A stretch of 64,000 nucleotides of DNA from Eubacteriales bacterium (GTDB lineage Bacteria > Bacillota > Clostridia > Lachnospirales > Lachnospiraceae): positions 62,001-126,000 of the forward strand of contig JAUNHC010000001.1 in the NCBI GenBank assembly GCA_030524175.1, given 5' to 3'. Shown piece after piece: positions 1 to 64,000 of this stretch. Made by a program: the position numbers and the translations under genes. The stretch's first letter is position 1; each line of letters opens with the position of its first letter. The notes under the pieces were generated by a model. That model saw only the letters and a list, made by a program, of their open reading frames with translations, ran no database searches and had not been told where the DNA came from.

Positions 1-916
1 TCCTTTTTTTCGGAGTATTTGCAATCCCGTCCATCAGCCCATCCAGATATCCGCTAATGGAGGTCAGTGGGGTTCTCAGATCGTGGGAAATCCCTGTGAC
101 AAGATCCCTCCTGCGCTTTTCGTCTCTCAGGCGCTGCTCTACAGATTCTTTTAGATAGGCGCGCATCTCATCAAAATCCCTGCACACTTCTCCGAACTCA
201 TCCTTTTTCTGGTATTCCATTTTTTTATCCAGATTTCCCTCCCGGATTTCCTTTGTTCCCATGCTCAGCCGTTTCAGGGGCTTCAGGATGCTTCTGGAAA
301 TCCACCAGGAAGTGATCCCATTTACACATACCGTAAGGACCACGAAAAAAAGAATGAATCCAAAGAGATACCGTAAAATATAGTTCTTCAGATAATTCAC
401 CACGGTTCCGTCCGTCTGCTGCCTGTGGACAGCCGTGATGCAGAAGGCCTTCTCCCCGTGGTAAAAGGTATTTTTAATCACAGACACTTCATGTCTGCTG
501 GCAGTCAGGGATTTGGCCGTATCGATTGCATCCCCGGCCACAGACCGGGCAGCCTGCATGTCTTCCTCAGTAAGGTTGGTATAAATAAGCTTTTCATTTT
601 TTGTGATCATAAACTGATAGCCCATCCCGGACAATTTATTCTCCAGATGGTACATTTCATCGCTTTTTCTGATTTCCCCGGCATCATCCGTATGCCCTCC
701 CTGACCCCAGTTATTTTCCCACAGTTCTTTCTGATAGGTATAGATCATGCTTTGGGCAAACTGTATGCCGTTCTCATCACTGTACATGGCTTCCAGCGTA
801 TACCAGAAACTGCCCAGAGATGTGTGCAGACATACATTTATTACGATAGCCGTAAACAGTATTGGAATCAGAACCATCATTATATTGGACAGCCTGATCT
901 TTTTCTTAATCGTCAA
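1..916 (-). CDS. Sensor histidine kinase, C-terminus cut by window edge
   Basis: Reading the minus strand gives about 305 residues. They form an N-terminal membrane segment (about residues 8-28), an extracytoplasmic region, a second membrane segment, a HAMP-like linker and a HisKA box around residue 278 (GISHDLRTPLTS, the phospho-accepting His). The ATP-binding domain lies beyond the window edge. I chose the TTG at 916 because AAAGGGGAAT sits just upstream and the next in-frame ATG falls inside the first membrane segment. The partner response regulator is not in the window. Family assignment is firm; the signal sensed is unknown. Confidence 0.85.
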   Translation of the reverse strand, partial: MTIKKKIRLSNIMMVLIPILFTAIVINVCLHTSLGSFWYTLEAMYSDENGIQFAQSMIYTYQKELWENNWGQGGHTDDAGEIRKSDEMYHLENKLSGMGYQFMITKNEKLIYTNLTEEDMQAARSVAGDAIDTAKSLTASRHEVSVIKNTFYHGEKAFCITAVHRQQTDGTVVNYLKNYILRYLFGFILFFVVLTVCVNGITSWWISRSILKPLKRLSMGTKEIREGNLDKKMEYQKKDEFGEVCRDFDEMRAYLKESVEQRLRDEKRRRDLVTGISHDLRTPLTSISGYLDGLMDGIANTPKKR

Positions 917-1279
917 TGCTATATTCCCCTTTATCCCTGCTTTTACTGAACCCGGTATCCTGTATTAAGAAAAGTATGGACTTTTTCCCAATACTCTTCT
1001 TTGGTTCTGGCCACTATCTTTTCAAAACCTGATATTTGTTTCAATGACAGAACCTTCCTGGTCATGGAAACCCATAAGATTAAGTCTTTTTCCACAGACG
1101 ATACCCCTCCTGTCCGTTTTTCTTGTATTAAAAATCCACAGGCGGCCGGCAAATGTAAAAACATTTATATACTTGCTGCCGCCTTGAAAATACACATTAT
1201 CATACACGGATAAAAGATTTCTCACAGAAAGATAAACAATTTATAAACTAGCCTTTTCCATCATGACTTTTTTCCTTTC
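917..1279. other. No convincing gene between kinase and SDR
   Basis: Two overlapping minus-strand frames of about 70 codons are open here (943-1164 and 1022-1225). Neither has a recognisable domain or a clear ribosome site, and they overlap each other. They could be the two halves of one frameshifted small gene, since the end of the 943-1164 frame (FEKIVARTKEEYWEKVHTFL) looks protein-like. I cannot support a product. AT-rich sequence around 1220-1260 may hold the kinase promoter. Confidence 0.4.
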
Positions 1280-2050
1280 TTATAGAAACGCACCATTGCA
1301 AACCTGGAGCACCTGTCCTTTTACCGCTCTTCCCATCTTGCTCGCAAGGTACAAACAGGCATATGCCTGATCTATGGCATCACATTCCGGACCTGGGAAA
1401 TACACGTAATGGCCGCTGTATTTGAGCATCTCATTGCCCCCAGGCTGTTCTCCCGCCTTATTGGCAAGATGAGCCGGTGTGATGGTTGCTCCGGGCGCAA
1501 CGGCGTTGCACCGGATGTTGGTATCCACAAGCCGCATAGCTACATTTTTTGTCAGCGTGTTCAGTGCACCTTTTGTGGAAGTATAGGTAGCCCCGCAGAA
1601 AGGTCTGTCTCCGTTTACAGAGGATATATTGATAATGACCCCTTCGTTTTTAGGCATAAATATTTTCAATGCCTCTCTGATATACCGCATGGGTCCTCCC
1701 AGATTTGTATTTATCACCTCCATCATCCATTCGTCATCCGTTTCATCGATCATTTTCTGCTCCCCGATTCCCGCATTGTTGATCAGGATATCCAGATCAC
1801 CGAATGCTGCCAGTGTTTCCTGCATCACTCTCTTTGTATCTTCCGTAGAACAGGTATTCGCCACAACGCCAGTAGCTTTCCCGCCTTTTTCACGTATTCC
1901 GTTCACTACCTGATCCAGTTTCTCTTTTCCCCTGGCTGTCAGTACAACACTGGCTCCTTCTTCTGCGAACAGCTCTGCCATTGTCTGCCCCATTCCATAA
2001 CTCGCTCCTGTGATAATTGCTACTTTTCCTTCTAACATCTTTGCATCCAT
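1280..2050 (-). CDS. Short-chain dehydrogenase/reductase (SDR)
   Basis: A 256-residue classical SDR, the usual length for the family. Visible features are the nucleotide-binding TGASYGMG (residues 14-21), NNAG at 91-94, the catalytic Ser around 143-144 and YTSTK with Tyr156 and Lys160. The family performs NAD(P)-dependent oxidation or reduction of a hydroxyl/keto group in the cytoplasm. The C-terminal part (TITPAHLANKAGEQPGGNEM and on to the NGAFL end) is not diagnostic, so the substrate is unknown; sugars, steroids or bile acids are all possible. It lies downstream of a flavodoxin-family reductase and a LysR regulator at 3274, suggesting one LysR-linked redox cluster. Start ATG 2050; an internal ATG at codon 5 (MLEGKVAI) is an alternative. 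Confidence 0.85.
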   Translation of the reverse strand: MDAKMLEGKVAIITGASYGMGQTMAELFAEEGASVVLTARGKEKLDQVVNGIREKGGKATGVVANTCSTEDTKRVMQETLAAFGDLDILINNAGIGEQKMIDETDDEWMMEVINTNLGGPMRYIREALKIFMPKNEGVIINISSVNGDRPFCGATYTSTKGALNTLTKNVAMRLVDTNIRCNAVAPGATITPAHLANKAGEQPGGNEMLKYSGHYVYFPGPECDAIDQAYACLYLASKMGRAVKGQVLQVCNGAFL

Positions 2051-2080
2051 AGTTAATAATCTCCTTTTCTATACTTTATG

Positions 2081-2126
2081 TGACACACTCGCTGTGTCAT
2101 AGATTGCGGGATACCCTTTTGGGTAT
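2081..2126. repeat. Two adjacent short inverted repeats between SDR and flavodoxin genes
   Basis: TGACACA (2081-2087) and TGTGTCA (2093-2099) form a 7-bp perfect palindrome with a 5-nt spacer. ATACCC (2111-2116) and GGGTAT (2121-2126) form a second one around TTTT. They lie just upstream of the SDR start. They could be operators or RNA hairpins that tune expression of the SDR relative to the upstream genes. There is no strong U-tract, so a terminator is not supported. Confidence 0.45.
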
Positions 2127-2154
2127 ACACTTTGTTTACATATTGCTTGAACCA

Positions 2155-2259
2155 TTACCGCAGACTCTTGCCAAAATTCTTTAATTCATCCAGCTTTTCT
2201 TCTGACTGGTTTTGTTTATCAAATGCTGTAAAGCTTCCATTCAGCACTAATATTTTCAC
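2155..2259 (-). pseudogene. Internally deleted flavodoxin-family minigene (34 codons)
   Basis: A GTG at 2259 with a strong GGAGGT ribosome site opens a 34-codon frame. It begins MKILVLNGS, the first beta-strand and FMN loop typical of NAD(P)H-dependent FMN reductases. It then jumps directly to a polar helix (DKQNQSEEKLDELKNFGKSL) of the kind that ends such proteins. The whole middle of a roughly 180-residue protein appears to have been lost in frame. It sits between two redox genes. The remnant reading is inferred from this head-to-tail resemblance; a genuine micro-protein cannot be excluded. Confidence 0.55.
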
Positions 2260-2277
2260 AACCGTTACCTCCTATCC

Positions 2278-2817
2278 CTACATTTCTTTTCCCATCTGAT
2301 ATGCTCTTTCAAGTGCAGGATGGTTCTCGATCTCTCCTGCCTGCTCCACTCCACCCGCAAAAACATTTCCTGCAAGCTGTGCTTTTTCAAAACAGGATAC
2401 CCATCCCTGAATACCTGTAAGTGCGCCATTTATGGCATGTTCATCTTCATCGGCTGCTGTCGCTAACAGATAGACATCCCGGAACCGGTAATCCAAAAAA
2501 TACAGTGGATTTGCCCGGTCGAGCATGGTCTTCATCTGTCCGCTCATCCCGTAATAATAGATGGGTGTGGCAAATACAAGAACATCGGCTGACAGCATTT
2601 TTTGGGCAATTTCATCCCCATCATCTTTGATCGCACATCCGCCTGTTTTCTGACAGGCAAGGCAGCCCCTGCAGAAAGCAATCTCCTTATCCCGGATACA
2701 TACTTTTTCCACATGATTGCCGGCTTCCTTTGCCCCGCATATAAGCTCATCAGCCAGAAGTTCTGAATTGCTTCCTTTACGCAGGCTGGCTGTAATAACT
2801 AAAATATTTTTTTCCAT
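2278..2817 (-). CDS. Flavodoxin-family NAD(P)H-dependent FMN reductase
   Basis: 179 residues with the flavodoxin-like pattern: ILVITASLRKGSNS (residues 5-18, FMN phosphate loop) and ATPIYYYGMSGQMKTMLDR (central FMN-contact region). A Cys cluster C49-C52-C55-C61 (CRGCLACQKTGGC) is typical of the iron-sulfur flavoprotein/NADPH-dependent FMN reductase subgroup. Such cytoplasmic proteins reduce flavins, quinones or nitro/azo compounds. It is nearly the same length and layout as the protein at 43548-44087, which sits in another LysR-linked cluster here. It is followed by the deleted flavodoxin remnant and the SDR. The 73-residue protein upstream starts 238 bp before it and is probably co-transcribed. 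Substrate unknown. Confidence 0.85.
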   Translation of the reverse strand: MEKNILVITASLRKGSNSELLADELICGAKEAGNHVEKVCIRDKEIAFCRGCLACQKTGGCAIKDDGDEIAQKMLSADVLVFATPIYYYGMSGQMKTMLDRANPLYFLDYRFRDVYLLATAADEDEHAINGALTGIQGWVSCFEKAQLAGNVFAGGVEQAGEIENHPALERAYQMGKEM

Positions 2818-2833
2818 CTTTATTCCTTCTTTC

Positions 2834-3055
2834 TTATTTTTTTATCTGGTATACTAAATAATCCAGACAGTAAATCTTCTTCTCTTCCTTATGCACTACG
2901 TTTAATAACTCTTTTCTGTGTTTTTCCAACAATGCAAGCTGCTCCTCCTTCTTGTTGCTGTCTAAGTATAAAAGAAAATCTTTAATGGTATCCGGACTGC
3001 ACCCCGCATCTTTTAAGTTTTGAATGACCGCTTCTCTGGATTCTAAATACATCAT
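2834..3055 (-). CDS. Small conserved-looking soluble protein, unknown function
   Basis: A 73-residue highly charged, helix-rich protein (MMYLESREAVIQNLKDAGCS at the start, DYLVYQIKK at the end). It is the first gene of the minus-strand unit leading to the flavodoxin and SDR, and is divergent from the LysR gene at 3274. I recognise the general type, a small helical protein carried at the head of LysR/flavodoxin clusters in Lachnospiraceae, but not a named family. The second Met is an alternative start. A helical adaptor or redox-sensing partner (one Cys early, one late) is only a guess. Confidence 0.6.
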   Translation of the reverse strand: MMYLESREAVIQNLKDAGCSPDTIKDFLLYLDSNKKEEQLALLEKHRKELLNVVHKEEKKIYCLDYLVYQIKK

Positions 3056-3273
3056 TTACTTCATTCCATCCTCCTGATTTTTTATCTGCATGCTTTAAGG
3101 ACACTTTTGAAGGTTTCCAATGCATTGTCTTCTCTTTGAAAACAGTATAAATCCAGTTATTAAAAATAACAAATACTTATATTTAATTCATTTGTATAAT
3201 TGAAACCTATTGTGTTTTGTGATAAACTACTGTCAGATACGAAACAACAAATACAAATCAAGGAGGAAGTCAA
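3056..3273. promoter_or_regulatory. Divergent intergenic region of the LysR-flavodoxin cluster
   Basis: 218 bp of AT-rich DNA separates the LysR gene (plus) from the minus-strand redox unit, the classic arrangement for LysR autoregulation and divergent activation. AT-rich dyads of the kind bound by LysR proteins are present around 3160-3200 (for example TTATTAAAAATAA). The box found at the other redox clusters of this window (TATGATAAGTT) is not clearly present here. No small gene was seen. Confidence 0.5.
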
Positions 3274-4182
3274 ATGGAATTACGGGTTCTCCATTATTTT
3301 CTTGCGGTTGCAAGAGAACAAAGCATTATACGGGCTGCGGAATCCCTTCATCTTTCCCAGCCCACACTTTCCACCCAGATAAAAAATATGGAGGAAGAAC
3401 TGGGCAAACAGCTATTGATCCGCGGTACAAAAGGATCGCGAAAGGTAACATTAACGGAAGAGGGGATGATTTTACGGAAACGTGCAGAAGAGATTCTCGA
3501 TCTGGTAGCGAAAACAGAAAAGGAAATCACCCTCGCCAATGATATTATTCTGGGAGACATTTATATCGGAACAGGAGAGACCGATGCCGTGAGAATTTTA
3601 GCAAAAGCTGCAAAAAGTCTGCAGAATACCTGCCCCGGAATCCATTATCATATTTCCAGCGGAAACTCCACCTTTGTAAAAGAACGACTGGATAAAGGTT
3701 TGCTGGATTTTGGAATTGTATTTGGAACCGTGGATTTAACGAAATACAATGCATTGAAAATACCCGCTAAAGACATCTGGGGGGTACTCATGCGTAAAGA
3801 TTCTCCGCTTGCAGGAAAAGATATGATTTCTCCTGAAGATTTATGGGATAAGCCCCTTATCATATCCCAGCAGGAAGACAAAGGCGGTGCATTAACCCAA
3901 TGGCTGAAGCGGCAAGTATCAGATTTGAATGTAGTTGCAACTTATAATTTGATTTTTAATGCTTCCCTGCTGGTAGATGAGGGTCTGGGTTATGCCATTT
4001 GTTTTGATAAGATCATCAATACCACTGGAAGCAGTAATCTCTGTTTCCGCCCATTGACACCGAAATTGGAGGAGGACATGAGCATTATCTGGAAAAAGTA
4101 TCAGATGTTTTCTAAACCTGCGGAAAAGTTTATAACAATTTTAAAAGAAATTTTAATTTACGGAGAAAACAATTCTGTTTAA
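3274..4182 (+). CDS. LysR-family transcriptional regulator
   Basis: 302 residues, the standard LysR length. The N-terminal winged helix-turn-helix (residues 1-60) reads LRVLHYFLAVAREQSIIRAA then LHLSQPTLSTQIKNMEEELG. The ligand-binding domain follows from about residue 90. Start ATG is supported by AAGGAGG eight bases upstream. It is one of the few plus-strand genes and faces away from the flavodoxin/SDR unit, so it probably controls that unit in response to a small effector, and itself. Effector unknown. Confidence 0.93.
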   Translation: MELRVLHYFLAVAREQSIIRAAESLHLSQPTLSTQIKNMEEELGKQLLIRGTKGSRKVTLTEEGMILRKRAEEILDLVAKTEKEITLANDIILGDIYIGTGETDAVRILAKAAKSLQNTCPGIHYHISSGNSTFVKERLDKGLLDFGIVFGTVDLTKYNALKIPAKDIWGVLMRKDSPLAGKDMISPEDLWDKPLIISQQEDKGGALTQWLKRQVSDLNVVATYNLIFNASLLVDEGLGYAICFDKIINTTGSSNLCFRPLTPKLEEDMSIIWKKYQMFSKPAEKFITILKEILIYGENNSV

Positions 4183-4190
4183 ACAATCAA

Positions 4191-4214
4191 AGGGCAGCCC
4201 TTTTTGACTGCCCT
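4191..4214 (+). terminator. Hairpin after LysR gene, weak terminator
   Basis: AGGGCAG (4191-4197) pairs with CTGCCCT (4208-4214) directly behind the LysR stop codon. A U-tract after the stem is lacking, so termination is plausible from position but not strongly supported. Confidence 0.4.
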
Positions 4215-4263
4215 CAATGATTAACTTTTTGAATCAATTTACTATTAGAAATAGTATTTTTTA

Positions 4264-4425
4264 TTACATCACTCGGTAATATTGAATACACTTCAGCGTT
4301 TCAACAACCAGCTCCTGATACAGATCTTCATCAAACCGTCCATTTACCAGTGCATTCTTAATCAAAAGTGGGCGGTACATCTCTAATATCTGTTCAACGC
4401 TTCTGTGTCTAAATAATAGGAGCAG
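4264..4425 (-). pseudogene. C-terminal fragment of conjugative-element type helix-turn-helix protein
   Basis: A frame open from just after an in-frame TGA to the stop at 4264 encodes 53 residues containing SVEQILEMYRPLLIKNALV then FDEDLYQELVVETLKCIQYY. This is the pattern of the small helix-turn-helix (HTH_16-type) proteins found beside sigma-like genes in Tn916-like conjugative transposons. No start codon or ribosome site precedes it, so it is a 5'-truncated remnant. It lies next to a response-regulator tail (4445-4492), suggesting both are scars of a former mobile element. Confidence 0.6.
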
Positions 4426-4444
4426 TCATATCAACCACTCCTCT

Positions 4445-4492
4445 CTAATCCAATGTAAATTTATATCCTAATCCGCGCACTGTGTGGATATA
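4445..4492 (-). pseudogene. C-terminal tail of a lost OmpR-family response regulator
   Basis: On the minus strand 4492-4445 reads YIHTVRGLGYKFTLD followed by TAG, the wing of an OmpR-family DNA-binding domain with its natural end. Nothing of the regulator exists upstream: the sequence runs straight into the 3' end of the glycosyltransferase gene in another frame. It is therefore a recombination scar, and it supplies the last few codons of the glycosyltransferase. Confidence 0.7.
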
Positions 4493-5505
4493 CTAAATTT
4501 CTGCGCCAGAGAATACGCCATTTCTGAAATCTTCCGTCCGCTTTTCCCCGGCAGGTTCATACTCCTTCCAAGAATCCCCCACTTCATCCAGTAGTATGTC
4601 CTCCTGTCATTTTCCTTCAGGTAATTCCACAATTCATATTTCTTCTGCAGATTCTCTTCCGTTTTAGAGCGAATCAGCATAATAGAGGACACCACCATGA
4701 TAATCTCAAGATAATTACGCATATAATGTTTTAACTTCCAGTTTACTATTTCCCTTGCATTTGAAAGGTTATAATCGTCAATCATGTAATAATTCACTTT
4801 CAACTGCTGGTCGATCCGGCGAATCATAACCTCCTCATTTACGGACTGGTCTTCCCGGCCTATATAGTACCGGTAAAAATCCACATTCAGATAATACATG
4901 GTTTTCACATAAGGGAGCGGGTGGTAGACAAAGATATTATCCACGTAAAAGGTATGCTCTGGGAGCTGGAGGTGGCACTCTTTCAGAAGCTTCGTCCGGT
5001 ATATGATCGAATGCATCAGGATATACTGCCCTTTTCTTAAAAACTTCACATCATCCCATGTAAACACTTTATTTTGAGGGAATGCACTCCGGTAGCGCAT
5101 CGCTTTTTTATGTCTGGTCCCTTCTTTCTCGTAGACAAAGTTACTGATTACCATATCCACCAACTGCTGCTCTCCAGCAAGATTTTTCAGTGTTTTCATC
5201 ATCTCTTTATATGCAGAAATAGAAACCCAGTCATCACTGTCTACCACTTTGAAAAACAGCCCTTCCGCATGACGCAGGCCTGTATTCACGGCCTCCCCAT
5301 GCCCGCTATTCTCCTGATGGATTACTTTTACGATATCCGGATAATCTCTGGCATATTTATCTGCAATTTCTCCTGTCCGGTCGGTGGAGCCGTCATTCAC
5401 AATGATCACTTCTACCTCTGGACCTCCTGTCAGTAATGAATGAATACAGTTTTCCATATAATTTTCTGAATTGTAACAGGGAACGGTAACGGAAAGCAAT
5501 TTCAT
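4468..5505 (-). CDS. Family 2 glycosyltransferase, cassette copy 1
   Basis: 345 residues from ATG 5505 (GAGGTGG just upstream; the longer start MVLM is less well placed). The N-terminal GT-A fold shows VTVPCYNSE (7-15), NDGS (37-40) and the metal/nucleotide motif DSDD (89-92), as in enzymes that move a sugar from NDP-sugar to a polyprenyl phosphate or surface glycan. The remaining part is helical and Tyr-rich, without obvious membrane spans. It is nearly identical to the protein at 29849-30874. That copy ends AQKFVGFN, whereas this one ends AQKFSISTQCAD, because its 3' end is fused to response-regulator DNA. With the GtrA-like protein just upstream it likely makes and flips a lipid-linked sugar. 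Confidence 0.88.
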   Translation of the reverse strand: MKLLSVTVPCYNSENYMENCIHSLLTGGPEVEVIIVNDGSTDRTGEIADKYARDYPDIVKVIHQENSGHGEAVNTGLRHAEGLFFKVVDSDDWVSISAYKEMMKTLKNLAGEQQLVDMVISNFVYEKEGTRHKKAMRYRSAFPQNKVFTWDDVKFLRKGQYILMHSIIYRTKLLKECHLQLPEHTFYVDNIFVYHPLPYVKTMYYLNVDFYRYYIGREDQSVNEEVMIRRIDQQLKVNYYMIDDYNLSNAREIVNWKLKHYMRNYLEIIMVVSSIMLIRSKTEENLQKKYELWNYLKENDRRTYYWMKWGILGRSMNLPGKSGRKISEMAYSLAQKFSISTQCAD

Positions 5506-5536
5506 CAATACCACCTCACTATTATTTAGGAATTTT

Positions 5537-6142
5537 CTATTTTTTTGTCTCTCCTTCTGGAAAGATTATCTTAAATACAAAGAAGAAAATAATCATGGAA
5601 ACTCCGCCAGTAATAAAGGTAACCAGTACATTATAAACTGCCGGTGTAACATATACAGACGCAATGGGCATCCATAAATTATTAAACCCGTTGCATATCA
5701 GGGAGATTACGATCCATGCAATAAAATACCACATTGCCTGATAGACCGGATTACCTTTGCTTTTAAAGGTAATGTTTCTCTGCAGCGGGAAATTAATGCA
5801 CTGAGCTAGAAAAGAACCAACCTCGTAGCTGATAAAGTACCCAAGCCCGCCGCCAATCATCACTGCACCGCTGGCATCATAGAGCACATTATATCCAAGC
5901 AGGCTCCAGGTAAAATCAACTCCGAAGATGTGCAGCTCCTTCTGTGGCCACATGAACTCTGTCCCTGCGAGCCCAATGCCTAAGATTCCCGGCATAAAGG
6001 TAAAAACCAGATACTGGAATACGGTCACCATCATACTGAATACAAAGAAATAAAAAATCTGATACACCCACTTTGCCAGCTTGGGGTGCTTCTCCTCAAA
6101 CCCGTTCCATATATTCATCCATTTTTCTTTTATCTGACTCAT
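5537..6142 (-). CDS. GtrA-like membrane protein, cassette copy 1
   Basis: 201 residues with four to five hydrophobic segments and the NFPLQRNITFKSKGN-type motif of the GtrA family (residues about 117-131). GtrA proteins are thought to flip undecaprenyl-phosphate-linked sugars across the membrane. The start ATG overlaps the stop of the upstream GH3 gene by 4 bp, indicating translational coupling. It is followed by the GT2 gene. The first 109 codons are identical at DNA level to the copy at 32104-32709. Flippase function is family-based inference. Confidence 0.85.
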   Translation of the reverse strand: MSQIKEKWMNIWNGFEEKHPKLAKWVYQIFYFFVFSMMVTVFQYLVFTFMPGILGIGLAGTEFMWPQKELHIFGVDFTWSLLGYNVLYDASGAVMIGGGLGYFISYEVGSFLAQCINFPLQRNITFKSKGNPVYQAMWYFIAWIVISLICNGFNNLWMPIASVYVTPAVYNVLVTFITGGVSMIIFFFVFKIIFPEGETKK

Positions 6143-6144
6143 TT
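5817..6144. repeat. Identity tract shared with 32384-32711
   Basis: By eye, 328 bp covering the 5' part of the GtrA-like gene match the second cassette copy without a mismatch. The 3' part of the same gene carries several third-position differences. This patchy pattern points to recent gene conversion rather than uniform selection. Confidence 0.75.
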
Positions 6145-8577
6145 TCTTGCTCCTTTCCCACTTAACAGCCTTTTTTCATACGCCTTATTTGCTCTTAAGT
6201 TGGTAAAGAATCCACCAATGACCTTGCCAATTCCACGGAAGAAGTGCCCATTTACCACGTCTACCACACCTTTTACCATGTCCATACTTACCATTCCGCC
6301 TGTCATCTTTGCAATTGCACGAAACGGGATATTGTATTGGAACAAAAGATTCAGGTCCGGTTTCCCGGCTGCTTCGTTCTTTAGCTTTTTGTCCGTCAAT
6401 ATGTTATAGATGAATCTGGCCAAGGCACTTTTCGCATAATACATCTGGCAAACAGCATCATTCATCCCCAGTTCCCCTGACCATTTTCCATCGGGAATAG
6501 GATGTCCAAGCAGAGTCTCAAACTCTTGGTTGGATATCTGCTGTATGATTCCAGTGTAATAATAAGGAAGTTCTGCAGGATTATATGGATACTCAGAGGC
6601 AGTCCCTTTCACTTCCAGTTCTTTTATGAGCCGGATGTCGCTGACGCTGGCCCCCACCATGATCTGATAGGTTCCCATCTCCACTTCCCATTTGCTGGTC
6701 CTGATATTCCAATAGCGGAAAGTTTTGTCATCAAATGGAATCTGTACCACCTTACTTTCTCCGGCTTTCAGGAATACCTTTTTAAAACCTTTCAGTTCCT
6801 TTTCCGGACGAAATACAATAGCATTGGGAAGTCCCACATACATCTGGACTACTTCCGCGCCATCCCGGTCTCCCGTGTTGGTAACCAGAACCCGGATTCC
6901 ATCTTTGTCAACCTGCAAATCTGTATAGGTGAATTCTGTGTAAGAAAGCCCAAAGCCAAAGGGATACTGTACCCGGACACTGCTGGTATCATAATACCGG
7001 TATCCTACATAAAGCCCCTCCCTGTACTCAGAATTTCTTTCTGTACTTGGGAAATACCGAAGTGCCGGTGTGTCTTCATACCGGATTGGATAGCTTTCTG
7101 CCAGACGTCCTGAGGGATTCACCTTCCCGCTCAGGATGTCCAGCATTGCACTGGCACCTGCCTGCCCGGACAGATAACCATGCAGGATTGCTTTACAGCA
7201 GGTATGCCAGGGCATTTCTATGGATGCTCCCGCGCTCAGGATGCCAACAATCTTGTCATTGACCTGCACCATTGCCTGCAGCAGTTCAATCTGGTTCTGG
7301 GGAATCCGCATGTGGGAGCGGTCCATGCCTTCCACTTCGCTCATCTCATCCAGTCCAAAACAATACAGCACTACATCAGCTTTTACCGCCGCATCCAGAG
7401 CTTCTTTCTTCAGAACTTCATCGGCTTCCCCGGTCCGTTTATATCCTCTGGATATGCCGGAGAGCTTCCAGCCATAATTCTTAATTGCTTTTTCAATCGT
7501 TTCTAAAGAGGTAGGTTTTACCATAGATGACCCTGCTCCCTGATATCTGGGCTCCACTGCAAAATCACCAATGACAGCCACCGTGCATCCAGCCTTTAAT
7601 GGCAGCATATGGTCTAAATTCTTCAGCAGCACAGCACTCTCAGAAGCTGCACGCCTTGCCAGCTCATGATGTTGTTCCTCATCAAATTTTACTTTTTTTG
7701 ACTGGCGATTCTCATTTAATGTTAACACTGCATCCAGCAAATCATCCACACAGATATCCAGTTCTTCCATCGTAAGGCTTCCATCATTAATTGCCGCTAC
7801 TATCTGCCTTGCAGAATCCAGTCCGGGTGTCGGCATTTCCAGATTGGAGCGTGCCTGCACGCCCTTTACATGGTCATTGGAGCCTCCCCAGTCCGTGATG
7901 ACAATCCCGTCAAATTCCCACTCTTTTCTGAGGATATCCTGCAGCAGATGCTGGTTTTCATTGGCATATACCCCATTAATCTGGTTATAGCTGGTCATGA
8001 TGGCTTTGGATCCGCCTTCTTTTACGGCAATCTCAAACCCTGTCAGGTAGATTTCCCGGAGTGTACGTCCATCCAGTACGGAGTTCATGGCCATGCGGCG
8101 CAGCTCCTGGCTGTTTACTGCAAAATGTTTGGGGCAGGCGTACACGCCCTGACTCTGGATTCCCCGTATATAGGAAGCTGCCATTTTTCCTGCCAGATAA
8201 GGGTCTTCCGAAAAGTATTCAAAGTTCCTGCCGCATAGAGGACTGCGCTTGATATTCAAACCAGGCCCTAAAAGAACCTGAACATCCAACACTGATGCCT
8301 CCTCCCCCAAAGCCTCTCCAATCTCTTCTCCCAGCTCTTCGTCCCAACTGTTCGCTATCGTAGCCGCTGTGGGGAAACAGGTGGCAGGAAGGGACTCATT
8401 GAGTCCCAGATGGTCGCCTGCACCTGCCTGCTTGCGGATACCGTGAGGGCCATCGGAACAAAAAATGGCAGGGATATTAAGACGCGGAAAATCCCTTGTT
8501 TCCCATTCCCCTTTTCCACTCAAAAACGCAGCCTTTTCTTCTATCGTCATTTTAAGAATAATATCCTTGTATTTCAT
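6139..8577 (-). CDS. Cytoplasmic GH3 beta-glucosidase-like enzyme, cassette copy 1
   Basis: 812 residues from ATG 8577 (GGAGATGGAAT upstream; matches the length of copy 2). Order: (alpha/beta)8 barrel with CPKHFAVNS (149-156) and the nucleophile Asp229 in VITDWGG, then the alpha/beta sandwich (about 310-540, GDFAVEPRYQGAGSS region), a fibronectin-III-like domain (about 560-660, TNTGDRDGAEVVQMYVG), and an extra C-terminal helical region of about 120 residues (from GHPIPDGKW) that GH3 enzymes normally lack. No signal peptide, so it acts inside the cell, probably removing glucose-type residues from a glycoside. Coupled by 4-bp overlap to the GtrA-like gene. Substrate unknown. Confidence 0.92.
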   Translation of the reverse strand: MKYKDIILKMTIEEKAAFLSGKGEWETRDFPRLNIPAIFCSDGPHGIRKQAGAGDHLGLNESLPATCFPTAATIANSWDEELGEEIGEALGEEASVLDVQVLLGPGLNIKRSPLCGRNFEYFSEDPYLAGKMAASYIRGIQSQGVYACPKHFAVNSQELRRMAMNSVLDGRTLREIYLTGFEIAVKEGGSKAIMTSYNQINGVYANENQHLLQDILRKEWEFDGIVITDWGGSNDHVKGVQARSNLEMPTPGLDSARQIVAAINDGSLTMEELDICVDDLLDAVLTLNENRQSKKVKFDEEQHHELARRAASESAVLLKNLDHMLPLKAGCTVAVIGDFAVEPRYQGAGSSMVKPTSLETIEKAIKNYGWKLSGISRGYKRTGEADEVLKKEALDAAVKADVVLYCFGLDEMSEVEGMDRSHMRIPQNQIELLQAMVQVNDKIVGILSAGASIEMPWHTCCKAILHGYLSGQAGASAMLDILSGKVNPSGRLAESYPIRYEDTPALRYFPSTERNSEYREGLYVGYRYYDTSSVRVQYPFGFGLSYTEFTYTDLQVDKDGIRVLVTNTGDRDGAEVVQMYVGLPNAIVFRPEKELKGFKKVFLKAGESKVVQIPFDDKTFRYWNIRTSKWEVEMGTYQIMVGASVSDIRLIKELEVKGTASEYPYNPAELPYYYTGIIQQISNQEFETLLGHPIPDGKWSGELGMNDAVCQMYYAKSALARFIYNILTDKKLKNEAAGKPDLNLLFQYNIPFRAIAKMTGGMVSMDMVKGVVDVVNGHFFRGIGKVIGGFFTNLRANKAYEKRLLSGKGARK
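6890..7302. repeat. Identity tract shared with 33457-33869
   Basis: A 413-bp stretch inside the GH3 gene matches the paralogous gene base for base. The first mismatches on either side are at 6889 and 7303, and both flanks carry many silent differences. This is the strongest sign of gene conversion between the two cassettes. Confidence 0.8.
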
Positions 8578-8655
8578 ATTCCATCTCCATATCATTACTG
8601 CTATTTTCTATTATAGAAGTAGTGCGCAGAAAAGCTCTGCGCACATCCCCAGATC

Positions 8656-11532
8656 TTATTCGATTGTAATCTTTGGCTCTCTGTTCTGCCTTATCAACTT
8701 CCTTGTAACCAGAATTATCACAAGCAATACCAGCAGGCCAACAAGAATATCGGCTGCCACAAGCGCTTTTTCCCAAAGGGGCATAACCTGAACGATTTTA
8801 CTGCCTGAAGACAATCCATTCATAGCGTTGCTTCTTGATACTGCAAATACTATGTTTTTTGCTGCCTTTTGCATATTGGAAACAACAGTTGGCGTCATTT
8901 CTGAATCGGATAGTTTCCAAAGTTCTGCATCTGTATTCAGCCACAGGTCAGTTCCGGCTTCTAACCCTTCCCGCATATCTTCATAAGCAAATACATCAAA
9001 AGATGCCTGGTCCGTTACTACCATTCCTTCAAATCCCCATTCGTCACGGAGTGTAGCTGTCATGAGTCCATAATGTCCTCCGGTCCAGCGGCAGCCAATG
9101 CGGTTCATGCTTGCCATTGCTCCATGTGCATCTCCTTCACGTACTGAAGTTTCAAATGGCGCCAGATAAACTTCCCTGACAGACTGTTCATTTGCAAAAA
9201 TTGCTATACCTGTACGGTTAGTTTCCTGGTCATTCAGTGCAAAATGTTTCATGAACACGATCACACCTTTGGACTGGGCGCCGCTTATTTCTTTTGCGCT
9301 CATTTTTCCGGAAAGGAAACTGTCCTCTGAATAATATTCAAAGTTTCTTCCGCTGTATGGGGAACGGTGGATATTGGCTGCCGGGGCATACCATCCTGCC
9401 ACGCCTAACTGCAGGGAATCCTCTCCGATACATTTCCCCATCTCTTCTGCCAGGTCATCATTCCATGTTGAGGCAAGTACCACTTCCGGCGGATAGGATG
9501 TTCCATTCTCACCGCCTACAAGAGTTCCTGAAATGCCTGCAGGCCCGTCTTTGTCCACTGTTCCCGGAAGATGTATAGATTCCACATTCATTGTGGCATA
9601 GCCGCCCACACGTACTAATTTATCAATCTCACTGACAGACATCTGTTCCACCAGTGCTGTCCAGGATTCTTCATCGTAATCCTGATCCATCAGCATTGCA
9701 GTGTTTAACTTTCCATATTCCTCATTGATAACGCCTGTTTTAGGAACATCTGCCGTGTCATCCTCTTCATATGAGATTTCCAGATCTGCCAGCATCTGTT
9801 CTCCTGCTGTCAGGTTTCCATCTGCGTATGTTGTTGGCCATGTGCCGGTCCAGTCACTTCTGCTTAAGTATGTAAAGTCCGGATCATAGTATTTGATATC
9901 TGTACTTTCAAACTGGTTTGCAATTTCATTTCCGGTTGCCTGGGAAACAGCATATGTTGTCGTATCCATCTTGTCCACTGTAATTTTACTGGATAATTCT
10001 GCTTTTCCATCCGCATCCATACCATCAGCCATTGTTTTTCCTTTTGCACTCAGTATATTGTTGAGTGCATCATGTGCATTTTCACCTGCTGCAAGATAAT
10101 AATCGCCTGCGTCAACGATATATGTACCATAGCCGTTAGCATCATAAGCCTTCATTTCTTCTTTGCTTACTGTGATCGTTACGGTTTCCTCTTCACCGGC
10201 TTTTAGTTCATTCGTTTTGGCATAACCAACCAGTTCTACCGATGGTTTTTCAATTCCGTTTTGGATATCATATTCAGTGTAAGGAGACTGCATATAAATC
10301 TGCACAACGTCTTTACCCGGTACACTGCCGGTATTCTTAACTTTTATGGACAATTCATATTCATCATCCTTCTCCTCTGCAGAATATTCTGACCATTCAA
10401 AGGAAGTATATGACATTCCATAACCAAAGGGGTACTGGACCTGTTCCTGATAATTATAATTATCTGCTGTCTCTGTGCCATTTACCACATCTTCGTATCT
10501 CGTCTCGTAGTAACGGTACCCAATATAAACTCCCTCTGCATAGACCATATATTTATTTCCGCGGTCTATAGTACTGTTTGCAATACTGTAATCTCCCAAA
10601 TTACCCATGCTTGGAGCACTGAGAGAATCATATGCATAGGTATCCACCAGACTGCCGGATGGATTCACCTCACCGGTCAATGCCCGACCCACAGCATATG
10701 CACCGGTTTCACCAAAGGTCCCCACCCACAGGCAGGCACTGATGTCATACTCGTTCAGGAAATCCAGTTCCATTGCATTCTGCGTATTTAAAAGTACGAT
10801 TACCTTATCAAAAGAATCACATGCCATCTGCAGCATATCTCTTTCATTATCATCAATCTGCAGATAGGTGTACCCTGTATCCAGCTTTTGGGAGGACAGG
10901 TCTGAGCTTTCTCCTCCGGAACGTCCTATCACCACAATTGCTGCATCGTTATATTCAGAAAAGCTATTCTTAACTTCATCCGTATACTCGCCTGCCGGAA
11001 CCTCATTTACCGCAAATGAGCCCTTCCCGTATACATCAGGGGTCGCTTTTCTATAAGAAGAGCCTGCTCCGCTTTCATAGAAGTCCCATAAGGTTTTATT
11101 GATATCAAGTCCTGCCGACTCAAAAGATGCTTTTAAATCCACTGCCTTCGATGTATCCACTGAACCTGCACCGCCGCCCCCGTAGATTGGGTCAACGCTG
11201 TCCTGGCCAAACACACTGATTTTTGAGCCGGTATCAATTGGAAGGGCATTGTCCTTATTCTCCAACAGCACCATTCCTTCTTCCTCGATTTTGGTTCCAA
11301 CTTCCTGTAAATGTTTTTTCATTTTCTCTGTGTTGTCATAATCGCTGGTAAAATGCTCTGTCTCCTCATCCTCCGCAGATACTACCTTCTGTGAACTCTG
11401 ATTGAAATGCACAGAGATTAATTCTTTATACTTCAATGCATAACAATTCCCGATCACAAGGCCAATTACCAGTGCTGCACATATCACATAAATAATGATG
11501 GCAGCCGGTAAGGGCAATCTTTTCTTTTTCAT
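8656..11532 (-). CDS. Membrane-anchored, domain-swapped GH3-like glycosidase, cassette copy 1
   Basis: 958 residues from ATG 11532, chosen because GGAGGAG lies 6 bases upstream. A start 36 codons earlier is open but would have to be translated through a terminator-like hairpin. One membrane span near residues 8-30, then the GH3 sandwich domain first (IYGGGGAGSVDTS), a fibronectin-like domain (KVKNTGSVPGKDVVQIYM), then the barrel last (MKHFALNDQETNR; nucleophile Asp in VVTDQASF), and a C-terminal span (VAADILVGLLVLLVIILV). The domain order is reversed relative to the 6139 enzyme, as known for some rumen GH3 enzymes. The large middle part should face outside the cell. It is the first gene of the cassette. 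Confidence 0.9.
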   Translation of the reverse strand: MKKKRLPLPAAIIIYVICAALVIGLVIGNCYALKYKELISVHFNQSSQKVVSAEDEETEHFTSDYDNTEKMKKHLQEVGTKIEEEGMVLLENKDNALPIDTGSKISVFGQDSVDPIYGGGGAGSVDTSKAVDLKASFESAGLDINKTLWDFYESGAGSSYRKATPDVYGKGSFAVNEVPAGEYTDEVKNSFSEYNDAAIVVIGRSGGESSDLSSQKLDTGYTYLQIDDNERDMLQMACDSFDKVIVLLNTQNAMELDFLNEYDISACLWVGTFGETGAYAVGRALTGEVNPSGSLVDTYAYDSLSAPSMGNLGDYSIANSTIDRGNKYMVYAEGVYIGYRYYETRYEDVVNGTETADNYNYQEQVQYPFGYGMSYTSFEWSEYSAEEKDDEYELSIKVKNTGSVPGKDVVQIYMQSPYTEYDIQNGIEKPSVELVGYAKTNELKAGEEETVTITVSKEEMKAYDANGYGTYIVDAGDYYLAAGENAHDALNNILSAKGKTMADGMDADGKAELSSKITVDKMDTTTYAVSQATGNEIANQFESTDIKYYDPDFTYLSRSDWTGTWPTTYADGNLTAGEQMLADLEISYEEDDTADVPKTGVINEEYGKLNTAMLMDQDYDEESWTALVEQMSVSEIDKLVRVGGYATMNVESIHLPGTVDKDGPAGISGTLVGGENGTSYPPEVVLASTWNDDLAEEMGKCIGEDSLQLGVAGWYAPAANIHRSPYSGRNFEYYSEDSFLSGKMSAKEISGAQSKGVIVFMKHFALNDQETNRTGIAIFANEQSVREVYLAPFETSVREGDAHGAMASMNRIGCRWTGGHYGLMTATLRDEWGFEGMVVTDQASFDVFAYEDMREGLEAGTDLWLNTDAELWKLSDSEMTPTVVSNMQKAAKNIVFAVSRSNAMNGLSSGSKIVQVMPLWEKALVAADILVGLLVLLVIILVTRKLIRQNREPKITIE

Positions 11533-11552
11533 CCTCGTCTCCTCCATTCCAT

Positions 11553-11598
11553 AAAAAATGATAATATCCTGTTCCTGTGTTACAGGATGGATATTATC
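11553..11598 (-). terminator. Intrinsic terminator or attenuator before the membrane GH3 gene
   Basis: On the minus strand GATAATATCC...CCTGT pairs with ACAGG...ATATTATC, leaving one small bulge, and is followed by ATTTTTT. It lies 20 bp before the GH3 start. It could end the PlsY operon transcript. However, only about 80 bp separate that operon's last stop from the hairpin, so a promoter in between (TTGAAT near 11650) would place the hairpin in the GH3 leader as an attenuator. Confidence 0.65.
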
Positions 11599-11677
11599 AC
11601 TCAATGATTTTCCTGTATTCGATTTTTCATAAGCTGTCATAATTTATGCATACATTGTCATTCAAGTAACTGTACTG

Positions 11678-13174
11678 CTATTTCATTTTTTGTTTTCCAT
11701 TTTTATAAAGTTCTTTAAATATCAAAGCCACACTGTAAATAACAAGAAACGAACCTATTGTAAATACGACAGCGCTCTCTGTCTGAATCTGCGACAGAGA
11801 AATAATCCCCATCAGGATTGCCGCGACTGATACAAGGAACATCCCAAACCGCACCGGCAGATTCCGATACACGGTTATCGCCTGATAAAAATTTCGGAAG
11901 GAAAAGAGGATCAGTAAAATCCCAAGCAGAAAGTGTGTGGATAAGAGTACCGCACTCTTATTTACAACCAGAAACTCCATCACACAGATTGCGGCCAGCC
12001 AGCTTAGTATCCGATGTTCCTTTTGTTTTTTATCTATTCCATCATTGACTGCACATTGCAGCATCTTTCGCCCTGAGAAAACGATAACTGCCATTCCCAA
12101 AAATCTTCCTACCAGTCTCAGTGCAGCCTCTGGAAATATTATAAAAATAAGTCCTGCTGCAAATAATAGACCAGCCTGCAGGATTTCCCTGCTTCGTACT
12201 GCCTCTTTAAAGTCTATATGTTTGCAATTGGATACAAAAGAATGGATAAATTTGGCAATGACAATCTTTGTCTTACGTTCTGAATGTATAATAGATAATA
12301 AGATAGTGCCAAACCCATCCAGGCCGCCGCCCCATACTTCATCCATTGTTGCAGCCCCTCCTGCTTTTAAGGCATCGAAGAAATCCTTTGTAAAGGTCTT
12401 TCTCTGTTCCAGCGTTGCAGATGTGATCCAGGTGTCAAAAATCTGCACATAGAACCTGCAGTTTTCGGTTAATGTCTCTTTTTCACAAACTGTATCCCCT
12501 TCTATCTGCCACGTATAGATATCATGCTGCATGAGCCCATCCGCATCGCTTCCGAGTATCCGATCCGGCATACCGCATGGGAACAATGTGCCAATAATAC
12601 TGAATTCTGGTACAATCCAGCACACCTTTTTCCTAATCGCCGCCAATCTTTCTTTAGGAATGATATCTGCACTTAATCCCGGACCATCATTGTTATACAC
12701 TGCTATGATTTGATCCTGTAATTTTTCTTCACATTGTGCAGCAGAAAAAATTGCAAGGTTTCCGCCCTTGGAATGACCGCCTATACGATAATGCTTTCCT
12801 TCCTCCATCGTGCGTTCCAGATAATCTTTCGCCATCAATTGTGCCGGAACCACCATTGAGCCAATCCCAAAATCCTCCTGCCAGCCAATGATTGTATTAT
12901 CAGTTCCCCTGAAAGCGATATATCTGCTTTCATCATCCAGTGTAATATGTACTGCTGTAAACTGGCTCGCTGTTTCCTCCTTTTTATCAGGATTTTTTTC
13001 CTGATATCTGGCATATGCATCTGCAACTGTAACCGGCTCTTTATCATCAGTTACAATCCCGCTAAGATCCTGATACGCAAAAGCCGAAAGTACTAAATTA
13101 TCTACCAAACAAAACGGCCTCTCCGAAAAATTCAAATCGCCCCGCCACTTTAGATATGTAATAATATTTCCCAT
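11678..13174 (-). CDS. DUF2974/Mbeg1-like lipase-fold protein with C-terminal membrane domain
   Basis: 498 residues from ATG 13174 (AAAGGAAAG upstream); the longer open frame would overlap the preceding gene. The N-terminal half is an alpha/beta-hydrolase of the DUF2974 type: ITLDDESRYIAFRGTD (about 77-92), then GGHSKGGN with the nucleophile Ser135 and a later YNNDGPGL. The C-terminal part, from about residue 360, has five or six hydrophobic segments. Known DUF2974 proteins are presumed lipases/esterases. It follows PlsY and a papain-like protein with short gaps, so a role in membrane lipid or lipoprotein turnover is likely but unproven. Confidence 0.82.
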   Translation of the reverse strand: MGNIITYLKWRGDLNFSERPFCLVDNLVLSAFAYQDLSGIVTDDKEPVTVADAYARYQEKNPDKKEETASQFTAVHITLDDESRYIAFRGTDNTIIGWQEDFGIGSMVVPAQLMAKDYLERTMEEGKHYRIGGHSKGGNLAIFSAAQCEEKLQDQIIAVYNNDGPGLSADIIPKERLAAIRKKVCWIVPEFSIIGTLFPCGMPDRILGSDADGLMQHDIYTWQIEGDTVCEKETLTENCRFYVQIFDTWITSATLEQRKTFTKDFFDALKAGGAATMDEVWGGGLDGFGTILLSIIHSERKTKIVIAKFIHSFVSNCKHIDFKEAVRSREILQAGLLFAAGLIFIIFPEAALRLVGRFLGMAVIVFSGRKMLQCAVNDGIDKKQKEHRILSWLAAICVMEFLVVNKSAVLLSTHFLLGILLILFSFRNFYQAITVYRNLPVRFGMFLVSVAAILMGIISLSQIQTESAVVFTIGSFLVIYSVALIFKELYKNGKQKMK

Positions 13175-13190
13175 CTTTTCTTTCCTTTTT

Positions 13191-13697
13191 CTATACTGGA
13201 TTCCATACGATACCGCATAAGCACTGCTGTTTTTCCAACAATTCCGGAAGTTCATTTGGAAGATACAGAGATGCACTTTTATCCAATTCAATTTCTCCTG
13301 TGAGCTGCAATAACTCCGTTACAAACTGAGAACAAAAATAACGGTTTTTAAACCGGGCAGGAATATGCAGCAGGCATAAGAGCACACCCAGCCTGGAATA
13401 ATGAAATTTTTCTTTGTTCTCATCTATTTCCCGAATCCGTTTTACAATTTTTTTATAACTGTCCTCTGATACACTAAGCTGGTAAATAATACTTTTTCTG
13501 TCATGCCGCTTGTGTCCCTTTGGGTATTCTTTTCGGAAGCCTTTGATATTAAAGCTGTAGTAATATTCATTTTCATTGTCTATTGCAATGGAAGCATGTG
13601 TATATCCCCTGCCAGTGGCATAATATATAAAATCAGAAAAAGTGCTGTGATATCTCGTCAGGAATACCGTAACCACTTTTTTATTTTCCTGTTCCAT
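13191..13697 (-). CDS. Permuted papain-like (YiiX/NlpC-P60 type) hydrolase
   Basis: 168 residues with the circularly permuted papain layout. The catalytic His comes first in YTHASIAID (about residues 32-40) and the Cys late in RYFCSQFVTELLQ (about 119-131). Such enzymes cleave amide or thioester bonds in peptides or lipids. There is no signal peptide and only one weak hydrophobic stretch (LGVLLCLLHIP). It overlaps the PlsY stop region by 17 bp and is followed 16 bp later by the DUF2974 gene, so the three form one operon. Exact substrate unknown. Confidence 0.78.
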   Translation of the reverse strand: MEQENKKVVTVFLTRYHSTFSDFIYYATGRGYTHASIAIDNENEYYYSFNIKGFRKEYPKGHKRHDRKSIIYQLSVSEDSYKKIVKRIREIDENKEKFHYSRLGVLLCLLHIPARFKNRYFCSQFVTELLQLTGEIELDKSASLYLPNELPELLEKQQCLCGIVWNPV

Positions 13698-14316
13698 GTA
13701 AACTTCCCCCCATTATATGTGTATACAGAAATTTCCGCATAGGTGGCTCCGCCCCCTCTTTAATTTTTCGCAGATTCTCCAAATGTTTATACATGAGAAG
13801 GATGCTGCATAAAACCAGTACAAGAAAGACCAGTATGTTCCCTGTCTCAACTCCATAAAGAACTGGGAATAAAATTGCTGCAGTAAAGGAAATGCTGCAT
13901 CCGTAATTAAAGATGAGTGCTGCGATACATCCCACAGCCAACAGAAGCAGAAAAAGTTTCCAGTCTGATATCAACACCAGGCCGCCGAAGCTGGCCACTC
14001 CCTTTCCGCCCCTAAAACCGTTGTAAAACGGAAGAATATGTCCGATAACCGCCATACTCCCGGCCACAGCGCCGCCTAAAAGAAAATCTGGGTATATATA
14101 TCTGCTGACTACAACTGCAAGAACTGCCTTTCCCATATCGCAGATCAGCACCAGCATCCCATATACTTTTCCAAAATTTATAAAAGCATTTGTGGTTCCC
14201 AGATTTCCCGTTCCCCGATTTGTAATATCTTTATCCTTCATCTTAGAAATTAGGTATGCGGGGTTTATACATCCCAACAGATAGCCGATCACTACACATA
14301 TCAATAGTTTACCCAT
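13681..14316 (-). CDS. plsY: Acyl-phosphate:glycerol-3-phosphate acyltransferase PlsY
   Basis: 211 residues, multi-spanning, with the PlsY signature motifs NRGTGNLGTTN (about 33-43), GHILPFYNGFRGGKG (about 92-106) and a late conserved polar region (MYKHLENLRKI). PlsY transfers an acyl group from acyl-phosphate to glycerol-3-phosphate at the inner leaflet, the first step of phospholipid synthesis. A housekeeping plsY normally stands alone. Here it heads an operon with a papain-like and a lipase-like gene, so it may be a second, specialised copy. The start ATG is preceded by AAAGGAGGAAGTAAAG. Confidence 0.92.
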   Translation of the reverse strand: MGKLLICVVIGYLLGCINPAYLISKMKDKDITNRGTGNLGTTNAFINFGKVYGMLVLICDMGKAVLAVVVSRYIYPDFLLGGAVAGSMAVIGHILPFYNGFRGGKGVASFGGLVLISDWKLFLLLLAVGCIAALIFNYGCSISFTAAILFPVLYGVETGNILVFLVLVLCSILLMYKHLENLRKIKEGAEPPMRKFLYTHIMGGSLHGTGK

Positions 14317-14567
14317 CTTTACTTCCTCCTTTATTTTCCGTGGGTATCCTTCCCTGTTTTTAAGAGTATAGTAATCTAAAATTATTTCTGTATTGTCAGT
14401 ATCATGTTTGATTTTTATTAAAATGGCAGTTTATCCATATTTATTTGCTTTTTTTATTTAGTTACAGGCATAAAAATACCGGTACAAAAATTGTACCGGT
14501 AAATAAATCGTTCCGTTATGTCCCTATACTGTTGGAAAACTGTTTTCAAATTCTCAATTTAAGATAC
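14317..14567. other. Intergenic region between PlsY operon and LytTR kinase gene
   Basis: 251 bp without a gene. It holds the kinase terminator hairpin (14478-14500) and AT-rich DNA before plsY (14350-14440) that probably contains the plsY promoter. I looked for an AgrD-like pheromone gene here and saw none. Confidence 0.5.
14478..14500 (-). terminator. Terminator of the first GHKL-LytTR operon
   Basis: ACCGGTACAA and TTGTACCGGT form a perfect 10-bp stem with a 3-nt loop. On the minus strand it is followed by ATTTTTAT, right behind the kinase stop codon. Confidence 0.85.
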
Positions 14568-15899
14568 CTAGTCTGGCATATCATCCTTTTTTACAGGGAT
14601 CAAAAGTTTAATGGAAAACCAGTTGTCCTCAGTCTCTAATGTCATAGTTCCATTGTACTTTTTAACAATATACTGGATGCTCTTTAATCCATATCCATGT
14701 AATTTCTTATCCTGCTTTGTTGTTCCCGGGAGTCCGCCGTCTGCATATATCTTTTCTTCACAGTAATTTTCAAAGCAGATAAGCAGAAAAGAATTTTTCT
14801 GGTATACCTCTCCCCGTATCTGTCTCTTTTCTATATCTTCAAACATGGAGACGTATTCGATTGCATTATCCAGGATATTACCAAAAATAGAGCAGATATC
14901 CCTTACTGATATGAAATCAAGCAGACGCCCGTCTGCTGTACATGAAAACTGGATATCGTGCTGGATACAGTAAATTTTTTTCTGCGTCAGAATGGAATCC
15001 AGCGTACTGTTTCCTGTCACATTCCATGCCTCATACATTTTCACCATATTCTCCACCTCAGACAGATATTGTGCCCGTTCTTCTTCCGTGCAGGTGCGGA
15101 TTGCATCCATCTGGTGTTTCAAATCATGATACTGACGGCTGATAAATTCACTATTTTCTTTAAAATCCCGGTATTGTTTATATTGGAGTTCCAATGTATG
15201 ATTGATGGAATCCATCTCCATCTGCATCTTCTGGTCTTGAAGCAGTTTCTGTTGAAAGAACAAAATACTCAACCCGCAAAAATCAACAAGCGCACGCGTG
15301 ATACATAAAGAAAACTGCAAATCCCAGTTCTCTCTCCACTCCATTTGGCTAAAGGCAAGATTACTGCCTGCAAATACCAGAACTGCCATAAAAACAATGG
15401 ATATTACCTGCAGTCCATTATAATCCAGTTTCTTTTCCAACAAATGATTTCTTTTCTCAAACTGGTAAGTGGCAAAAAAATATAACGTGGTCAGCACCGC
15501 CGCTATCGCCAGTTCCAGAGGGACGGATTTGGAGATTCCCGGCACATATTCGATGACCATGCAGATTACCAGCCATTCAAAGGACGCTATAAATTCCGCT
15601 GTCACAAATGCCTTTGCCCCTACACAAAATGCCCCTTTTATGTCTGTCTCTGCACATATGTATACATACACCAGCATAAACGCCACATTTACCAGCATGC
15701 CTTCCGCCCAGTGATCCGCCACGATACTTTTTGCCCAGAACTGAAGCGCAAATTGAAGGATACCTGCCAGTCCCATAATAACAGCTGTCTTTACCTTGCC
15801 AAATCGCTTTGCAAGCATGAGTAAGTAAAATGTACACGCGCTCCATTCAGCAAAAGCAGTTAAGGCTCTTGGTATACTTGCCAGTTCCAGGCCGCTCAT
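14568..15899 (-). CDS. AgrC-like GHKL sensor histidine kinase (LytTR pair 1)
   Basis: 443 residues. About 200 N-terminal residues form six or seven membrane spans. A coiled-coil linker (LLQDQKMQMEMDSINHTLEL) leads to the phospho-His motif YHDLKHQMDAI (about 255-265), and a GHKL ATPase domain follows with GNILDNAIEY (N-box) and HGYGLKSIQYIVKKY (G-box). This is the AgrC/VirS type that senses peptides or membrane signals. Its ATGA overlaps the stop of the LytTR regulator gene. No peptide precursor or AgrB gene is nearby. It lies upstream of the first GH3/GtrA/GT2 cassette, and an equivalent pair lies upstream of the second. Confidence 0.9.
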   Translation of the reverse strand: MSGLELASIPRALTAFAEWSACTFYLLMLAKRFGKVKTAVIMGLAGILQFALQFWAKSIVADHWAEGMLVNVAFMLVYVYICAETDIKGAFCVGAKAFVTAEFIASFEWLVICMVIEYVPGISKSVPLELAIAAVLTTLYFFATYQFEKRNHLLEKKLDYNGLQVISIVFMAVLVFAGSNLAFSQMEWRENWDLQFSLCITRALVDFCGLSILFFQQKLLQDQKMQMEMDSINHTLELQYKQYRDFKENSEFISRQYHDLKHQMDAIRTCTEEERAQYLSEVENMVKMYEAWNVTGNSTLDSILTQKKIYCIQHDIQFSCTADGRLLDFISVRDICSIFGNILDNAIEYVSMFEDIEKRQIRGEVYQKNSFLLICFENYCEEKIYADGGLPGTTKQDKKLHGYGLKSIQYIVKKYNGTMTLETEDNWFSIKLLIPVKKDDMPD

Positions 15900-16609
15900 G
15901 AATTCATTCCTCCCATATGTTTCGTTAGTGCCTCCATAAACCCTTTCTTTTTTGGCCTGCTGATAAGTAATTCATGTTTCCCTACCCGGATTATATTTTT
16001 ATCAACACTTTGCACATGATTTAGATTAACCAGCACGCCATGATTGCAGCGTACAAAAGGTTTACCGGATAGTTTTTCTTCCATTTCTTTCATAGGGAGC
16101 AGGACTGTAAGCACCTCATCATTTTTCAGGTTAATATGAATATAATGTCCTTCACATTCCATGTAAAGAATCTCCGAGATATCAATCCTGCTGATTCTGC
16201 TTTTCACTTCTACTACCAGATACTCCTTTTTGTTGCTTTTTATCACCTGCAGCGCTTTTGTAATCACTTTTGCAAATGGGACATAATATACCGGCTTCAC
16301 CAGAAACCCTTTTGCGTCCACATCGTATCCCTGTATTGCAAATTGTGGCATATTCGTGATAAAGATAATCATAACATTGGGATCTCTCTTGCGTATAATG
16401 CCCGCCGCATCCATCCCACTCATTACTTTCATCTGAATATCCAGCAGAATAATGTCATATTGGGGGATATACTCGTCTGCAATATCAATACCGTCATAAT
16501 ATGACGTGATGTCAAATTCCTCACCATATTCTTTTCCATACTTTTCAAGAAATTTATGAATGGATCTCTGGCATTTCTCATTGTCTTCCACAATCGCAAC
16601 ACGTATCAT
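15896..16609 (-). CDS. LytTR-family response regulator (pair 1)
   Basis: 237 residues: receiver domain with acidic residues ED (8-9), phospho-acceptor Asp57 (IILLDIQM) and Lys near 105, then a LytTR DNA-binding domain (YMECEGHYIHINLKNDE; FVRCNHGVLVNLNHV) ending at KKKGFMEALTKHMG. Such regulators bind paired short direct repeats upstream of targets. Overlaps its kinase by 4 bp. Likely targets are the nearby PlsY operon or the envelope-glycan cassette, judging from the parallel arrangement at 39654. Target sites were not identified. Confidence 0.92.
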   Translation of the reverse strand: MIRVAIVEDNEKCQRSIHKFLEKYGKEYGEEFDITSYYDGIDIADEYIPQYDIILLDIQMKVMSGMDAAGIIRKRDPNVMIIFITNMPQFAIQGYDVDAKGFLVKPVYYVPFAKVITKALQVIKSNKKEYLVVEVKSRISRIDISEILYMECEGHYIHINLKNDEVLTVLLPMKEMEEKLSGKPFVRCNHGVLVNLNHVQSVDKNIIRVGKHELLISRPKKKGFMEALTKHMGGMNS

Positions 16610-16692
16610 ACTTTTCCCCCTGTAACTTTAAGAATAACATAATTATAAGATAAAAAAGGAAATTTAATCAACTGTATTTTTTCAAACAGACT

Positions 16693-17064
16693 CTAGTCTC
16701 GGATTCCTTTCGTAAGTGGAATCAGCATCAGCAGGGCAACAATGCCTATCAGCCCGATTACGATGCCAAGGATCATTTTATTAAATACCATCGTCAGGCA
16801 CATGCCTATGCCCAGCAGCAAAGCACCTATAACACCAACCGCTACAGATCCTACTGTTTTCGCATTCAGCTTAATGGGTTCTTTCCCTTCCATCTTTCTC
16901 CACACAAGCAATGTGATCAGCAGGATAACGAGACCGACGACACCAACGATAATCCCCTTGTTGAACATGCCCCATTCCTCGATCAATGCCATGCACATAC
17001 CCAGTGCAAAAAACACACCGCCGATTGTTCCCAGGATCAAGGTGACAAAATTACTCTTTTTCAT
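16693..17064 (-). CDS. Small four-span membrane protein of the 29-bp-element regulon
   Basis: 123 residues from ATG 17064, which has GGAGG 7 bases upstream. Four hydrophobic segments arranged as two similar hairpins: ILGTIGGVFFALGMCMALIE and later GVIGALLLGIGMCLTMVF, both with a GxGM/LGM turn. The second half resembles the 118-residue protein at 63463 (LGVIGVLVMGAGMSMIMVW), which lies behind the same regulatory element. No enzymatic motif. It is transcribed alone, 81 bp after its element, so it is probably an envelope-stress type membrane protein. Function unknown. Confidence 0.75.
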   Translation of the reverse strand: MKKSNFVTLILGTIGGVFFALGMCMALIEEWGMFNKGIIVGVVGLVILLITLLVWRKMEGKEPIKLNAKTVGSVAVGVIGALLLGIGMCLTMVFNKMILGIVIGLIGIVALLMLIPLTKGIRD

Positions 17065-17144
17065 AATATTTCCTCCGTTTTTATTTAGGTTTTGTTGTTT
17101 GGCTATCAACTGCACTAAGGATATAACTTTTTTATTTCAATCAT

Positions 17145-17173
17145 GTTTAAGTTATGTTTACGTAATATTAAAA
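17145..17173 (-). promoter_or_regulatory. 29-bp regulatory element, copy E2
   Basis: Minus strand begins TTTTAATATTACGT and continues AAACATAACTTAAAC. It matches the five other copies in core AAACAWAA and both TTAA-type boxes. A plausible -10 (TTATAT) lies about 18 bp after the last box, so the element overlaps the -35 region, as expected for an OmpR-type activator. Lies 81 bp before the 16693-17064 gene. Confidence 0.72.
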
Positions 17174-17211
17174 TGAAGCCTTTAACAAAACCTCTTCATT
17201 CAGAATCGGCG

Positions 17212-17493
17212 CTAGCTACCAGTGGTATCCTTCCCATTTTCGCTGCCGGGTTTCTGGGTCTCATCCTCTTTTTCAAGGAATGCATCTACAAAAGAATCTT
17301 CAATCTTCTTATAGCCGCCGACAACCGTATCTTCAATCTTCTGGTATGCATCCGTTGCCTTTTTCGCCATACCTCCTGTTTTCAATGAACCGTCTTCCTC
17401 CAGAAAAGTATCCACGAACTTATCTTCGATTCCCTTATATGCCTTTATCACCTTTTCTCCTATTTTTCCTGTTTTTAATTTGTACTCGCTCAT
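17212..17493 (-). CDS. Small repeat protein with three AYxKIED units
   Basis: 93 residues from ATG 17493, because AAGGAGG is correctly spaced from it and not from the ATG two codons earlier. Soluble and charged. Three imperfect repeats: KAYKGIEDKFVDTFLEED, DAYQKIEDTVVGGY, YKKIEDSFVDAFLEKED. The amphipathic repeats suggest membrane-surface or coiled-coil association. It ends in a low-complexity polar tail. It is the third gene after element E3, behind two micro-membrane proteins, so it likely works with them. I do not know a named family. Confidence 0.7.
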   Translation of the reverse strand: MSEYKLKTGKIGEKVIKAYKGIEDKFVDTFLEEDGSLKTGGMAKKATDAYQKIEDTVVGGYKKIEDSFVDAFLEKEDETQKPGSENGKDTTGS

Positions 17494-17556
17494 AAGCATC
17501 CTCCTTCTTTTAACTTCGCCGGCATAAGCATCCTATCTCCAAATTAGACAGATTTC

Positions 17557-17679
17557 TTAAAACGCCCCTGTACTCCGTGAAAACACCTGCCCAATGACAG
17601 GAACCACAACTTTCCAGATTACAATTACTCCTAAGATAACACCAACTCCCGCTCCAATACCTAATACTGCTTTCTTCAT
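17557..17679 (-). CDS. 40-residue single-span membrane peptide (type B)
   Basis: ATG 17679 has GGAGG upstream with normal spacing. The peptide starts MKKAVLGIGAG, has one glycine-rich hydrophobic helix ending IVIWKVVVPVIG, then a short polar tail (QVFSRSTGAF). It closely resembles the 37-residue peptide at 28115-28228 (MKKVLLGTAG...IVIWKIVIPFIG), which also follows a 29-bp element. The shared IVIWK-V-P-IG motif argues that both are real translated genes. Function unknown; a membrane stress peptide or a toxin-like peptide are possibilities. Confidence 0.7.
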   Translation of the reverse strand: MKKAVLGIGAGVGVILGVIVIWKVVVPVIGQVFSRSTGAF

Positions 17680-17705
17680 GATAAAATCCTCCTTTTTACA
17701 TGTCT

Positions 17706-17816
17706 TCAATACCCATTGCCAGACCGCCTGTACCCCATTTGTTTCTTTTTCTTTACAAACACTGCCACCACACCTGCCGCTATTACAACAAGTGCTGCTA
17801 CTACAACCTTTAACAT
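17706..17816 (-). CDS. 36-residue Lys-tailed membrane micropeptide (type A)
   Basis: ATG 17816 with AAGGAGG 7 bases upstream. Starts MLKVVVAALVV, has one helix of about 20 Ala/Val/Ile residues, then VKKKKQMGYRR and a short tail. The head and Lys-rich tail match the 27-28 residue peptides at 25092, 25214 and 62817. It is the first gene after element E3. The layout (short N-terminus, single helix, positive C-terminal end) suggests the C-terminus stays in the cytoplasm. Confidence 0.72.
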   Translation of the reverse strand: MLKVVVAALVVIAAGVVAVFVKKKKQMGYRRSGNGY

Positions 17817-17947
17817 TCAATGTCCTCCTTTTTCATTCTGTCTGCAGTATCATGATATTATCGCAGACTTTATCTGTTTTTGTACCAGATTTCCTGTTAC
17901 TGTATTGATCTGATGAAAACAGAATACAGCAGAAATATTTGACTTTT

Positions 17948-17976
17948 AATTAAATCTTGTTTCTGTAATATTAAAA
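17948..17976 (-). promoter_or_regulatory. 29-bp regulatory element, copy E3
   Basis: Minus strand begins TTTTAATATTACAG, then AAACAAGATTTAATT. It is the most diverged copy in the right box but identical to E1 and E2 over the first 12 bases. Lies 132 bp before the 17816 micropeptide start. Confidence 0.65.
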
Positions 17977-18033
17977 AAATGAAAAAGAACCGCCTCCTCT
18001 GACGCTCCTTTCTCATCCTTTCAATTATATTAC

Positions 18034-18582
18034 TTATATCAATAAATCTTTCCCTTTCCTGCACACCTCATAGAGTTCTTCCATTTCATCTTCGATCAAA
18101 GGCTGTATCTTGGCCGCCCTTTTTCTGACAAGCACCCGGTACACAAACCAGGGTGCAATCCAGCCGGCAAACCCCGGAATGGCAAGGAGGATACACAGCA
18201 TAATAAGCGGAGGCTCTGCGGTCACTGCAAATACGGAGCCTGCCATACAGGCAGTGCCCACAACGCCAATTACCATTGCTGCAATTGTTGCAAAGGTCGT
18301 TTTGGACTTTTCCAGCCTGTCAATTTCCAGAATACAGCCGTCAAAATTTCTCTGCAGCCTGGTCAGTTCCACCTTATTGCATATCTTCCTGTCCCGCCGG
18401 AAATTTAAGTTCACATATCCTCCCGGATGAATCCGCTCCTGTACGGTCTCTGCATTCGGATCCTCTTCCCATCCAAAACAGGGATAACTGTCCAGATACA
18501 AAGAAGCGTGTTCCCTCAATATTTCCTTTCTTTTATATTCGTAACCCACATATTCGGACCCGCCTTTGCTGACTTCTGTCAT
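18034..18582 (-). CDS. Membrane protein of unknown function, paralog of 62918-63448
   Basis: 182 residues. The N-terminal soluble part begins with GYEYKRKEILREHASLYLD and contains FRRDRKICNKVELTRLQRNFD, followed by two membrane spans (about 100-150, with GTACMAGSVFAVT) and a charged C-terminal tail. The protein at 62918 shares the order and motifs (VGYEY, RDRKIRNKVELTRLQRNFDA, GTAFMAGSVFAVT). Its ATG overlaps the stop of the sensor kinase gene by 4 bp, so the two are translationally coupled. A role as an accessory membrane partner of the kinase is inferred from that coupling. Confidence 0.75.
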   Translation of the reverse strand: MTEVSKGGSEYVGYEYKRKEILREHASLYLDSYPCFGWEEDPNAETVQERIHPGGYVNLNFRRDRKICNKVELTRLQRNFDGCILEIDRLEKSKTTFATIAAMVIGVVGTACMAGSVFAVTAEPPLIMLCILLAIPGFAGWIAPWFVYRVLVRKRAAKIQPLIEDEMEELYEVCRKGKDLLI

Positions 18583-19691
18583 GAAATCACCTCCCGTTCT
18601 TTACCTTCCTGTTCCTTTTCCATTACAGGGGAAACTGGGAACCTCACGCGGAAATCAGTTCCTTTCCCTTCCTCGCTTTTCACCGTAATCATTCCTCCGC
18701 TCATCTGCAATATACGGAGGATCAACGACAGCCCCAACCCATTTCCTTCCGTTGCATGGGAAGTATCCCCCTGATAAAACTTATCAAACATCCGTTTCAT
18801 GGTCTGTTCCGACATACCACATCCGGAATCAGATACCTCTACCGTAATATATCCCTGGGCAGAATACTGGCGTATGCCCACCGTACCGCCTGCATCCGTG
18901 AATTTAAACGCATTGGATAAAAGGTTGTTCCATACCAGCTCCATCAGCTCCTTGTCCGCCTCCACATAAGCACACTCTTCCATGTCAGCTTCAAATTCAA
19001 TCCCTTTCTTTTCCCAGACCGCCTCAAACCCAATGGCACACACGGCCAACTGGCCGCACAGGTCATACCTCTCGGGCTTCGGCTGTATCTTTTGACTCTC
19101 CAGCTTATTAAGTTTTAAAACATTAAAAATCAAAGAAGAAAGGCGTTTTGTACTTTCCAGTATGGCGTCTGCATACTCCCGCTGCACAGTATCCAGTTTT
19201 GTTCCCTGTAATAGCTGTACATAATTATTGATAGCGGAAAGGGGCGTTTTCATTTCATGGGACACATTTGCTGCGAAATCATTCTTCAGCGTTTCAATGG
19301 AACCAAGCTCCGCCACCATCTTATTAAAATCCATATACAGGGTGTCAATATAATCCATATCATTGGGCGCGTGGCGGAGCGGGAGGTATACGGAGAAATC
19401 TCCCTCCGCGACCTTCTTCGCAGCAATGCTCAGCCTGCGGATCGGGCGCTCCACCGTCATGTACTTATGCAGATTGAGCGCCGACAGAATCACAGCCGTA
19501 ACTACAACACAGTAAATAAAATACCATTTTACATAAGGCCCGGACTCATCCCGGATCAAATGGATGCCCCCATACAAAACAGTGGGCAGCATCATCAAAG
19601 TACCCACTGCAAAAAACAATGCGAGATAAATGGGGAATACAAAATAGCTCCGGGATATTCTCGGATCTGTTGTTTTTTCCTCCTGCTTCAT
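18579..19691 (-). CDS. Sensor histidine kinase of the small-membrane-protein regulon
   Basis: 370 residues: two membrane spans (about 15-38 and 57-75) with a very short loop between them, a HAMP-like region (PIRRLSIAAKKVAEGDFSVY), HisKA motif NVSHEMKTPLS (about 143-153) and an HATPase domain (NNLLSNAFKF, DSGCGM, GNGLGLSLI). The nearly absent external domain suggests it senses the membrane itself, as in cell-envelope stress kinases. The gene overlaps the regulator by 4 bp. Located in the operon that starts at the dehydrogenase gene behind element E1. Confidence 0.92.
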   Translation of the reverse strand: MKQEEKTTDPRISRSYFVFPIYLALFFAVGTLMMLPTVLYGGIHLIRDESGPYVKWYFIYCVVVTAVILSALNLHKYMTVERPIRRLSIAAKKVAEGDFSVYLPLRHAPNDMDYIDTLYMDFNKMVAELGSIETLKNDFAANVSHEMKTPLSAINNYVQLLQGTKLDTVQREYADAILESTKRLSSLIFNVLKLNKLESQKIQPKPERYDLCGQLAVCAIGFEAVWEKKGIEFEADMEECAYVEADKELMELVWNNLLSNAFKFTDAGGTVGIRQYSAQGYITVEVSDSGCGMSEQTMKRMFDKFYQGDTSHATEGNGLGLSLILRILQMSGGMITVKSEEGKGTDFRVRFPVSPVMEKEQEGKEREVIS

Positions 19692-20359
19692 AGGATCACC
19701 GCCTTATATCCCAGACCTCGGATTGTCTTGATCTGTATGTTCTTACAGACAGAAAACTTATCCCTCAGCTTTGTCACATAAACATCCACCGCACGGAGCC
19801 CTGTGTCACTATCCACACCCCAGAACTCATCCAGAAGCTGAGCCCTGGAAAAGGTATGGTTCGGATAAGACAGCAGCTTAAACATAATATTAAATTCCCG
19901 TGTCGTAACGGTAATCTCCTCATCGCCGTACATGACCGTCATGGCGTCCGCGTCCAGAATTAATTTCCCCACCACCAGCCTCCGGCTTTCCTCAATATTG
20001 GCACGCCGAAGAAGCGCCCTGACCCGCATCAGAAGTTCACTCATGTCAATGGGTTTAACCATATAGTCATCAATCCCTATATCAAACCCTTTCTGTTTCG
20101 ATATCATATCATCTCTGGCACTCATGAATAATATTGGAATCCGTCTGTTGAGCCTGCGGACATTCTCCGCAAACGCAAACCCGTCCGTTCCCGGCATCAT
20201 GATGTCAGAAATGATCAGGTCATAAAGCACTCCGTACATTTCTTCATAGGCACGCTCCACTGACAGTACGCCTTTTGCCTGATATCCGCTGTTATTCAGA
20301 TAAGCACAGACACTCTGCGTCAATTTTGCGTCATCATCTACCACAAGTATAGAAATCAT
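19688..20359 (-). CDS. OmpR-family response regulator of the small-membrane-protein regulon
   Basis: 223 residues: receiver with DDD (8-10), phospho-acceptor Asp52 (LIISDIMMPG), Thr/Ser and Lys (YMVKPID, about 99-105), then a winged helix ending TKLRDKFSVCKNIQIKTIRGLGYKAVIL. It is co-transcribed with its kinase and lies downstream of element E1, so it is the best candidate to bind the 29-bp element. OmpR proteins bind direct repeats about one or two helical turns apart, which fits the element's two TTAA boxes at 21-bp spacing. Binding itself is inferred. Confidence 0.93.
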   Translation of the reverse strand: MISILVVDDDAKLTQSVCAYLNNSGYQAKGVLSVERAYEEMYGVLYDLIISDIMMPGTDGFAFAENVRRLNRRIPILFMSARDDMISKQKGFDIGIDDYMVKPIDMSELLMRVRALLRRANIEESRRLVVGKLILDADAMTVMYGDEEITVTTREFNIMFKLLSYPNHTFSRAQLLDEFWGVDSDTGLRAVDVYVTKLRDKFSVCKNIQIKTIRGLGYKAVIL

Positions 20360-21060
20360 CTTTCCTCTTCCTTTCTTTCCAGACAGGCATTTTCCCGTGC
20401 CTCCATTTTCCCGATCCGCCAGATCAGATACCCGCCAAGCAAAGCGGCCACAGCCCCCATGATAGAACCAAGCAGACCGTTCACGGATGGATTCTGCACA
20501 TCATCTGCAAATGCAAGAATCGCTGATTGGGTCAGTACCAGAGAGATCAGGGAAGTTCCAAGGCTGATGGTCTTAATCGCGTGGAGCACAGGGGATTTTG
20601 CTTTCCTGTATTTCATGACTCCCCGCAGATTCATCCCGATTTCAGTAAAGGTGATCGTAGCAATGGTGATCGCCGTGATTTTCCCATAATACACCGTTTT
20701 CGGGTGCCAGATTGTCCACAGGGAATATGCCACATAAAGCAGGCTTGCCGCCACCATGACCGCGCCTGCCAGACGGTAATAATCATACTGGCGCCTCCGC
20801 CTGTCCTTCTTCGCCAAACCTGCCAGCGCGCAATACCGTGCCAATGCCATTCCCAGGGTATAGCCGCCATTCATACAGACAAACCCCGACATGGAAAACA
20901 CCCCTGACGCAATCTTTCCCACGCCAAGAAGAATACTAAAACCGCCTACAGCGCCGGTGATATGCAGTGAACGGCTATCGGACGCATTGTTGTTTTCCCG
21001 GACCGCACTGCTGATCTCCTTTATCGCTTTTTTACCTGAACGCAGCCAATGTAAACCCAT
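20356..21060 (-). CDS. Multi-span membrane protein of unknown function
   Basis: 234 residues with about six hydrophobic segments; a basic N-terminus (GLHWLRSGKKAIKEI) and an acidic/basic C-terminal tail. Motifs such as GVGKIASGVFSMSGFVCMNGGYTLG do not belong to a family I recognise. It overlaps the response regulator by 4 bp and follows the dehydrogenase by 21 bp, so it is inside the same operon. It is probably another envelope component controlled by, or signalling to, the two-component system. Confidence 0.72.
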   Translation of the reverse strand: MGLHWLRSGKKAIKEISSAVRENNNASDSRSLHITGAVGGFSILLGVGKIASGVFSMSGFVCMNGGYTLGMALARYCALAGLAKKDRRRRQYDYYRLAGAVMVAASLLYVAYSLWTIWHPKTVYYGKITAITIATITFTEIGMNLRGVMKYRKAKSPVLHAIKTISLGTSLISLVLTQSAILAFADDVQNPSVNGLLGSIMGAVAALLGGYLIWRIGKMEARENACLERKEEER

Positions 21061-21081
21061 CTGTAGCTCCCTCCTGCATGA

Positions 21082-22092
21082 TTAAAACCGGATTGCCACA
21101 TTCAACGCATGATCTGCATCCGATGCCGTCCGGATTGCCTCGTCAATCTCATCAATCGAAAATTCATGGGTAATGACAGATTCCAGATTCCATCTCCCGC
21201 CTGCCATCATGTCCATGACATCCTTTACATCTTCGGGAAAATAACCGCCGGAACCAATGATGCTTTTCTGTGCGTAAGTCATATGAAGCAGGTCGAGCTG
21301 ACGCATTGAATTGTTCACTGCCACGGACACAAAGCGGCTCTCTATTTTCCCATGCACCATAAAATCCTCCAGAATACTCTCATGGCCTGCGGCATCCAGA
21401 AAGATGTCCGCATCCGCCGTATCCCCCGTAAGAGCTGGCGCCCTGCCGAAATATTCCTCTGCTTTTTCCCACACAGGTTCTTTTGCTGTATTGCAGACTG
21501 CAAAACCAAGTTCTCCTGCAATATGCAGCCGGTAATCTGATAAATCACAGACCATTACCTGCTCCACACCAAAATGTTTCAGAGCGACTGCCGCAGCCAG
21601 ACCAATGGTTCCGCAGCCAAACACTATAGCTTTTTCTCCCGGCTTGGGCTGTCCCCGCCTGGCTGCCCTGCATCCCACCGTAAAAGGTTCAATCAGACAG
21701 GCCAGCCGGTCCGAAATCTGTTCCGGCACGTCATACAGGGAATAATTCTTTTTTGCCTGCGGCACAAGGATATATTCTGAAAATCCGCCAATGGTGCCCG
21801 CCCGTCTGGTGTCATTTTTTGCGTAGCGGGGATATGGATAAACTCTTTCCCCTATCTGAAATTCCGTCACATTTTTACCAACTGCCACAACCCTGGATAC
21901 TGTCTCGTGGCCAAATTCCTCGCCAACAGCAATCCTGTGCCCTGTATTTGCTCCATGCTGATAGACTGCCACATCCGTTCCGCAGATACTGGAATAGATA
22001 TTCTTGATCAAAACATCATTTCCCCCGCATTCCGGCAGGGGAAATTTTCTTACCTCTACCTGATTTTTTCCTAAATAAATTGCCGCTTTCAT
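21082..22092 (-). CDS. Medium-chain zinc-type alcohol/polyol dehydrogenase
   Basis: 336 residues from ATG 22092, which restores the usual MKAAIYLGK start (an ATG three codons earlier abuts GGAGG). Catalytic zinc ligands Cys37 (SICGTD), His62-Glu63 (GEEFGHE) and Glu near 136 (LIEPFTVG) are present. The four-Cys structural zinc site is absent. The Rossmann motif is VFGCGTIGLAA. It oxidises a secondary alcohol or polyol using NAD(P). It is the first gene after element E1 in a unit continuing to the two-component system, an odd partner for it. The 17816-16693 genes lie further downstream under their own elements. Substrate unknown. Confidence 0.88.
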   Translation of the reverse strand: MKAAIYLGKNQVEVRKFPLPECGGNDVLIKNIYSSICGTDVAVYQHGANTGHRIAVGEEFGHETVSRVVAVGKNVTEFQIGERVYPYPRYAKNDTRRAGTIGGFSEYILVPQAKKNYSLYDVPEQISDRLACLIEPFTVGCRAARRGQPKPGEKAIVFGCGTIGLAAAVALKHFGVEQVMVCDLSDYRLHIAGELGFAVCNTAKEPVWEKAEEYFGRAPALTGDTADADIFLDAAGHESILEDFMVHGKIESRFVSVAVNNSMRQLDLLHMTYAQKSIIGSGGYFPEDVKDVMDMMAGGRWNLESVITHEFSIDEIDEAIRTASDADHALNVAIRF

Positions 22093-22155
22093 CTTTCCCA
22101 TTCCTCCATATCAGTACAATGCTATCTGAGAATATCATCTGTTCGTTTTCATTCT

Positions 22156-22184
22156 GTTTAAGTTTTGTTTTAGTAATATTAAAA
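22156..22184 (-). promoter_or_regulatory. 29-bp regulatory element, copy E1
   Basis: Minus strand begins TTTTAATATTACTA, then AAACAAAACTTAAAC. It differs from E2 at only a few positions. Lies 64 bp before the dehydrogenase start, with a possible -10 (GATATT) 19 bp after its right box. Its operon encodes the OmpR/kinase pair, implying autoregulation. Confidence 0.73.
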
Positions 22185-22314
22185 TTAAGGCATTTTCATT
22201 CTTTTTTCCAACGTGTGTTGCTTTTATACCAGCTTTGTATTATGATTTTATCATCAGCTTACACACTGTTCAATCATCAATACATCGATTCGTGTTGGAA
22301 TAAAGGAGATTTTT

Positions 22315-22884
22315 ATGAATACAAAGAATAACCAAAGATTTCGTGATATGGATAAGAAATTGAAAGCTACAATGCTGGAGCTTTTAGAGACAACTGATTT
22401 TGAAAAGATTACCGTAAAGTCTATATGTGAAACTGCCCATGTAAACCGCTCCACCTTTTATGCCCACTATTCCGATGTCTATGAGATCATGGAACAGATG
22501 GAAGAACATCTGAATGAAGAACTGTTGGAAAGCTATACCGGCAGCCCACAGGAAAAGGACAGCGTATTCCCCATGTGGCCGTTCATCCCTTTTCTGCGCC
22601 ACATTAAAAAGTACGCCTGCTTTTACCGGACAGCTTTGAAGCAGCGCAGGGATTTTCCAATAAAACAGGGGTATGAGCCTATGTGGAACCAGATTATAAA
22701 ACCCAAATGTATTGCCGCAGGTATCACCTCAGAATCAGAAATGCTCTATTATTTTGTCTATTTCCAGGCAGGCTTCACAATGGTTCTGAGGCGTTGGGTA
22801 GATACCGGATGCCAGGAGTCAGAGGAAGCGGTTGCCCGGATTATTGAAAACTGCATACCTGCTATATGGAATACAATACAATAA
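22315..22884 (+). CDS. TetR/AcrR-family transcriptional regulator
   Basis: 189 residues, with AAAGGAG before the ATG. N-terminal helix-turn-helix (about 20-60): LLETTDFEKITVKSICETAHV then NRSTFYAHYSD. The C-terminal ligand/dimer domain resembles TetR_C-type regulators of phage-infection or stress operons. It is divergent from the dehydrogenase operon, with element E1 between them, so it may control that operon, itself, or both. Ligand unknown. Confidence 0.9.
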   Translation: MNTKNNQRFRDMDKKLKATMLELLETTDFEKITVKSICETAHVNRSTFYAHYSDVYEIMEQMEEHLNEELLESYTGSPQEKDSVFPMWPFIPFLRHIKKYACFYRTALKQRRDFPIKQGYEPMWNQIIKPKCIAAGITSESEMLYYFVYFQAGFTMVLRRWVDTGCQESEEAVARIIENCIPAIWNTIQ

Positions 22885-22912
22885 AGCGGGCGCACCGATG
22901 ACGGGTTATTCA

Positions 22913-23623
22913 TTACCCCTGGCTTACAATTGCGTTTCCAATTCTTTGCTTTACTTCCTTTGCAATGTCTATTGTTTTCATGTTTCTATATTCTTCATAT
23001 AACAGTGGACGTAAAATATGCACCTGTACAGTCACTGGTTTATCGGTTTCCGTATCAAAAGGAAGATAGGAATCAATCAATGCTACCGGGACGATGGGGC
23101 ATTTTGTTTTTACTGCTGGTTTAAAACTGCCTCCTTTAAAATCCCGCAGCTTATTCCCTTCTCTGCTCCTTGTACCTTCCGGAAAAATCAAACAGTTCTC
23201 TTTATCCTTTACCCGTCTCATTACCTCAATCATTACTTCCATAGATTGCCGGACATTCTCCCGGTCCATTGGCATAGCATCCAAACAGCCAAATATCTGC
23301 TTTACAAACGAAACCTGCATAAGTTCTTTTTTAATGACCGGTGAAAATGGCCTGTCGCAAGCCTCTACCATTGCAAATCCATCGAAAATCCCCTGATGGT
23401 TGGGATAAAAGATAAATCCATCCTCATCTGGTATATTTTCCTTTCCGGTAACCAGCAGATTAATATTTCCGGTCTTCATGGACCGCCTTGAGATGTAATT
23501 GACAAGCTCATACCTCTGTTCTTTTGTATATCTGTCTTTATGTTTCACGTAACTGCGGAGTCTTAAATATAATGCGGGGATTTTTAACAAATTTTTCACT
23601 ACGATAAGGTTTAATCTTTTCAT
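22913..23623 (-). CDS. 1-acyl-sn-glycerol-3-phosphate acyltransferase family (PlsC-like)
   Basis: 236 residues from ATG 23623 (AGGTGA 5 bases upstream; the longer frame overlaps the preceding gene). Block I is NHQGIFD with His76 and Asp81 (HX4D), block III is FPEGTRS, and PIVPVALID follows. PlsC-type enzymes acylate lysophosphatidic acid or related lipids at the membrane. It lies 8 bp behind the radical SAM gene, so both are expressed together from element E4. A generic plsC would not need such a partner, so a specialised lipid step is likely. Confidence 0.88.
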   Translation of the reverse strand: MKRLNLIVVKNLLKIPALYLRLRSYVKHKDRYTKEQRYELVNYISRRSMKTGNINLLVTGKENIPDEDGFIFYPNHQGIFDGFAMVEACDRPFSPVIKKELMQVSFVKQIFGCLDAMPMDRENVRQSMEVMIEVMRRVKDKENCLIFPEGTRSREGNKLRDFKGGSFKPAVKTKCPIVPVALIDSYLPFDTETDKPVTVQVHILRPLLYEEYRNMKTIDIAKEVKQRIGNAIVSQG

Positions 23624-23631
23624 CAGTTCAC

Positions 23632-25008
23632 CTATCTGTTGTCTGTTCCGCACTTTCCACAGGCCATACATTTATTGGACTCAGACCATAATCTTTCGGC
23701 CACCGGTTTCCATTTTGCGGCAGTAAGCACACATTTATCAGAAAACTCTTTTGCGGTCTCCAGATTTTGGTAATCTGTGCTTATGGCACCGCTCTTTTCT
23801 ACAATTTCTGTCAATCGACCTGGATTGTCCAGTACCGGGCATGGGCGGAGCATGTTGTCATTCCACGGCTGGTTGTCATGGTATCCCATGAATAAGGGTG
23901 AGCGGTAAGCCTCTAATAATGTCTTTTCCCGGATATTGGAATCAGAATAATGGATGAAAGCACAGGGTTCAATGTCTCCGTTAGCATTGATATGACAGTA
24001 GCTCCTGCCACCGGCAATGCAGCCGCCAACATATTCACCGTCATTCCAGAAATCAACCGTAAATATTGGCTTCGTCTGACGGTACTCACGGATCTTGCGA
24101 TACATCATCTCACGCTGCTTAGCCGTAGCCATCAGTTCAGGTACCGCTCCTTTTCCAACCGGCATATAGGTGAAGAACCATGCAAATTTAGCTCCCAGTT
24201 CGATCATATAATCAAAATATTCTTCACTGCCGATTACCTCTGCATTATCGCTTGTATAACAGCAGGAAATTCCAAAGGGAAGTTTTTTCTTTTTTAAGAT
24301 AGACATGGCATTTAAAATTTTTTCATATGTTCCCTCACCGCGTCTTCCATCTGTCGCCTCCTCAAATCCTTCAATGCTGATTGCCGGCATGAAGTTCTGC
24401 ACGCGGAGCATCTCGTCAGCAAAGGCTTCATCGATTAAGGTTCCATTGGTAAATGTAGAGAACACACAGTCCTGATGCTCCTCACATAACCGGATAATGT
24501 CTTTTTTCCGCACCAGTGGTTCCCCTCCCGTAAAAAGATACACATAAGTTCCAAGTTCAACCCCCTGGTTTACGATATCATCCATTTCTTCATAGGTCAG
24601 GTTCATATGATTACCATACTCGGCAGCCCAGCATCCGGTACATTTCAGATTGCAGGCACTTGTGGGATCAAGTAAAATTGCCCAGGGCACATTACAGTTA
24701 TATTTTTCCTTGTTTTCTTTCTGTCTTTGGTACCCCAGCAGACATCCGTTGATGATCAGGTTTTCAAACAATCTATTCCGAACTCTGGCATCAATATCAG
24801 ACCACAGGCTCATGACCAGCTTATACCAGTTGCCTTTTTTGTTCCCCATAACTTTGTGGATTGCTTCTCTTTCTGTTTTCAGGGTATTTTTTCTATCAAA
24901 TTTGTCAAACCATGCCAGCAATTTGGGCATATTTTTTTCTGGATCTTTGTCAAGATATCCAAGCGCCGTTTTCACAGCCAGAGCTTCAACATTTTCTTTT
25001 ATTGCCAT
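23632..25008 (-). CDS. Radical SAM protein with SPASM-like C-terminal cysteines
   Basis: 458 residues from ATG 25008 (GAGGAC upstream). An N-terminal helical region of about 105 residues precedes the radical SAM motif Cys119-x3-Cys123-x2-Cys126 (SACNLKCTGCW). GGEP (FTGGEPL) and ISIEG follow. Later Cys residues (GGCIAGGRSYCHINANGDIEPC) look like a SPASM/twitch auxiliary cluster, and the end has CMACGKC. Known relatives modify peptides or act in lipid or cofactor pathways. The gene follows two 27-residue membrane peptides and precedes a PlsC. Both a lipid-modifying role and a peptide-modifying role are open; I cannot choose from sequence alone. Confidence 0.9.
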   Translation of the reverse strand: MAIKENVEALAVKTALGYLDKDPEKNMPKLLAWFDKFDRKNTLKTEREAIHKVMGNKKGNWYKLVMSLWSDIDARVRNRLFENLIINGCLLGYQRQKENKEKYNCNVPWAILLDPTSACNLKCTGCWAAEYGNHMNLTYEEMDDIVNQGVELGTYVYLFTGGEPLVRKKDIIRLCEEHQDCVFSTFTNGTLIDEAFADEMLRVQNFMPAISIEGFEEATDGRRGEGTYEKILNAMSILKKKKLPFGISCCYTSDNAEVIGSEEYFDYMIELGAKFAWFFTYMPVGKGAVPELMATAKQREMMYRKIREYRQTKPIFTVDFWNDGEYVGGCIAGGRSYCHINANGDIEPCAFIHYSDSNIREKTLLEAYRSPLFMGYHDNQPWNDNMLRPCPVLDNPGRLTEIVEKSGAISTDYQNLETAKEFSDKCVLTAAKWKPVAERLWSESNKCMACGKCGTDNR

Positions 25009-25091
25009 TCTTTTGTCCTCATTTCTTCTATTATCTTTAGCAAAAGAGACTTCAGACATTCTTCCCAAATCCCTGTGCTTTGTGTATTTCC

Positions 25092-25175
25092 TTATTTTTT
25101 ATTCTTCTTAACAACTGCGGCAATAGCGCCTGCTACTACAGCCACTACAGCTGCAACAACTACTTTAATAGCCAT
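25092..25175 (-). CDS. 27-residue Lys-tailed membrane micropeptide
   Basis: ATG 25175 preceded by GGAGGG at 7 bases. MAIKVVVAAVVAVVAGA is followed by AAVVKKNKK and stop. One Ala/Val-rich helix with a Lys-Lys-Asn-Lys-Lys end, exactly the same length and tail as the peptide encoded just upstream at 25214. Two such genes in tandem, each with a good ribosome site, argue for real translation. It lies 83 bp before the radical SAM start. Function unknown. Confidence 0.72.
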   Translation of the reverse strand: MAIKVVVAAVVAVVAGAIAAVVKKNKK

Positions 25176-25213
25176 ATGTCATCCCTCCTTTTTCTATTTC
25201 CATGTACTCTTTT

Positions 25214-25297
25214 CTACTTTTTATTTTTCTTAACAATTACTGCAATAGCCACAATAACAACAATTACTACTGCCACAACAACGATTTTTCCCAGCAT
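25214..25297 (-). CDS. 27-residue Lys-tailed membrane micropeptide
   Basis: ATG 25297 preceded by AGGAGG at 9 bases. MLGKIVVVAVVIVVIV is followed by AIAVIVKKNKK. More Ile-rich than its neighbour but with an identical KKNKK end. It is the first gene after element E4. Single-span; the positive tail probably stays on the cytoplasmic side. Confidence 0.72.
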   Translation of the reverse strand: MLGKIVVVAVVIVVIVAIAVIVKKNKK

Positions 25298-25384
25298 TTC
25301 TATTTTCCTCCTTTGTTTGATATGTAGTCATTGACACGGTACTTCAACAACAATGCCATCATACGCCTTGATTATTTAAAAATT

Positions 25385-25413
25385 GATTCAATTTTGTTTG
25401 AGAAAAATTAATA
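25385..25413 (-). promoter_or_regulatory. 29-bp regulatory element, copy E4
   Basis: Minus strand begins TATTAATTTTTCTC, then AAACAAAATTGAATC. Core AAACAAAA and both TTAA/TTGAA boxes are conserved. Lies 88 bp before the first micropeptide of the radical SAM/PlsC unit. Confidence 0.7.
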
Positions 25414-25523
25414 TCTCACCTTCGGCAAACAAGCCACCGTAATTGTAATGCCTGCCATGACCCGAACAACAGGAAAAACAGATGGCTGGCAAATAGTAGC
25501 CAGGATAAATGATTAGAATCCCT

Positions 25524-26381
25524 TTATTGAGCCACAATCCCGCCAACTCCAAATGCACCAGGTCCTGCATGTGTCGAAATAACACAGCCTGTTTGAACCC
25601 ATCGGACATTTGAATACCCTTTTTCTCCCAGAAATTGTCCGGCTTTTCTCATCGTATCTTGTGACAGTCCTTTTGAATACAACAGGTATATATCTTCTTT
25701 TCCAAATTGATTATTTTTCAACACATCTTCTAACAGCCTTAAACAAACCGTACTCATTCGCCCTCTATATTTTTTTGTAGAAACTAGATATCCATTTTTT
25801 ATTTCAATCATAGGTTTTAAATGTAAAATATTTGCGCCAATATATTGGGCATTGCTCACCCTTCCTCCTGCAAGAAGGTAGTCCAGGTTTTCCGGTATAA
25901 AATACATCCGGGCATTTTCTATCCACTTATGAATAGCTGCCACCAATTCATCCAATAATATGTTTGGATGGGTCTCCAAATATTTTGCTGCCTTTATTAC
26001 AAGATTGCCCTGACCTGCACTTACTGATTTTGTGTCAATATGGGTAATGCCTGAAATACCATCGCTTCCAATGATTGCATTTTGCCATGTTGCGGTTGTC
26101 ACCGCTGAATAACACAGATGAAGGATTTTGCAATCTGGATTCTGTTGCTTGATCTTTAAATATGCCTCTCGGTATTCCTGCGGATTTGTTGCACTCGTAG
26201 ACGGAATCTGCCTGGTTTGTTTATAATATGTAAAGATTTCATTTGGCAGGAAAGCTCCATCATTCAGATTATGTTCCCCAAAAGCTACATGCATGGGTAC
26301 AATATGTATTCCCAGTTTCATTGCGGTTTTTACAGGTATATCAGCTCCACTTTCTGTCAAAATGATAATTTTTCTTAGCAT
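25524..26381 (-). CDS. DegV-family fatty-acid-binding protein
   Basis: 285 residues from ATG 26381 (GGAGTTTGACG upstream). Two-domain DegV layout: ILTESGADIP near the N-terminus, IPSTSATNPQEYREAY (lipid-contact Ser/Thr region), VSAGQGNLVIKAA, then LDYLLAGGRVSNAQ and HAGPGAFGVG at the end. DegV/FakB proteins hold a free fatty acid for phosphorylation by FakA and entry into phospholipid synthesis. It is last in the unit with the hydrolase and PadR genes, close to PlsC, consistent with lipid metabolism. The partner kinase is not in the window. Confidence 0.92.
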   Translation of the reverse strand: MLRKIIILTESGADIPVKTAMKLGIHIVPMHVAFGEHNLNDGAFLPNEIFTYYKQTRQIPSTSATNPQEYREAYLKIKQQNPDCKILHLCYSAVTTATWQNAIIGSDGISGITHIDTKSVSAGQGNLVIKAAKYLETHPNILLDELVAAIHKWIENARMYFIPENLDYLLAGGRVSNAQYIGANILHLKPMIEIKNGYLVSTKKYRGRMSTVCLRLLEDVLKNNQFGKEDIYLLYSKGLSQDTMRKAGQFLGEKGYSNVRWVQTGCVISTHAGPGAFGVGGIVAQ

Positions 26382-26411
26382 CGTCAAACTCCATTCTTAA
26401 TGTTTATATAC

Positions 26412-27362
26412 TCAACCTGGTATTTTCTGTAGATTCCATCCAAAAAATGTATTTAATTTTTCTATATATCCGTTTTCGTCTTTTAAAAAAGATTTGCAAT
26501 GTTCTGCCCCTTGGATGAGCAAAATATCTTTTTTGGATGCACACGAATCATAATTCTGTATGCTCCGCTGTGCCGGAACAAATTTGTCCGAACTCCCATG
26601 AACAAAAAGAATAGGCACTCTGCAGTTTCTCAAGGAATCCGTTGTTCTACACTGTTTTAGGTCATATCCCGCCTTTTTTACGCAGATACGGTTTACCTGA
26701 TCCACCGCCGTTTTGTCCTTCATTTTCATCATGTCATGTGCAAAAATATTTACCATATCGTAAGGCGAAACAAATCCACTGTCTGCAATGATCCCGGAAA
26801 TATCTTTTTCTTCCACCTGATTGGATGCCATCATTACTGTTGCTGCCCCCATAGATACTCCCATCAAAAAGCAGGGTATATCCTGCTTTTTCAACTGCTT
26901 TATTTTTTTAATCCAGCTAAGACAGTCCTTTTGTTCTAAAACCCCAAAACCAATATATTTTCCATCGCTGGCTCCATGTGCCCTTTGGTCAACAAATAAT
27001 AAGTTACAATTATTTTCATGGAACACTTTAGCATGGTCTGCAAAGTCCCATCTCCAACTTCCACGCCATCCATGAAATAAAAGGATTGTTCGTTTCGGAT
27101 TATCTGCCTCCAGATAATATCCGGACAACATTAATCCATCCTCACTCTCCAGAGACATTTTTTCCATATCCTGACCAGCAAGCCATGCTATATTCTTCTG
27201 GTGTCTTATTTTGTCCTCGTCCGACAACATCTGCTTATTTTTCCGATTCAAAAATTTATGTATATTAAAGCGGATCCTTCCGACTGCCAGATTGAAATAA
27301 ATAACGTATTTTAATTTTTTAATAGTCAATATAACTACAGACAGTATCAATATGATTTTCAT
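26412..27362 (-). CDS. Alpha/beta hydrolase with N-terminal membrane anchor
   Basis: 316 residues from ATG 27362 (AAGGACGGGG upstream). An N-terminal hydrophobic segment (IILILSVVILTI) anchors it. The hydrolase fold shows the oxyanion region LFHGWRGS (about 95-102), nucleophile elbow GVSMGA, acid GSSDKFVP and a late His (GAEHCKSF). It resembles YqkD/FrsA-type cell-surface esterases. It stands between PadR and DegV genes, so an acyl-ester substrate feeding fatty acid to DegV is a reasonable but unproven idea. Confidence 0.87.
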   Translation of the reverse strand: MKIILILSVVILTIKKLKYVIYFNLAVGRIRFNIHKFLNRKNKQMLSDEDKIRHQKNIAWLAGQDMEKMSLESEDGLMLSGYYLEADNPKRTILLFHGWRGSWRWDFADHAKVFHENNCNLLFVDQRAHGASDGKYIGFGVLEQKDCLSWIKKIKQLKKQDIPCFLMGVSMGAATVMMASNQVEEKDISGIIADSGFVSPYDMVNIFAHDMMKMKDKTAVDQVNRICVKKAGYDLKQCRTTDSLRNCRVPILFVHGSSDKFVPAQRSIQNYDSCASKKDILLIQGAEHCKSFLKDENGYIEKLNTFFGWNLQKIPG

Positions 27363-27415
27363 TTTCCCCGTCCTTTTTAATATAACTGCCAATGGTAAAA
27401 ATGCTTATGGACCAT

Positions 27416-27727
27416 CTACTCCAGCCACCGGTCCAGAATATCCTTTTCTATATGATACCTATCCTTCAGAGATTGAAGTTTTTTATTTCCTTCCTCTGTA
27501 ATAAAATAGTACTTTCTTGCTCGTCCCTGACTGATGTGTAGTTTTTCATCCGCCCTTACAAACTCCTGTTTTTCCAGTCTATTAAATATAGTATAAATTG
27601 TAGAATCCGAAAGCTTCAGGAACACCCCTAATATATTCTTGATTTCATATGGGTACCTTCCATTTTCGCTTTCACTTAGAATGGAAAGTACCAGTGCTTC
27701 TAAATACTGTTTATTAGTTAACATCAT
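27416..27727 (-). CDS. PadR-family transcriptional regulator
   Basis: About 103 residues from the ATG pair at 27727/27724. A longer frame would need a TTG inside the preceding gene. The winged helix shows LVLSILSESENGRYPYEI (helix 1 and turn), SDSTIYTIFNRLEKQEFV (recognition helix) and GRARKYYFITEEG (wing). PadR repressors respond to phenolic or membrane-active compounds. No clear ribosome site is seen; translation is probably coupled to the upstream membrane-protein gene, which stops 22 bp before. Confidence 0.88.
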   Translation of the reverse strand: MMLTNKQYLEALVLSILSESENGRYPYEIKNILGVFLKLSDSTIYTIFNRLEKQEFVRADEKLHISQGRARKYYFITEEGNKKLQSLKDRYHIEKDILDRWLE

Positions 27728-27749
27728 AAATTTGTGCCAAAATATACAT

Positions 27750-28079
27750 TTAAGCAAAGAGCAGATTTACAGCTGGAAGACCACCATTCGCCAGGCAGGC
27801 TGTCCCCATCACTACAACTGCAATAATAACCAAAACTGCACCAAATATATATTTCTTATTTCCCTGTAGCTTAGCTTTTGCCAATTGTTTTGGTACTAAG
27901 AGTAAAGTTACTCCAATTGATAAAAAGAGGGATGCAATAAATACTGCCGCTGTCCCAAATCCAAGAGGTATATTTACAATAAACAACACAACTGAACCCA
28001 CAATACCCAAGACAGCAATTGCCCATCCTAAATATTTGGTTCCAACTAATAATCCATCAATGCATTCAAAAAGTTTCAT
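27750..28079 (-). CDS. Small membrane protein with four hydrophobic segments
   Basis: 109 residues from ATG 28079 (AAGGAGG 8 bases upstream); the longer open frame overlaps the micropeptide gene in another frame and is not used. Starts MKLFECIDGLLVGTKYLGW and has hydrophobic segments around 18-35, 40-62 and 78-95. No motif recognised. Second gene after element E5, before PadR. Resembles the other small membrane proteins of this regulon in size and topology. Confidence 0.72.
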   Translation of the reverse strand: MKLFECIDGLLVGTKYLGWAIAVLGIVGSVVLFIVNIPLGFGTAAVFIASLFLSIGVTLLLVPKQLAKAKLQGNKKYIFGAVLVIIAVVVMGTACLANGGLPAVNLLFA

Positions 28080-28114
28080 AGCTTGTTCCTCCTTAATTTT
28101 TACTTTATTTGGAA

Positions 28115-28228
28115 TCAAAAAATTAGAGACATAATATTGCCGATAAACGGAATAACTATTTTCCAGATTACAATTGCACCTACGGCCACACCTGCAATAC
28201 CTGCGGTTCCCAACAATACTTTTTTCAT
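28115..28228 (-). CDS. 37-residue single-span membrane peptide (type B)
   Basis: ATG 28228 with AGAGGTG upstream. MKKVLLGTAGIAG leads into a Gly/Val helix, then IVIWKIVIPFIG and NIMSLIF. It aligns over its length with the 40-residue peptide at 17557. First gene after element E5, followed 35 bp later by the four-segment membrane protein. The conserved Trp-Lys and Pro in the second half suggest a defined membrane-interface structure. Function unknown. Confidence 0.7.
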   Translation of the reverse strand: MKKVLLGTAGIAGVAVGAIVIWKIVIPFIGNIMSLIF

Positions 28229-28289
28229 CTTCATTCACCTCTCTTCTGCTGTAACTGCTTTCACTTTACCAATTCTTTGTTTTCGTATT

Positions 28290-28318
28290 ATTCAAGTTTT
28301 GTTTGTAAAAAATTAATT
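28290..28318 (-). promoter_or_regulatory. 29-bp regulatory element, copy E5
   Basis: Minus strand begins AATTAATTTTTTAC, then AAACAAAACTTGAAT. Lies 62 bp before the 28228 micropeptide, the first gene of the unit that continues through PadR, the hydrolase and DegV. Confidence 0.72.
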
Positions 28319-28812
28319 TGATAACGTATGTTGCTTTTTATCAGATTAGATCCTAATTAATTATTACCATGAAAAAATCGTAAGGCCGTATAAAGTACAC
28401 CTGCCTTAATGATTATCAATTTTGAAAACTACGAGAAAACAAGGCTTCACCAATGACACCCAGAATTATGACAAAAATACATACCGCCAATAGAGGCAAA
28501 AATTCCTTCCCAATCATTTTACAGAGATTACGACTTTCCACACTGTTGTTTTGATTCCACGGACCACTGTTTTAGTTTCTTAGCGGTTTTATCGATTTCG
28601 CATTATTCAGGACTTAACAGCTGTCCATCTTGCCCCCCCCCTCATCACATGCTCTGCAATTTTTAAACTTTTATTTAATTTACTCTCAATTAACAATTTG
28701 TTGTTCCTTTGAATTATGATATGCTTCCTTTGGGGCCGCGGGAGTAGTATATTAAACGTAACAGACAATCGCCAGTCAAAGGACTGTCACTTTTCTAAAT
28801 CATGACAAAAAA
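28319..28812. other. Gene-poor stretch with one membrane-protein fragment
   Basis: About 490 bp without an intact gene. It holds a membrane-protein remnant (28416-28559, listed separately), a run of nine C at 28635-28643 and AT-rich DNA. No RNA gene or promoter could be supported. Confidence 0.5.
28416..28559 (-). pseudogene. C-terminal fragment of a membrane protein
   Basis: The minus frame runs from an in-frame stop to TGA at 28416 and reads WNQNNSVESRNLCKMIGKEF, then a hydrophobic segment LPLLAVCIFVIILGVIGEAL and FSRSFQN. It looks like the last membrane span and tail of a larger transporter subunit. No start or ribosome site is present upstream, so it is read as a truncated remnant. Confidence 0.35.
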
Positions 28813-28843
28813 ACAGACCTAACCGTTTATTAGTTAAGTCTGT
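28813..28843 (-). terminator. Terminator after the degenerate response-regulator gene
   Basis: On the minus strand ACAGACTTAAC pairs with GTTAGGTCTGT (one mismatch) and is followed by TTTTTTTG, immediately behind the 28844 stop codon. Confidence 0.85.
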
Positions 28844-29536
28844 CTATGTATTTTTGTCTTCTATTGGCTCAAAAGAATAGCCGATATTACGGGCATTTTT
28901 AATGATATCACCAGCCCTTGGTTCAATTTTATTCAGCTTTTTCCGGATTCTGCGTACCAGACACCAGATAATATTATTAATGTCTCCATGACACTGCTCT
29001 TTCCAGACAATCTCATAGATTTGTTCAAAAGTATATACACGGTATGGTGTGGATGCTAGTAAGTAAAGAAGATCAAATTCATGCTTTGTCAAGAAGAGCT
29101 CCTGCTTGTTCCAAAAGACTTTTCGGAAAATATAATGAAGTTGTAATGGTCCCGACTGTAAGATATTATTTTCGTTACTTTTATTGGCATTCCAAAAAAT
29201 ACGCCTGCGAATTAATGAGTATATATGAAGCATAAGTTCATCACAGATACTGTCTTCTGTTAAAACTATATCTGCCCCTCTTTTGATGTACATAGCTCTT
29301 TCATTTCTATTTCCACGTCCGATTATTATAATGGGAATTTCATTCATCTTTCGGATTGCCTTTATAAGCTGGCACGTAATTTCAAAAGTTTCATTATCCG
29401 CGACAATGATTAAATGATAAGAAAACATTGTTAACTGAAACAGGGCATCCTGCCTGCTTGATGTACAACATATTTTTGCAAACTCTTTTAAGCAATCCAT
29501 AATTTTATTTTTTGTCCTGTCATCTTCAATAATCAT
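28844..29536 (-). CDS. Atypical OmpR-like regulator with degenerate receiver
   Basis: 230 residues. The C-terminal winged helix is clear: LFLTKHEFDLLYLLASTPYRVYT, then RRIRKKLNKIEPRAGDIIKN and ARNIGYSF. The receiver keeps EDD at its start but shows ADNETF where the phospho-site loop DxxMP is normal, and has no clear Thr/Lys pair. Phosphorylation-independent action is possible. The ATG lies inside the first beta-strand (RILMIIEDD if read further upstream), so the true N-terminus may have been lost or uses a non-standard start. The stretch preceding the ATG has no good ribosome site. No kinase is adjacent. Confidence 0.72.
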   Translation of the reverse strand: MIIEDDRTKNKIMDCLKEFAKICCTSSRQDALFQLTMFSYHLIIVADNETFEITCQLIKAIRKMNEIPIIIIGRGNRNERAMYIKRGADIVLTEDSICDELMLHIYSLIRRRIFWNANKSNENNILQSGPLQLHYIFRKVFWNKQELFLTKHEFDLLYLLASTPYRVYTFEQIYEIVWKEQCHGDINNIIWCLVRRIRKKLNKIEPRAGDIIKNARNIGYSFEPIEDKNT

Positions 29537-29606
29537 TAATATTCTAGGTTCGATACCGAGCTCTTTTCCAATTATCCATCATCACTTCCAATTCCGCATA
29601 ATGCCA

Positions 29607-29837
29607 TTAACAATATTTTTTCAGCTTCACAATGTCATCTTCCTCCGCACCCGAAATTTTCAGTTGCAGAGGCTTTGATAGATCTAGGCTAAAAATCCCC
29701 ATAATAGACTTCGCATTTATGACGTATCTTCCTGCAGTCAAATCAAAATCTCCCTGCATTTTAGATACATCGTTTACAAAATGCTTCACCTTATCAATGG
29801 ACTGTAATTTAATAAACATTGTTGTTGTCTTCATCAT
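29607..29837 (-). CDS. HPr-like protein lacking the phosphorylatable His
   Basis: 76 residues with the HPr fold pattern: IKLQSIDKVKHFVNDVSKMQ, then VINAKSIMGIFSLDLSKPLQLKI (the SxMG region around HPr Ser46). The usual GLHARPA active-site loop with His15 is replaced by SIDKVKHF. Like Crh, it could be a regulatory HPr paralog that does not carry phosphate in PTS sugar transport. GGAG is 7 bases before the ATG pair. It sits 12 bp downstream of GT2 copy 2. Confidence 0.82.
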   Translation of the reverse strand: MMKTTTMFIKLQSIDKVKHFVNDVSKMQGDFDLTAGRYVINAKSIMGIFSLDLSKPLQLKISGAEEDDIVKLKKYC

Positions 29838-29848
29838 CTTTTTACTCC

Positions 29849-30874
29849 TTAATTAAATCCTACAAATTTCTGCGCCAGAGAATACGCCATTTCTGATATC
29901 TTCCGCCCGCTTTTCCCCGGCAGGTTCATGCTCCTTCCAAGAATCCCCCACTTCATCCAGTAGTATGTCCTCCTGTCATTTTCCTTCAGGTAATTCCACA
30001 GTTCATATTTCTTCTGCAGATTCTCTTCTGTCTTAGAGCGGATCAGCATAATGGAGGACACCACCATGATAATCTCAAGATAATTGCGCATATAATGTTT
30101 TAACTTCCAGTTTGCTATTTCCCTTGCATTTGAAAGGTTGTAGTCGTCAATCATGTAATAATTTACCTTTAACTGCTGGTCAATCCGGCGGATCATGACT
30201 TCCTCATTAACCGACTGGTCTTCCCTGCCTATATAGTACCGATAAAAATCCACATTCAGATAATACATGGTTTTCACATAAGGGAGCGGGTGGTAGACAA
30301 AGATATTATCCACGTAAAAGGTATGCTCTGGAAGCTGGAGGTGGCACTCTTTCAAAAGTTTCGTCCGGTATATGACCGAATGCATCAGGATATACTGTCC
30401 TTTTCTTAAAAACTTCACATCATCCCATGTAAACACTCTGTTTTGAGGGAATGCACTCCGGTATCGCATCGCTTTTTTATGTCTGGCACCTTCCTTTTCG
30501 TAAACAAAGTTACTGATTACCATATCCACCAGCTGCTGCTCACCGGCAAGACTTTTTAGTGTTTTCATCATCTCTTTATATGCGGAAATAGATAACCAGT
30601 CATCACTGTCTACCACTTTGAAAAACAGTCCTTCCGCATGACGCAGGCCTGTATTCACGGCCTCCCCATGCCCGCCATTCTCCTGATGGATTACTTTTAC
30701 GATATCCGGATAATCTCTGGCATATTTATCTGCAATTTCTCCTGTCCGGTCGGTGGAGCCGTCATTCACAATGATCACTTCTACCTCTGGACCTCCTGTC
30801 AGTAATGAATGAATACAGTTTTCCATATAATTTTCTGAATTGTAACAGGGGACTGTAATGGAAAGTAACTTCAT
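29849..30874 (-). CDS. Family 2 glycosyltransferase, cassette copy 2
   Basis: 341 residues; ITVPCYNSE (7-15), NDGS (37-40) and DSDD (89-92) as in copy 1. It differs from copy 1 at about ten residues and ends AQKFVGFN, presumably the original C-terminus. GT-A enzyme acting on a polyprenyl-phosphate or surface glycan at the cytoplasmic membrane face. It is the last enzyme gene of the second cassette, 57 bp behind the metallophosphoesterase. Confidence 0.9.
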   Translation of the reverse strand: MKLLSITVPCYNSENYMENCIHSLLTGGPEVEVIIVNDGSTDRTGEIADKYARDYPDIVKVIHQENGGHGEAVNTGLRHAEGLFFKVVDSDDWLSISAYKEMMKTLKSLAGEQQLVDMVISNFVYEKEGARHKKAMRYRSAFPQNRVFTWDDVKFLRKGQYILMHSVIYRTKLLKECHLQLPEHTFYVDNIFVYHPLPYVKTMYYLNVDFYRYYIGREDQSVNEEVMIRRIDQQLKVNYYMIDDYNLSNAREIANWKLKHYMRNYLEIIMVVSSIMLIRSKTEENLQKKYELWNYLKENDRRTYYWMKWGILGRSMNLPGKSGRKISEMAYSLAQKFVGFN

Positions 30875-30931
30875 CTATATCACCTCACTCTTTTGTTATC
30901 TCTCAATTCATTTGTTTTTACATTGCAATCT

Positions 30932-32047
30932 TCAGGATGACTGGCTAAGATGAATAATGACATATTCACAATGTCCCTCAGTCCTTAGGGGATATCCCCA
31001 GCCGGTAAATCCGGAAGAGACAATCACTTTACAGTCTCCTTTTTGGTACTCTCCATAATTGAGGATACCTGTTAATTCTGACAGCCATCCCACCGGCCAT
31101 ATCTGCCCAGCATGTGTATGTCCGGATACTTCCAGATCTACTCCCTGCGCATCATTTTCTTCCGCCTGAATTGGCTGGTGGTCAGCGGTGATGATATAGT
31201 GGTTCCTGTCAACACCCTGCAGCAATCCTTCCATAGATTTTCTTCCTGAGGAATTGCCCCACATGGCATTCCCACGGCCTGCCAGAATAAGTTCTTCATT
31301 GATTTCCACATAGGAGTCTTCAAGGATAGTGATATGATTTTCTTCTACGGCTTCTATAAGCTCTTCGTCTGTGTAAGAACGTTGATCTGTATATGGCTGC
31401 CTGTCATGGTTTCCATATACATAATAGATACCCTTTGAGGTTTCAATCCCGCCAAGCACCTGAAAGGCCTGCTGCATCTCCTCTTTTGAAGTATCTTCTT
31501 CCACAATGTCGCCCCCAAGGATTACGATGTCTAACTTCTCCTGGTTTAGCTCTTCCACAGCTTTGTCCAATAGCTTCGGATCCTGAATGGTTCCATAATG
31601 GGTATCTGTGATCAGGGCAATTCTGTAATCATTTACGTTTTTCTCTGTGGTTATCTGATATTCTGTTTTCACAACATGTCCCATATTATAAAAACCATAT
31701 CCAAGCAGCATTGCAGTTATGATGACCGGAATCAGTCCGCTTCTGTAAAAAGAGCTGACCCTTTCTCCAATCCGGTCATCCTGCCTTTTATACATTTTCC
31801 TGAAAATCAGGAAACACAGGTCACAGAATACAGACGCCGCCAATATATGCAGTACGATAAGTGCCGTTACACTCCACACATTCACACATGCTGCCGCAAC
31901 AGCCAGTGCCACACAGAAACAAATCATTCTGGAACTTCTTCGGGACATATTCACTCCTACGAACGTAAAAATTCGTTTTATGTAAAAATATGCATATCCC
32001 CCTACAATACCAGCCAAAATTATCCCGAGAACAATATAGATACCCAT
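30932..32047 (-). CDS. Membrane-anchored metallophosphoesterase (YkuE-like)
   Basis: 371 residues. About four N-terminal membrane segments (to about residue 125) precede a calcineurin-like phosphoesterase domain: ITDTHYG (metal ligands Asp/His), GGDIVE, YGNHD, ITADHQP and SGHTHAGQIWP. Such proteins hydrolyse phosphate esters of lipids or polyprenyl carriers outside the membrane. It is inserted between GT2 and the GtrA-like gene in this cassette and is absent from copy 1. Recycling of a lipid carrier phosphate is a sensible role by context, not shown. Confidence 0.9.
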   Translation of the reverse strand: MGIYIVLGIILAGIVGGYAYFYIKRIFTFVGVNMSRRSSRMICFCVALAVAAACVNVWSVTALIVLHILAASVFCDLCFLIFRKMYKRQDDRIGERVSSFYRSGLIPVIITAMLLGYGFYNMGHVVKTEYQITTEKNVNDYRIALITDTHYGTIQDPKLLDKAVEELNQEKLDIVILGGDIVEEDTSKEEMQQAFQVLGGIETSKGIYYVYGNHDRQPYTDQRSYTDEELIEAVEENHITILEDSYVEINEELILAGRGNAMWGNSSGRKSMEGLLQGVDRNHYIITADHQPIQAEENDAQGVDLEVSGHTHAGQIWPVGWLSELTGILNYGEYQKGDCKVIVSSGFTGWGYPLRTEGHCEYVIIHLSQSS

Positions 32048-32103
32048 TGTAGAATCCGCCTTTCTAAACTACCAATTACACACTACTATTCATGCAGTTG
32101 CAA

Positions 32104-32709
32104 CTATTTTTTCGCCTCTCCCTCAGGAAAGATAATCTTAAATACAAAGAAAAAGATGATCATGGAAACACCGCCGGTAATAAAGGTTACCAGTAAATTA
32201 TAAATTGCAGGTGCTACATATGCAGATGCGATCGGCATCCATAAATTATTAAATCCGTTGCAGATCAGTGAGATTACAATCCATGCAATAAAATACCACA
32301 TTGCCTGATAGACCGGATTGCCTTTGCTCTTAAAGGTAATGTTTCTCTGCAGCGGGAAATTAATGCACTGAGCCAGAAAAGAGCCAACCTCGTAGCTGAT
32401 AAAGTACCCAAGCCCGCCGCCAATCATCACTGCACCGCTGGCATCATAGAGCACATTATATCCAAGCAGGCTCCAGGTAAAATCAACTCCGAAGATGTGC
32501 AGCTCCTTCTGTGGCCACATGAACTCTGTCCCTGCGAGCCCAATGCCTAAGATTCCCGGCATAAAGGTAAAAACCAGATACTGGAATACGGTCACCATCA
32601 TACTGAATACAAAGAAATAAAAAATCTGATACACCCACTTTGCCAGCTTGGGGTGCTTCTCCTCAAACCCGTTCCATATATTCATCCATTTTTCTTTTAT
32701 CTGACTCAT
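32104..32709 (-). CDS. GtrA-like membrane protein, cassette copy 2
   Basis: 201 residues, four to five membrane segments, differing from copy 1 by only a few residues near the C-terminus (SAYVAPAIYNLL against SVYVTPAVYNVL). Presumed flippase for undecaprenyl-phosphate-linked sugar. Its start overlaps the GH3 stop by 4 bp. Confidence 0.85.
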   Translation of the reverse strand: MSQIKEKWMNIWNGFEEKHPKLAKWVYQIFYFFVFSMMVTVFQYLVFTFMPGILGIGLAGTEFMWPQKELHIFGVDFTWSLLGYNVLYDASGAVMIGGGLGYFISYEVGSFLAQCINFPLQRNITFKSKGNPVYQAMWYFIAWIVISLICNGFNNLWMPIASAYVAPAIYNLLVTFITGGVSMIIFFFVFKIIFPEGEAKK

Positions 32710-32711
32710 TT
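32384..32711. repeat. Identity tract shared with 5817-6144
   Basis: The partner of the copy-1 tract: 328 bp without a mismatch by eye, covering the 5' part of the GtrA-like gene, while flanking sequence is diverged. Confidence 0.75.
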
Positions 32712-35144
32712 TTCCGCTCCTTTCCCACTTGACAGCCTTTTTTCATAAGCTCTGTTTGCCCTGAGGTTGCCAAAGAACCCGCCAATGACCTTCCCCATTC
32801 CACGGAAGAAGTGCCCGTTTACTACTTCTACAACGCCATTTACCATATGCATACTCACCATTCCGCCGGTCATCTTTGCGATGGCCCGGAACGGGATGTT
32901 GTATTGGAATAGAAGATTCAGATCTGGTTTCCCGGCCGCTTCGTTCTTTAACTTCCTGTCTGTCAATATTTTATAGATAAACCTTGCCAGGCCGCTTTTC
33001 GCATAATACATCTGGCACACAGCATCATTTATCCCCAGTTCCCCTGACCATTTGCCATCGGGAATGGGATGTCCAAGCAGGGTTTCAAACTCAGGATCGG
33101 ATACCTGCTGGATAATCCCTGTGTAATAATATGGAAGTCCTGCTGGGTTATAAGGGTACTCTGAAGTAGTCCCGTCCATCTCCAGTTCTTTCATAAGCCG
33201 GATATCGCTGACACTGGCTCCCACCATGATCTGATATGTTCCCATCTCCACTTCCCAACGATTCGTCTTCACATTCCAGTAACGGAAGGTCTTGTCATCG
33301 AACGGAATTCGTACTTCCCTGCTCTCCCCGGCTTTTAAAAACACCTTGCGGAAACCTTTCAGCTCTTTTTGCGGACGAAACACGATAGCATTGGGGAGGC
33401 CTACATACATCTGTACTACCTCTGCTCCGTCCCTGTCTCCCGTGTTGGTAACCAGGACCCGGATTCCATCTTTGTCAACCTGCAAATCTGTATAGGTGAA
33501 TTCTGTGTAAGAAAGCCCAAAGCCAAAGGGATACTGTACCCGGACACTGCTGGTATCATAATACCGGTATCCTACATAAAGCCCCTCCCTGTACTCAGAA
33601 TTTCTTTCTGTACTTGGGAAATACCGAAGTGCCGGTGTGTCTTCATACCGGATTGGATAGCTTTCTGCCAGACGTCCTGAGGGATTCACCTTCCCGCTCA
33701 GGATGTCCAGCATTGCACTGGCACCTGCCTGCCCGGACAGATAACCATGCAGGATTGCTTTACAGCAGGTATGCCAGGGCATTTCTATGGATGCTCCCGC
33801 GCTCAGGATGCCAACAATCTTGTCATTGACCTGCACCATTGCCTGCAGCAGTTCAATCTGGTTCTGGGGGATCCGCATGTGGGAGCGGTCCATCCCTTCC
33901 ACTTCACTCATTTCATCCAGTCCGAAACAGTACAGCACTACATCCGCCTTCGCCGCCGCATCCAGAGCTTCTTTCTTCAGAACTTCATCTGTTTCCCCTG
34001 TCCGTTTATATCCCCTGGATATGCCCGAGAGCTTCCAGCCATAATTTTGAATTGCTTTTTCAACCGTTTCTAAAGAGGTAGGTTTTACCATAGATGACCC
34101 TGCCCCCTGATATCTGGGTTCCACTGCAAAATCACCAATGACAGCCACCGTACACCCAGCCTTTAATGGCAGTATATGGTCGGAGTTCTTTAACAGTACC
34201 GCACTCTCTGAAGCTGCACGTCTTGCAAGCTCATGGTGTCTTTCTTCCTGAAATTTCTCTGCCTTTGGCCGGCGTTTCTCATTTAATGTGAGCACTGCAT
34301 CCAGCAGGTCATCCACACAGGTATCCAGCTCTTCCATCGTAAGGCTTCCATCCTGAACCGCCGCCACAATCTGCCTTGCAGAATCCAGCCCCGGCGTCGG
34401 CATTTCCAGATTGGAACGGGCCTGCACACCCTTTACATGGTCATTGGAGCCGCCCCAGTCTGTGATGACAATCCCGTCAAATCCCCACTCTTTTCTGAGG
34501 ATATCCTGCAGTAAATGCTGGTTCTCATTGGCATATACCCCATTGACCTGATTATAGCTTGTCATGATAGCTTTGGCGCCGCCTTCTTTTACGGCAATCT
34601 CAAATCCCGTCAGATAAATCTCCCGGAGTGTCCGTTCATCTAAGACAGCGTTCATGGCCATCCGGCGCAACTCCTGGCTGTTCACTGCAAAATGTTTTGG
34701 ACAGGCATACAAGCCCTGACTCTGGATTCCCTTGATATAAGAAGCCGCCATTTTTCCAGCCAGATAAGGATCTTCCGAAAAATACTCGAAGTTCCTGCCG
34801 CAGAAGGGGCTACGCTTGATATTCAGCCCCGGTCCTAATAGTACCTGTACATCCAACGCCGATGCTTCTTCGCCTAACGCCTTACCGATTTCTTCGCCCA
34901 GAGCTTCATCCCAACTGTTGGCGATGGTTGCCGCAGTAGGAAAACAGGTAGCGGGAAGTGACTCATTCAGTCCCAGATGGTCACCTGCACCTGCCTGCTT
35001 GCGGATACCATGAGGGCCGTCCGCGCAGTATACAGACGGGATATTCAGACGCGGGATATCTCTGGTATCCCATTCTCCTTTTCCACTTAAAAATGCGGCT
35101 TTTTCTTCTGTTGTCATTTTATTGATCAAATCTTGATGTTTCAT
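32706..35144 (-). CDS. Cytoplasmic GH3 beta-glucosidase-like enzyme, cassette copy 2
   Basis: 812 residues, same domain order as copy 1: barrel (CPKHFAVNS; nucleophile Asp in VITDWGG), sandwich, fibronectin-like domain and a C-terminal helical extension of about 120 residues (from GHPIPDGKW). Differences from copy 1 are scattered except for a mismatch-free 413-bp block in the sandwich/fibronectin region. No signal peptide. Coupled to the GtrA-like gene. Confidence 0.92.
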   Translation of the reverse strand: MKHQDLINKMTTEEKAAFLSGKGEWDTRDIPRLNIPSVYCADGPHGIRKQAGAGDHLGLNESLPATCFPTAATIANSWDEALGEEIGKALGEEASALDVQVLLGPGLNIKRSPFCGRNFEYFSEDPYLAGKMAASYIKGIQSQGLYACPKHFAVNSQELRRMAMNAVLDERTLREIYLTGFEIAVKEGGAKAIMTSYNQVNGVYANENQHLLQDILRKEWGFDGIVITDWGGSNDHVKGVQARSNLEMPTPGLDSARQIVAAVQDGSLTMEELDTCVDDLLDAVLTLNEKRRPKAEKFQEERHHELARRAASESAVLLKNSDHILPLKAGCTVAVIGDFAVEPRYQGAGSSMVKPTSLETVEKAIQNYGWKLSGISRGYKRTGETDEVLKKEALDAAAKADVVLYCFGLDEMSEVEGMDRSHMRIPQNQIELLQAMVQVNDKIVGILSAGASIEMPWHTCCKAILHGYLSGQAGASAMLDILSGKVNPSGRLAESYPIRYEDTPALRYFPSTERNSEYREGLYVGYRYYDTSSVRVQYPFGFGLSYTEFTYTDLQVDKDGIRVLVTNTGDRDGAEVVQMYVGLPNAIVFRPQKELKGFRKVFLKAGESREVRIPFDDKTFRYWNVKTNRWEVEMGTYQIMVGASVSDIRLMKELEMDGTTSEYPYNPAGLPYYYTGIIQQVSDPEFETLLGHPIPDGKWSGELGINDAVCQMYYAKSGLARFIYKILTDRKLKNEAAGKPDLNLLFQYNIPFRAIAKMTGGMVSMHMVNGVVEVVNGHFFRGMGKVIGGFFGNLRANRAYEKRLSSGKGAEK
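33457..33869. repeat. Identity tract shared with 6890-7302
   Basis: Partner of the 413-bp mismatch-free tract within GH3 copy 1. Mismatches resume at 33456 and 33870. Confidence 0.8.
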
Positions 35145-35211
35145 CTGCTCACCTCTATTCTACAAAGAGACCTGAGACTATATCTGTCTCAAGTCTCTTC
35201 TGACTTACCTG

Positions 35212-38142
35212 CTATTCTTCTACAATCTCAACGGTAATCTTAGAATTTTTCTTTCTTATATAGTTTCGTATTGCAATGACTTCAAGTGCAATTAAAATCA
35301 CTGCAAGCGCTGCGTCTACACCATAGAATATCTGCATCCATACAGGAATCGTTCCAGGCGTGTAATCTTCATAGGCCACACTGTTTACCACTGTGTACAT
35401 AATATTTTTGCTCGCCTGCCGCATAGCCAATACAGAAGTAGCGCTTTCCTGGTCTGTGAGCAGTGCCTCACCTCCAGTTGTCCCTAACATACAGTCGCTT
35501 CCGCCGCGGATGGCTCTGTCTGCATCCATATAACCATAGTTTCCAAAATAATCTGTCAGAACCATTCCCTGGAATCCCCATTCATCACGGAGGATATTGT
35601 TCAGAAGCGGAGCATAACCGCCGCCCCATTCATTTCCTATATAATTAAATACTGACATGACTGCCAACGCTTCTCCGTCATTATTTTTCACACACGCTTC
35701 AAACGGCTTCAGGTAATTTTCTCTTGCTGACTGCTCCGTGAGCCATGTGTTCAGCATAGCATTCCGGTTCGTTTCCTGTTCGTTGAAACCAAAGTGCTTC
35801 AGATAAGGATACACACCATTCTCATATGCTCCCTGAATGGTATTGACTGCCATTACAGCGCTCAGAACACCATCTTCTGAATAATACTCAAAGTTTCTTC
35901 CTCCAAATGCAGAGCGGTGAAGATTCATGGCTGGCCCGTACCATCCGGCAAATCCAAAGTCCACAGCCTCATTGGTGATTCCAAGACCTACTTCATGGGC
36001 AAGTTCTTCATTCCAAGTCTGTGCAATCAAACTTTCTGAACAGTATCCAGTTCCATAAGAGCCAGTAAAGAAGGAATTAATACCTGCCGGTCCGTCAGTG
36101 TCCTGTGTAGCAACTTTTCCTACCGATGTCACTTCTACTGTCTGGAACCCGCCATATCCGATCAGGTTCACCATGTCATCTATTGAAAGGTTATCAAGAA
36201 GCTGTTCCCATCTTTCATCATCATAATCAGCATCTCTTAAATCAAACAGCTCAATCTCATTATCGGCACCTGTTGTGGGCATGACGTCTTCTTCTTTGTT
36301 GTATTCCGTTGGGTCATATGTACCATTTGCCAGTATCTCAGCTTTTGCTTCTCTGTCCGCATCTGTAGGGCCGGCTGTGGCTGATGCATAATTTGCAAAC
36401 CCATTTGCACGTGACAGATATTCCACATCTCCTTCCGCTGACTGCATCTGATTGGTGGCAACGGTCATGTCATCCGTTCTTGGATTTGAATCATCATATA
36501 TGATGGTTTCCGCCACATTGTAATTCTGTTCACTAACTACTGTATGGGAATCTGTCCTCAGACTAATTGCGTAATCCCCGCGTTCCAAAATATAGCACTC
36601 ATTTCCATAGGTATCATAGGACGCCATGTCTTCTTGATTCCATGTAAGTGTTAAAGTTTCACTTGCACCTGGATCAAGCATCTGGGTCTTATCCAATGCG
36701 ATCAGATTCACAGAGGCTTTTTCAATTCCGCCATTGGTGTAGGGCGGTGTATAATAAAGTTCCACTACGTCCTTGCCTGCAGAATTTCCTGTATTCGTAA
36801 CTGTAACTTCTATTGTCAGATTTCCATCCCCATCTGTGGTGATATCACCCATTGACTGCTCAAATTCTGTGTAGCTGAGGCCATAGCCAAAGGGATACAG
36901 CACAGCTTCTTCATAATTAAGAAATCCTTCCGCATCTGCCGTTTCATAAAAACGGTAGCCTGTATAAATATTTTCAACATACCTGACAAAGCCTGCCACT
37001 CCGTCAGCAGCTTCCCACTCTGCCTTTGCTGCATCCAGCATGTCCTGTACATTTGTGTAAGTCATACTTCCGATGTTATGAAAATATGGTGTCTGTGTAA
37101 GGTCCCGTACCCAGGTATCCGCTGTTTTTCCAGACGGGTTTACTTCCCCTGTAAGGATCTTTCCAAGGGCATTGAAGCCGGTGGCACCTGCGCCTGGAAC
37201 AAGAAACGCTCCTTTGATCTGATCATAATCATCCAGCCAGTCCAGTTCAAAAGTATTGGAGCCATTATAGACTATAACCACATCCTCAAACCGGCTGCAT
37301 ACCATATCTATCATCCTCTGCTCTGTCTGACTGAGCTCAAGATAATGCTGTCCATCTTCAAAGTCTGCGTATTCCTCAGAATTGTTATCATACTTTGCAT
37401 TCAGATATTTTGTACCCGGCTCATTCCATGAACCGTCCATTACAGCGCCCATATCATGAGGCAGATCGGAACCTTCTCCTCCTGCACGTGATATAACAAC
37501 TAATGCCGTATTTGAAAACTCCTGAGCATTGGTCAGCATCTCCTCGCTGTAATCCTCAGCCGGTATCTCCGGAAGCGTCCAATCCTGTCCCTCCTGGTTA
37601 ATCCCTATAACCGGACGTTCACTGCGGTAATCTGCATACATGTCAGATAATTCTGTGTTAAGTGTAAACCCGGCATTTTCCAGTCCGTCTAAAAGACTTA
37701 CTGCGGTACTTGCATCAACGGTTCCCGATCCGCTTCCACCGTATACCGGATTCGTGGACGACCAGCCAAATACATTTAAGTTTCTTGTCTCCAGCGGCAA
37801 AGCACCGTCATCGTTCTTTACCATGACAATCCCTTCTTCTGCCACACGTTTTATCACATCTCTTGAATTTGCCACAGATTCCTCTGTCAGCGTTCCCATC
37901 TTAGCCATCGCACCGTTAATTGTGTTGTGCATAGGTCCCAGACAAATTGCATTTACTGTAACTACCAAAACCAAAAGAAATGCAAATACCGACTGTAAAC
38001 GTACAAACCCTTTTAACGGTTTTTCCAATTTCTTTACTGCCACCAAGGCTACTACTAAAGCTACAAGCATCACTCCGATAAAAATCAGATATCCCTTAAT
38101 CTGTGTAATGACACTTATGACGTCTTCCCAAGCTATTTCCAT
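35212..38142 (-). CDS. Membrane-anchored, domain-swapped GH3-like glycosidase, cassette copy 2
   Basis: 976 residues; GGAGAGG before the ATG. Two N-terminal membrane spans (about 15-35 and 47-67), then the sandwich domain (VYGGSGSGTVDAST), a fibronectin-like domain (TNTGNSAGKDVVELYY), the barrel (LKHFGFNEQETNRNA; nucleophile Asp in VLTDYFGN), and a C-terminal span (IFYGVDAALAVILIALEVIAI). Domain order is reversed, like the copy at 8656, but the two differ widely in sequence and in number of N-terminal spans, so this pair is much older than the neighbouring gene-converted tracts. The catalytic part should be extracytoplasmic. Confidence 0.9.
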   Translation of the reverse strand: MEIAWEDVISVITQIKGYLIFIGVMLVALVVALVAVKKLEKPLKGFVRLQSVFAFLLVLVVTVNAICLGPMHNTINGAMAKMGTLTEESVANSRDVIKRVAEEGIVMVKNDDGALPLETRNLNVFGWSSTNPVYGGSGSGTVDASTAVSLLDGLENAGFTLNTELSDMYADYRSERPVIGINQEGQDWTLPEIPAEDYSEEMLTNAQEFSNTALVVISRAGGEGSDLPHDMGAVMDGSWNEPGTKYLNAKYDNNSEEYADFEDGQHYLELSQTEQRMIDMVCSRFEDVVIVYNGSNTFELDWLDDYDQIKGAFLVPGAGATGFNALGKILTGEVNPSGKTADTWVRDLTQTPYFHNIGSMTYTNVQDMLDAAKAEWEAADGVAGFVRYVENIYTGYRFYETADAEGFLNYEEAVLYPFGYGLSYTEFEQSMGDITTDGDGNLTIEVTVTNTGNSAGKDVVELYYTPPYTNGGIEKASVNLIALDKTQMLDPGASETLTLTWNQEDMASYDTYGNECYILERGDYAISLRTDSHTVVSEQNYNVAETIIYDDSNPRTDDMTVATNQMQSAEGDVEYLSRANGFANYASATAGPTDADREAKAEILANGTYDPTEYNKEEDVMPTTGADNEIELFDLRDADYDDERWEQLLDNLSIDDMVNLIGYGGFQTVEVTSVGKVATQDTDGPAGINSFFTGSYGTGYCSESLIAQTWNEELAHEVGLGITNEAVDFGFAGWYGPAMNLHRSAFGGRNFEYYSEDGVLSAVMAVNTIQGAYENGVYPYLKHFGFNEQETNRNAMLNTWLTEQSARENYLKPFEACVKNNDGEALAVMSVFNYIGNEWGGGYAPLLNNILRDEWGFQGMVLTDYFGNYGYMDADRAIRGGSDCMLGTTGGEALLTDQESATSVLAMRQASKNIMYTVVNSVAYEDYTPGTIPVWMQIFYGVDAALAVILIALEVIAIRNYIRKKNSKITVEIVEE

Positions 38143-38352
38143 AATGTCCTCTCCTTTTCCTTATCGTTACTGAACACACGGCCATGCAGTTCTTATGCAA
38201 TAAAAATACCACTATTTACTACAAAAAACGTATTGTGGTAAAGTTGGTTATTCTGGAGGTAAAATCGGTATGTATCCTTATATAAGATAAAGCGTCTGCA
38301 TATGGAAAAAACATTTTTGTTTCTTCCATACGCAGACACTCATTGAAACTTA
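38143..38352. other. Leader region between membrane GH3 copy 2 and the LytTR kinase
   Basis: 210 bp, gene-free. The right half holds the kinase terminator (38294-38337). The left half is AT-rich with TTATTTACTACAAAAAACG-like sequence that may contain the GH3 promoter. No attenuator like that of copy 1 was seen. Confidence 0.45.
38294..38337 (-). terminator. Hairpin terminator after GHKL-LytTR operon 2
   Basis: On the minus strand GTCTGCGTATGGAA pairs with TTCCATATGCAGAC around a 16-nt loop, 16 bp after the kinase stop. The following U-tract is weak (GCTTTATCTTAT), so efficiency is uncertain. Confidence 0.65.
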
Positions 38353-39654
38353 TCAATAAAACATAATGTCCACCTGAAAACGATTATCGACTTTCTGCAT
38401 AAGCACATCGCCCTGATACTTTTCTACAATGTATTTAATACTCTTTACTCCGAACCCGTGATATGCTTTATCTCTTTTTGTTGTTACCGGAAGGCCATTT
38501 TCAAAAGCCAATTCATTATCGCAGTAATTTTCCACATGGATATGACATCCTTCGTTTCTCCTAGAGACATGGATGCTAATAATCCGCTTTTCATGGTTCT
38601 CTTCCTGAATTACACTTTCAATCGCATTATCCAGCAGATTCCCAAATAACGCGTACACATCCGTCGTGTGCATAAAGTTCAAAAGCGTACCATCTACCAT
38701 AGAACTTACTTTTATATCATTCTCTTCACACATCAGGCTTTTTTCTGTGAGTATCAAGTCCATTGCACTGTTACCTGTCTGATAAATGTTATCGTAAATG
38801 GTAACTGCTTTTTTGATCTCTTCAATATATTCCTTTTGTTCCTGTTCATCTTCAATCTTCGCGATTTTTGAGATTCTGTATTTCAAATCATGACTTTTAA
38901 TATTGATAATGTTTACCGTTTCCTTTGACAGTTTCTGCTGCTCACCCATATTGTGCAGCATGGTCTCCATCATCTCATTTTCGTGCGTGATCCGGTTCTG
39001 CCAGGACAGTGAAAAAGCTACAAATATGGAAAGGGCACTGCATATAATCGCATATACTTTACACAGGACATTTTGTAAAATGCCAGCTTCATCACCAAAC
39101 GTGCCCGTATCCACTAATACACTGATAAAAATAACCGTAAGCAGAATCACAAGTGCAAGGACGATCATCCGCATGTCCTTATCTACCAGTTCCCCTCTTC
39201 CTTCATATCTTCTTATGAGCAGACAATATACAATTACTGCTGCTAACACATAGGGAAGAAGCCGAAGCAGCAGAAAATCCCATATGTCAGGCAGTCTGAG
39301 GTTTGTCAGCTCACGGAAAATAGTATATGCTGCAAAAGCGATGTGCTGCGTAGCATAACCACATACCCCGGCAAATAAAACTTCCTTTTTCTTTACCTGA
39401 AAACAGAAGAACATAGCGATGAGGGTGAGCATAAATAAAACAATATAATAGGACATATATGTAACTGGCTTATTTCCCGGAATGGAACGAAATACAGTAA
39501 AGACAGACAGCGCCATAATAAAATATCCCGCCAGCGCTAAAAGAAAGCGCCCGATAAAAACATCTCTTTTCTTCCAACTAATCACAAAAACGGACTCTGC
39601 AATCATAAGCTGCAGGGAAAAACGCACACAGGAAATATACTCCATTCCCTCCAT
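38353..39654 (-). CDS. AgrC-like GHKL sensor histidine kinase (LytTR pair 2)
   Basis: 433 residues: six to seven membrane spans (about 10-215), linker, phospho-His motif SHDLKYRISKI (about 255-265), and GHKL domain with GNLLDNAIES and HGFGVKSIKYIVEKY. Same architecture as the kinase at 14568, but only moderately similar in sequence. Start ATG overlaps the regulator stop (TAATG). Signal unknown; no pheromone gene nearby. Confidence 0.9.
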   Translation of the reverse strand: MEGMEYISCVRFSLQLMIAESVFVISWKKRDVFIGRFLLALAGYFIMALSVFTVFRSIPGNKPVTYMSYYIVLFMLTLIAMFFCFQVKKKEVLFAGVCGYATQHIAFAAYTIFRELTNLRLPDIWDFLLLRLLPYVLAAVIVYCLLIRRYEGRGELVDKDMRMIVLALVILLTVIFISVLVDTGTFGDEAGILQNVLCKVYAIICSALSIFVAFSLSWQNRITHENEMMETMLHNMGEQQKLSKETVNIINIKSHDLKYRISKIAKIEDEQEQKEYIEEIKKAVTIYDNIYQTGNSAMDLILTEKSLMCEENDIKVSSMVDGTLLNFMHTTDVYALFGNLLDNAIESVIQEENHEKRIISIHVSRRNEGCHIHVENYCDNELAFENGLPVTTKRDKAYHGFGVKSIKYIVEKYQGDVLMQKVDNRFQVDIMFY

Positions 39655-40361
39655 TAATACACACCCCCTATATATTTCATAAAATCTTCCCGGAACTCTT
39701 TTTTCCGTTGTCTGCTCAAAGGAAGGCTAATCTGATCCAGCCATACGGTATCCTTCTCAATTTTTGTAACGTGGCGTACATTTACCAGGCACCCATTTAT
39801 ACACTTAGAGAATCCTTCGGACGCTAAGACTTCCTCAACCGTTTTCATAGTTCCCCTGACACGGTAAGCTGCATCTTGAGTATGATACACCACATAATTC
39901 TTGTCCTTTTCTACATAGAGAATCCGGGACAGGTTAATTTTTTCAACGGAATCCTCTGTCTCAATTACAACATTCCTTTCTACATTCCGCTTTGACATCT
40001 GTATTGCTTTCTTCAGCTTATCTGCAAAAACGTAATACTCTATAGGTTTTACGATAAAATCAATGGCATTGACCTCATAGCCCTTAATGGCAAACTGCGC
40101 CATATTTGTCACAAATACAATCCCTGTCTGGCTGTCTTTCCTGCGGATTCTCCTCGCCGCCTCCAGGCCATCCATATGGGGCATTTCAATATCCAGAAAA
40201 ATAACATCATAATCCCCTTCATAATCTTCCACAAAATTAAGACCATTGAGAAACTCTGTCACTTTACACTGTATTCCTTCTCCTCTTTCATAACGCTTAA
40301 TGTATGACTGCATTAACTGCAGATATCCAGCATCATCATCTACCAAAGCAACCTTAAGCAT
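39654..40361 (-). CDS. LytTR-family response regulator (pair 2)
   Basis: 235 residues from ATG 40361, the better-spaced of two ATGs behind GAGGGGGA. Receiver: DDD (8-10), Asp57 (VIFLDIEM), Lys in IVKPIEY. LytTR domain: YVEKDKNYVVYHTQ, CINGCLVNVRHV. Head of the operon with the kinase. A LysR-type box lies 86 bp upstream, which is unusual for this class. Probably controls the second envelope cassette. Confidence 0.92.
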   Translation of the reverse strand: MLKVALVDDDAGYLQLMQSYIKRYERGEGIQCKVTEFLNGLNFVEDYEGDYDVIFLDIEMPHMDGLEAARRIRRKDSQTGIVFVTNMAQFAIKGYEVNAIDFIVKPIEYYVFADKLKKAIQMSKRNVERNVVIETEDSVEKINLSRILYVEKDKNYVVYHTQDAAYRVRGTMKTVEEVLASEGFSKCINGCLVNVRHVTKIEKDTVWLDQISLPLSRQRKKEFREDFMKYIGGVY

Positions 40362-40446
40362 GCTCATTCCCCCTCTGACCGTCCTTCTTTTCTTGGCTTT
40401 ATTTTATAAAATCTGTTAGAATTCAACAATCTTAGTTTTGAATTAG

Positions 40447-40466
40447 TATGATAAGTTAAACTAATG
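40447..40466 (-). promoter_or_regulatory. LysR-type box S2, upstream of LytTR pair 2
   Basis: TATGATAAGTT followed by AAACTAATG, preceded about 20 bp earlier by CAACAATCTTAG. It matches the arrangement at 43314 and 60164 (CAGCAAT...TGATAAG). Lies 86 bp before the LytTR regulator start and between it and the terminator of the AKR unit. Confidence 0.55.
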
Positions 40467-40471
40467 TGAAA

Positions 40472-40508
40472 AAGCCAACCTGAAAAATACTCTTCTTCAG
40501 ATTGGCTT
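40472..40508 (-). terminator. Terminator after the AKR pseudogene unit
   Basis: On the minus strand AAGCCAATCTGAA pairs with TTCAGGTTGGCTT and is followed by TTTTTC, 12 bp after the AKR stop codon. Confidence 0.88.
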
Positions 40509-40519
40509 ATACTCGCTCT

Positions 40520-41358
40520 TTATTCAAAAATCTCCGCCACTTCTTTTAAGTAATCAATAACGGATAGATGCTGAGGACAGATTTTTTCACACTGCCCACA
40601 TGCGATACAGTCGGATGCCTTGCCATTACTTCTGGTGTGCACACCATAATAATAATCACTGTTCCAATCCCCAAACTGCTTCTTAGCATTATAACAACCG
40701 AATAAATCCGGGATCTGTATGTGCTTTGGGCAGCCATCCGTACAGTAACGGCAAGCTGTACAAGGAATTCCGCCCATTGCATTTAAGATCCCACAGACCT
40801 GCTCCACCGCTTTGTATTCCGCCTCATTGAAAGACCGGAAATGTTTCATGGCGGAAACATTATCTTTCATCTGTTCCATATTACTCATGCCGGAGAGGAC
40901 TTTAAACATGCCGTCAAACGATGCTGCAAACCGGATGGCATATGTGGCAGGGCTTTCTCCTGTCCCCAGAGCCTCAAGCACTTTCTTTGCTTCTTTCGGA
41001 AGGTTTACAAGTCCGCCTCCCTTTACCGGCTCCATCACCAGAACCGGTTTCTCATATTTCCGGCAGACCTCATACACTTTCCGGCTCTCTACGCTGGGGC
41101 TTTCATAATCCATATAGTTAAACTGGATCTGTACTATTTCAATTTCCGGATGCTCTTTCAAAATCTGTTCCAGCACATCTGCTTTGTCATGGAAAGAAAT
41201 TCCCATATGCCGGATTTTTCCTTCTTTTTTCAGTTCCTGCACTACCTGATAAGCATTGCATTTCATGAAATGCTGATAGATATTCTCATCGGCAGACGCA
41301 TACATCCAAATCCCAGCTTATCATTTGTAGCTGCCCTGCTTTCTGCAAATGCTTTCAT
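40520..41358 (-). pseudogene. Aldo-keto reductase with 4Fe-4S tail, internally deleted
   Basis: ATG 41358 (GGAGG just upstream, overlapping the SDR stop) starts MKAFAESRAATNDKLGFGCM, the normal AKR head. It then goes out of frame near 41305, where the long downstream frame begins. That frame carries the rest of an AKR (GKIRHMGISFHD, PVKGGGLVNLP) and two ferredoxin-type clusters (CTACRYCTDGCP and CIACGQCEKICP). About 90-100 residues containing the catalytic Asp/Tyr/Lys are missing between the two parts, so the enzyme should be dead unless a short product from 41305 has another role. Last gene of the 43215-40520 unit. Confidence 0.8.
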
Positions 41359-41361
41359 CTC

Positions 41362-42192
41362 TTACGCCTCCGGTTTCAATGGCCCGTAAAAATAGGATGC
41401 CGTAGCCCCTCCGTCAATCAGGAAATCCGCACCTGTGATAAACGCCCCTTTATCACTCATCAACAGTTCTGCCACATTGGCGATCTCATCTGCAGTTCCC
41501 GGTCTTCCGGCAGGACATTTTGCAAACATGTTTTTATAAAAATCTCCTCTTGGCCCATTAAACTCATCAATGGCAAGAGGTGTCACAACAATTCCCGGTG
41601 AAATAGAATTGATTCTGGCACCCTTTTGCCCCCACTTGACCGCTTCTGCCATGACACGTTTCTCATTACACCGTTTTGCCATCTGGTATGCATGGAGGGT
41701 GTCTTTGATATTTTCCGGTTTCAGCACTTCCAGACTCAGCAGTTCTTCTGTAGGGGTAGTTGCAAGCTGTTCATCCACTTCGGCGCTCAGAGCCGGCATG
41801 CGGTGTCCTGACTGGCTGGAAATGGTTACTCCAACGCCGCCTTCTTTGATGACTTTTCCCACTTCTTCCAAAAGTACGGCAGTTCCATAGAGGTCTACAT
41901 TCAAAATTGCCTCTACCGGAGCCTGGCTGGGGGATACACCCGCCGCATTGATCAAAGCGGTAATATCGCCAAACTCCTGCGCTTTTGCAATGATGCTTAA
42001 GATAGACTCTCTGGAGGATAAATTCATTTCCATTGGCTCTGCGTCAAAACCTGCATCGTTCATGGTCTTTGCAATCGCCTGGGCATTTTGAGGATTCTTG
42101 TCTCCGATTACAATCTTCTTTCCATAACCTATTCTCCTTGCAATTGCCATACCAATCTGTCCTGCTCCTGTTAAAATCACTACATCTTTCAT
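41362..42192 (-). CDS. Short-chain dehydrogenase/reductase
   Basis: 276 residues from ATG 42192 (the ATG three codons earlier touches the AAAGG site). ILTGAGQIGMAIARRI (nucleotide loop), NAAGVS, ISSQSGH (catalytic Ser) and YQMAKR (Tyr/Lys pair). A long insert around 140-165 distinguishes it from most SDRs. Cytoplasmic NAD(P) oxidoreductase. Sits between a flavodoxin and the broken AKR. Substrate unknown. Confidence 0.87.
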   Translation of the reverse strand: MKDVVILTGAGQIGMAIARRIGYGKKIVIGDKNPQNAQAIAKTMNDAGFDAEPMEMNLSSRESILSIIAKAQEFGDITALINAAGVSPSQAPVEAILNVDLYGTAVLLEEVGKVIKEGGVGVTISSQSGHRMPALSAEVDEQLATTPTEELLSLEVLKPENIKDTLHAYQMAKRCNEKRVMAEAVKWGQKGARINSISPGIVVTPLAIDEFNGPRGDFYKNMFAKCPAGRPGTADEIANVAELLMSDKGAFITGADFLIDGGATASYFYGPLKPEA

Positions 42193-42211
42193 ATTCTTCA
42201 TCCTTTCTCTA

Positions 42212-42844
42212 TTATCTTATAAAATTAGTTGAAATCCTCTGTTCCTGCTTTGGGATTTCCACACCGGATTGTTTTCCTGCTTCCTTGCATTTAAGCAGCC
42301 AGGCCATATTCCTTGCCAGAACCCGCATAACCTGCATCCCTTCTTCGTCAGCCCTGACTTCCTCCGGCTGGCTCCCATGCACCATGTTCCAATATTTTGA
42401 CGGCACAATAGGCATCTGGGCATGCTGGAAATATTTGTTGAGCTGATCCAGAGCCGCCGTGGTTCCTGCCCTTCTGGCAGAAACTACTGCTGCTGCAGGT
42501 TTTAAAAAAAAGGTATCCCGGCCTCCACATAAGTCAGTAAAAAACACCCTGTCCATGAAAGAAGTCATATTGCCTGAAACTGCAGCATAATGTACCGGTG
42601 CGCCAAAAACAAATCCATCATATTCAGACGCAATATCTAAAAACTGGTTAACTGTGTCATCGATAGCACACCTCTTTTCTCTTGCACAATGGCTGCAAGC
42701 CATACATCCGGCAATAGCTTTCTTTCCTATCCAGAAACGGGATGTACGAATCCCTTCTCCTTCCAGGGTATCTGCTATTTCTGACAACGCGGTATATGTA
42801 CAGCCATACTCATGGAGACTTCCATTTACTAATAATACCTGCAT
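42212..42844 (-). CDS. Flavodoxin-family NAD(P)H-dependent oxidoreductase
   Basis: 210 residues. Starts MQVLLVNGSLHEYGCTYTAL (FMN loop), then the Cys cluster GCMACSHCAREKRC, GAPVHYAAVSGNMTSFMDR (FMN contacts) and a longer C-terminal part than the 179-residue relatives. Probably an FMN/iron-sulfur flavoprotein reducing quinone-like or halogenated/nitro compounds. Follows the cyclophilin-like gene by 26 bp in the unit behind LysR box S1. Confidence 0.87.
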   Translation of the reverse strand: MQVLLVNGSLHEYGCTYTALSEIADTLEGEGIRTSRFWIGKKAIAGCMACSHCAREKRCAIDDTVNQFLDIASEYDGFVFGAPVHYAAVSGNMTSFMDRVFFTDLCGGRDTFFLKPAAAVVSARRAGTTAALDQLNKYFQHAQMPIVPSKYWNMVHGSQPEEVRADEEGMQVMRVLARNMAWLLKCKEAGKQSGVEIPKQEQRISTNFIR

Positions 42845-42870
42845 TTTATCTGCCTCCCTGCATATAAATT

Positions 42871-43215
42871 TTATTCAACATGCACTGCAATCTTATTTTC
42901 CGCGTTTTCTAAATCCTCAGATATTTCAGTTTCTTCCATGGCACCCACATGGACAACTTGATAGGGAGAAATATCGCTGTCAATATAATTGATCACGAAT
43001 GCATTCCAACCATCCCAATAATACACATGCCCTGCCAGTATTTCCGAAGTCGTCTCCCCGGCCATTGGCGGCGTGAACGGCAGTTCTGCGTAATATTCAT
43101 GGCCGGCATATCTTTCCATCTCAAGCTCCAGCGGCAGATTTTCTGCAATCTCTCTTGCTGTTTCGTTATCCTCAAGTGCAATATGGTATTGTTTTCCGTC
43201 TATCGAAAGCTTCAC
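42871..43215 (-). CDS. Cyclophilin-like fold protein
   Basis: 114 residues matching the bacterial cyclophilin-like domain: LEDNETAREIAENLPLELEM, GHEYYAELPFTP, GHVYYWDGWNAFVINY, YQVVHVGAM. These domains often accompany flavodoxins and AKRs; a ligand-binding or redox-accessory role is assumed, not known. First gene after LysR box S1. A two-domain, lipid-anchored relative is encoded at 54348. Confidence 0.85.
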   Translation of the reverse strand: MKLSIDGKQYHIALEDNETAREIAENLPLELEMERYAGHEYYAELPFTPPMAGETTSEILAGHVYYWDGWNAFVINYIDSDISPYQVVHVGAMEETEISEDLENAENKIAVHVE

Positions 43216-43313
43216 CGTGTCACTCTCCTTCCTATTTTTGATTCTCTCTGTTCTTTGTTCCGTTTTTATTCTATTCTTGTGCTAAAAAAACAGCAATTCT
43301 GATTCCTAATCAT

Positions 43314-43333
43314 TATGATAAGTTGTACTAATA
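43314..43333 (-). promoter_or_regulatory. LysR-type box S1
   Basis: TATGATAAGTT then GTACTAATA, preceded by CAGCAATTCTGATTCC about 30 bp earlier. Lies 99 bp before the cyclophilin-like gene. Shares both parts with S4 (60164) and S2 (40447). The LysR protein encoded at 44345 is the obvious candidate to bind it. Confidence 0.68.
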
Positions 43334-43337
43334 CGAA

Positions 43338-43363
43338 GGGCTGCACCCTATTGGCACAGCCCC
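43338..43363 (-). terminator. Hairpin ending the flavodoxin unit
   Basis: GGGCTG pairs with CAGCCC around a short loop (with an additional GC/GC pair inside), just after the Fe-ADH fragment stop at 43372 on the minus strand. The U-tract is poor, so it is a weak terminator candidate. Confidence 0.5.
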
Positions 43364-43371
43364 CGCATATT

Positions 43372-43545
43372 CTATAAGCACATTTTAAATATGTTCACCA
43401 CATCTTCTTTCGACAGAGGTTTAAATGCATAAGCCAAGCCGCCGTTTACAGATTTTTCCGCCATAACTTCAAAGTTCTGGTCATCAATTCCTATTTCTGT
43501 AAAATTGCTCTTTAACCCAAGCGTCTGGTCCTCCTGCTTTTCCTG
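43372..43545 (-). pseudogene. C-terminal fragment of an iron-containing alcohol dehydrogenase
   Basis: Starting directly behind the flavodoxin stop codon the minus frame reads IQEKQEDQTLGLKSNFTEIG, then DDQNFEVMAEKS and YAFKPLSKEDVVNIF. This is the usual end of Fe-ADH proteins (GIDDxxFExMAE...LSKEDVVxIFK). No start codon belongs to it. The join with the flavodoxin gene marks a deletion that removed the front of the ADH gene. An intact Fe-ADH is at 50368. Confidence 0.7.
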
Positions 43546-43547
43546 TA

Positions 43548-44087
43548 TTATAGGTTCTTCCCTGCATCATAAGCTTCCTGCATGGCAGGGGTTTTCTTTA
43601 TATCTCCCTTATCCCATGCCCCTACACCATAGATGATTCCTTTTTCAACAGCATGATCCAGACATACGGTAAATCCCCGAAGGCTTTCAATGGTACGCTG
43701 CATGTCTGGGATGCTTTTATCTGCAGCCGTGATGATAAAATAAATTTCTTTATTTTTCATTTCTGTATAATAAGCACAGCAGCGGTCAATCAAGGTTTTC
43801 ATCTGTGCGGCCATCGTATAAAAATATACAGGGGTCGCCATAACGATTACATCTGCATCTGTCATTTTCTTTGCGATCTCTTCCATATCATCCTTCTGGG
43901 AACAGGTTCCCTTGTTCCCCATACATAAACCGCAGCCTGTACAGTAATGGATCTTCTTTTCTTTCAGGAAAATCTTTTCTGCCTCATGCCCTGTTTCCTG
44001 AGCCCCTTTTAAGAACTGGTCGCACAGGATATCTGAATTGCCGCCCTTTCGCGGACTGGATGACAAAATGATTACATTCTTCTTCAT
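43548..44087 (-). CDS. Flavodoxin-family NAD(P)H-dependent FMN reductase
   Basis: 179 residues from ATG 44087 (AAAGGAAG upstream). IILSSSPRKGGNSD (FMN loop), Cys cluster HYCTGCGLCMGNKGTC, MATPVYFYTMAAQMKTLIDRC (FMN contacts). Same length and layout as the protein at 2278. Cytoplasmic flavin/quinone reductase type. Preceded by LysR box S3, with the LysR gene at 44345 further upstream on the same strand. Confidence 0.87.
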   Translation of the reverse strand: MKKNVIILSSSPRKGGNSDILCDQFLKGAQETGHEAEKIFLKEKKIHYCTGCGLCMGNKGTCSQKDDMEEIAKKMTDADVIVMATPVYFYTMAAQMKTLIDRCCAYYTEMKNKEIYFIITAADKSIPDMQRTIESLRGFTVCLDHAVEKGIIYGVGAWDKGDIKKTPAMQEAYDAGKNL

Positions 44088-44157
44088 TTTTCTGCTTCCT
44101 TTCTTTTCTGGATTTCTTACCAATTTTCATTTGTTAATTTTCTCTGTTTCCTTCTCT

Positions 44158-44181
44158 ATGCTATTTTACAAAGAATAGCAT
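44158..44181. repeat. Palindrome in the flavodoxin promoter region
   Basis: ATGCTATT and AATAGCAT, 8-bp perfect arms with an 8-nt spacer, between box S3 and the flavodoxin start. Possible operator for a second regulator, or part of the promoter. Confidence 0.4.
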
Positions 44182-44208
44182 TGATCATCAATCTGGATTA
44201 TGAATCAA

Positions 44209-44230
44209 TATCATAAGTTCTGCTTATGCA
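44209..44230 (-). promoter_or_regulatory. LysR-type box S3
   Basis: TATCATAAG then TTCTGCTTATGCA, a CATAAG/CTTATG dyad, preceded by CATCAATCTGG. It is the most symmetric of the four boxes. Lies 122 bp before the 44087 flavodoxin gene. Confidence 0.6.
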
Positions 44231-44277
44231 AAGAAACAACGTCAGGACTTTGGCTCGTTACTCCAGGTAAAACAAAG

Positions 44278-44308
44278 AAAGTGCCTTATCCGTCTGGATA
44301 TGCACTTT
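44278..44308 (-). terminator. Terminator after the LysR gene
   Basis: On the minus strand AAAGTGC-A-TATCC pairs with GGATA-AG-GCACTTT around a 4-nt loop, followed by CTTTGTTTT, 37 bp behind the LysR stop. Confidence 0.78.
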
Positions 44309-44344
44309 CATCTGTCCTCATTCCTGATATTAAAAAACATATTT

Positions 44345-45238
44345 CTATTCCTCTGCCATTAGCAGCTTATGCAGTATTTCTGCAAATTCCTCTATATAAT
44401 AGTTTGCTTTTTCGATTTTCCAAAAAGCACAATAATTTCTTTTCAACTGCTTTCCTTTCCTATAAACAGGAAGCCTTTTTATGGATTCTCCAACCGGCGG
44501 CAGGGTTCCAATTTCTTCGATTGGGAGAAATCCTTGGTTTCCCACCACCATTAGACGGGCTTCTTCCAGGTTCTCTGCAAAAAGGAAGTTGTCTCCAAAG
44601 TTCAGGGTATTCTGGTAAAACTCCTGCTCATTAAACCGCTGTTCTTTTGAGGACACAAGAATACAGGGAGTCCTTTTTAAATCTTCAACGGTAAGCTTCT
44701 CCTGGTCACTAAGTTTATTGCGGCTGGATATCTCTGCATAGCAATTTCCCATAAGGAGCTGATGATTCACATATTCCTCAGAAAAAGCCCTTCTTTGGTC
44801 ACTCAGGGCAATGTCTATTTCCTCACTGCGGAGCATATGATACAGCTCCTCATGTGTACCGCTTACTATCTGAATAGACACCTCCGGATAGGTCCGGGAA
44901 AAATCTGCAACCGCCTGATGCAGCTCCACGCCATTGTAATACTGCAGATATCCGATACGCAGCTGCAGTTCATTATCTTTCCCAATTTTTATGGTTTCAT
45001 TTACCAGCTCTTCTGCATCTTTCAAAATATCCTTCCCATGACGGTAAAAATATTCACCTGCCGGTGTGATCTGAAAATGTCTGTTTTCCCGCTGGATCAG
45101 TTCTACCCCCAGTTCTCTCTCTAAAACACGGATCTGCTGGGATATGGCAGACTGAGAAATAAAACATTGCTCCGCTGCTTCTGTAAAACTATTACAGTCC
45201 ACGACCGTCACGAAATATTTAATCTGTTTTAATAGCAT
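44345..45238 (-). CDS. LysR-family transcriptional regulator
   Basis: 297 residues. Winged helix (1-60): IKYFVTVVDCNSFTEAA, FISQSAISQQIRVLERELG. Ligand domain from about 90 (LRIGYLQYYNGVELHQAV). Located between a receiver-domain pseudogene and the flavodoxin unit. The repeated boxes S1-S4 make it, or a relative, the likely controller of several redox units in this window. Effector unknown. Confidence 0.93.
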   Translation of the reverse strand: MLLKQIKYFVTVVDCNSFTEAAEQCFISQSAISQQIRVLERELGVELIQRENRHFQITPAGEYFYRHGKDILKDAEELVNETIKIGKDNELQLRIGYLQYYNGVELHQAVADFSRTYPEVSIQIVSGTHEELYHMLRSEEIDIALSDQRRAFSEEYVNHQLLMGNCYAEISSRNKLSDQEKLTVEDLKRTPCILVSSKEQRFNEQEFYQNTLNFGDNFLFAENLEEARLMVVGNQGFLPIEEIGTLPPVGESIKRLPVYRKGKQLKRNYCAFWKIEKANYYIEEFAEILHKLLMAEE

Positions 45239-45354
45239 TGCCCAACCTTCCTTCTATTATATGATATATATCATAGTTCTTTTATACTTTTCCCTAATAT
45301 ATTACAAGGAAATATTGGCAAAATCAATCCTTTCACCAATAGTTACACCTCCTG

Positions 45355-45748
45355 TCATTTTCTCTCTGATACTTTATCTCCATGAAAGATACGGTATCTC
45401 CGACGAATCACTGCACTCACTCTTGCTTCTAACTCTTCAGGGGAGCAGTCTATTGTGACATAATCACTGGCACCTCTGTCCAGCCAGCGGATCGTGCCCT
45501 CCAATTTCTTTTCCAAGAATAATAACCATAATATCCTTCTGAAGCTTCAGCATTTCACATAAGCATTTCTTGTCTTTGATCGGGTCTTCGATTCCGAAAA
45601 CTACCGCATCATAATGATTTTTTCGGAGCACCACAGCCGCCTCTATCCCATCATCTACTGGATTACAGGTATGCCCGCTGCGGCTTAAGTGGCGGCAAAA
45701 TCGCTGATAAGGGTTCACATGACCATTAACAAATAAAATTTCACTCAT
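45355..45748 (-). pseudogene. Frameshifted response-regulator receiver fragment
   Basis: From ATG 45748: MSEILFVNGHVNPYQRF, then DDGIEAAVVLRKNHYDAVVF and VIILGKEIGG. The frame then shifts near 45490; the +1 frame continues RWLDRGASDYVTIDC and SPEELEARVSAVIRRRYRIF to TGA at 45355. Joined, this is a receiver domain ending before a DNA-binding domain. It resembles the degenerate regulator at 28844 (IIIIGRGNRNERAMYIKRGADIVLTE). Both a frameshift and a missing output domain mark it as a remnant. Confidence 0.7.
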
Positions 45749-45912
45749 ATTCTATCGCCTCTTATCGCTATAGTGAACTATTTGTGAGAAAAACAGTAGA
45801 TTTTATACTACCCAGAACCTGCTTTTGTAACACTATCGACATATGACGGTACTGATAAGGGTTGCTTATACATGTGTCTGATAATAAAACTTTTTTCTTA
45901 ATTTTCTGCACT
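45749..45912. other. Short intergenic region
   Basis: 164 bp of AT-rich DNA between the receiver remnant and the end of the YcxB-like gene. No gene, and no clear terminator seen. Confidence 0.4.
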
Positions 45913-46443
45913 CTATTTGAACCTCCATACAAGTGTCCCTTTATGCTGTTTCAAGAACCTCATAAAATCTTCTTCGTTTTGCAAATCACTTTTTTTGATA
46001 CAAATAAATGGTTTTTTCAAAACTACAAGTATGATATAATTTGGGGTTTTTCTGATTTTATAGACTTCCCTATATTCAACAAAATGGTCGTTTTGAAAGA
46101 GCGCACATTTGATACATATCTTATCCTGTAAAAAAGTATATTCCAAACGTGCATCCCGTCTTGCTGCAGTCATGCTGCGATAACTCATTTTACGAGTCCG
46201 CATAGAGACTAAATAATAAAAAAAACTAAGTAATATAAACAGTATACCGCCATAAACAGTGATCCAATTTTTTATATAAATAATTGAAAGAGCCTCGACA
46301 ATTCCTATGAAACCTAAACATAAACGTACAATGACTCTGTTCTTTCTAGGGAATATATAGTCCTCTATTTCAAAAAAATAAGTGTCATCTAATATTGTAG
46401 TGCTATGAAAGATGACATCTCTCTTATCCTGTTTTTCGGTCAT
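45913..46443 (-). CDS. YcxB-like membrane protein
   Basis: 176 residues: N-terminal polar part (TILDDTYFFEIEDY), two membrane spans (about 38-60 and 64-82), then a C-terminal domain DARLEYTFLQDKICIKCALFQ, then YREVYKIRKTPNYIILVVLK and CIKKSDLQNEEDFMRFL, the usual YcxB-like pattern. Function of the family is unknown. Last gene of the unit running from the response regulator at 50209; 11 bp after the C39-like gene. Confidence 0.72.
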   Translation of the reverse strand: MTEKQDKRDVIFHSTTILDDTYFFEIEDYIFPRKNRVIVRLCLGFIGIVEALSIIYIKNWITVYGGILFILLSFFYYLVSMRTRKMSYRSMTAARRDARLEYTFLQDKICIKCALFQNDHFVEYREVYKIRKTPNYIILVVLKKPFICIKKSDLQNEEDFMRFLKQHKGTLVWRFK

Positions 46444-46454
46444 TTTTTGTCCCC

Positions 46455-46964
46455 TTATTCATTTGGTGGGAAGGTGTGCCAGCTGACGTCTTCATGCCCA
46501 AACGACAACGCCTTACTGCCTCTGGAAAGATACACATGTTCAAAATGTTCTTTTGGATATTCTTTCATGCCTTCCAGAGGATCTGCAATTGTAACAGTTG
46601 CTTCTGTATATCCTGTCAAAACAGCTCCGTGGTCGTTTTGGCTCCATTCTACATATGTTCCCGCTTCTGTGTACCACCCTTGAGTCTCCCACCGGTCTGC
46701 CATTGATATGGTAACCAATACCACCACCGGTTGTCCCTGTGCTACCAGTTCGTATAACCCTTCTGGCGATGTACCTGTGATATCACGTGCCTGCATGGTA
46801 CTGCTATTATCCCGCAGATATTGCTCTGCTGCAGTTATCAGGGCCGGTATGCCTGTTGGTATCTTTTGATTTTTCTTTTGAGTGGAATCGTAATTATTTT
46901 TCATTATGCTACAATTTTTACAGTCATTATTGGCAGCGCCAAAACATCCTCTGCATTTATCCAT
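46455..46964 (-). CDS. C39-like peptidase-fold protein, N-terminal half missing
   Basis: 169 residues. From about residue 36 it follows peptidase_C39_2-type proteins: PALITAAEQYLRD, ITGTSPEGLYELVAQGQPVV, NDHGAVLTGYTEATVTIADP (His and Asp of the active site), and DPLEGMKEYPKEHFEHVY. The usual front part with the catalytic Cys (GCE) is absent. Instead there is an unrelated Cys-rich head MDKCRGCFGAANNDCKNC. It is therefore probably a fusion formed by deletion, without peptidase activity. A binding role, or use of the head cysteines for metal, cannot be excluded. Confidence 0.7.
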   Translation of the reverse strand: MDKCRGCFGAANNDCKNCSIMKNNYDSTQKKNQKIPTGIPALITAAEQYLRDNSSTMQARDITGTSPEGLYELVAQGQPVVVLVTISMADRWETQGWYTEAGTYVEWSQNDHGAVLTGYTEATVTIADPLEGMKEYPKEHFEHVYLSRGSKALSFGHEDVSWHTFPPNE

Positions 46965-46981
46965 ATCTCTTCCTCTCCATG

Positions 46982-47578
46982 CTATATACTCATCTGATTC
47001 TTTAGACTGTTTTTCATGCGTTGCCGTATCCTGTAAAAAACTTTACCTAAAGAACTTCCGGTTATGATAAATACAGCTTCCTTACAGGACAGGAGAAACC
47101 CCATCCGGATGCTTCCCCATACCGGCCTCCACAGCTCCACTCTATAAAAAAGTATTGAAAGGCGGAACAGCTCGCAGCCCAGACTATATATGATAAGCAG
47201 GCTGATAAAACAACGTATATAAATTCTCATAATACGTTTCCCTTTTTGTGCTGCATATAAAAGGAACACACCTTCCATAAAGCCAATGACGTAAGCCATA
47301 AATACATCCATTGCTGTCACAAGCAGCCCACTCATATTATAGGGGGATGTTATTTCTGGAAGCATTCCCATTCTCAGGCTGATTAGAGATTCTATAAACG
47401 AATAAAGCACCAGAAATAATACAAATCCACCGTGGATAACCCTAAAAAAATCCATGTAATTTTTTTCTTCCGTATTGTGCCCATCTCCGGAACTACTGTA
47501 ATTGATATATTCCTCACGCAAGGCATATAAATTTTTTATCATAATTCCGGATTGCTTCTTCAACAACTTCAACCGCAT
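46982..47578 (-). CDS. Membrane protein with four spans, unknown function
   Basis: 198 residues with a soluble basic N-terminal part of about 45 residues and four hydrophobic segments (about 48-70, 80-105, 115-140, 150-175). It ends with a basic tail (RIRQRMKNSLKNQMSI). No recognised motif. Nine bases after the pyrophosphatase-like gene; probably an envelope component of the unit driven by the response regulator at 49538. Confidence 0.68.
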   Translation of the reverse strand: MRLKLLKKQSGIMIKNLYALREEYINYSSSGDGHNTEEKNYMDFFRVIHGGFVLFLVLYSFIESLISLRMGMLPEITSPYNMSGLLVTAMDVFMAYVIGFMEGVFLLYAAQKGKRIMRIYIRCFISLLIIYSLGCELFRLSILFYRVELWRPVWGSIRMGFLLSCKEAVFIITGSSLGKVFYRIRQRMKNSLKNQMSI

Positions 47579-47587
47579 TGATACCGC

Positions 47588-48052
47588 CTATACCTCCCCC
47601 GTCCATACATCTTCATCCTGGGGACCATTATACCTGTCAAAAAAATACCGGATATCTTCATACGCAGATTTTAATACCGCCTCAGTTTCAACAAATCCCA
47701 TATTATTATTTGTTTGCAGAATAGGGAGTGCAACAATTTTTTGTTTTACACTGTCCTTCTCCCCAACTTTTATGACCCCCACAGGCGAACATTCAACCAG
47801 TGTGTGCAATTCCAGAATTTCCTGGCAGACAATTAAAACTTCCAAAGGTCCTTGGTTCATATCCATTGTATGCGGAATAATTCCTCCATTAAAGGGATAG
47901 CAGGCCGCTGAATACAGTACCTGTACCAGTTTTAACAGGCCTGTTTCTGAATCAAATTCATATTTTTTATTACTCCCCTTTGTAATGGTTACATATGCCT
48001 GAAAGTTAGATGCCGTGATCCATTTCCCCGGTATATCATGCCATATATTCAT
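47588..48052 (-). CDS. Inorganic-pyrophosphatase-like protein lacking active-site Asp residues
   Basis: 154 residues from ATG 48052 (AAGGGG upstream). It follows soluble pyrophosphatase: FQAYVTITKGSNKKYEFD, YPFNGGIIPHTM, GPLEVLIV, VIKVGEKDSVKQKIVALP. However, the metal-binding DGDPLDVL is replaced by MNQGPLEVL and KDKIIAV by KQKIVAL, so most conserved Asp residues are gone. Classical PPi hydrolysis is therefore doubtful; it may bind another phosphate compound. It sits between a kinase and small membrane proteins, an unusual setting for PPase. Confidence 0.72.
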   Translation of the reverse strand: MNIWHDIPGKWITASNFQAYVTITKGSNKKYEFDSETGLLKLVQVLYSAACYPFNGGIIPHTMDMNQGPLEVLIVCQEILELHTLVECSPVGVIKVGEKDSVKQKIVALPILQTNNNMGFVETEAVLKSAYEDIRYFFDRYNGPQDEDVWTGEV

Positions 48053-48111
48053 ATCTACCCCTTTCTTCCCTGGCAATACAGATACCCAGGAATAAACATA
48101 ACTACTCTGTT

Positions 48112-49548
48112 TTACTGCTCTTTCAAGCATTCAAACCAGAATACATTCCTTCCATCCTCATACTCCACACCGTAATCCATCCCGTGGGCTTTAAGTATGG
48201 TGCTGACGATAGAAAGTCCGATTCCAGTACCTTCCTTTCTGCCGCCCTGATGCTGGCATCTCTGATACCGCTCCCATATGAGAGCCCGTTCCTCATCCGG
48301 AATTGGCTCTCCCTCATTTTTTACTTCTACACGGTAACATGGGGTTCTGGATTCTGTGAGTTCTACAATGATAACTGTTCCGTCTTTTGTATGATTTATC
48401 GCATTATACAAAAGATTCCGTACCACCTGGCTGATTTTCAGTGCATCTACAAATACTGGCATTTCATTTTTAAGAAACAAAATCCGAATGCTGATACCAT
48501 ATTCAGATGCACTTTCACCGCAGAGCATCACCTCAGACTCCACAATTTCGTAAAGGTTATACCAGTCTCTGCGTATCTGAAGATACCCTGACTGCAGTTG
48601 GGAGTAATCCAAGATGTCACTTACCATCTCGCTCATGCGCTTTGACTCCCTGATGATCAGATCCAGATCGTCATTCCGTTTCTCCTCATCCTTCCAGTGG
48701 ATATCCCGGACCATTTCCGCATATCCCCCAATGAGGGATAACGGGGAACGGAGTTCATGGGATACATTGGCGATCACTTCTTTGCGCAGGCTGTCTACAC
48801 GCTGCAGGGCTTCTCCCAGCTTTATGACTGCCTGTGCCAGTTGTCCCACCTCATCTTTTAACCGGATATCCGGCTTGGCTGCCAGATTCCCCTTGGTCAA
48901 TTCATCCACTGACTCTTTGATGATGTGTATCGGCTTTATAAACTTACGTGATAATACGGCTGCCAGACCTGCAGAGATAAGCGTCAGCAGAACACTCAGT
49001 ATAATAAGCTGTTTGCGGTTTACTTTCAGCACCTGCTCCAGCTCTGTAAAGGTCTGGTAAAGTATCACATATGCAGGTTCCCCTCCATACAGAGCAGGTA
49101 TGCCGATTTCATAAGATATAAGGCTGGCCCCTTTGCGGTTCTCCCGGCTGTATTTTTCCCTTGCAACTATGGACTGATAGACATTGCTGCTTTGGATATC
49201 TTCCCATACCCGGATCTCATACTTGTCTTTTTCAAGGTCTATGGGATGACCAGACCTGTACATGCCCATTAAATCTCCGGCATGATCTACGATCAGCATT
49301 TTCCCATTGGCGGTGCGGCTCAGATAGGAAAGAAGTTCTTCATTATCCGCCAGGTCCTCTGTGGAAAGTTGCTCCATCACAGGCTTCAGCCGCTCCTGCA
49401 TCTCCCCGATGGTCATGTTCGTATAATTGCGTTCCAGTACAAAGACCTGTACTACCCACATCACGCCTATAGTAAACAACACAAGGACCATCATACTTAT
49501 CCACAGCCGGACTGCCATTTTAGATAAGATATGCCTTTTACTCTTCAT
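48112..49548 (-). CDS. Sensor histidine kinase with HAMP domain
   Basis: 478 residues from ATG 49548, which overlaps the regulator stop by 11 bp. Two spans (about 15-38 and 180-202) enclose an extracytoplasmic sensor region of about 140 residues. HAMP (RKFIKPIHIIKESVDELTKG), HisKA NVSHELRSPLSLI, N-box NLLYNAINHT and G-box GRKEGTGIGLSIV follow. Cognate of the OmpR-type regulator at 49538. Signal unknown. Confidence 0.92.
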   Translation of the reverse strand: MKSKRHILSKMAVRLWISMMVLVLFTIGVMWVVQVFVLERNYTNMTIGEMQERLKPVMEQLSTEDLADNEELLSYLSRTANGKMLIVDHAGDLMGMYRSGHPIDLEKDKYEIRVWEDIQSSNVYQSIVAREKYSRENRKGASLISYEIGIPALYGGEPAYVILYQTFTELEQVLKVNRKQLIILSVLLTLISAGLAAVLSRKFIKPIHIIKESVDELTKGNLAAKPDIRLKDEVGQLAQAVIKLGEALQRVDSLRKEVIANVSHELRSPLSLIGGYAEMVRDIHWKDEEKRNDDLDLIIRESKRMSEMVSDILDYSQLQSGYLQIRRDWYNLYEIVESEVMLCGESASEYGISIRILFLKNEMPVFVDALKISQVVRNLLYNAINHTKDGTVIIVELTESRTPCYRVEVKNEGEPIPDEERALIWERYQRCQHQGGRKEGTGIGLSIVSTILKAHGMDYGVEYEDGRNVFWFECLKEQ

Positions 49549-50209
49549 ATACAAACCGGTACCCCACTCCCCATACTGTCTGGATCACTTTTCGATACTT
49601 CCCAAGATGCTCTCTGAGGGATTTGACATGGGTATCCACGGTCCGGGTATCCCCATAATATTCATAGCCCCAGACGGATTCTAAAAGCTGGTCCCTTGTC
49701 AGGACAATATGTTCATTCTGCATAAACTTTACAAGCAGGTCAAATTCCTTTGGGGGAAGGCTGATGGTCTCCTCCCCCGCAAGGACGGTCCGGGTATCCA
49801 TCCGGACACAGAGATTTCCGTATTCCAGTTTTAATTCGGGATGCTCCCCGGTTCTCTTCAGCACTGCATTTACTCTTGCCATAAGCTCTTTGGGGCTGAA
49901 GGGTTTCGCCACATAGTCATCCGCTCCGAGCTTAAATCCAAATAATTTATCATATTCCTCCCCTCGCGCAGTCAGCATAATGACTGGAACCTGTGAGGCT
50001 TTCCTGATTTCTGCCAATGCTTCAAACCCATCCCTGCCAGGCATCATGACATCCAGGATAATGATGTCATAAGAGTTGGCCTCCACAGAATCGAGCGCTC
50101 TTTGGGTGCTTTTTGCTTCATCGCACACAAATCCCTCCATCTCTGCATAAGTTATCACGAGTTTTCTCAGATGAATATCATCATCTACAACCAACATCTT
50201 CCTCATCAC
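49538..50209 (-). CDS. OmpR-family response regulator
   Basis: 223 residues: DDD (9-11), phospho-acceptor Asp53 (IIILDVMMPG), Thr and Lys (MLTARGEE, YVAKPFS), winged helix ending VWGVGYRFVYEE. First gene of the unit continuing with kinase, pyrophosphatase-like protein, a four-span membrane protein, a C39-like protein and a YcxB-like protein. Probably autoregulated. Confidence 0.94.
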   Translation of the reverse strand: MMRKMLVVDDDIHLRKLVITYAEMEGFVCDEAKSTQRALDSVEANSYDIIILDVMMPGRDGFEALAEIRKASQVPVIMLTARGEEYDKLFGFKLGADDYVAKPFSPKELMARVNAVLKRTGEHPELKLEYGNLCVRMDTRTVLAGEETISLPPKEFDLLVKFMQNEHIVLTRDQLLESVWGYEYYGDTRTVDTHVKSLREHLGKYRKVIQTVWGVGYRFVYEE

Positions 50210-50367
50210 TTTGTTCCTTTCTGTCTGGAAATCTGTTTTTTAACCTGCCATACTAAAAGAATAACGGCTGTTTGTAATTTTTTTGTGAAATATCTGTGAG
50301 AAAAACAGCAGAATTTTAACCCGCCAATTCCCCCGCTCCATCCATACTTTCCTTATTATCGCTGGAG

Positions 50368-51537
50368 TTACCTGCATTCCATGAATATTTCAAATACTTC
50401 CTCATGGGTCAACTGGCGGTATCCTCCTGCCAAAAGTGCGCAGGAACCTGCCGCTTTTTTCAAAACGTCTATATCCTCAATCCCAAGTTCATGGAGAGTG
50501 GTGGGAAGCCCGATTTCTTTGATAAAGTCAGCCAATGCTTCCACTCCTGCAAGCGCCAATTCTTCTTCTGTTTTTCCTTCTGACGGTATTCCCCATACAC
50601 TCTGGGCGAATCTGGCAAACTTCTTTATTCCGTCTTTATAAATATGTCGGTAGTAAACCGGCTGGATCACCGCAAGGCCTAAACCGTGGTTACAGTCTGT
50701 ATATGCCCCAAGCTGATGTTCCATCATATGGCACTCAAAGTCCGTCTGTTTTCCCAGCTTGATGATCCGGTTCTCGGCCATTGTGGCATCCCACATCAGA
50801 TTACTCCTGGATGTATAGTCTGTCGGATTTTTAATCGCCTCCCTGAGATTTACGATCACATTTTTCATCAGGGCTTCTGAAATATCATCTGAAACATTAC
50901 TTTCATCCGGTTCACTAAAATAAATCTCCATAATGTGTGACAAGGTATCAAAGGCTCCCGATACCATCTGAAGCTTCGGTACACTGAAGGTATACTCAGG
51001 ATCCAGAAGGGCAAATGCCGGGTTACATTCCATGTAGTCTTTGCCGGTTTTTACCTTTGACTCCTCATTGGTAATAACAGCACCTCCGTTCATCTCACTT
51101 CCGGTTCCGGATGCAGTGACGATCACCCCTACGGGCACTGGCTGGAAATCAATCACCCCAGGATGCCCGAGATAATTCTCCCATGCATCCTTTTTTGCCA
51201 TTGCCGCAACAGATATGGCTTTGCAGCAATCCATAACAGAACCGCCTCCGACACCTATGATCAGATGAATATCCTGCTCTTTGACCAGTCTGGCTCCCTC
51301 CAGGACTTTATTATAAGTAGGGTTTGGCATAATTCCGCCAAGATCATATACCTGCTTACCTGCGTCTTTTAAAATCTGCATAACCTCATCATAGATGCCA
51401 TTCTCTTTTACAGAGCCGCCTCCGTAAGCCAGCATCACCCGCTGGCCATATCTGCGTGCCAGCCGTCCCAGATGTTCCTTTACACATCCTTTTCCAAAGT
51501 ATGCCCTTGTTCTGTTTTCAAAAATAAAAGATTTCAT
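50368..51537 (-). CDS. Iron-containing alcohol dehydrogenase (butanol dehydrogenase type)
   Basis: 389 residues, full length for Fe-ADH. GGGSVMDCCKAIS (NAD-binding), TASGTGSEMNGGAVIT, metal ligands in FDTLSHIMEIYF, MMEHQLGAYTDCNHGLGLA and YYRHIY. Reduces aldehydes to alcohols with NAD(P)H, for fermentative redox balance. Transcribed on the minus strand, with the permease remnant 30 bp downstream of its own unit. Specific substrate unknown. Confidence 0.93.
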   Translation of the reverse strand: MKSFIFENRTRAYFGKGCVKEHLGRLARRYGQRVMLAYGGGSVKENGIYDEVMQILKDAGKQVYDLGGIMPNPTYNKVLEGARLVKEQDIHLIIGVGGGSVMDCCKAISVAAMAKKDAWENYLGHPGVIDFQPVPVGVIVTASGTGSEMNGGAVITNEESKVKTGKDYMECNPAFALLDPEYTFSVPKLQMVSGAFDTLSHIMEIYFSEPDESNVSDDISEALMKNVIVNLREAIKNPTDYTSRSNLMWDATMAENRIIKLGKQTDFECHMMEHQLGAYTDCNHGLGLAVIQPVYYRHIYKDGIKKFARFAQSVWGIPSEGKTEEELALAGVEALADFIKEIGLPTTLHELGIEDIDVLKKAAGSCALLAGGYRQLTHEEVFEIFMECR

Positions 51538-51599
51538 TATAACACCTCTGTTTTTCTGTTCTATCTCAATTAAATATGTGATTTTTATTCTCGTTCCTG

Positions 51600-52513
51600 T
51601 TAGAGTATTGATAAATTTACAACTAAACCAGTCCCTAAGGCAAATACGATTACATAAGCAAGATACAGTAAAAACCGCTTAGTACCCAATACAATTTTAA
51701 CTGCGCCAAGGTTTGTGACTTTCGTAGCTGGCCCAGTCAGCATAAATGCCGATGCACTCCCGATACTCATACCATCTGCCAACCACGCCTGCAAAAGAGG
51801 AATCGTCCCTCCGCCACAGGCGTAAAGCGGTACACCAATCGTGGCTGCTATCAATACGCCCCATGCTTCATTGCCTCCGAAGATATATGTCACCATATCC
51901 GCAGGCACATAGCGTTGAAATACTGCCGAAAGAACAATACCGACCAAGAAATACAGGCCTGTTGCCTTTATATTTCTTCCGAGATTTTTCAGGAACCGCA
52001 GGAGGATGTTTGGATCCGTATCGTGGCTTACCGGTTCAGCAAAGCCATGAAAGTCAAAAAATGCGGTAGAACGATAAAATATCCGTACCAATAATCCGGC
52101 TGTAACACCACTGAGATAGCAGGATATAACCCGTACTGCCAAGACAGTCTGCCCAAGGGCGGCGCTGTACATGATAAGCTGTGGATTTAATAAAATGGAA
52201 CTCATCATAAAGGCTGCCAGCCAGTCATCCTTAACGCCGCTTTTTGAAAAGGACGCGGCAATGGGGATTGTGCCATACATACACAGCGGAGACGCAATCC
52301 CCAGTGCACTGGCCATAAAAATGCCTAATACTCCCAACTTTTTTCACCAAGGGAGCGAAAGGTATTGTGGACGTGATCCTTCAGGAAAACCGACACCACA
52401 GAGCCCAGCACCATACCTAATATCCAGTAGGGGAATATCTGCTCAAACTGGACGCCAAAATAGTACCAAAGATAGACAAATTCTCTATGTAAAATATCCA
52501 GCAAGTCCTTCAC
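51600..52513 (-). pseudogene. PF03773-type permease (YraQ-like) interrupted by a -1 shift at an A6 run
   Basis: The 62-codon front (52513-52325, MKDLLDILHREFVYLWYYF, then PYWILGMVLGSVVSV) stops at SWEY. The rest, from about 52346 in the -1 frame, gives KLGVLGIFMASALGIAS, then CMYGTIPIAASFSKSG, a multi-span permease. The break lies exactly at GAAAAAAG. Reading one base back there restores a continuous protein of about 304 residues with the family's usual junction. It is a disabled gene, a sequencing indel, or a slippage-expressed gene. Relatives move small solutes or anions (arsenite is suggested for some). Confidence 0.78.
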
Positions 52514-52529
52514 CTCCCGCTATTCGGCT

Positions 52530-53623
52530 TTATTCGTCCATATCAATCAGATGATAGCTGCGGCTGCCAAGGCCGATGGTCTCGGCATTCTCCAGTGTAT
52601 GCAGCCCGTTCCTGTTTTCCACGCGGTCAATAAAGGATCCGTTGTCCTCCGATACCCAGACAAGGTCAATACACGCCTGATCCAGTGCCACTGGGTCAGA
52701 GGATGCCAGAATCCCAATATCGTGCATATCCGGCTCTGCAGGGTTACCGTCACAGTCACAGTCAATGGAAAGCCGGTTCATCACGTTGATCCCAGATAAT
52801 CGGACACGGATTTTCCTGCATCTCCCATTGCTTCCAGGAACGCGTCCTGGTCGCCGCCAAACCCGCTTTTTGTGGTGCCTCCGGAATGGATCCAGCTTTT
52901 GCCCTCTGAGGAACCAAGCCCAATAGAGATATTTTTGATCGCTCCGCCAAACCCTGCCATCGCATGACCTTTAAAATGTGACAGGACAAGATAACTGTCA
53001 TAATCTGCAAAGGCCGCACCCACATAGTTTTCAGAAAGCACTGTACCGTTTTCCACCGGCAGTGTCATAGAGCCATTTTCATCCTGTATCTGAACGTCGG
53101 CTATCGCCGTAAAACCGTGGTCTTCCGCGACCTGATAGTGCATAGCAGTATTAGCGCGGCTTCCGCCATAAGCGGTGTTACATTCTACAATCGTACCGTC
53201 CACTAACTGCACCAGGTCTGCAATCAGCTCCGGACGCAGATAATTGGAGGCAGGAGGCTCCCCGGTTGAGAGCTTCACAGCGACTTTTCCAGTAGGCTGC
53301 CACTGGAGCGCATGGTATATTTCCACCATCGACTCAGGCGATATATCGGAAAGATAGTAAACCGCAGGGGCATCTTCAGATTCCGTATAATGTTCAAGTG
53401 CAGATAGAGAAATTTCTGCTCCGCCGTTTGTAGTGAGTGTATGATTCATCGTTAAATCTCCTTGTGATTCTGTTGGTTCCTCTGTATCCGGGGCAGAAGG
53501 TGTCTGGGCAGGCTCTGTTGGCGTGGAAGGTTCTTGTGTGTCCCTGGCGCTGCTGCAGCCTGACATGAAAAAAGCGGACATGGCCAGTGCCATAAAAAAT
53601 GCCAATCGGTGTTTTTTCATCAT
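52530..53623 (-). pseudogene. DUF362 lipoprotein, split by a short deletion
   Basis: ATG 53623 starts a lipoprotein signal (FFMALAMSAFFMSGC, lipobox Cys22), a Pro/Thr-rich linker and the DUF362 domain (TAYGGSRANT, DYDSYLVLSHFKGHAMAGFG and SSEGKSWIHSGG). The frame ends at DYLGST. The remaining C-terminus (INVMNRLSIDCDCDGNPAEP, DPVALDQACIDL) follows in another frame from about 52790. Intact relatives continue through this point, so a small deletion of non-multiple-of-3 size is likely. The Cys-rich SIDCDC part is typical of DUF362 proteins, which may handle iron-sulfur clusters. Confidence 0.78.
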
Positions 53624-54330
53624 TTACTCCTTTTCTGTGATAACAAGTTGTTAGTACCAGCCTGTGCTTTGGCCAGCAGTTTTGCGGCATAATAACCCAA
53701 AATGGCAAATAACGCCATGATAGCCAGATAATCCAAAAAGAAGAATGCCAGCGGCTCTGAAAAGTCGAAAAACACAAACTCGGTACGAAGCAGCATATAA
53801 CCCGCCAACCCCCGCTGTATAAAAGCATAGACCCCATAGCAGGAAAGCGATACAGCGGCAATGCGTAACACGATTCGCCGTTTTGAGGAGGCTTTTTCCA
53901 TACGGAATGCCTTTCTCAGCATCCCCATGATCATCCCCCCGTGTAGTCCCAGATGGACAGAGGTGAGCACATAGCACCAATAAGACGCAACTAAATGTAC
54001 GGTTCTCGCAAGAGAAGCGCCCCCTTCAATGGAGAGGAATGGAAACGCATAACGGCTCATTATGATGCCGCTCGCCATCAGGGAAAGCATCAGCAGGAAG
54101 AGCAGACCATCCACCGTGGTCCCCAGTATCCTTACGCCGCTGTATTTCCCCCGGAACAGGTTCTTGTGCCACTTAAAATTCAATACATGATGGAGTATAA
54201 ACAGCAGGAACATGGCGACTCCTGTCCATTCATGGATGTCTTCACCTATCAGCGAATAAGCCATCAAGACGGGAAGGAGCACTGTCATGATCATATCTGT
54301 TATGTTTTGTATTTTTCGTTTTCCAGTCAC
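53620..54330 (-). CDS. DUF4405-type membrane protein, likely heme b carrier
   Basis: 236 residues with about six membrane spans. Paired histidines lie in or near spans: EDIHEWTG, FILHHVLN, RTVHLVASYW and SVHLGLHGG, as in DUF4405/ferric-reductase-like cytochromes that bind heme b and pass electrons across the membrane. Overlaps the DUF362 gene by 4 bp. With three exported flavodoxin-like proteins nearby it could supply them with electrons; this is inferred from context. Confidence 0.82.
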   Translation of the reverse strand: MTGKRKIQNITDMIMTVLLPVLMAYSLIGEDIHEWTGVAMFLLFILHHVLNFKWHKNLFRGKYSGVRILGTTVDGLLFLLMLSLMASGIIMSRYAFPFLSIEGGASLARTVHLVASYWCYVLTSVHLGLHGGMIMGMLRKAFRMEKASSKRRIVLRIAAVSLSCYGVYAFIQRGLAGYMLLRTEFVFFDFSEPLAFFFLDYLAIMALFAILGYYAAKLLAKAQAGTNNLLSQKRSK

Positions 54331-54347
54331 TTCACTGCCTCCGTTCC

Positions 54348-55265
54348 TTACTGTGCAACTTCAATGCGCATCTCCACTTCGTCTCCCAGTGTATCGAACA
54401 CGGACAGATCCGATGTGATTTTTCCCATGCGGATCAGTCCATCCTGATCAGAACTGTCTTCCCCTGCAAAAAAAACTGTAAAAGACGGGCCGGCCGGAAA
54501 ATAGGTGACATCCCCATTTTCAAAATCAGCAATCTCCTCCCCGTTTTCCGGAAGGGATTCCATACGGCCATAATACTCACGCCCACCATAATGGTTCATT
54601 GTCAGGGTGCGGGGCAGGGTATCAAGAAAAGCCTGCGTTGTTTCACTGTTATCCAAGGTTGCTGTGATAACCGTGTCACCTGCCGTCATACGGATATCCG
54701 TTGTCCCTGCTGTTTCTGATGACGGTTCTGTTGCATCTGCTGTGTTCCCGTCCACCAATTCCATTGTCACCTCAAATTCATCACCCATAGCGGTTAAAAG
54801 ATCCATGCCGCTTTCCACACGCCCCATAGGGATCAGATCATCATTAAATCCATAATCTTCATAATAGAATACAAGGGTGTTCCACGGAACATACAGCGTA
54901 ATATCTGCCACTGCAGGGTCAACACCGGATTCCACACCGTCCGTTTCCAGTTCTTCTGGAAGGCGGCAGATTTTTTCAATACTGTTAAAGTCCTCAAAAG
55001 TCTGTGTCATGGGAAGCTGTGCTGCAAAACTCTGTGCCGCTTCATTGTCATTTAAGCGCACCATTGCCTCTCCGCCTTCAAATGTCAGGCGCACCAGCGG
55101 TCCGCCCAGACCGAAGGACTCACTTTCCTGTTCTTCCGGTGTTGTTTCTGGCTGCCCCGAAACTTCCGGTGCCGTAGTGTTATCTTCCACGTCCTGCCCG
55201 CCGGAACAGGCGGACAGGGCAGCCGTTAATGCAAGCGCAAGCATAGATATTATTATTTTTTTCAT
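54348..55265 (-). CDS. Lipoprotein with two cyclophilin-like domains
   Basis: 305 residues. Signal peptide with lipobox (ALTAALSAC, Cys20), an acidic linker, then two cyclophilin-like domains (about 58-170 and 195-305): VRLNDNEAAQSFAAQLPM and TLYVPWNTLVFYYEDYG; TLDNSETTQAFLDTLPRTLT, GREYYGRMESLP. Exported and membrane-tethered. The single-domain cytoplasmic form is at 42871. It overlaps the next flavodoxin gene by 4 bp, so they are co-expressed. Role unknown; probably a partner of the exported flavoproteins. Confidence 0.85.
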   Translation of the reverse strand: MKKIIISMLALALTAALSACSGGQDVEDNTTAPEVSGQPETTPEEQESESFGLGGPLVRLTFEGGEAMVRLNDNEAAQSFAAQLPMTQTFEDFNSIEKICRLPEELETDGVESGVDPAVADITLYVPWNTLVFYYEDYGFNDDLIPMGRVESGMDLLTAMGDEFEVTMELVDGNTADATEPSSETAGTTDIRMTAGDTVITATLDNSETTQAFLDTLPRTLTMNHYGGREYYGRMESLPENGEEIADFENGDVTYFPAGPSFTVFFAGEDSSDQDGLIRMGKITSDLSVFDTLGDEVEMRIEVAQ

Positions 55266-55957
55266 TGGCCATCATCTCCTTTTTGGTTTTCAGTTGTCGT
55301 AAGCGCTGTCGTGAGCCATCCGTCCAAAAGTGAACTCAATGTACGATCTTCCATACTGCTCACATTGCTCAAACCAAGCCCCGGCAATATCGCCGCATTT
55401 TGCGCCTGGTTTATAAATTCTTTTTCGTAATCCCCCGGGGTGCCGGCATCCGTCCAGAACGGTACCACCGCTTTCCCCGCAAAATCAGTCTGCGAAAGGT
55501 AGCTCATAAGCGGCGTGGACACTGTATATGTCCATACAGGGCCGCCTACAAAAATTCGTTCATATGCGGAAATATCCGGCAGTTCTCCTTTAAGTTCTGG
55601 CAAATTACCTGATTCCCGTTCGGCTGCGGCTTCGTCAGAGACTTCGCTTCCATTGGCTGGATAATCCCGGACTGTTTCTATCTTGTATAAATCGCCGCCG
55701 ATTTTTTCTTGGATCAGCTTTGCGACCATTTCTGTATTCCCGGAATACGAGTAGTAAATGATTAACGTGTTATCGTTCGCGTTGTCTCCGGTATCATCTG
55801 GCATACTTTCATTGGAAGCAGATGTTCCTTCCTGCATACTATTCTGATATTCCGTTGTCTTTGTATCGTCAGGCGTTGTATTCGCAGTACATGCCGTTAC
55901 AAACAGGCAGAAACAAGCCAGTAAGGAAACAGACACGATTCTTTTATGTAATCTCAT
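55262..55957 (-). CDS. Exported flavodoxin-like lipoprotein 1
   Basis: 231 residues from ATG 55957, four bases after the upstream stop. Signal peptide and lipobox (LLACFCLFVTAC). The flavodoxin domain: IIYYSYSGNTEMVAKLIQ (FMN phosphate loop), VGGPVWTYTVSTPLMSYL, VPFWTDAGTPGDYEKEF. Flavodoxins are normally cytoplasmic; here the lipid anchor places the FMN domain outside the membrane. Third gene of the DUF362/DUF4405 run, next to two relatives. Confidence 0.88.
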   Translation of the reverse strand: MRLHKRIVSVSLLACFCLFVTACTANTTPDDTKTTEYQNSMQEGTSASNESMPDDTGDNANDNTLIIYYSYSGNTEMVAKLIQEKIGGDLYKIETVRDYPANGSEVSDEAAAERESGNLPELKGELPDISAYERIFVGGPVWTYTVSTPLMSYLSQTDFAGKAVVPFWTDAGTPGDYEKEFINQAQNAAILPGLGLSNVSSMEDRTLSSLLDGWLTTALTTTENQKGDDGQ

Positions 55958-55961
55958 ATGC

Positions 55962-56633
55962 TTATTCCAACCCAAGCCCGTTTAACCATTCTTCGACGTC
56001 AGCCTGTGCACCATCCACGCTGGAGCCGCTTACAGCCAGGCCGTCAAGAAGGAGGGCGTCCGGCACCAGACTGGCAATATCCCCCTCACTTCTCCCCAAG
56101 GCACTGCCGCCGTGGGTGCAGAAGGGAATGATGGTCTTGCCGGAAAAATCATACTCCTCCAGAAACGTGAACATGGCCTGCGGCATTGTTCCCCACCAAT
56201 TGGGGTAACCCAGATAGATAACGTCATATTGGCTCATGTCCTCTACATGGGTGGAAAGCTCCGGACGGGCATCATTATCCTGTTCTTCACGGGCAATATC
56301 TACGGTTTCATCATAATCCTCAGGATAAGGGGTAACTGTTTCCACCTTGAATAACTCGCCTCCGGTCTGCCCTGCGATCATATTCGCAATCGTTTCTGTA
56401 TTGCCGGTTTTAGAAAAATAGGCGACCAGAACCTTTCCTTGGGCAGACGCCGCATCCGCCGTACTTTCAGATTCTTCTGTTTTACTGTCATCTGTTGCTT
56501 CATTATCAGTGGATGTGTTCTCATCAGACTGGGGTGGATTGGCGGTTTCTTCCGGCTGCGTATTACCAGTGCCGCAGGCGGCTAGGGAAAACGCAAGGAC
56601 AAGTGTCAAAATAATAGATAAAATTTTTTTCAT
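55962..56633 (-). CDS. Exported flavodoxin-like lipoprotein 2
   Basis: 223 residues from ATG 56633 (AAGGAAAT upstream; the longer open frame has no signal peptide). Lipobox AFSLAACG (Cys20). Acidic linker of about 45 residues. Flavodoxin domain: VAYFSKTGNTETIANMI, YPEDYDETV, LGYPNWWGTMPQAMFTFL, FCTHGGSALGRSEG. Very similar to lipoprotein 3 at 56656. Outside-facing electron carrier or reductase inferred. Confidence 0.88.
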   Translation of the reverse strand: MKKILSIILTLVLAFSLAACGTGNTQPEETANPPQSDENTSTDNEATDDSKTEESESTADAASAQGKVLVAYFSKTGNTETIANMIAGQTGGELFKVETVTPYPEDYDETVDIAREEQDNDARPELSTHVEDMSQYDVIYLGYPNWWGTMPQAMFTFLEEYDFSGKTIIPFCTHGGSALGRSEGDIASLVPDALLLDGLAVSGSSVDGAQADVEEWLNGLGLE

Positions 56634-56655
56634 AGTGCAATTTCCTTTCTTAAGA

Positions 56656-57417
56656 TCAGTCAATAAAACCAGTTTCCTGCAGCCAATTTGTAACCGCTTC
56701 CTTCGCTTCCTCCCGGGAATTTTGTGCGACAGAACCGCGGACGGCAAGACCCTCCAGCACCTCAGAGCCGGAACAGGTACTTGCAATACTGCTTTCGGTG
56801 GAAGCAAGGCCGCTGCCCTCATGTGTTGCAAATGGGATTATGGTCTTGCCGGAAAAATCATAGCTTTCCATAAAGGTGTAGACAGCCATCGGCATATCTC
56901 CCCACCAGTTGGGGTAACCAAGGAACACCACATCATAGTCATTAAAATTGTCCACTGTGGCAGTCAGCTCCGGGCGGGCATTCTCCTGCAGTTCCTGCTG
57001 TGCAACATTGGTACATTCCCGGTAATCCTCCGGATAAGGGGTGACCGTTTCGATATGGAACAGGTCGCCGCCGGTCTGTTCGGCAATCATCTCTGCGATA
57101 ATTTCGGTGTTGCCTTTTTCAATTACACCTACGTTATAGTTATCACCGGCACGTGAGAAGTAAGCGATCAAGATATTGCTGCCGCCTGACTCCTCTCCAG
57201 CTGATTGGGTATCCCCGCTGTCAGAAGGCTGGGACGTTTCCGGAGCCTCTGAAGGTGTGTTTTCTGGCATCTCATCAGGGGCATCGGTGATTTCGGGTGT
57301 GCTGCTGTTTTGCTGTGCACCCGTATTAGCAGTTTCCTTGTCTGTATTGGAGCTGCCGCAGGCGGTAAGCGCAAAAAGCACCGTAACAGCTAGTAAAGCG
57401 GTCATTATTCTCTTCAT
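56656..57417 (-). CDS. Exported flavodoxin-like lipoprotein 3
   Basis: 253 residues from ATG 57417. Lipobox LFALTACG (Cys21), a Pro/Ser/Glu-rich linker of about 50 residues, flavodoxin domain: IAYFSRAGDNYNVGVIEKGN (atypical loop), TEIIAEMIAEQTGGDLF, LGYPNWWGDMPMAVYTFM, FATHEGSGLASTES. The insertion in the FMN loop (GVIEKG) sets it apart from the second protein. First of the three tandem flavodoxin genes on the minus strand. Confidence 0.88.
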   Translation of the reverse strand: MKRIMTALLAVTVLFALTACGSSNTDKETANTGAQQNSSTPEITDAPDEMPENTPSEAPETSQPSDSGDTQSAGEESGGSNILIAYFSRAGDNYNVGVIEKGNTEIIAEMIAEQTGGDLFHIETVTPYPEDYRECTNVAQQELQENARPELTATVDNFNDYDVVFLGYPNWWGDMPMAVYTFMESYDFSGKTIIPFATHEGSGLASTESSIASTCSGSEVLEGLAVRGSVAQNSREEAKEAVTNWLQETGFID

Positions 57418-57491
57418 ATGGATCATTTCCTTTCATTCGTTTTAAAGTAGAATGAGGCTTGCAGCACAGAGCCACAAGCCTCTTAAGTTCA

Positions 57492-58316
57492 TCAGATAAT
57501 ATCCGTTGAGGCGGCAAGTGACCTCTGTGTTTTATAATCGGCGACACGCTCTTCCAGCCTGTCAATGGTTGCTTTCAATGCCTGTGAACCTAATACCATA
57601 CGCAGAGGCGCAGGTTTTTTGTCCACACTTTCAATAATGCGCTCTGCCATCTTTACCGGGTCGCCAGGCGCAAGCCCTTTGCTGGCATCCAGCATATTTA
57701 AGAATCCGTGGCAGCTTTCATACTCTGGCATCAGCTTGGCAACCTTGGCACTGCCGTACCGGAACTCCGTCCTCGCGCCGCCTGGCTCCACCAGTGTTAC
57801 ACCAATGTGAAACTGCGCTACTTCCTGTGCCACCGCTTCACAGAACCCTTCGATACCAAACTTGGTGGCATGGTACATGGAATTGGCCGGATAGGCAACC
57901 TGCCCGCCATAGGTAGACATCTGAATGATCCGTCCGCCGCCCTGTGCCCGCAGGTGGGGCAGGCTGTCCCGGATCAGCATGATGGAACCGGTCAGGTTCG
58001 TTGCGATGATGTGGTTGATCTCTTCATCAGACAGCTCCTCGGCGCATCCAAAGAGGCCATATCCTGCATTGGAAACCACCACGTCTATCCTTTCATGTTT
58101 TTGGAAAGCATCCGCCACCAGCTTATGGATTGCCGGAACTTCTGTCACATCGAGGATTTGGCAGTCAAAAGTACCAGGATACTTTGCGAGTAATCCCTCC
58201 ACCTTTTTTGTATTTCTTACGGTACCAATAACGGTATCGCCGGCTTCCAAAAGTTGCTTTGTCATCTCAAAACCAAATCCGCTGGAAACACCTGTAATTA
58301 ACCATGTTCTGCTCAT
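57492..58316 (-). CDS. Short-chain dehydrogenase/reductase
   Basis: 274 residues: LITGVSSGFGFEMT (nucleotide loop), DVVVSNAGYGLFG, MSTYGGQ (catalytic Ser), YHATKFGIEGF (Tyr/Lys), VEPGGARTEF. A type often found beside AKR and flavodoxin genes and annotated as a generic oxidoreductase. Follows the AKR gene by 16 bp in the unit starting at 60088. Confidence 0.9.
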   Translation of the reverse strand: MSRTWLITGVSSGFGFEMTKQLLEAGDTVIGTVRNTKKVEGLLAKYPGTFDCQILDVTEVPAIHKLVADAFQKHERIDVVVSNAGYGLFGCAEELSDEEINHIIATNLTGSIMLIRDSLPHLRAQGGGRIIQMSTYGGQVAYPANSMYHATKFGIEGFCEAVAQEVAQFHIGVTLVEPGGARTEFRYGSAKVAKLMPEYESCHGFLNMLDASKGLAPGDPVKMAERIIESVDKKPAPLRMVLGSQALKATIDRLEERVADYKTQRSLAASTDII

Positions 58317-58332
58317 TTTTACGACTCCTTTC

Positions 58333-60088
<1,756 letters not shown>

Positions 60089-60163
60089 AACCTCAAGACT
60101 CCTTTCTGTGTATCTTCATTGTAAAGAAACCAAGAAAAATCAGCAATTTCAGTTTCTAATGCA

Positions 60164-60183
60164 TTTGATAAGCTATACTTATC
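60164..60183 (-). promoter_or_regulatory. LysR-type box S4
   Basis: TTTGATAAGC then TATACTTATC, a GATAAG/CTTATC dyad, preceded by CAGCAATTTCAGTTTC at the same distance as in S1. Lies 76 bp before the CMD gene. No LysR gene is adjacent here, so regulation would be in trans. Confidence 0.68.
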
Positions 60184-60212
60184 CAGAGGATGCCTTGTTT
60201 CTTTGGTAAAAA

Positions 60213-60264
60213 AAGCTCCTTTTTGGTAAGAATTCAAATATAACAATTCTTATCGAAAAGGAGT
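60213..60264. terminator. Long inverted repeat, probable bidirectional terminator
   Basis: AGCTCCTTTTTGGTAAGAA (60214-60232) pairs with TTCTTATCGAAAAGGAGTA at the other end with a few mismatches and a 10-nt loop. TTTTTT flanks it on either strand. It ends just before the transposase ATG and may have belonged to the insertion element. Confidence 0.65.
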
Positions 60265-60271
60265 ATTTTTT

Positions 60272-60748
60272 ATGCCAATAGCAAAGGAACAAATACGACA
60301 GAGTATTTCAGAAAACAACATTAGCAGCGTTACAGATGTATATGCACTCTTGAAAGACAGTTTTTAGACACTCTTCAGGAACTTACGGAAGCGGAACTGG
60401 ATGTCTCGCTTGTGTATGAGAAAAATCAAAAAGGGACTCTCTCCACTGACAACAAAAAAACGAACATTCTCCATAGACTCTCAAAAGCCAGTATGTAAAA
60501 TACCAGGTTGATATTCCCAGGGAGCGCAAAGGAGAATTTAAACCAAAACTCATCCCTAAATACCAGAGCGATATTTCCGGTATTGGGAAAAAGGTAATCT
60601 CTCTATGCCTGCGATATGAGCACAAGAGATATCCACGACCAGTTCCAGAACCTCTATGGCATTGAAAGCAGAGATGGTCAGCAAGATTACAGATAAGATA
60701 CTCCCCGAAGTCAAGCAATGGCAGTCACGTCCAGAGCCCACGTTTTGA
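60272..60748 (+). pseudogene. Decayed IS256-family transposase
   Basis: ATG 60272: MPIAKEQIRQSISENNISSV, DVYALLKDSF then TAG. After shifts the IS256 pattern continues: TLQELTEAELDVSLVYEKNQ, KPKLIPKYQSDISGIGKK, MSTRDIHDQFQNLYGIE, QWQSRP. Only the N-terminal third of a roughly 400-residue transposase is left, with a nonsense codon and at least two frameshifts. Terminal repeats were not identified with confidence. Confidence 0.82.
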
Positions 60749-60796
60749 ATCATCACTGCTAATGTAAAATAACTCGACTAAATATGAATTTGCAAA

Positions 60797-61144
60797 TTAC
60801 ACGATATTCTCCCCTAAAATTATTTTAGGCATTGTAGTTAAACACCTATTCCAACGCTTGTAGAATTTCTCTACACCAAGTTTAGATACTCTTGCATGGG
60901 CTTCTTCATTTTCCAATACCCAATATAAGACATATGTTACTTTCCCTACATTTCTTGTAAGACGAACAGGTACTTCCCCCTCTTTAACTGCATTAAAATC
61001 CTTTTGTCTATGTGTTCGCTTAATATAGTGTACTTCAATAACTCCTTCTTGCTTCAGATAAAATTCAGCGACTTCTTTCATCAATTCTTCGATTTCATCC
61101 AACTTGGTTAATTTCGCTTCATATATACATATTTCATTGAACAT
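60797..61144 (-). CDS. Putative quinol monooxygenase/ABM-domain protein
   Basis: 115 residues from ATG 61144 (GGGAGG upstream). Ferredoxin-like alpha/beta fold of the antibiotic biosynthesis monooxygenase type: IYEAKLTKLDEIEELMKEVA, QEGVIEVHYIKR, YVLYWVLENEEAHARVS. Usually small dimeric enzymes that oxidise quinol-like molecules or bind heme, without cofactor motif. Stands alone; the terminator hairpin at 60213 lies downstream with the transposase remnant between. Confidence 0.72.
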   Translation of the reverse strand: MFNEICIYEAKLTKLDEIEELMKEVAEFYLKQEGVIEVHYIKRTHRQKDFNAVKEGEVPVRLTRNVGKVTYVLYWVLENEEAHARVSKLGVEKFYKRWNRCLTTMPKIILGENIV

Positions 61145-61431
61145 AAAATACCTCCCTTTCAAATTCTAATTGAACAATCTTTTCTTGCCTGATATTCAAG
61201 ACAAAAGTTTTACATAAATATCTTTTTCCGTGTCAAGCACAAAGCCACAGGATAGCAGCAAGCCGCAGGACGCTTCTCAACTTTATCGATCCAATCCAGT
61301 GGATCATGCTACCATCCTTTCTCACCTTGTCTTACTCTGTTGTACGCTTTCTTGTAGTTAGAAGGCTGTCTTATTCAAATAAAATGTACTTAAACGGCCT
61401 GACAAACTGGATTTGTAACTTAGTGAGATTC
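61145..61431. other. Intergenic region with no recognised feature
   Basis: 287 bp. The minus strand holds short broken open stretches (for example MIHWIGSIKLRSV) that look like debris of a larger gene, but I could not identify it. The promoter of the 61144 gene is presumably here. Confidence 0.4.
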
Positions 61432-62346
61432 TTATAAATCCAAATCCCACCTTTCTTCCAGTACAGAATTTCCCCAACTCTCATTTTTACTGGTTTCGGT
61501 TATCTTGAAACCTGCATTTTTGTATAATTTTCTTGCTACTTCCTGTGCGCTTACCGTCCACAAAAAAACATGAGAATATTTCTTCCGGCGACAAAAATCC
61601 AATGCTGTTTTTATTAAGTTTGTTCCGACGCCTAATCCTCTTAGTTCAGGTTCTAAAAAGAAATATCTTAATTGTGCCACATTTTCTTCGGTATGAGTGA
61701 TTGCAATACATCCCGATGCATTTCCGTCACACTCCAAAATGAGCATACAATCTTTATCAGGATTGAAGTTTCCGACAAGGGAAATTACTCCTTGTATTAG
61801 ATAGTTCTTCCATGTTTCTGTTGTAAACTGTCTCTCGGCTTCATACAGCGACAGTTGTCTATCTATTACGTAGGCAATATCTTGTTCCTGGTACGGCCGG
61901 ATTTTTATGTTCTTAGTTGCTTTTGTAAAATATTTTTTTACGGTTCGTATACCATCCAGCAGTTTATCGCAATCATCTGCGTTTAATTTCGCAAGCAGAT
62001 CTTCAATTTGCTTATTGGCACGATTGTTAAGTTCGTGAAAAACAACCATTCCTTTTTCTGTCATTTGAATTTCAATATTGCGGCTGTCTTTCCCGCATTT
62101 TTGTCTGCGAATCAATTCTTTTTTTTCAAATTTAACGATTATTTTACTCATGTAGCTGCGCTCAATATCTAAAACGGAGCATAATTGCTTTGCAGTACAA
62201 GTATCTGTCTTACTAATTTCAAACAAAATTCTTGCTTCCGTTAATGAGTAGCCAGAATCAATGATATGCTGATCCAGCAGTCCTAAAATGTTTGTATAAA
62301 AGCGATTGAATCCCCGTATTTCTGTCACAATATCAATATTATGCAT
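61432..62346 (-). CDS. MarR regulator fused to GNAT acetyltransferase
   Basis: 304 residues from ATG 62346 (AAGGAG at 8 bases; the longer start lacks a site). Residues 1-150 are a MarR winged helix (LTEARILFEISK, TAKQLCSVLDIERSYMSKII, RNIEIQMTEKGM). Residues 155-304 are a GNAT domain (IRPYQEQDIAYVI, LEPELRGLGVGTNLIK with the acetyl-CoA loop, KLYKNAGFKITET). Such fusions occur widely in Clostridia; the acetylated target is unknown. Nearby AAATTGTTT/AAACAATTT repeats around 62365-62400 may be its own operator. Confidence 0.9.
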   Translation of the reverse strand: MHNIDIVTEIRGFNRFYTNILGLLDQHIIDSGYSLTEARILFEISKTDTCTAKQLCSVLDIERSYMSKIIVKFEKKELIRRQKCGKDSRNIEIQMTEKGMVVFHELNNRANKQIEDLLAKLNADDCDKLLDGIRTVKKYFTKATKNIKIRPYQEQDIAYVIDRQLSLYEAERQFTTETWKNYLIQGVISLVGNFNPDKDCMLILECDGNASGCIAITHTEENVAQLRYFFLEPELRGLGVGTNLIKTALDFCRRKKYSHVFLWTVSAQEVARKLYKNAGFKITETSKNESWGNSVLEERWDLDL

Positions 62347-62495
62347 AAATGATACTCCTTCCAAATTGTTTCCCATTTCAACTATTTTAAACAATTTTGT
62401 GGAATTAGTCAACCATTTTTTTGATATTATGGGAAGATTATGAATGAAAAAAATAGGGCCAATTTCTCAGCCCCATAATATATCTATATAGCATA

Positions 62496-62725
62496 TTACT
62501 TTTTAATATAATGTAACATTGCAACATCACCGCTTGACTTCATCTCCGCTAATAAATACTCTGAAACTTTTCCCTCCAGTATACCACCACCGCTAATTAC
62601 AACAGGGAAAAGATTAAAGTATAAATCGTCTGCAAGCCCTGTTTCCAAAAAAGCGTTGTATGCTTTTGTTCCACCTACAACACATATTTTTTCATATCCA
62701 CATCCGGTTAAATAAAGAACCGGGG
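62496..62725 (-). pseudogene. C-terminal fragment of a dihydrofolate-reductase/RibD-like protein
   Basis: The minus frame, open to a TAA at 62496, reads GYEKICVVGGTKAYNAFLET, then LADDLYFNLFPVVISGGGIL, the second half of RibD_C/DHFR-family proteins (VVGGxxxxxxFL...LVDELxLxxxPVVxGxG). There is no start codon and the front part is gone. Lies between the MarR-GNAT gene and the micropeptide unit. Confidence 0.7.
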
Positions 62726-62816
62726 TACTCTGCTACCTTATATGGTATTTTTTATCTGCCGTACAGACCCTTTTTCCTTGGAGTAATTCAATGTGACCAG
62801 ATCAATCATTTTGGGT

Positions 62817-62903
62817 TTATTTCCGTTTCTTAATCACAATACCTGCTACTACAAAAGCAGCGCTCAGGGCTACTGCTATTGCTGCTAAAATTCCTTTTTT
62901 CAT
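62817..62903 (-). CDS. 28-residue Lys-tailed membrane micropeptide
   Basis: ATG 62903 with GGAGG 7 bases upstream. MKKGILAAIAVALSAAF then VVAGIVIKKRK and stop. Same plan as the peptides at 17706, 25092 and 25214: short head, one Ala/Val/Ile helix, basic tail. Third gene of the unit behind element E6, 14 bp after the 62918 membrane protein gene. Confidence 0.68.
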   Translation of the reverse strand: MKKGILAAIAVALSAAFVVAGIVIKKRK

Positions 62904-62917
62904 GTGAAATCCTCCTA

Positions 62918-63448
62918 TTATTCAACGCCGTCAAGCAGCCCGTTGGCTTTTTGGCAGACAGCATAGAGTTCATCATATTTTTTATCTATCTCCGGTGTGA
63001 CCGCCGCCGTTTTTCCCTTTTTAATTTTCTGAAAAAGGAAATATGGCAAAATCCAGCCAATGAAAGCGGGGATGGCAAGCAGGATACAGGGAATCACCAG
63101 CCCTGACGTTACCGCAAAGACGGAGCCTGCCATAAATGCAGTTCCTACAATCCCCACACTGAAAGCAGCTATCGCGGCTTTATTGGATTTGGATGCTTCA
63201 AGAGAAAGGATCTCCGAAACACAGGCGTCAAAATTGCGCTGAAGACGGGTTAGTTCTACCTTATTACGGATTTTACGGTCCCGTTTGAATTTCATCCTGA
63301 CAGAATCCGTCATCGGTTTGTCAGAGAGTTCTTCCGTTTTATCAAGCTTCCAGCCAAAATTTTCATAGCCGTCGGCATAGACGGAAACCATACTCCGTTT
63401 TACTGCTATATCCTGATACTCATAACCAACAAAATTGTTTTCACTCAT
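62918..63448 (-). CDS. Membrane protein of unknown function, paralog of 18034-18582
   Basis: 176 residues: soluble head with VGYEYQDIAVKRSMVSVYAD, FKRDRKIRNKVELTRLQRNF, then two membrane spans with GTAFMAGSVFAVT and ILPYFLFQKI, and a polar tail. It matches the protein at 18034 in order and motifs. In that locus the gene is coupled to a sensor kinase. Here it is coupled to a 118-residue membrane protein and a micropeptide. Unknown function. Confidence 0.75.
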   Translation of the reverse strand: MSENNFVGYEYQDIAVKRSMVSVYADGYENFGWKLDKTEELSDKPMTDSVRMKFKRDRKIRNKVELTRLQRNFDACVSEILSLEASKSNKAAIAAFSVGIVGTAFMAGSVFAVTSGLVIPCILLAIPAFIGWILPYFLFQKIKKGKTAAVTPEIDKKYDELYAVCQKANGLLDGVE

Positions 63449-63462
63449 TTATTCTTTCCTCC

Positions 63463-63819
63463 TTACTCGTTCACAAGACTGTCAGACAAACGCATGATTT
63501 CATCTGCGTACTTCTTTTTGCGGCTGTTTGTGATCAGTGCATACAACGGATATGCCAGCAGTGCAGCGACCATTCCCGGAATACTGAGGGCAAGTCCGGT
63601 TGTCATGACGTCCCATACCATGATCATTGACATTCCTGCCCCCATCACCAGCACACCGATCACACCTAAAATGCAGGCGGCAATCCGGCCGGGAGTTTTC
63701 ACTTTATTGTCTACCTTTTGAAGCTGCTCCATCTTGTTATCCCTGTGGGGGATATACTGGCGGCGGATATCTTCCGCCTTTCTCTGTTCCTGTTCACTTG
63801 CTTTGTAATTACTCATCAT
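63463..63819 (-). CDS. Small membrane protein with charged N-terminus
   Basis: 118 residues: a charged helical head (SEQEQRKAEDIRRQYIPHRD), two membrane spans (about 48-70 and 76-96, with GVLVMGAGMSMIMVW) and a basic tail. The span motif GxGMxxxMVW recurs in the protein at 16693. GGAGATTTTAA precedes two ATGs; either may be used. First gene after element E6. Confidence 0.74.
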   Translation of the reverse strand: MMSNYKASEQEQRKAEDIRRQYIPHRDNKMEQLQKVDNKVKTPGRIAACILGVIGVLVMGAGMSMIMVWDVMTTGLALSIPGMVAALLAYPLYALITNSRKKKYADEIMRLSDSLVNE

Positions 63820-63898
63820 TTAAAATCTCCTTTTCTTTTATCCAGGACTTTTTGTCCTTCATCATGTCTGTATCTTACATCCGTTTTATTTAGGGAAT

Positions 63899-63927
63899 GC
63901 TTGAATTGTGTTTGAAAATTATTAATT
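63899..63927 (-). promoter_or_regulatory. 29-bp regulatory element, copy E6
   Basis: Minus strand begins AATTAATAATTTTC, then AAACACAATTCAAGC. It has the weakest right box but the same core and left TTAAT box. Lies 80 bp before the 63819 start, the same range as the other copies. Confidence 0.62.
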
Positions 63928-64000
63928 CATCTTTTTTCAAATAGGATTTGTACATATACTTTCAAGCTGATCACTATCTTGCAGTTCCCGTTGAAAATCA

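Follow-up and report, generated by a model that had tools for sequence, protein, structure and literature searches.

A 58-bp element that accompanies an OmpR-type regulator and precedes genes for small membrane proteins in Clostridia

Small and tiny membrane proteins are numerous in gut Clostridia and mostly have no known function. In the 64,000-nt stretch of DNA analyzed here (the window), a preliminary description had marked six copies of a 29-bp element, each before a unit with at least one such protein, and had proposed an OmpR-type regulator and its kinase as their controller. The locus raises the question of whether the element is a common control site, which regulator reads it and what the genes behind it share.

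Copies and architecture of the element

All six copies (17145, 17948, 22156, 25385, 28290 and 63899) were present on the minus strand as described. A 28-column matrix built from them ranked the six above every other place on both window strands (lowest copy 28.0, next score 18.7), and in leave-one-out matrices the omitted copy was ranked 4th to 6th, at worst directly after the five training copies. A matrix built from 73 non-window sites of other organisms scored the six at 45.3–52.2 and found a seventh copy, missed by the preliminary description, at 35.2; no other window position scored above 14.2, and 40 random 64-kb sequences drawn from a first-order Markov model (one strand each) reached at most 12.3. 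The seventh copy was weak in model R2 (11.1 bits, E 2.9) and absent from the output of model R1. A terminator scan placed a stop at 14501–14477, ahead of the seventh element, and did not define the remaining unit limits. The distance of 55–132 bp to the first gene fits when measured from the 3′ end of the 29-bp element, and the consensus AAACAWAA/YTTRAA captured the general pattern but was inexact at 17948 (AAACAAGA) and 63899 (AAACACAA, TTCAA).

The full element spans 58 bp. It has four half-sites, one TTAAYA followed by three AAACA, which succeed one another in 11-bp phase, and a −10 box of the form TANNNT stands at a fixed distance from them. The gap between TTAAT and AAAC is 7 bases. Counted from the first A of AAAC, TANNNT lies invariably 36 nt downstream in all six original window copies, in which no −35 box was recognisable. 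The two boxes described before as about 21 bp apart belong to this series of 11-bp-spaced half-sites. When the upstream part alone, without the −10 box, was searched in 80 loci of regulator relatives (the best 80 of at least 579 relatives of the regulator RR_A), 103 matches shared the strand of the regulator and 11 were opposite to it, and TANNNT stood at exactly +36 in 87 of the 103 (next offset 15). Information content folded on 11 bp peaked at phases 0–4, and the conserved part extended about 48 bp upstream of the −10 box in 11-bp repeats. Tandem half-sites at about 11-bp phase upstream of a −10 box are the arrangement of OmpR/PhoB-type operators.

A scan of the 5.95-Mb genome with model R1 yielded eight matches at E <= 2.5e-4, the next coming only at E = 2 (full scoring covered 150 of 2494 first-look candidates, so that weaker sites may be missed). 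All eight fell within 51 kb of a single contig (C71:79118-129787), on its minus strand. This stretch also carries two OmpR/kinase pairs, which are paralogues and of which one lies outside the window. Many random genome hits, which would have spoken against a regulon, were not seen.

Features of the window and the second regulator are collected below. A small membrane protein is encoded in each of the six original units, provided that the 182-aa 2-TM protein is counted for the unit at 22156; the seventh unit is headed by plsY. Weak similarity to DUF2207_C was found in 40 of 53 members of the 182-aa family; this recurring match was noted, and no protein was named after it or after the other weak Pfam/NCBIfam matches that the 182-aa protein and the tiny peptides gave. 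The amidase candidate has a His and a Cys that are invariant in nine members; Peptidase_C92 (PF05708) was matched only weakly by five of the nine (best E 0.01), the window protein not among them, and a PDB search with the amidase-like protein gave chance matches only. The radical SAM gene also lies in a site-headed run in five loci of relatives (L019, L053, L056, L057, L125). That this enzyme modifies the tiny peptides as RiPPs was left as a guess, because the peptides are without cysteine and resemble plain TM helices.

Table 1. Positions of the element, of the genes behind it and of the two regulators
Feature	Coordinates	Strand	Remarks
Element + −10 box	17117..17174	-	before 123-aa 4-TM protein
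Element + −10 box	17920..17977	-	before two tiny TM peptides and 11-mer amphipathic protein
Element + −10 box	22128..22185	-	before dehydrogenase, 4-TM protein, regulator, kinase and 182-aa protein (putative autoregulation)
Element + −10 box	25357..25414	-	before two 27-aa TM peptides, radical SAM enzyme, acyltransferase
Element + −10 box	28262..28319	-	before 37-aa TM peptide and 109-aa membrane protein
Element + −10 box	63871..63928	-	before 118-aa membrane protein, 176-aa paralogue, 28-aa TM peptide
Seventh, weaker element + −10 box TACTAT	14367..14424	-	~50 nt upstream of plsY
OmpR-type response regulator RR_A	19688..20359	-	Response_reg + Trans_reg_C; co-occurs with element
Histidine kinase	18579..19691	-	2 TM, HAMP match below cut-off, HisKA, HATPase_c
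Second regulator RR_B	C71:128765-129433		outside window; 72% identical to RR_A; unit has same element
182-aa 2-TM protein	18034..18582	-	after kinase; one of three paralogues found in genome region
234-aa 4-TM protein	20356..21060	-	upstream of regulator; same position in many relatives
Zinc-type dehydrogenase	21082..22092	-	first gene of regulator unit
Tiny TM peptide, 36 aa	17706..17816	-	25 aa in Faecalicatena orotica
Tiny TM peptide, 40 aa	17557..17679	-	
93-aa protein with 11-residue amphipathic repeats	17212..17493	-	
123-aa 4-TM protein	16693..17064	-	commonest first gene after element in relatives (24/92)
Tiny TM peptide, 27 aa	25214..25297	-	
Tiny TM peptide, 27 aa	25092..25175	-	
Radical SAM enzyme, 458 aa	23632..25008	-	
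PlsC-type acyltransferase	22913..23671	-	
Tiny TM peptide, 37 aa	28115..28228	-	
109-aa 3-TM protein	27750..28079	-	
118-aa 2-TM protein	63463..63819	-	
176-aa 2-TM protein	62918..63448	-	paralogue of 182-aa protein (49%)
Tiny TM peptide, 28 aa	62817..62903	-	
PlsY glycerol-3-phosphate acyltransferase	13681..14316	-	PF02660, E 6e-40; behind seventh element
YaeF/YiiX-like permuted papain amidase candidate	13191..13697	-	
Mbeg1-like lipase-fold protein with membrane tail	11678..13291	-	start uncertain; PF11187 E 2e-59 (11678-13174)

The regulator, its kinase and the element in relatives

RR_A has the two domains of the OmpR/PhoB family, a receiver (PF00072, E 3e-23) and a winged-helix Trans_reg_C domain (PF00486, E 3e-18). 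Compared with its own genome it gave 58 matches reaching past residue 200, itself included, among which only RR_A and RR_B are close, all others being at most 37% identical; of the regulators in this genome, only these two were found in element-headed units. The recognition-helix stretch (conservation 0.83) is slightly more conserved than the receiver (0.77). The kinase has an 18-residue gap between its 19-residue TM windows, and 38 of 39 full-length related kinases have, within their first 130 residues, two TM segments separated by gaps of 9–21 (hydropathy window); two TM helices with an extracytoplasmic loop of fewer than 25 residues are the mark of an intramembrane-sensing kinase. Two further response regulators (RR 28844 and RR 49538) and a LytTR regulator were located in the same genome stretch.

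The element is retained in the loci of regulator relatives. In the 80 loci, scores of the six-site matrix above 26 numbered 82 on the strand of the regulator and one on the opposite strand, compared with means of 0.05 and 0 for 60 permuted matrices on the same loci. Element and regulator also co-occurred in two genome samples, in each of which part of each genome's first-look candidates was scored (site cut-off E <= 1e-3; regulator cut-off E 1e-60 for the family, 1e-65 for the class). Among 150 family genomes, the element was found in 25 of 30 with the regulator versus 3 of 120 without it (p ~2e-20), and in the class sample in 7 of 9 with a close regulator versus 5 of 187 without; the regulator occurred without a site in 5 of 30 and 2 of 9 genomes, respectively. 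One exception (G155) is due to a contig end and two (G023, G163) are probably due to a search filter; G111 has two strong sites and a best regulator of 37% identity, and for it and for G138, G177, G015, G093 and G308 no cause was found. Further exceptions are G181, G190 and G210. In the family sample, own genome excluded, 33 of 56 sites at E <= 1e-3 were within 100 kb of the regulator on the same contig; every one of these shared its strand and none was opposite, a count that excludes weaker sites such as an opposite-strand one in G079 (E 0.0034). Genome G087 has seven matrix matches, of which five reach E <= 1e-3, about 58–67 kb from the regulator and before the same gene families. This tracking across genomes supports the proposed OmpR regulator and nearly loop-less kinase as controller; with a second paralogous pair sharing the element, the controller may be either pair or both, rather than the single one first named.

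Among 103 matches in relatives, 92 were classed as strong (score > 24 or with a −10 box), and models A4/R2 were built from 73 of these plus the six window sites. The first gene belonged to small envelope families at 71 of the 92. Across genomes the element precedes small membrane proteins, the kinase-linked 2-TM family, the 11-mer amphipathic protein, TM peptides of 25–40 aa, a radical-SAM enzyme and some lipid enzymes. The putative regulon is made up of small membrane proteins in part, as claimed, but lipid enzymes and a zinc-type dehydrogenase are also members, and the tiny peptides, prominent in the window, are a minority of targets in relatives: a tiny TM ORF lay within 1.5 kb of 7 of 90 sites versus 0 of 325 control starts (by a rule set after the peptides had been seen).

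A candidate operator-promoter and its alternatives

These data are best read, at a probability of about 0.8, as one operator-promoter regulon, bound by RR_A and/or RR_B and constituting an activated membrane-maintenance programme. The element would be an activator-type OmpR/PhoB operator-promoter at which two regulator dimers occupy the four half-sites, at about −60, −48, −37 and −26 (counted from the start point that the −10 box implies), stand in for the absent −35 box and bring sigma-A polymerase to the −10 box at its fixed distance. Phosphorylation would turn on all units, the regulator's own included, giving positive feedback. With its two TM helices and the short loop between them (9–21 residues in the family), the kinase most likely senses the state of the membrane itself, possibly with the neighbouring 4-TM and 2-TM proteins. 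The predicted output comprises the tiny TM peptides, small membrane proteins, the 11-mer amphipathic helix protein, lipid acyltransferases and the radical SAM enzyme, and the system as a whole would best fit an autoregulated intramembrane-sensing system that activates a membrane-homeostasis regulon.

An upstream motif at a fixed distance from a −10 box, with no visible −35 box, would also be expected of a promoter for an alternative (e.g., ECF) sigma factor without any response-regulator operator. This is very unlikely: the −10 box is of the sigma-A-like form TANNNT, the conserved repeats run far past the sigma −35 contact, and the element tracks the OmpR regulator in genome samples (scored for regulator relatives). 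Equally improbable is a reading by another regulator of the window, be it LytTR (15896-16609), RR 28844 or RR 49538. All three are in the window, and the LytTR pair comes after a site-headed gene, but the site accompanies close RR_A relatives in blind genome samples (scored for RR_A relatives), plsY directly follows the 123-aa gene in locus L018 with no LytTR pair labelled between, and RR 49538 is only 34–35% identical to RR_A/RR_B and its unit is without the element.

Somewhat less improbable, yet still quite unlikely, is that the same regulator represses from this operator and kinase signalling turns the promoters off. Half-sites at the positions assigned to −37 and −26 could block polymerase, but the fixed spacing to the −10 box is that of activated promoters, and a promoter without a recognisable −35 box in the six window sites would need help. 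Paralogous targets (the 182/176-aa proteins, amidase-like proteins, and the regulator and kinase pairs) bring to mind duplicated upstream segments that would be alike by descent and share no function, but this reading is disfavoured to the point of being scarcely credible. Mutual identity of the six copies was 67% within the block (−14 to +28) and 26–30% in the tested stretches outside it, which excludes a duplicated promoter segment as the source of the likeness, and unrelated genes lie behind the element in many relatives.

The activated regulon preferred here has a lipid theme that is suggested by few genes. A wider reading, doubtful when all its parts are taken together, is an undescribed system, widespread in gut Clostridia, that would sense how lipids are packed and remodel the bilayer in response: the perilipin/synuclein-like 11-mer helix protein and the tiny TM peptides might fill or coat packing defects, while acyltransferases, a cardiolipin-synthase-like enzyme (in some relatives) and the radical SAM enzyme, possibly a membrane-spanning lipid synthase, would be induced. 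We know of no regulator of bacterial membrane-spanning lipids so far; if true, this system would supply the first.

In keeping with the earlier remark that no such regulon is described, no title describing it was found in the literature searched, in which subscription journals were thinly covered, and this membrane-maintenance programme, readable from the genome, seems undescribed. The putative 58-bp operator, computer-readable in many genera, would group small membrane proteins and a paralogous 2-TM family under one regulator with membrane state as one likely theme, and it offers a means of gathering further members from related genomes.

Comparison with known systems

The PhoP box of Bacillus subtilis consists of several TTAACA-like direct repeats at 11 bp in the −20 to −60 region, upstream of the −10 box, and supports activation without a good −35 box. 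The present element is alike in its 11-bp phase and lack of a good −35 box; the kinase differs in being without a large sensor domain, and no phosphate gene was among the labelled first genes of the 92 sites (labels of window-region families; 17 of 92 "other" or "none"). LiaR, another regulator considered below, is not of the OmpR type.

In Clostridioides difficile, the OmpR-family regulator RR_1586 binds direct repeats of an 11-nt motif according to the available text of PMC6222199; the likeness is one of repeat length, and RR_1586 is a distinct regulator of a distinct, sporulation-linked process. OmpR regulators were not mentioned in the accessible part of a paper on binding sites in Clostridium thermocellum (PMC8457756). 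The LiaFSR/SapRS network of Enterococcus faecalis, with its accessory proteins and lipid remodelling under membrane attack (PMC13123819, in part), is similar as two-component control of membrane and lipid remodelling and differs in genes and operator. For the lipid lead, Mss is a radical SAM membrane-spanning lipid synthase, and 561 Lachnospiraceae species are given with mss and ger homologues in the portion of PMC13274423 available; here the radical SAM gene adjoins phospholipid acyltransferases, and the closest named relatives of the genome include Faecalicatena. Tes, on which a further paper bears (PMC8941075, in part), was not named among the PDB matches of the radical SAM protein (4 at E <= 1e-5) or its profile (9 at E <= 0.01).

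The SaeRS system of Staphylococcus aureus shares several features in the available text of PMC5083920 and PMC9600363. SaeR binds a direct repeat, GTTAA-N6-GTTAA, whose period is 11 bp. SaeS, classed as an intramembrane-sensing kinase, combines a HAMP and a kinase domain with two TM helices joined by a linker predicted to be nine residues long, and its activity depends on membrane branched-chain fatty acids. The operon is autoregulated, with an auxiliary 4-TM protein, SaeQ, encoded upstream of saeR. The 11-bp period, the short-loop two-TM kinase, the probable autoregulation and the 4-TM gene upstream of the regulator all recur here. None of the 27 PDB entries that RR_A matched at E <= 1e-20 is named as SaeR, and the element consensus does not contain the SaeR repeat: at the same period the half-site is NNAAYA/AAACA, in four copies with a fixed −10 box. 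The targets here are small membrane proteins and lipid genes, whereas those of SaeRS are, in the same available text, secreted virulence factors.

Structure of the element and its distribution in the source genome

The six copies named in the preliminary description are real: they aligned without gaps on AAAC, and a 28-column matrix built from them gave them ranks 1–6 among all positions on both window strands (28.0–34.1; next, 18.7). In leave-one-out scans of the window, every omitted copy was recovered among or right behind the training copies. Identity among the six was 67% inside the block and 26–30% in the stretches tested outside; the element is therefore short and sharply bounded and does not represent a copied upstream region.

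The element had been described as two boxes 21 bp apart, but the alignment contained more structure, namely a −10 box and further half-sites. Numbering from the first A of AAAC, AAA was seen again at +22 in the six-copy alignment, TANNNT was invariant 36 nt after that A in 6/6 window copies, and no −35 hexamer was seen in these copies. The consensus of 79 sites was TTTTAATATTTC-nn-AAACAAAACTC-AAACA-n6-AAACAA-n6-GG-TAnnAT, in which AA-Y-A blocks conserved at −10, +1, +12 and +23 make up four half-sites phased at 11 bp. When the information content of 73 foreign sites was folded with this period, phases 0–4 carried 1.2–1.6 bits and the others 0.3–0.75. With the −10 box at its usual place, the half-sites would lie at about −60, −48, −37 and −26.

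A foreign-only matrix, trained on 73 sites with zero window sequence, scored the six copies 45.3–52.2, a seventh site before plsY 35.2 and the next position 14.2; its maximum on 40 random 64-kb sequences was 12.3. The seventh site was unreported by search model R1 in the genome search and was weak under model R2 (11.1 bits, E 2.9). In Faecalicatena orotica, a site heads a run of a 123-aa gene, then directly plsY, an amidase-like gene and an Mbeg1-like gene, which agrees with regulon membership of the last three.

The 5.95-Mb genome was scanned for random hits. Eight strong R1 matches were found in one stretch of a single contig (C71), followed by a gap between E 2.5e-4 and 2; because only part of the first-look candidates was fully scored (150/2494 for R1, 150/3305 for R2), weak sites elsewhere may have been missed. 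Two of these matches lie a short way beyond the window. One heads a unit encoding an 87-aa membrane protein, RR_B (a paralogue of the window's OmpR-type regulator RR_A), a second kinase and a third protein of the 182-aa kind; this second set has its own element and is 72% (regulator), 51% (kinase) and 52% (2-TM protein) identical to the window set. The other heads genes for a CmpB-like membrane protein and a second amidase-like protein. R2 gave a weak extra match (E 0.0044) immediately 5′ of a truncated third regulator copy, 164 aa long and 69% identical to RR_B, close to where its contig ends. Three further regulators, RR 49538, RR 28844 and a LytTR regulator, are encoded within this stretch, and in the window matrix scan no element stood directly 5′ of their genes.

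Coordinates of the features (window positions unless a contig or locus is named)
Feature	Position	Strand	Remarks
Window	C71:62001–126000
Seventh element	14367–14424	minus	score 35.2; TACTAT −10; about 50 nt 5′ of plsY
LytTR regulator	15896–16609
93-aa protein	17212–17493
Tiny peptide	17706–17816		36 aa
RR_A	19688–20359		OmpR-type
RR 28844	28844–29536		OmpR-type C-terminal domain
Part of regulon between the gene-order copies	11678–28319
Gene-order copy, first	4468–11640
Gene-order copy, second	29849–38142
Eight strong R1 matches	C71:79118–129787	minus
Element cluster including seventh site	C71:76368–129787
Second set (L098)	C71:127037–129787
Weak R2 match	C60:6776
Element and truncated third regulator copy (L124)	C60:6776–7370
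Sites before 526-aa genes	L097:8128; L093:7578

Linkage of the element to the regulator family

Loci were collected via the regulator, as the best 80 of at least 579 relatives; close named relatives among the matches listed were F. orotica (96%), Murimonas intestini (94%) and Hungatella hathewayi (79%). The element is conserved in these relatives: six-site matrix scores above 26 numbered 82 on the regulator's strand vs 1 on the opposite strand and came from 53/80 loci, and 60 column-permuted matrices gave means of 0.05 and 0 at the same cut-off. The most permissive cut-off, 14, gave 145 vs 15 (real) and 15.5 vs 11.3 (permuted). R1 gave 70 matches at E ≤ 0.1 in the same 80 loci, every one on the regulator's strand. 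The −10 box was tested independently by searching these loci with just the section upstream of it, which matched 103 times on the regulator's strand and 11 times opposite; TANNNT stood exactly at +36 in 87 of the 103 (runner-up offset, 15).

Co-occurrence with the OmpR-type regulator was found in a blind draw of 150 family genomes (regulator, E ≤ 1e-60; site, E ≤ 1e-3): 30 had the regulator, 28 the site and 25 both (Fisher p 2e-20; 9e-20 without the own genome). Among 196 class genomes (regulator, E ≤ 1e-65), the numbers were 9, 12 and 7 (p 1.4e-8; 1.7e-7 without the own genome). With the own genome excluded, 56 family sites remained. Of these, 33 shared a contig with the regulator and lay no more than 100 kb from it, 33/33 on its strand and 24 at ≤10 kb; another 19 lay on a different contig, and 4 came from genomes lacking a close regulator.

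Part of the exceptions was inspected (G181, G190 and G210 were left out). In G155 a contig end cuts the regulator behind the site, and in G163 and G023 the matrix site is present (43.6 and 39.5) where the search lost it or gave E 0.003. Weaker matches were seen just 5′ of the regulator in G121 (24.9) and about 3 kb from it on the opposite strand in G126 (21.2). The site of G177 precedes genes of the 123-, 234- and 118-aa types, and the 10 kb examined contained no regulator; that of G138 lies no more than about 1 kb from the end of its contig. In G111, whose best regulator is 37% identical, the two strong sites stand 5′ of genes for an 11-mer protein and an acyltransferase-like protein, and G053 combines a weak match with a 45% regulator elsewhere. 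In G015, G093 and G308 the regulator was present, with no site in the stretches examined. The regulator family very probably controls the element (probability about 0.9).

Genes behind the element

First genes were recorded for 92 strong sites in 59 of the 80 loci. Small envelope families accounted for 71: 123-aa 4-TM (24), 182/176-aa (14), 11-mer (10), 118-aa (10), CmpB-like (4), tiny TM peptide (3), 234-aa type (3), amidase-like (2) and other small TM (1). The others were a dehydrogenase (2), a 526-aa protein (2), DegV (1), the regulator itself (1), other genes (9) and none called (6). Tiny TM ORFs were enriched, yet belong to a minority of sites in relatives: ORFs of 20–45 aa with a ribosome site and basic tail, a rule defined after the peptides were seen, occurred ≤1.5 kb from 7/90 sites vs 0/325 control gene starts (p 2e-5).

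Of the two 526-aa proteins, the one in L097 is cardiolipin-synthase-like, carrying PLDc_N and two PLD domains; the L093 protein begins similarly, domains having been checked in L097 only. In these two distant relatives the element stands 5′ of a phospholipase D family gene. Site-headed runs in L019, L053, L056, L057 and L125 include the radical SAM gene, in 3/5 after a 176-aa-type gene. The 36-aa tiny peptide at 17706–17816 is 25 aa in F. orotica, where a stop codon follows KKKK and the downstream tail sequence is still conserved past the stop.

The 93-aa family consists of 11-residue repeats, with units such as VVGGYKKIEDG; mean self-identity (21 members) was 0.245 at lag 11, 0.18 at lag 22 and 0.055–0.13 at other lags from 3 to 21. 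The repeat family was found in 20 loci. Its amphipathic repeats resemble the 11-mer helices known in perilipins and synuclein.

One gene order, which we take to be glycosyltransferase 2, a GtrA-like membrane protein and two GH3-type beta-glucosidase-like proteins, occurs twice, on both flanks of the 11678–28319 part of the regulon; the first genes of both copies look nearly identical by eye, and a duplication or recombination target is suggested. RR 28844, whose N-terminal part had no Pfam receiver match at E ≤ 0.1, is an orphan and possibly atypical regulator encoded immediately 5′ of the 28290 unit.

Proposed mechanism and relation to known systems

The kinase has HisKA and HATPase_c domains, a HAMP match slightly below cut-off and two TM segments; two TM windows 9–21 residues apart were found in 38/39 full-length kinase relatives. 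In the best-supported mechanism, a membrane-state signal would raise kinase activity, and the phosphorylated regulator would occupy all four half-sites, with two dimers in tandem, replacing the −35 box. Bound regulator would activate sigma-A polymerase at the −10 box with its fixed spacing, and the putative targets include the unit that encodes the regulator. Regulation is very probably activation. We infer a lipid theme and would give even odds that the regulon's purpose is membrane homeostasis.

No description of this regulon was found in the open-access papers searched, which is no proof of absence. The new part is its content, a set of small membrane families that would share a single operator across many Clostridia, and the mechanism is of an already known kind, that of OmpR/PhoB-type regulons. 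The window kinase has the two-TM, short-gap arrangement of SaeS and other intramembrane-sensing kinases (PMC5083920).
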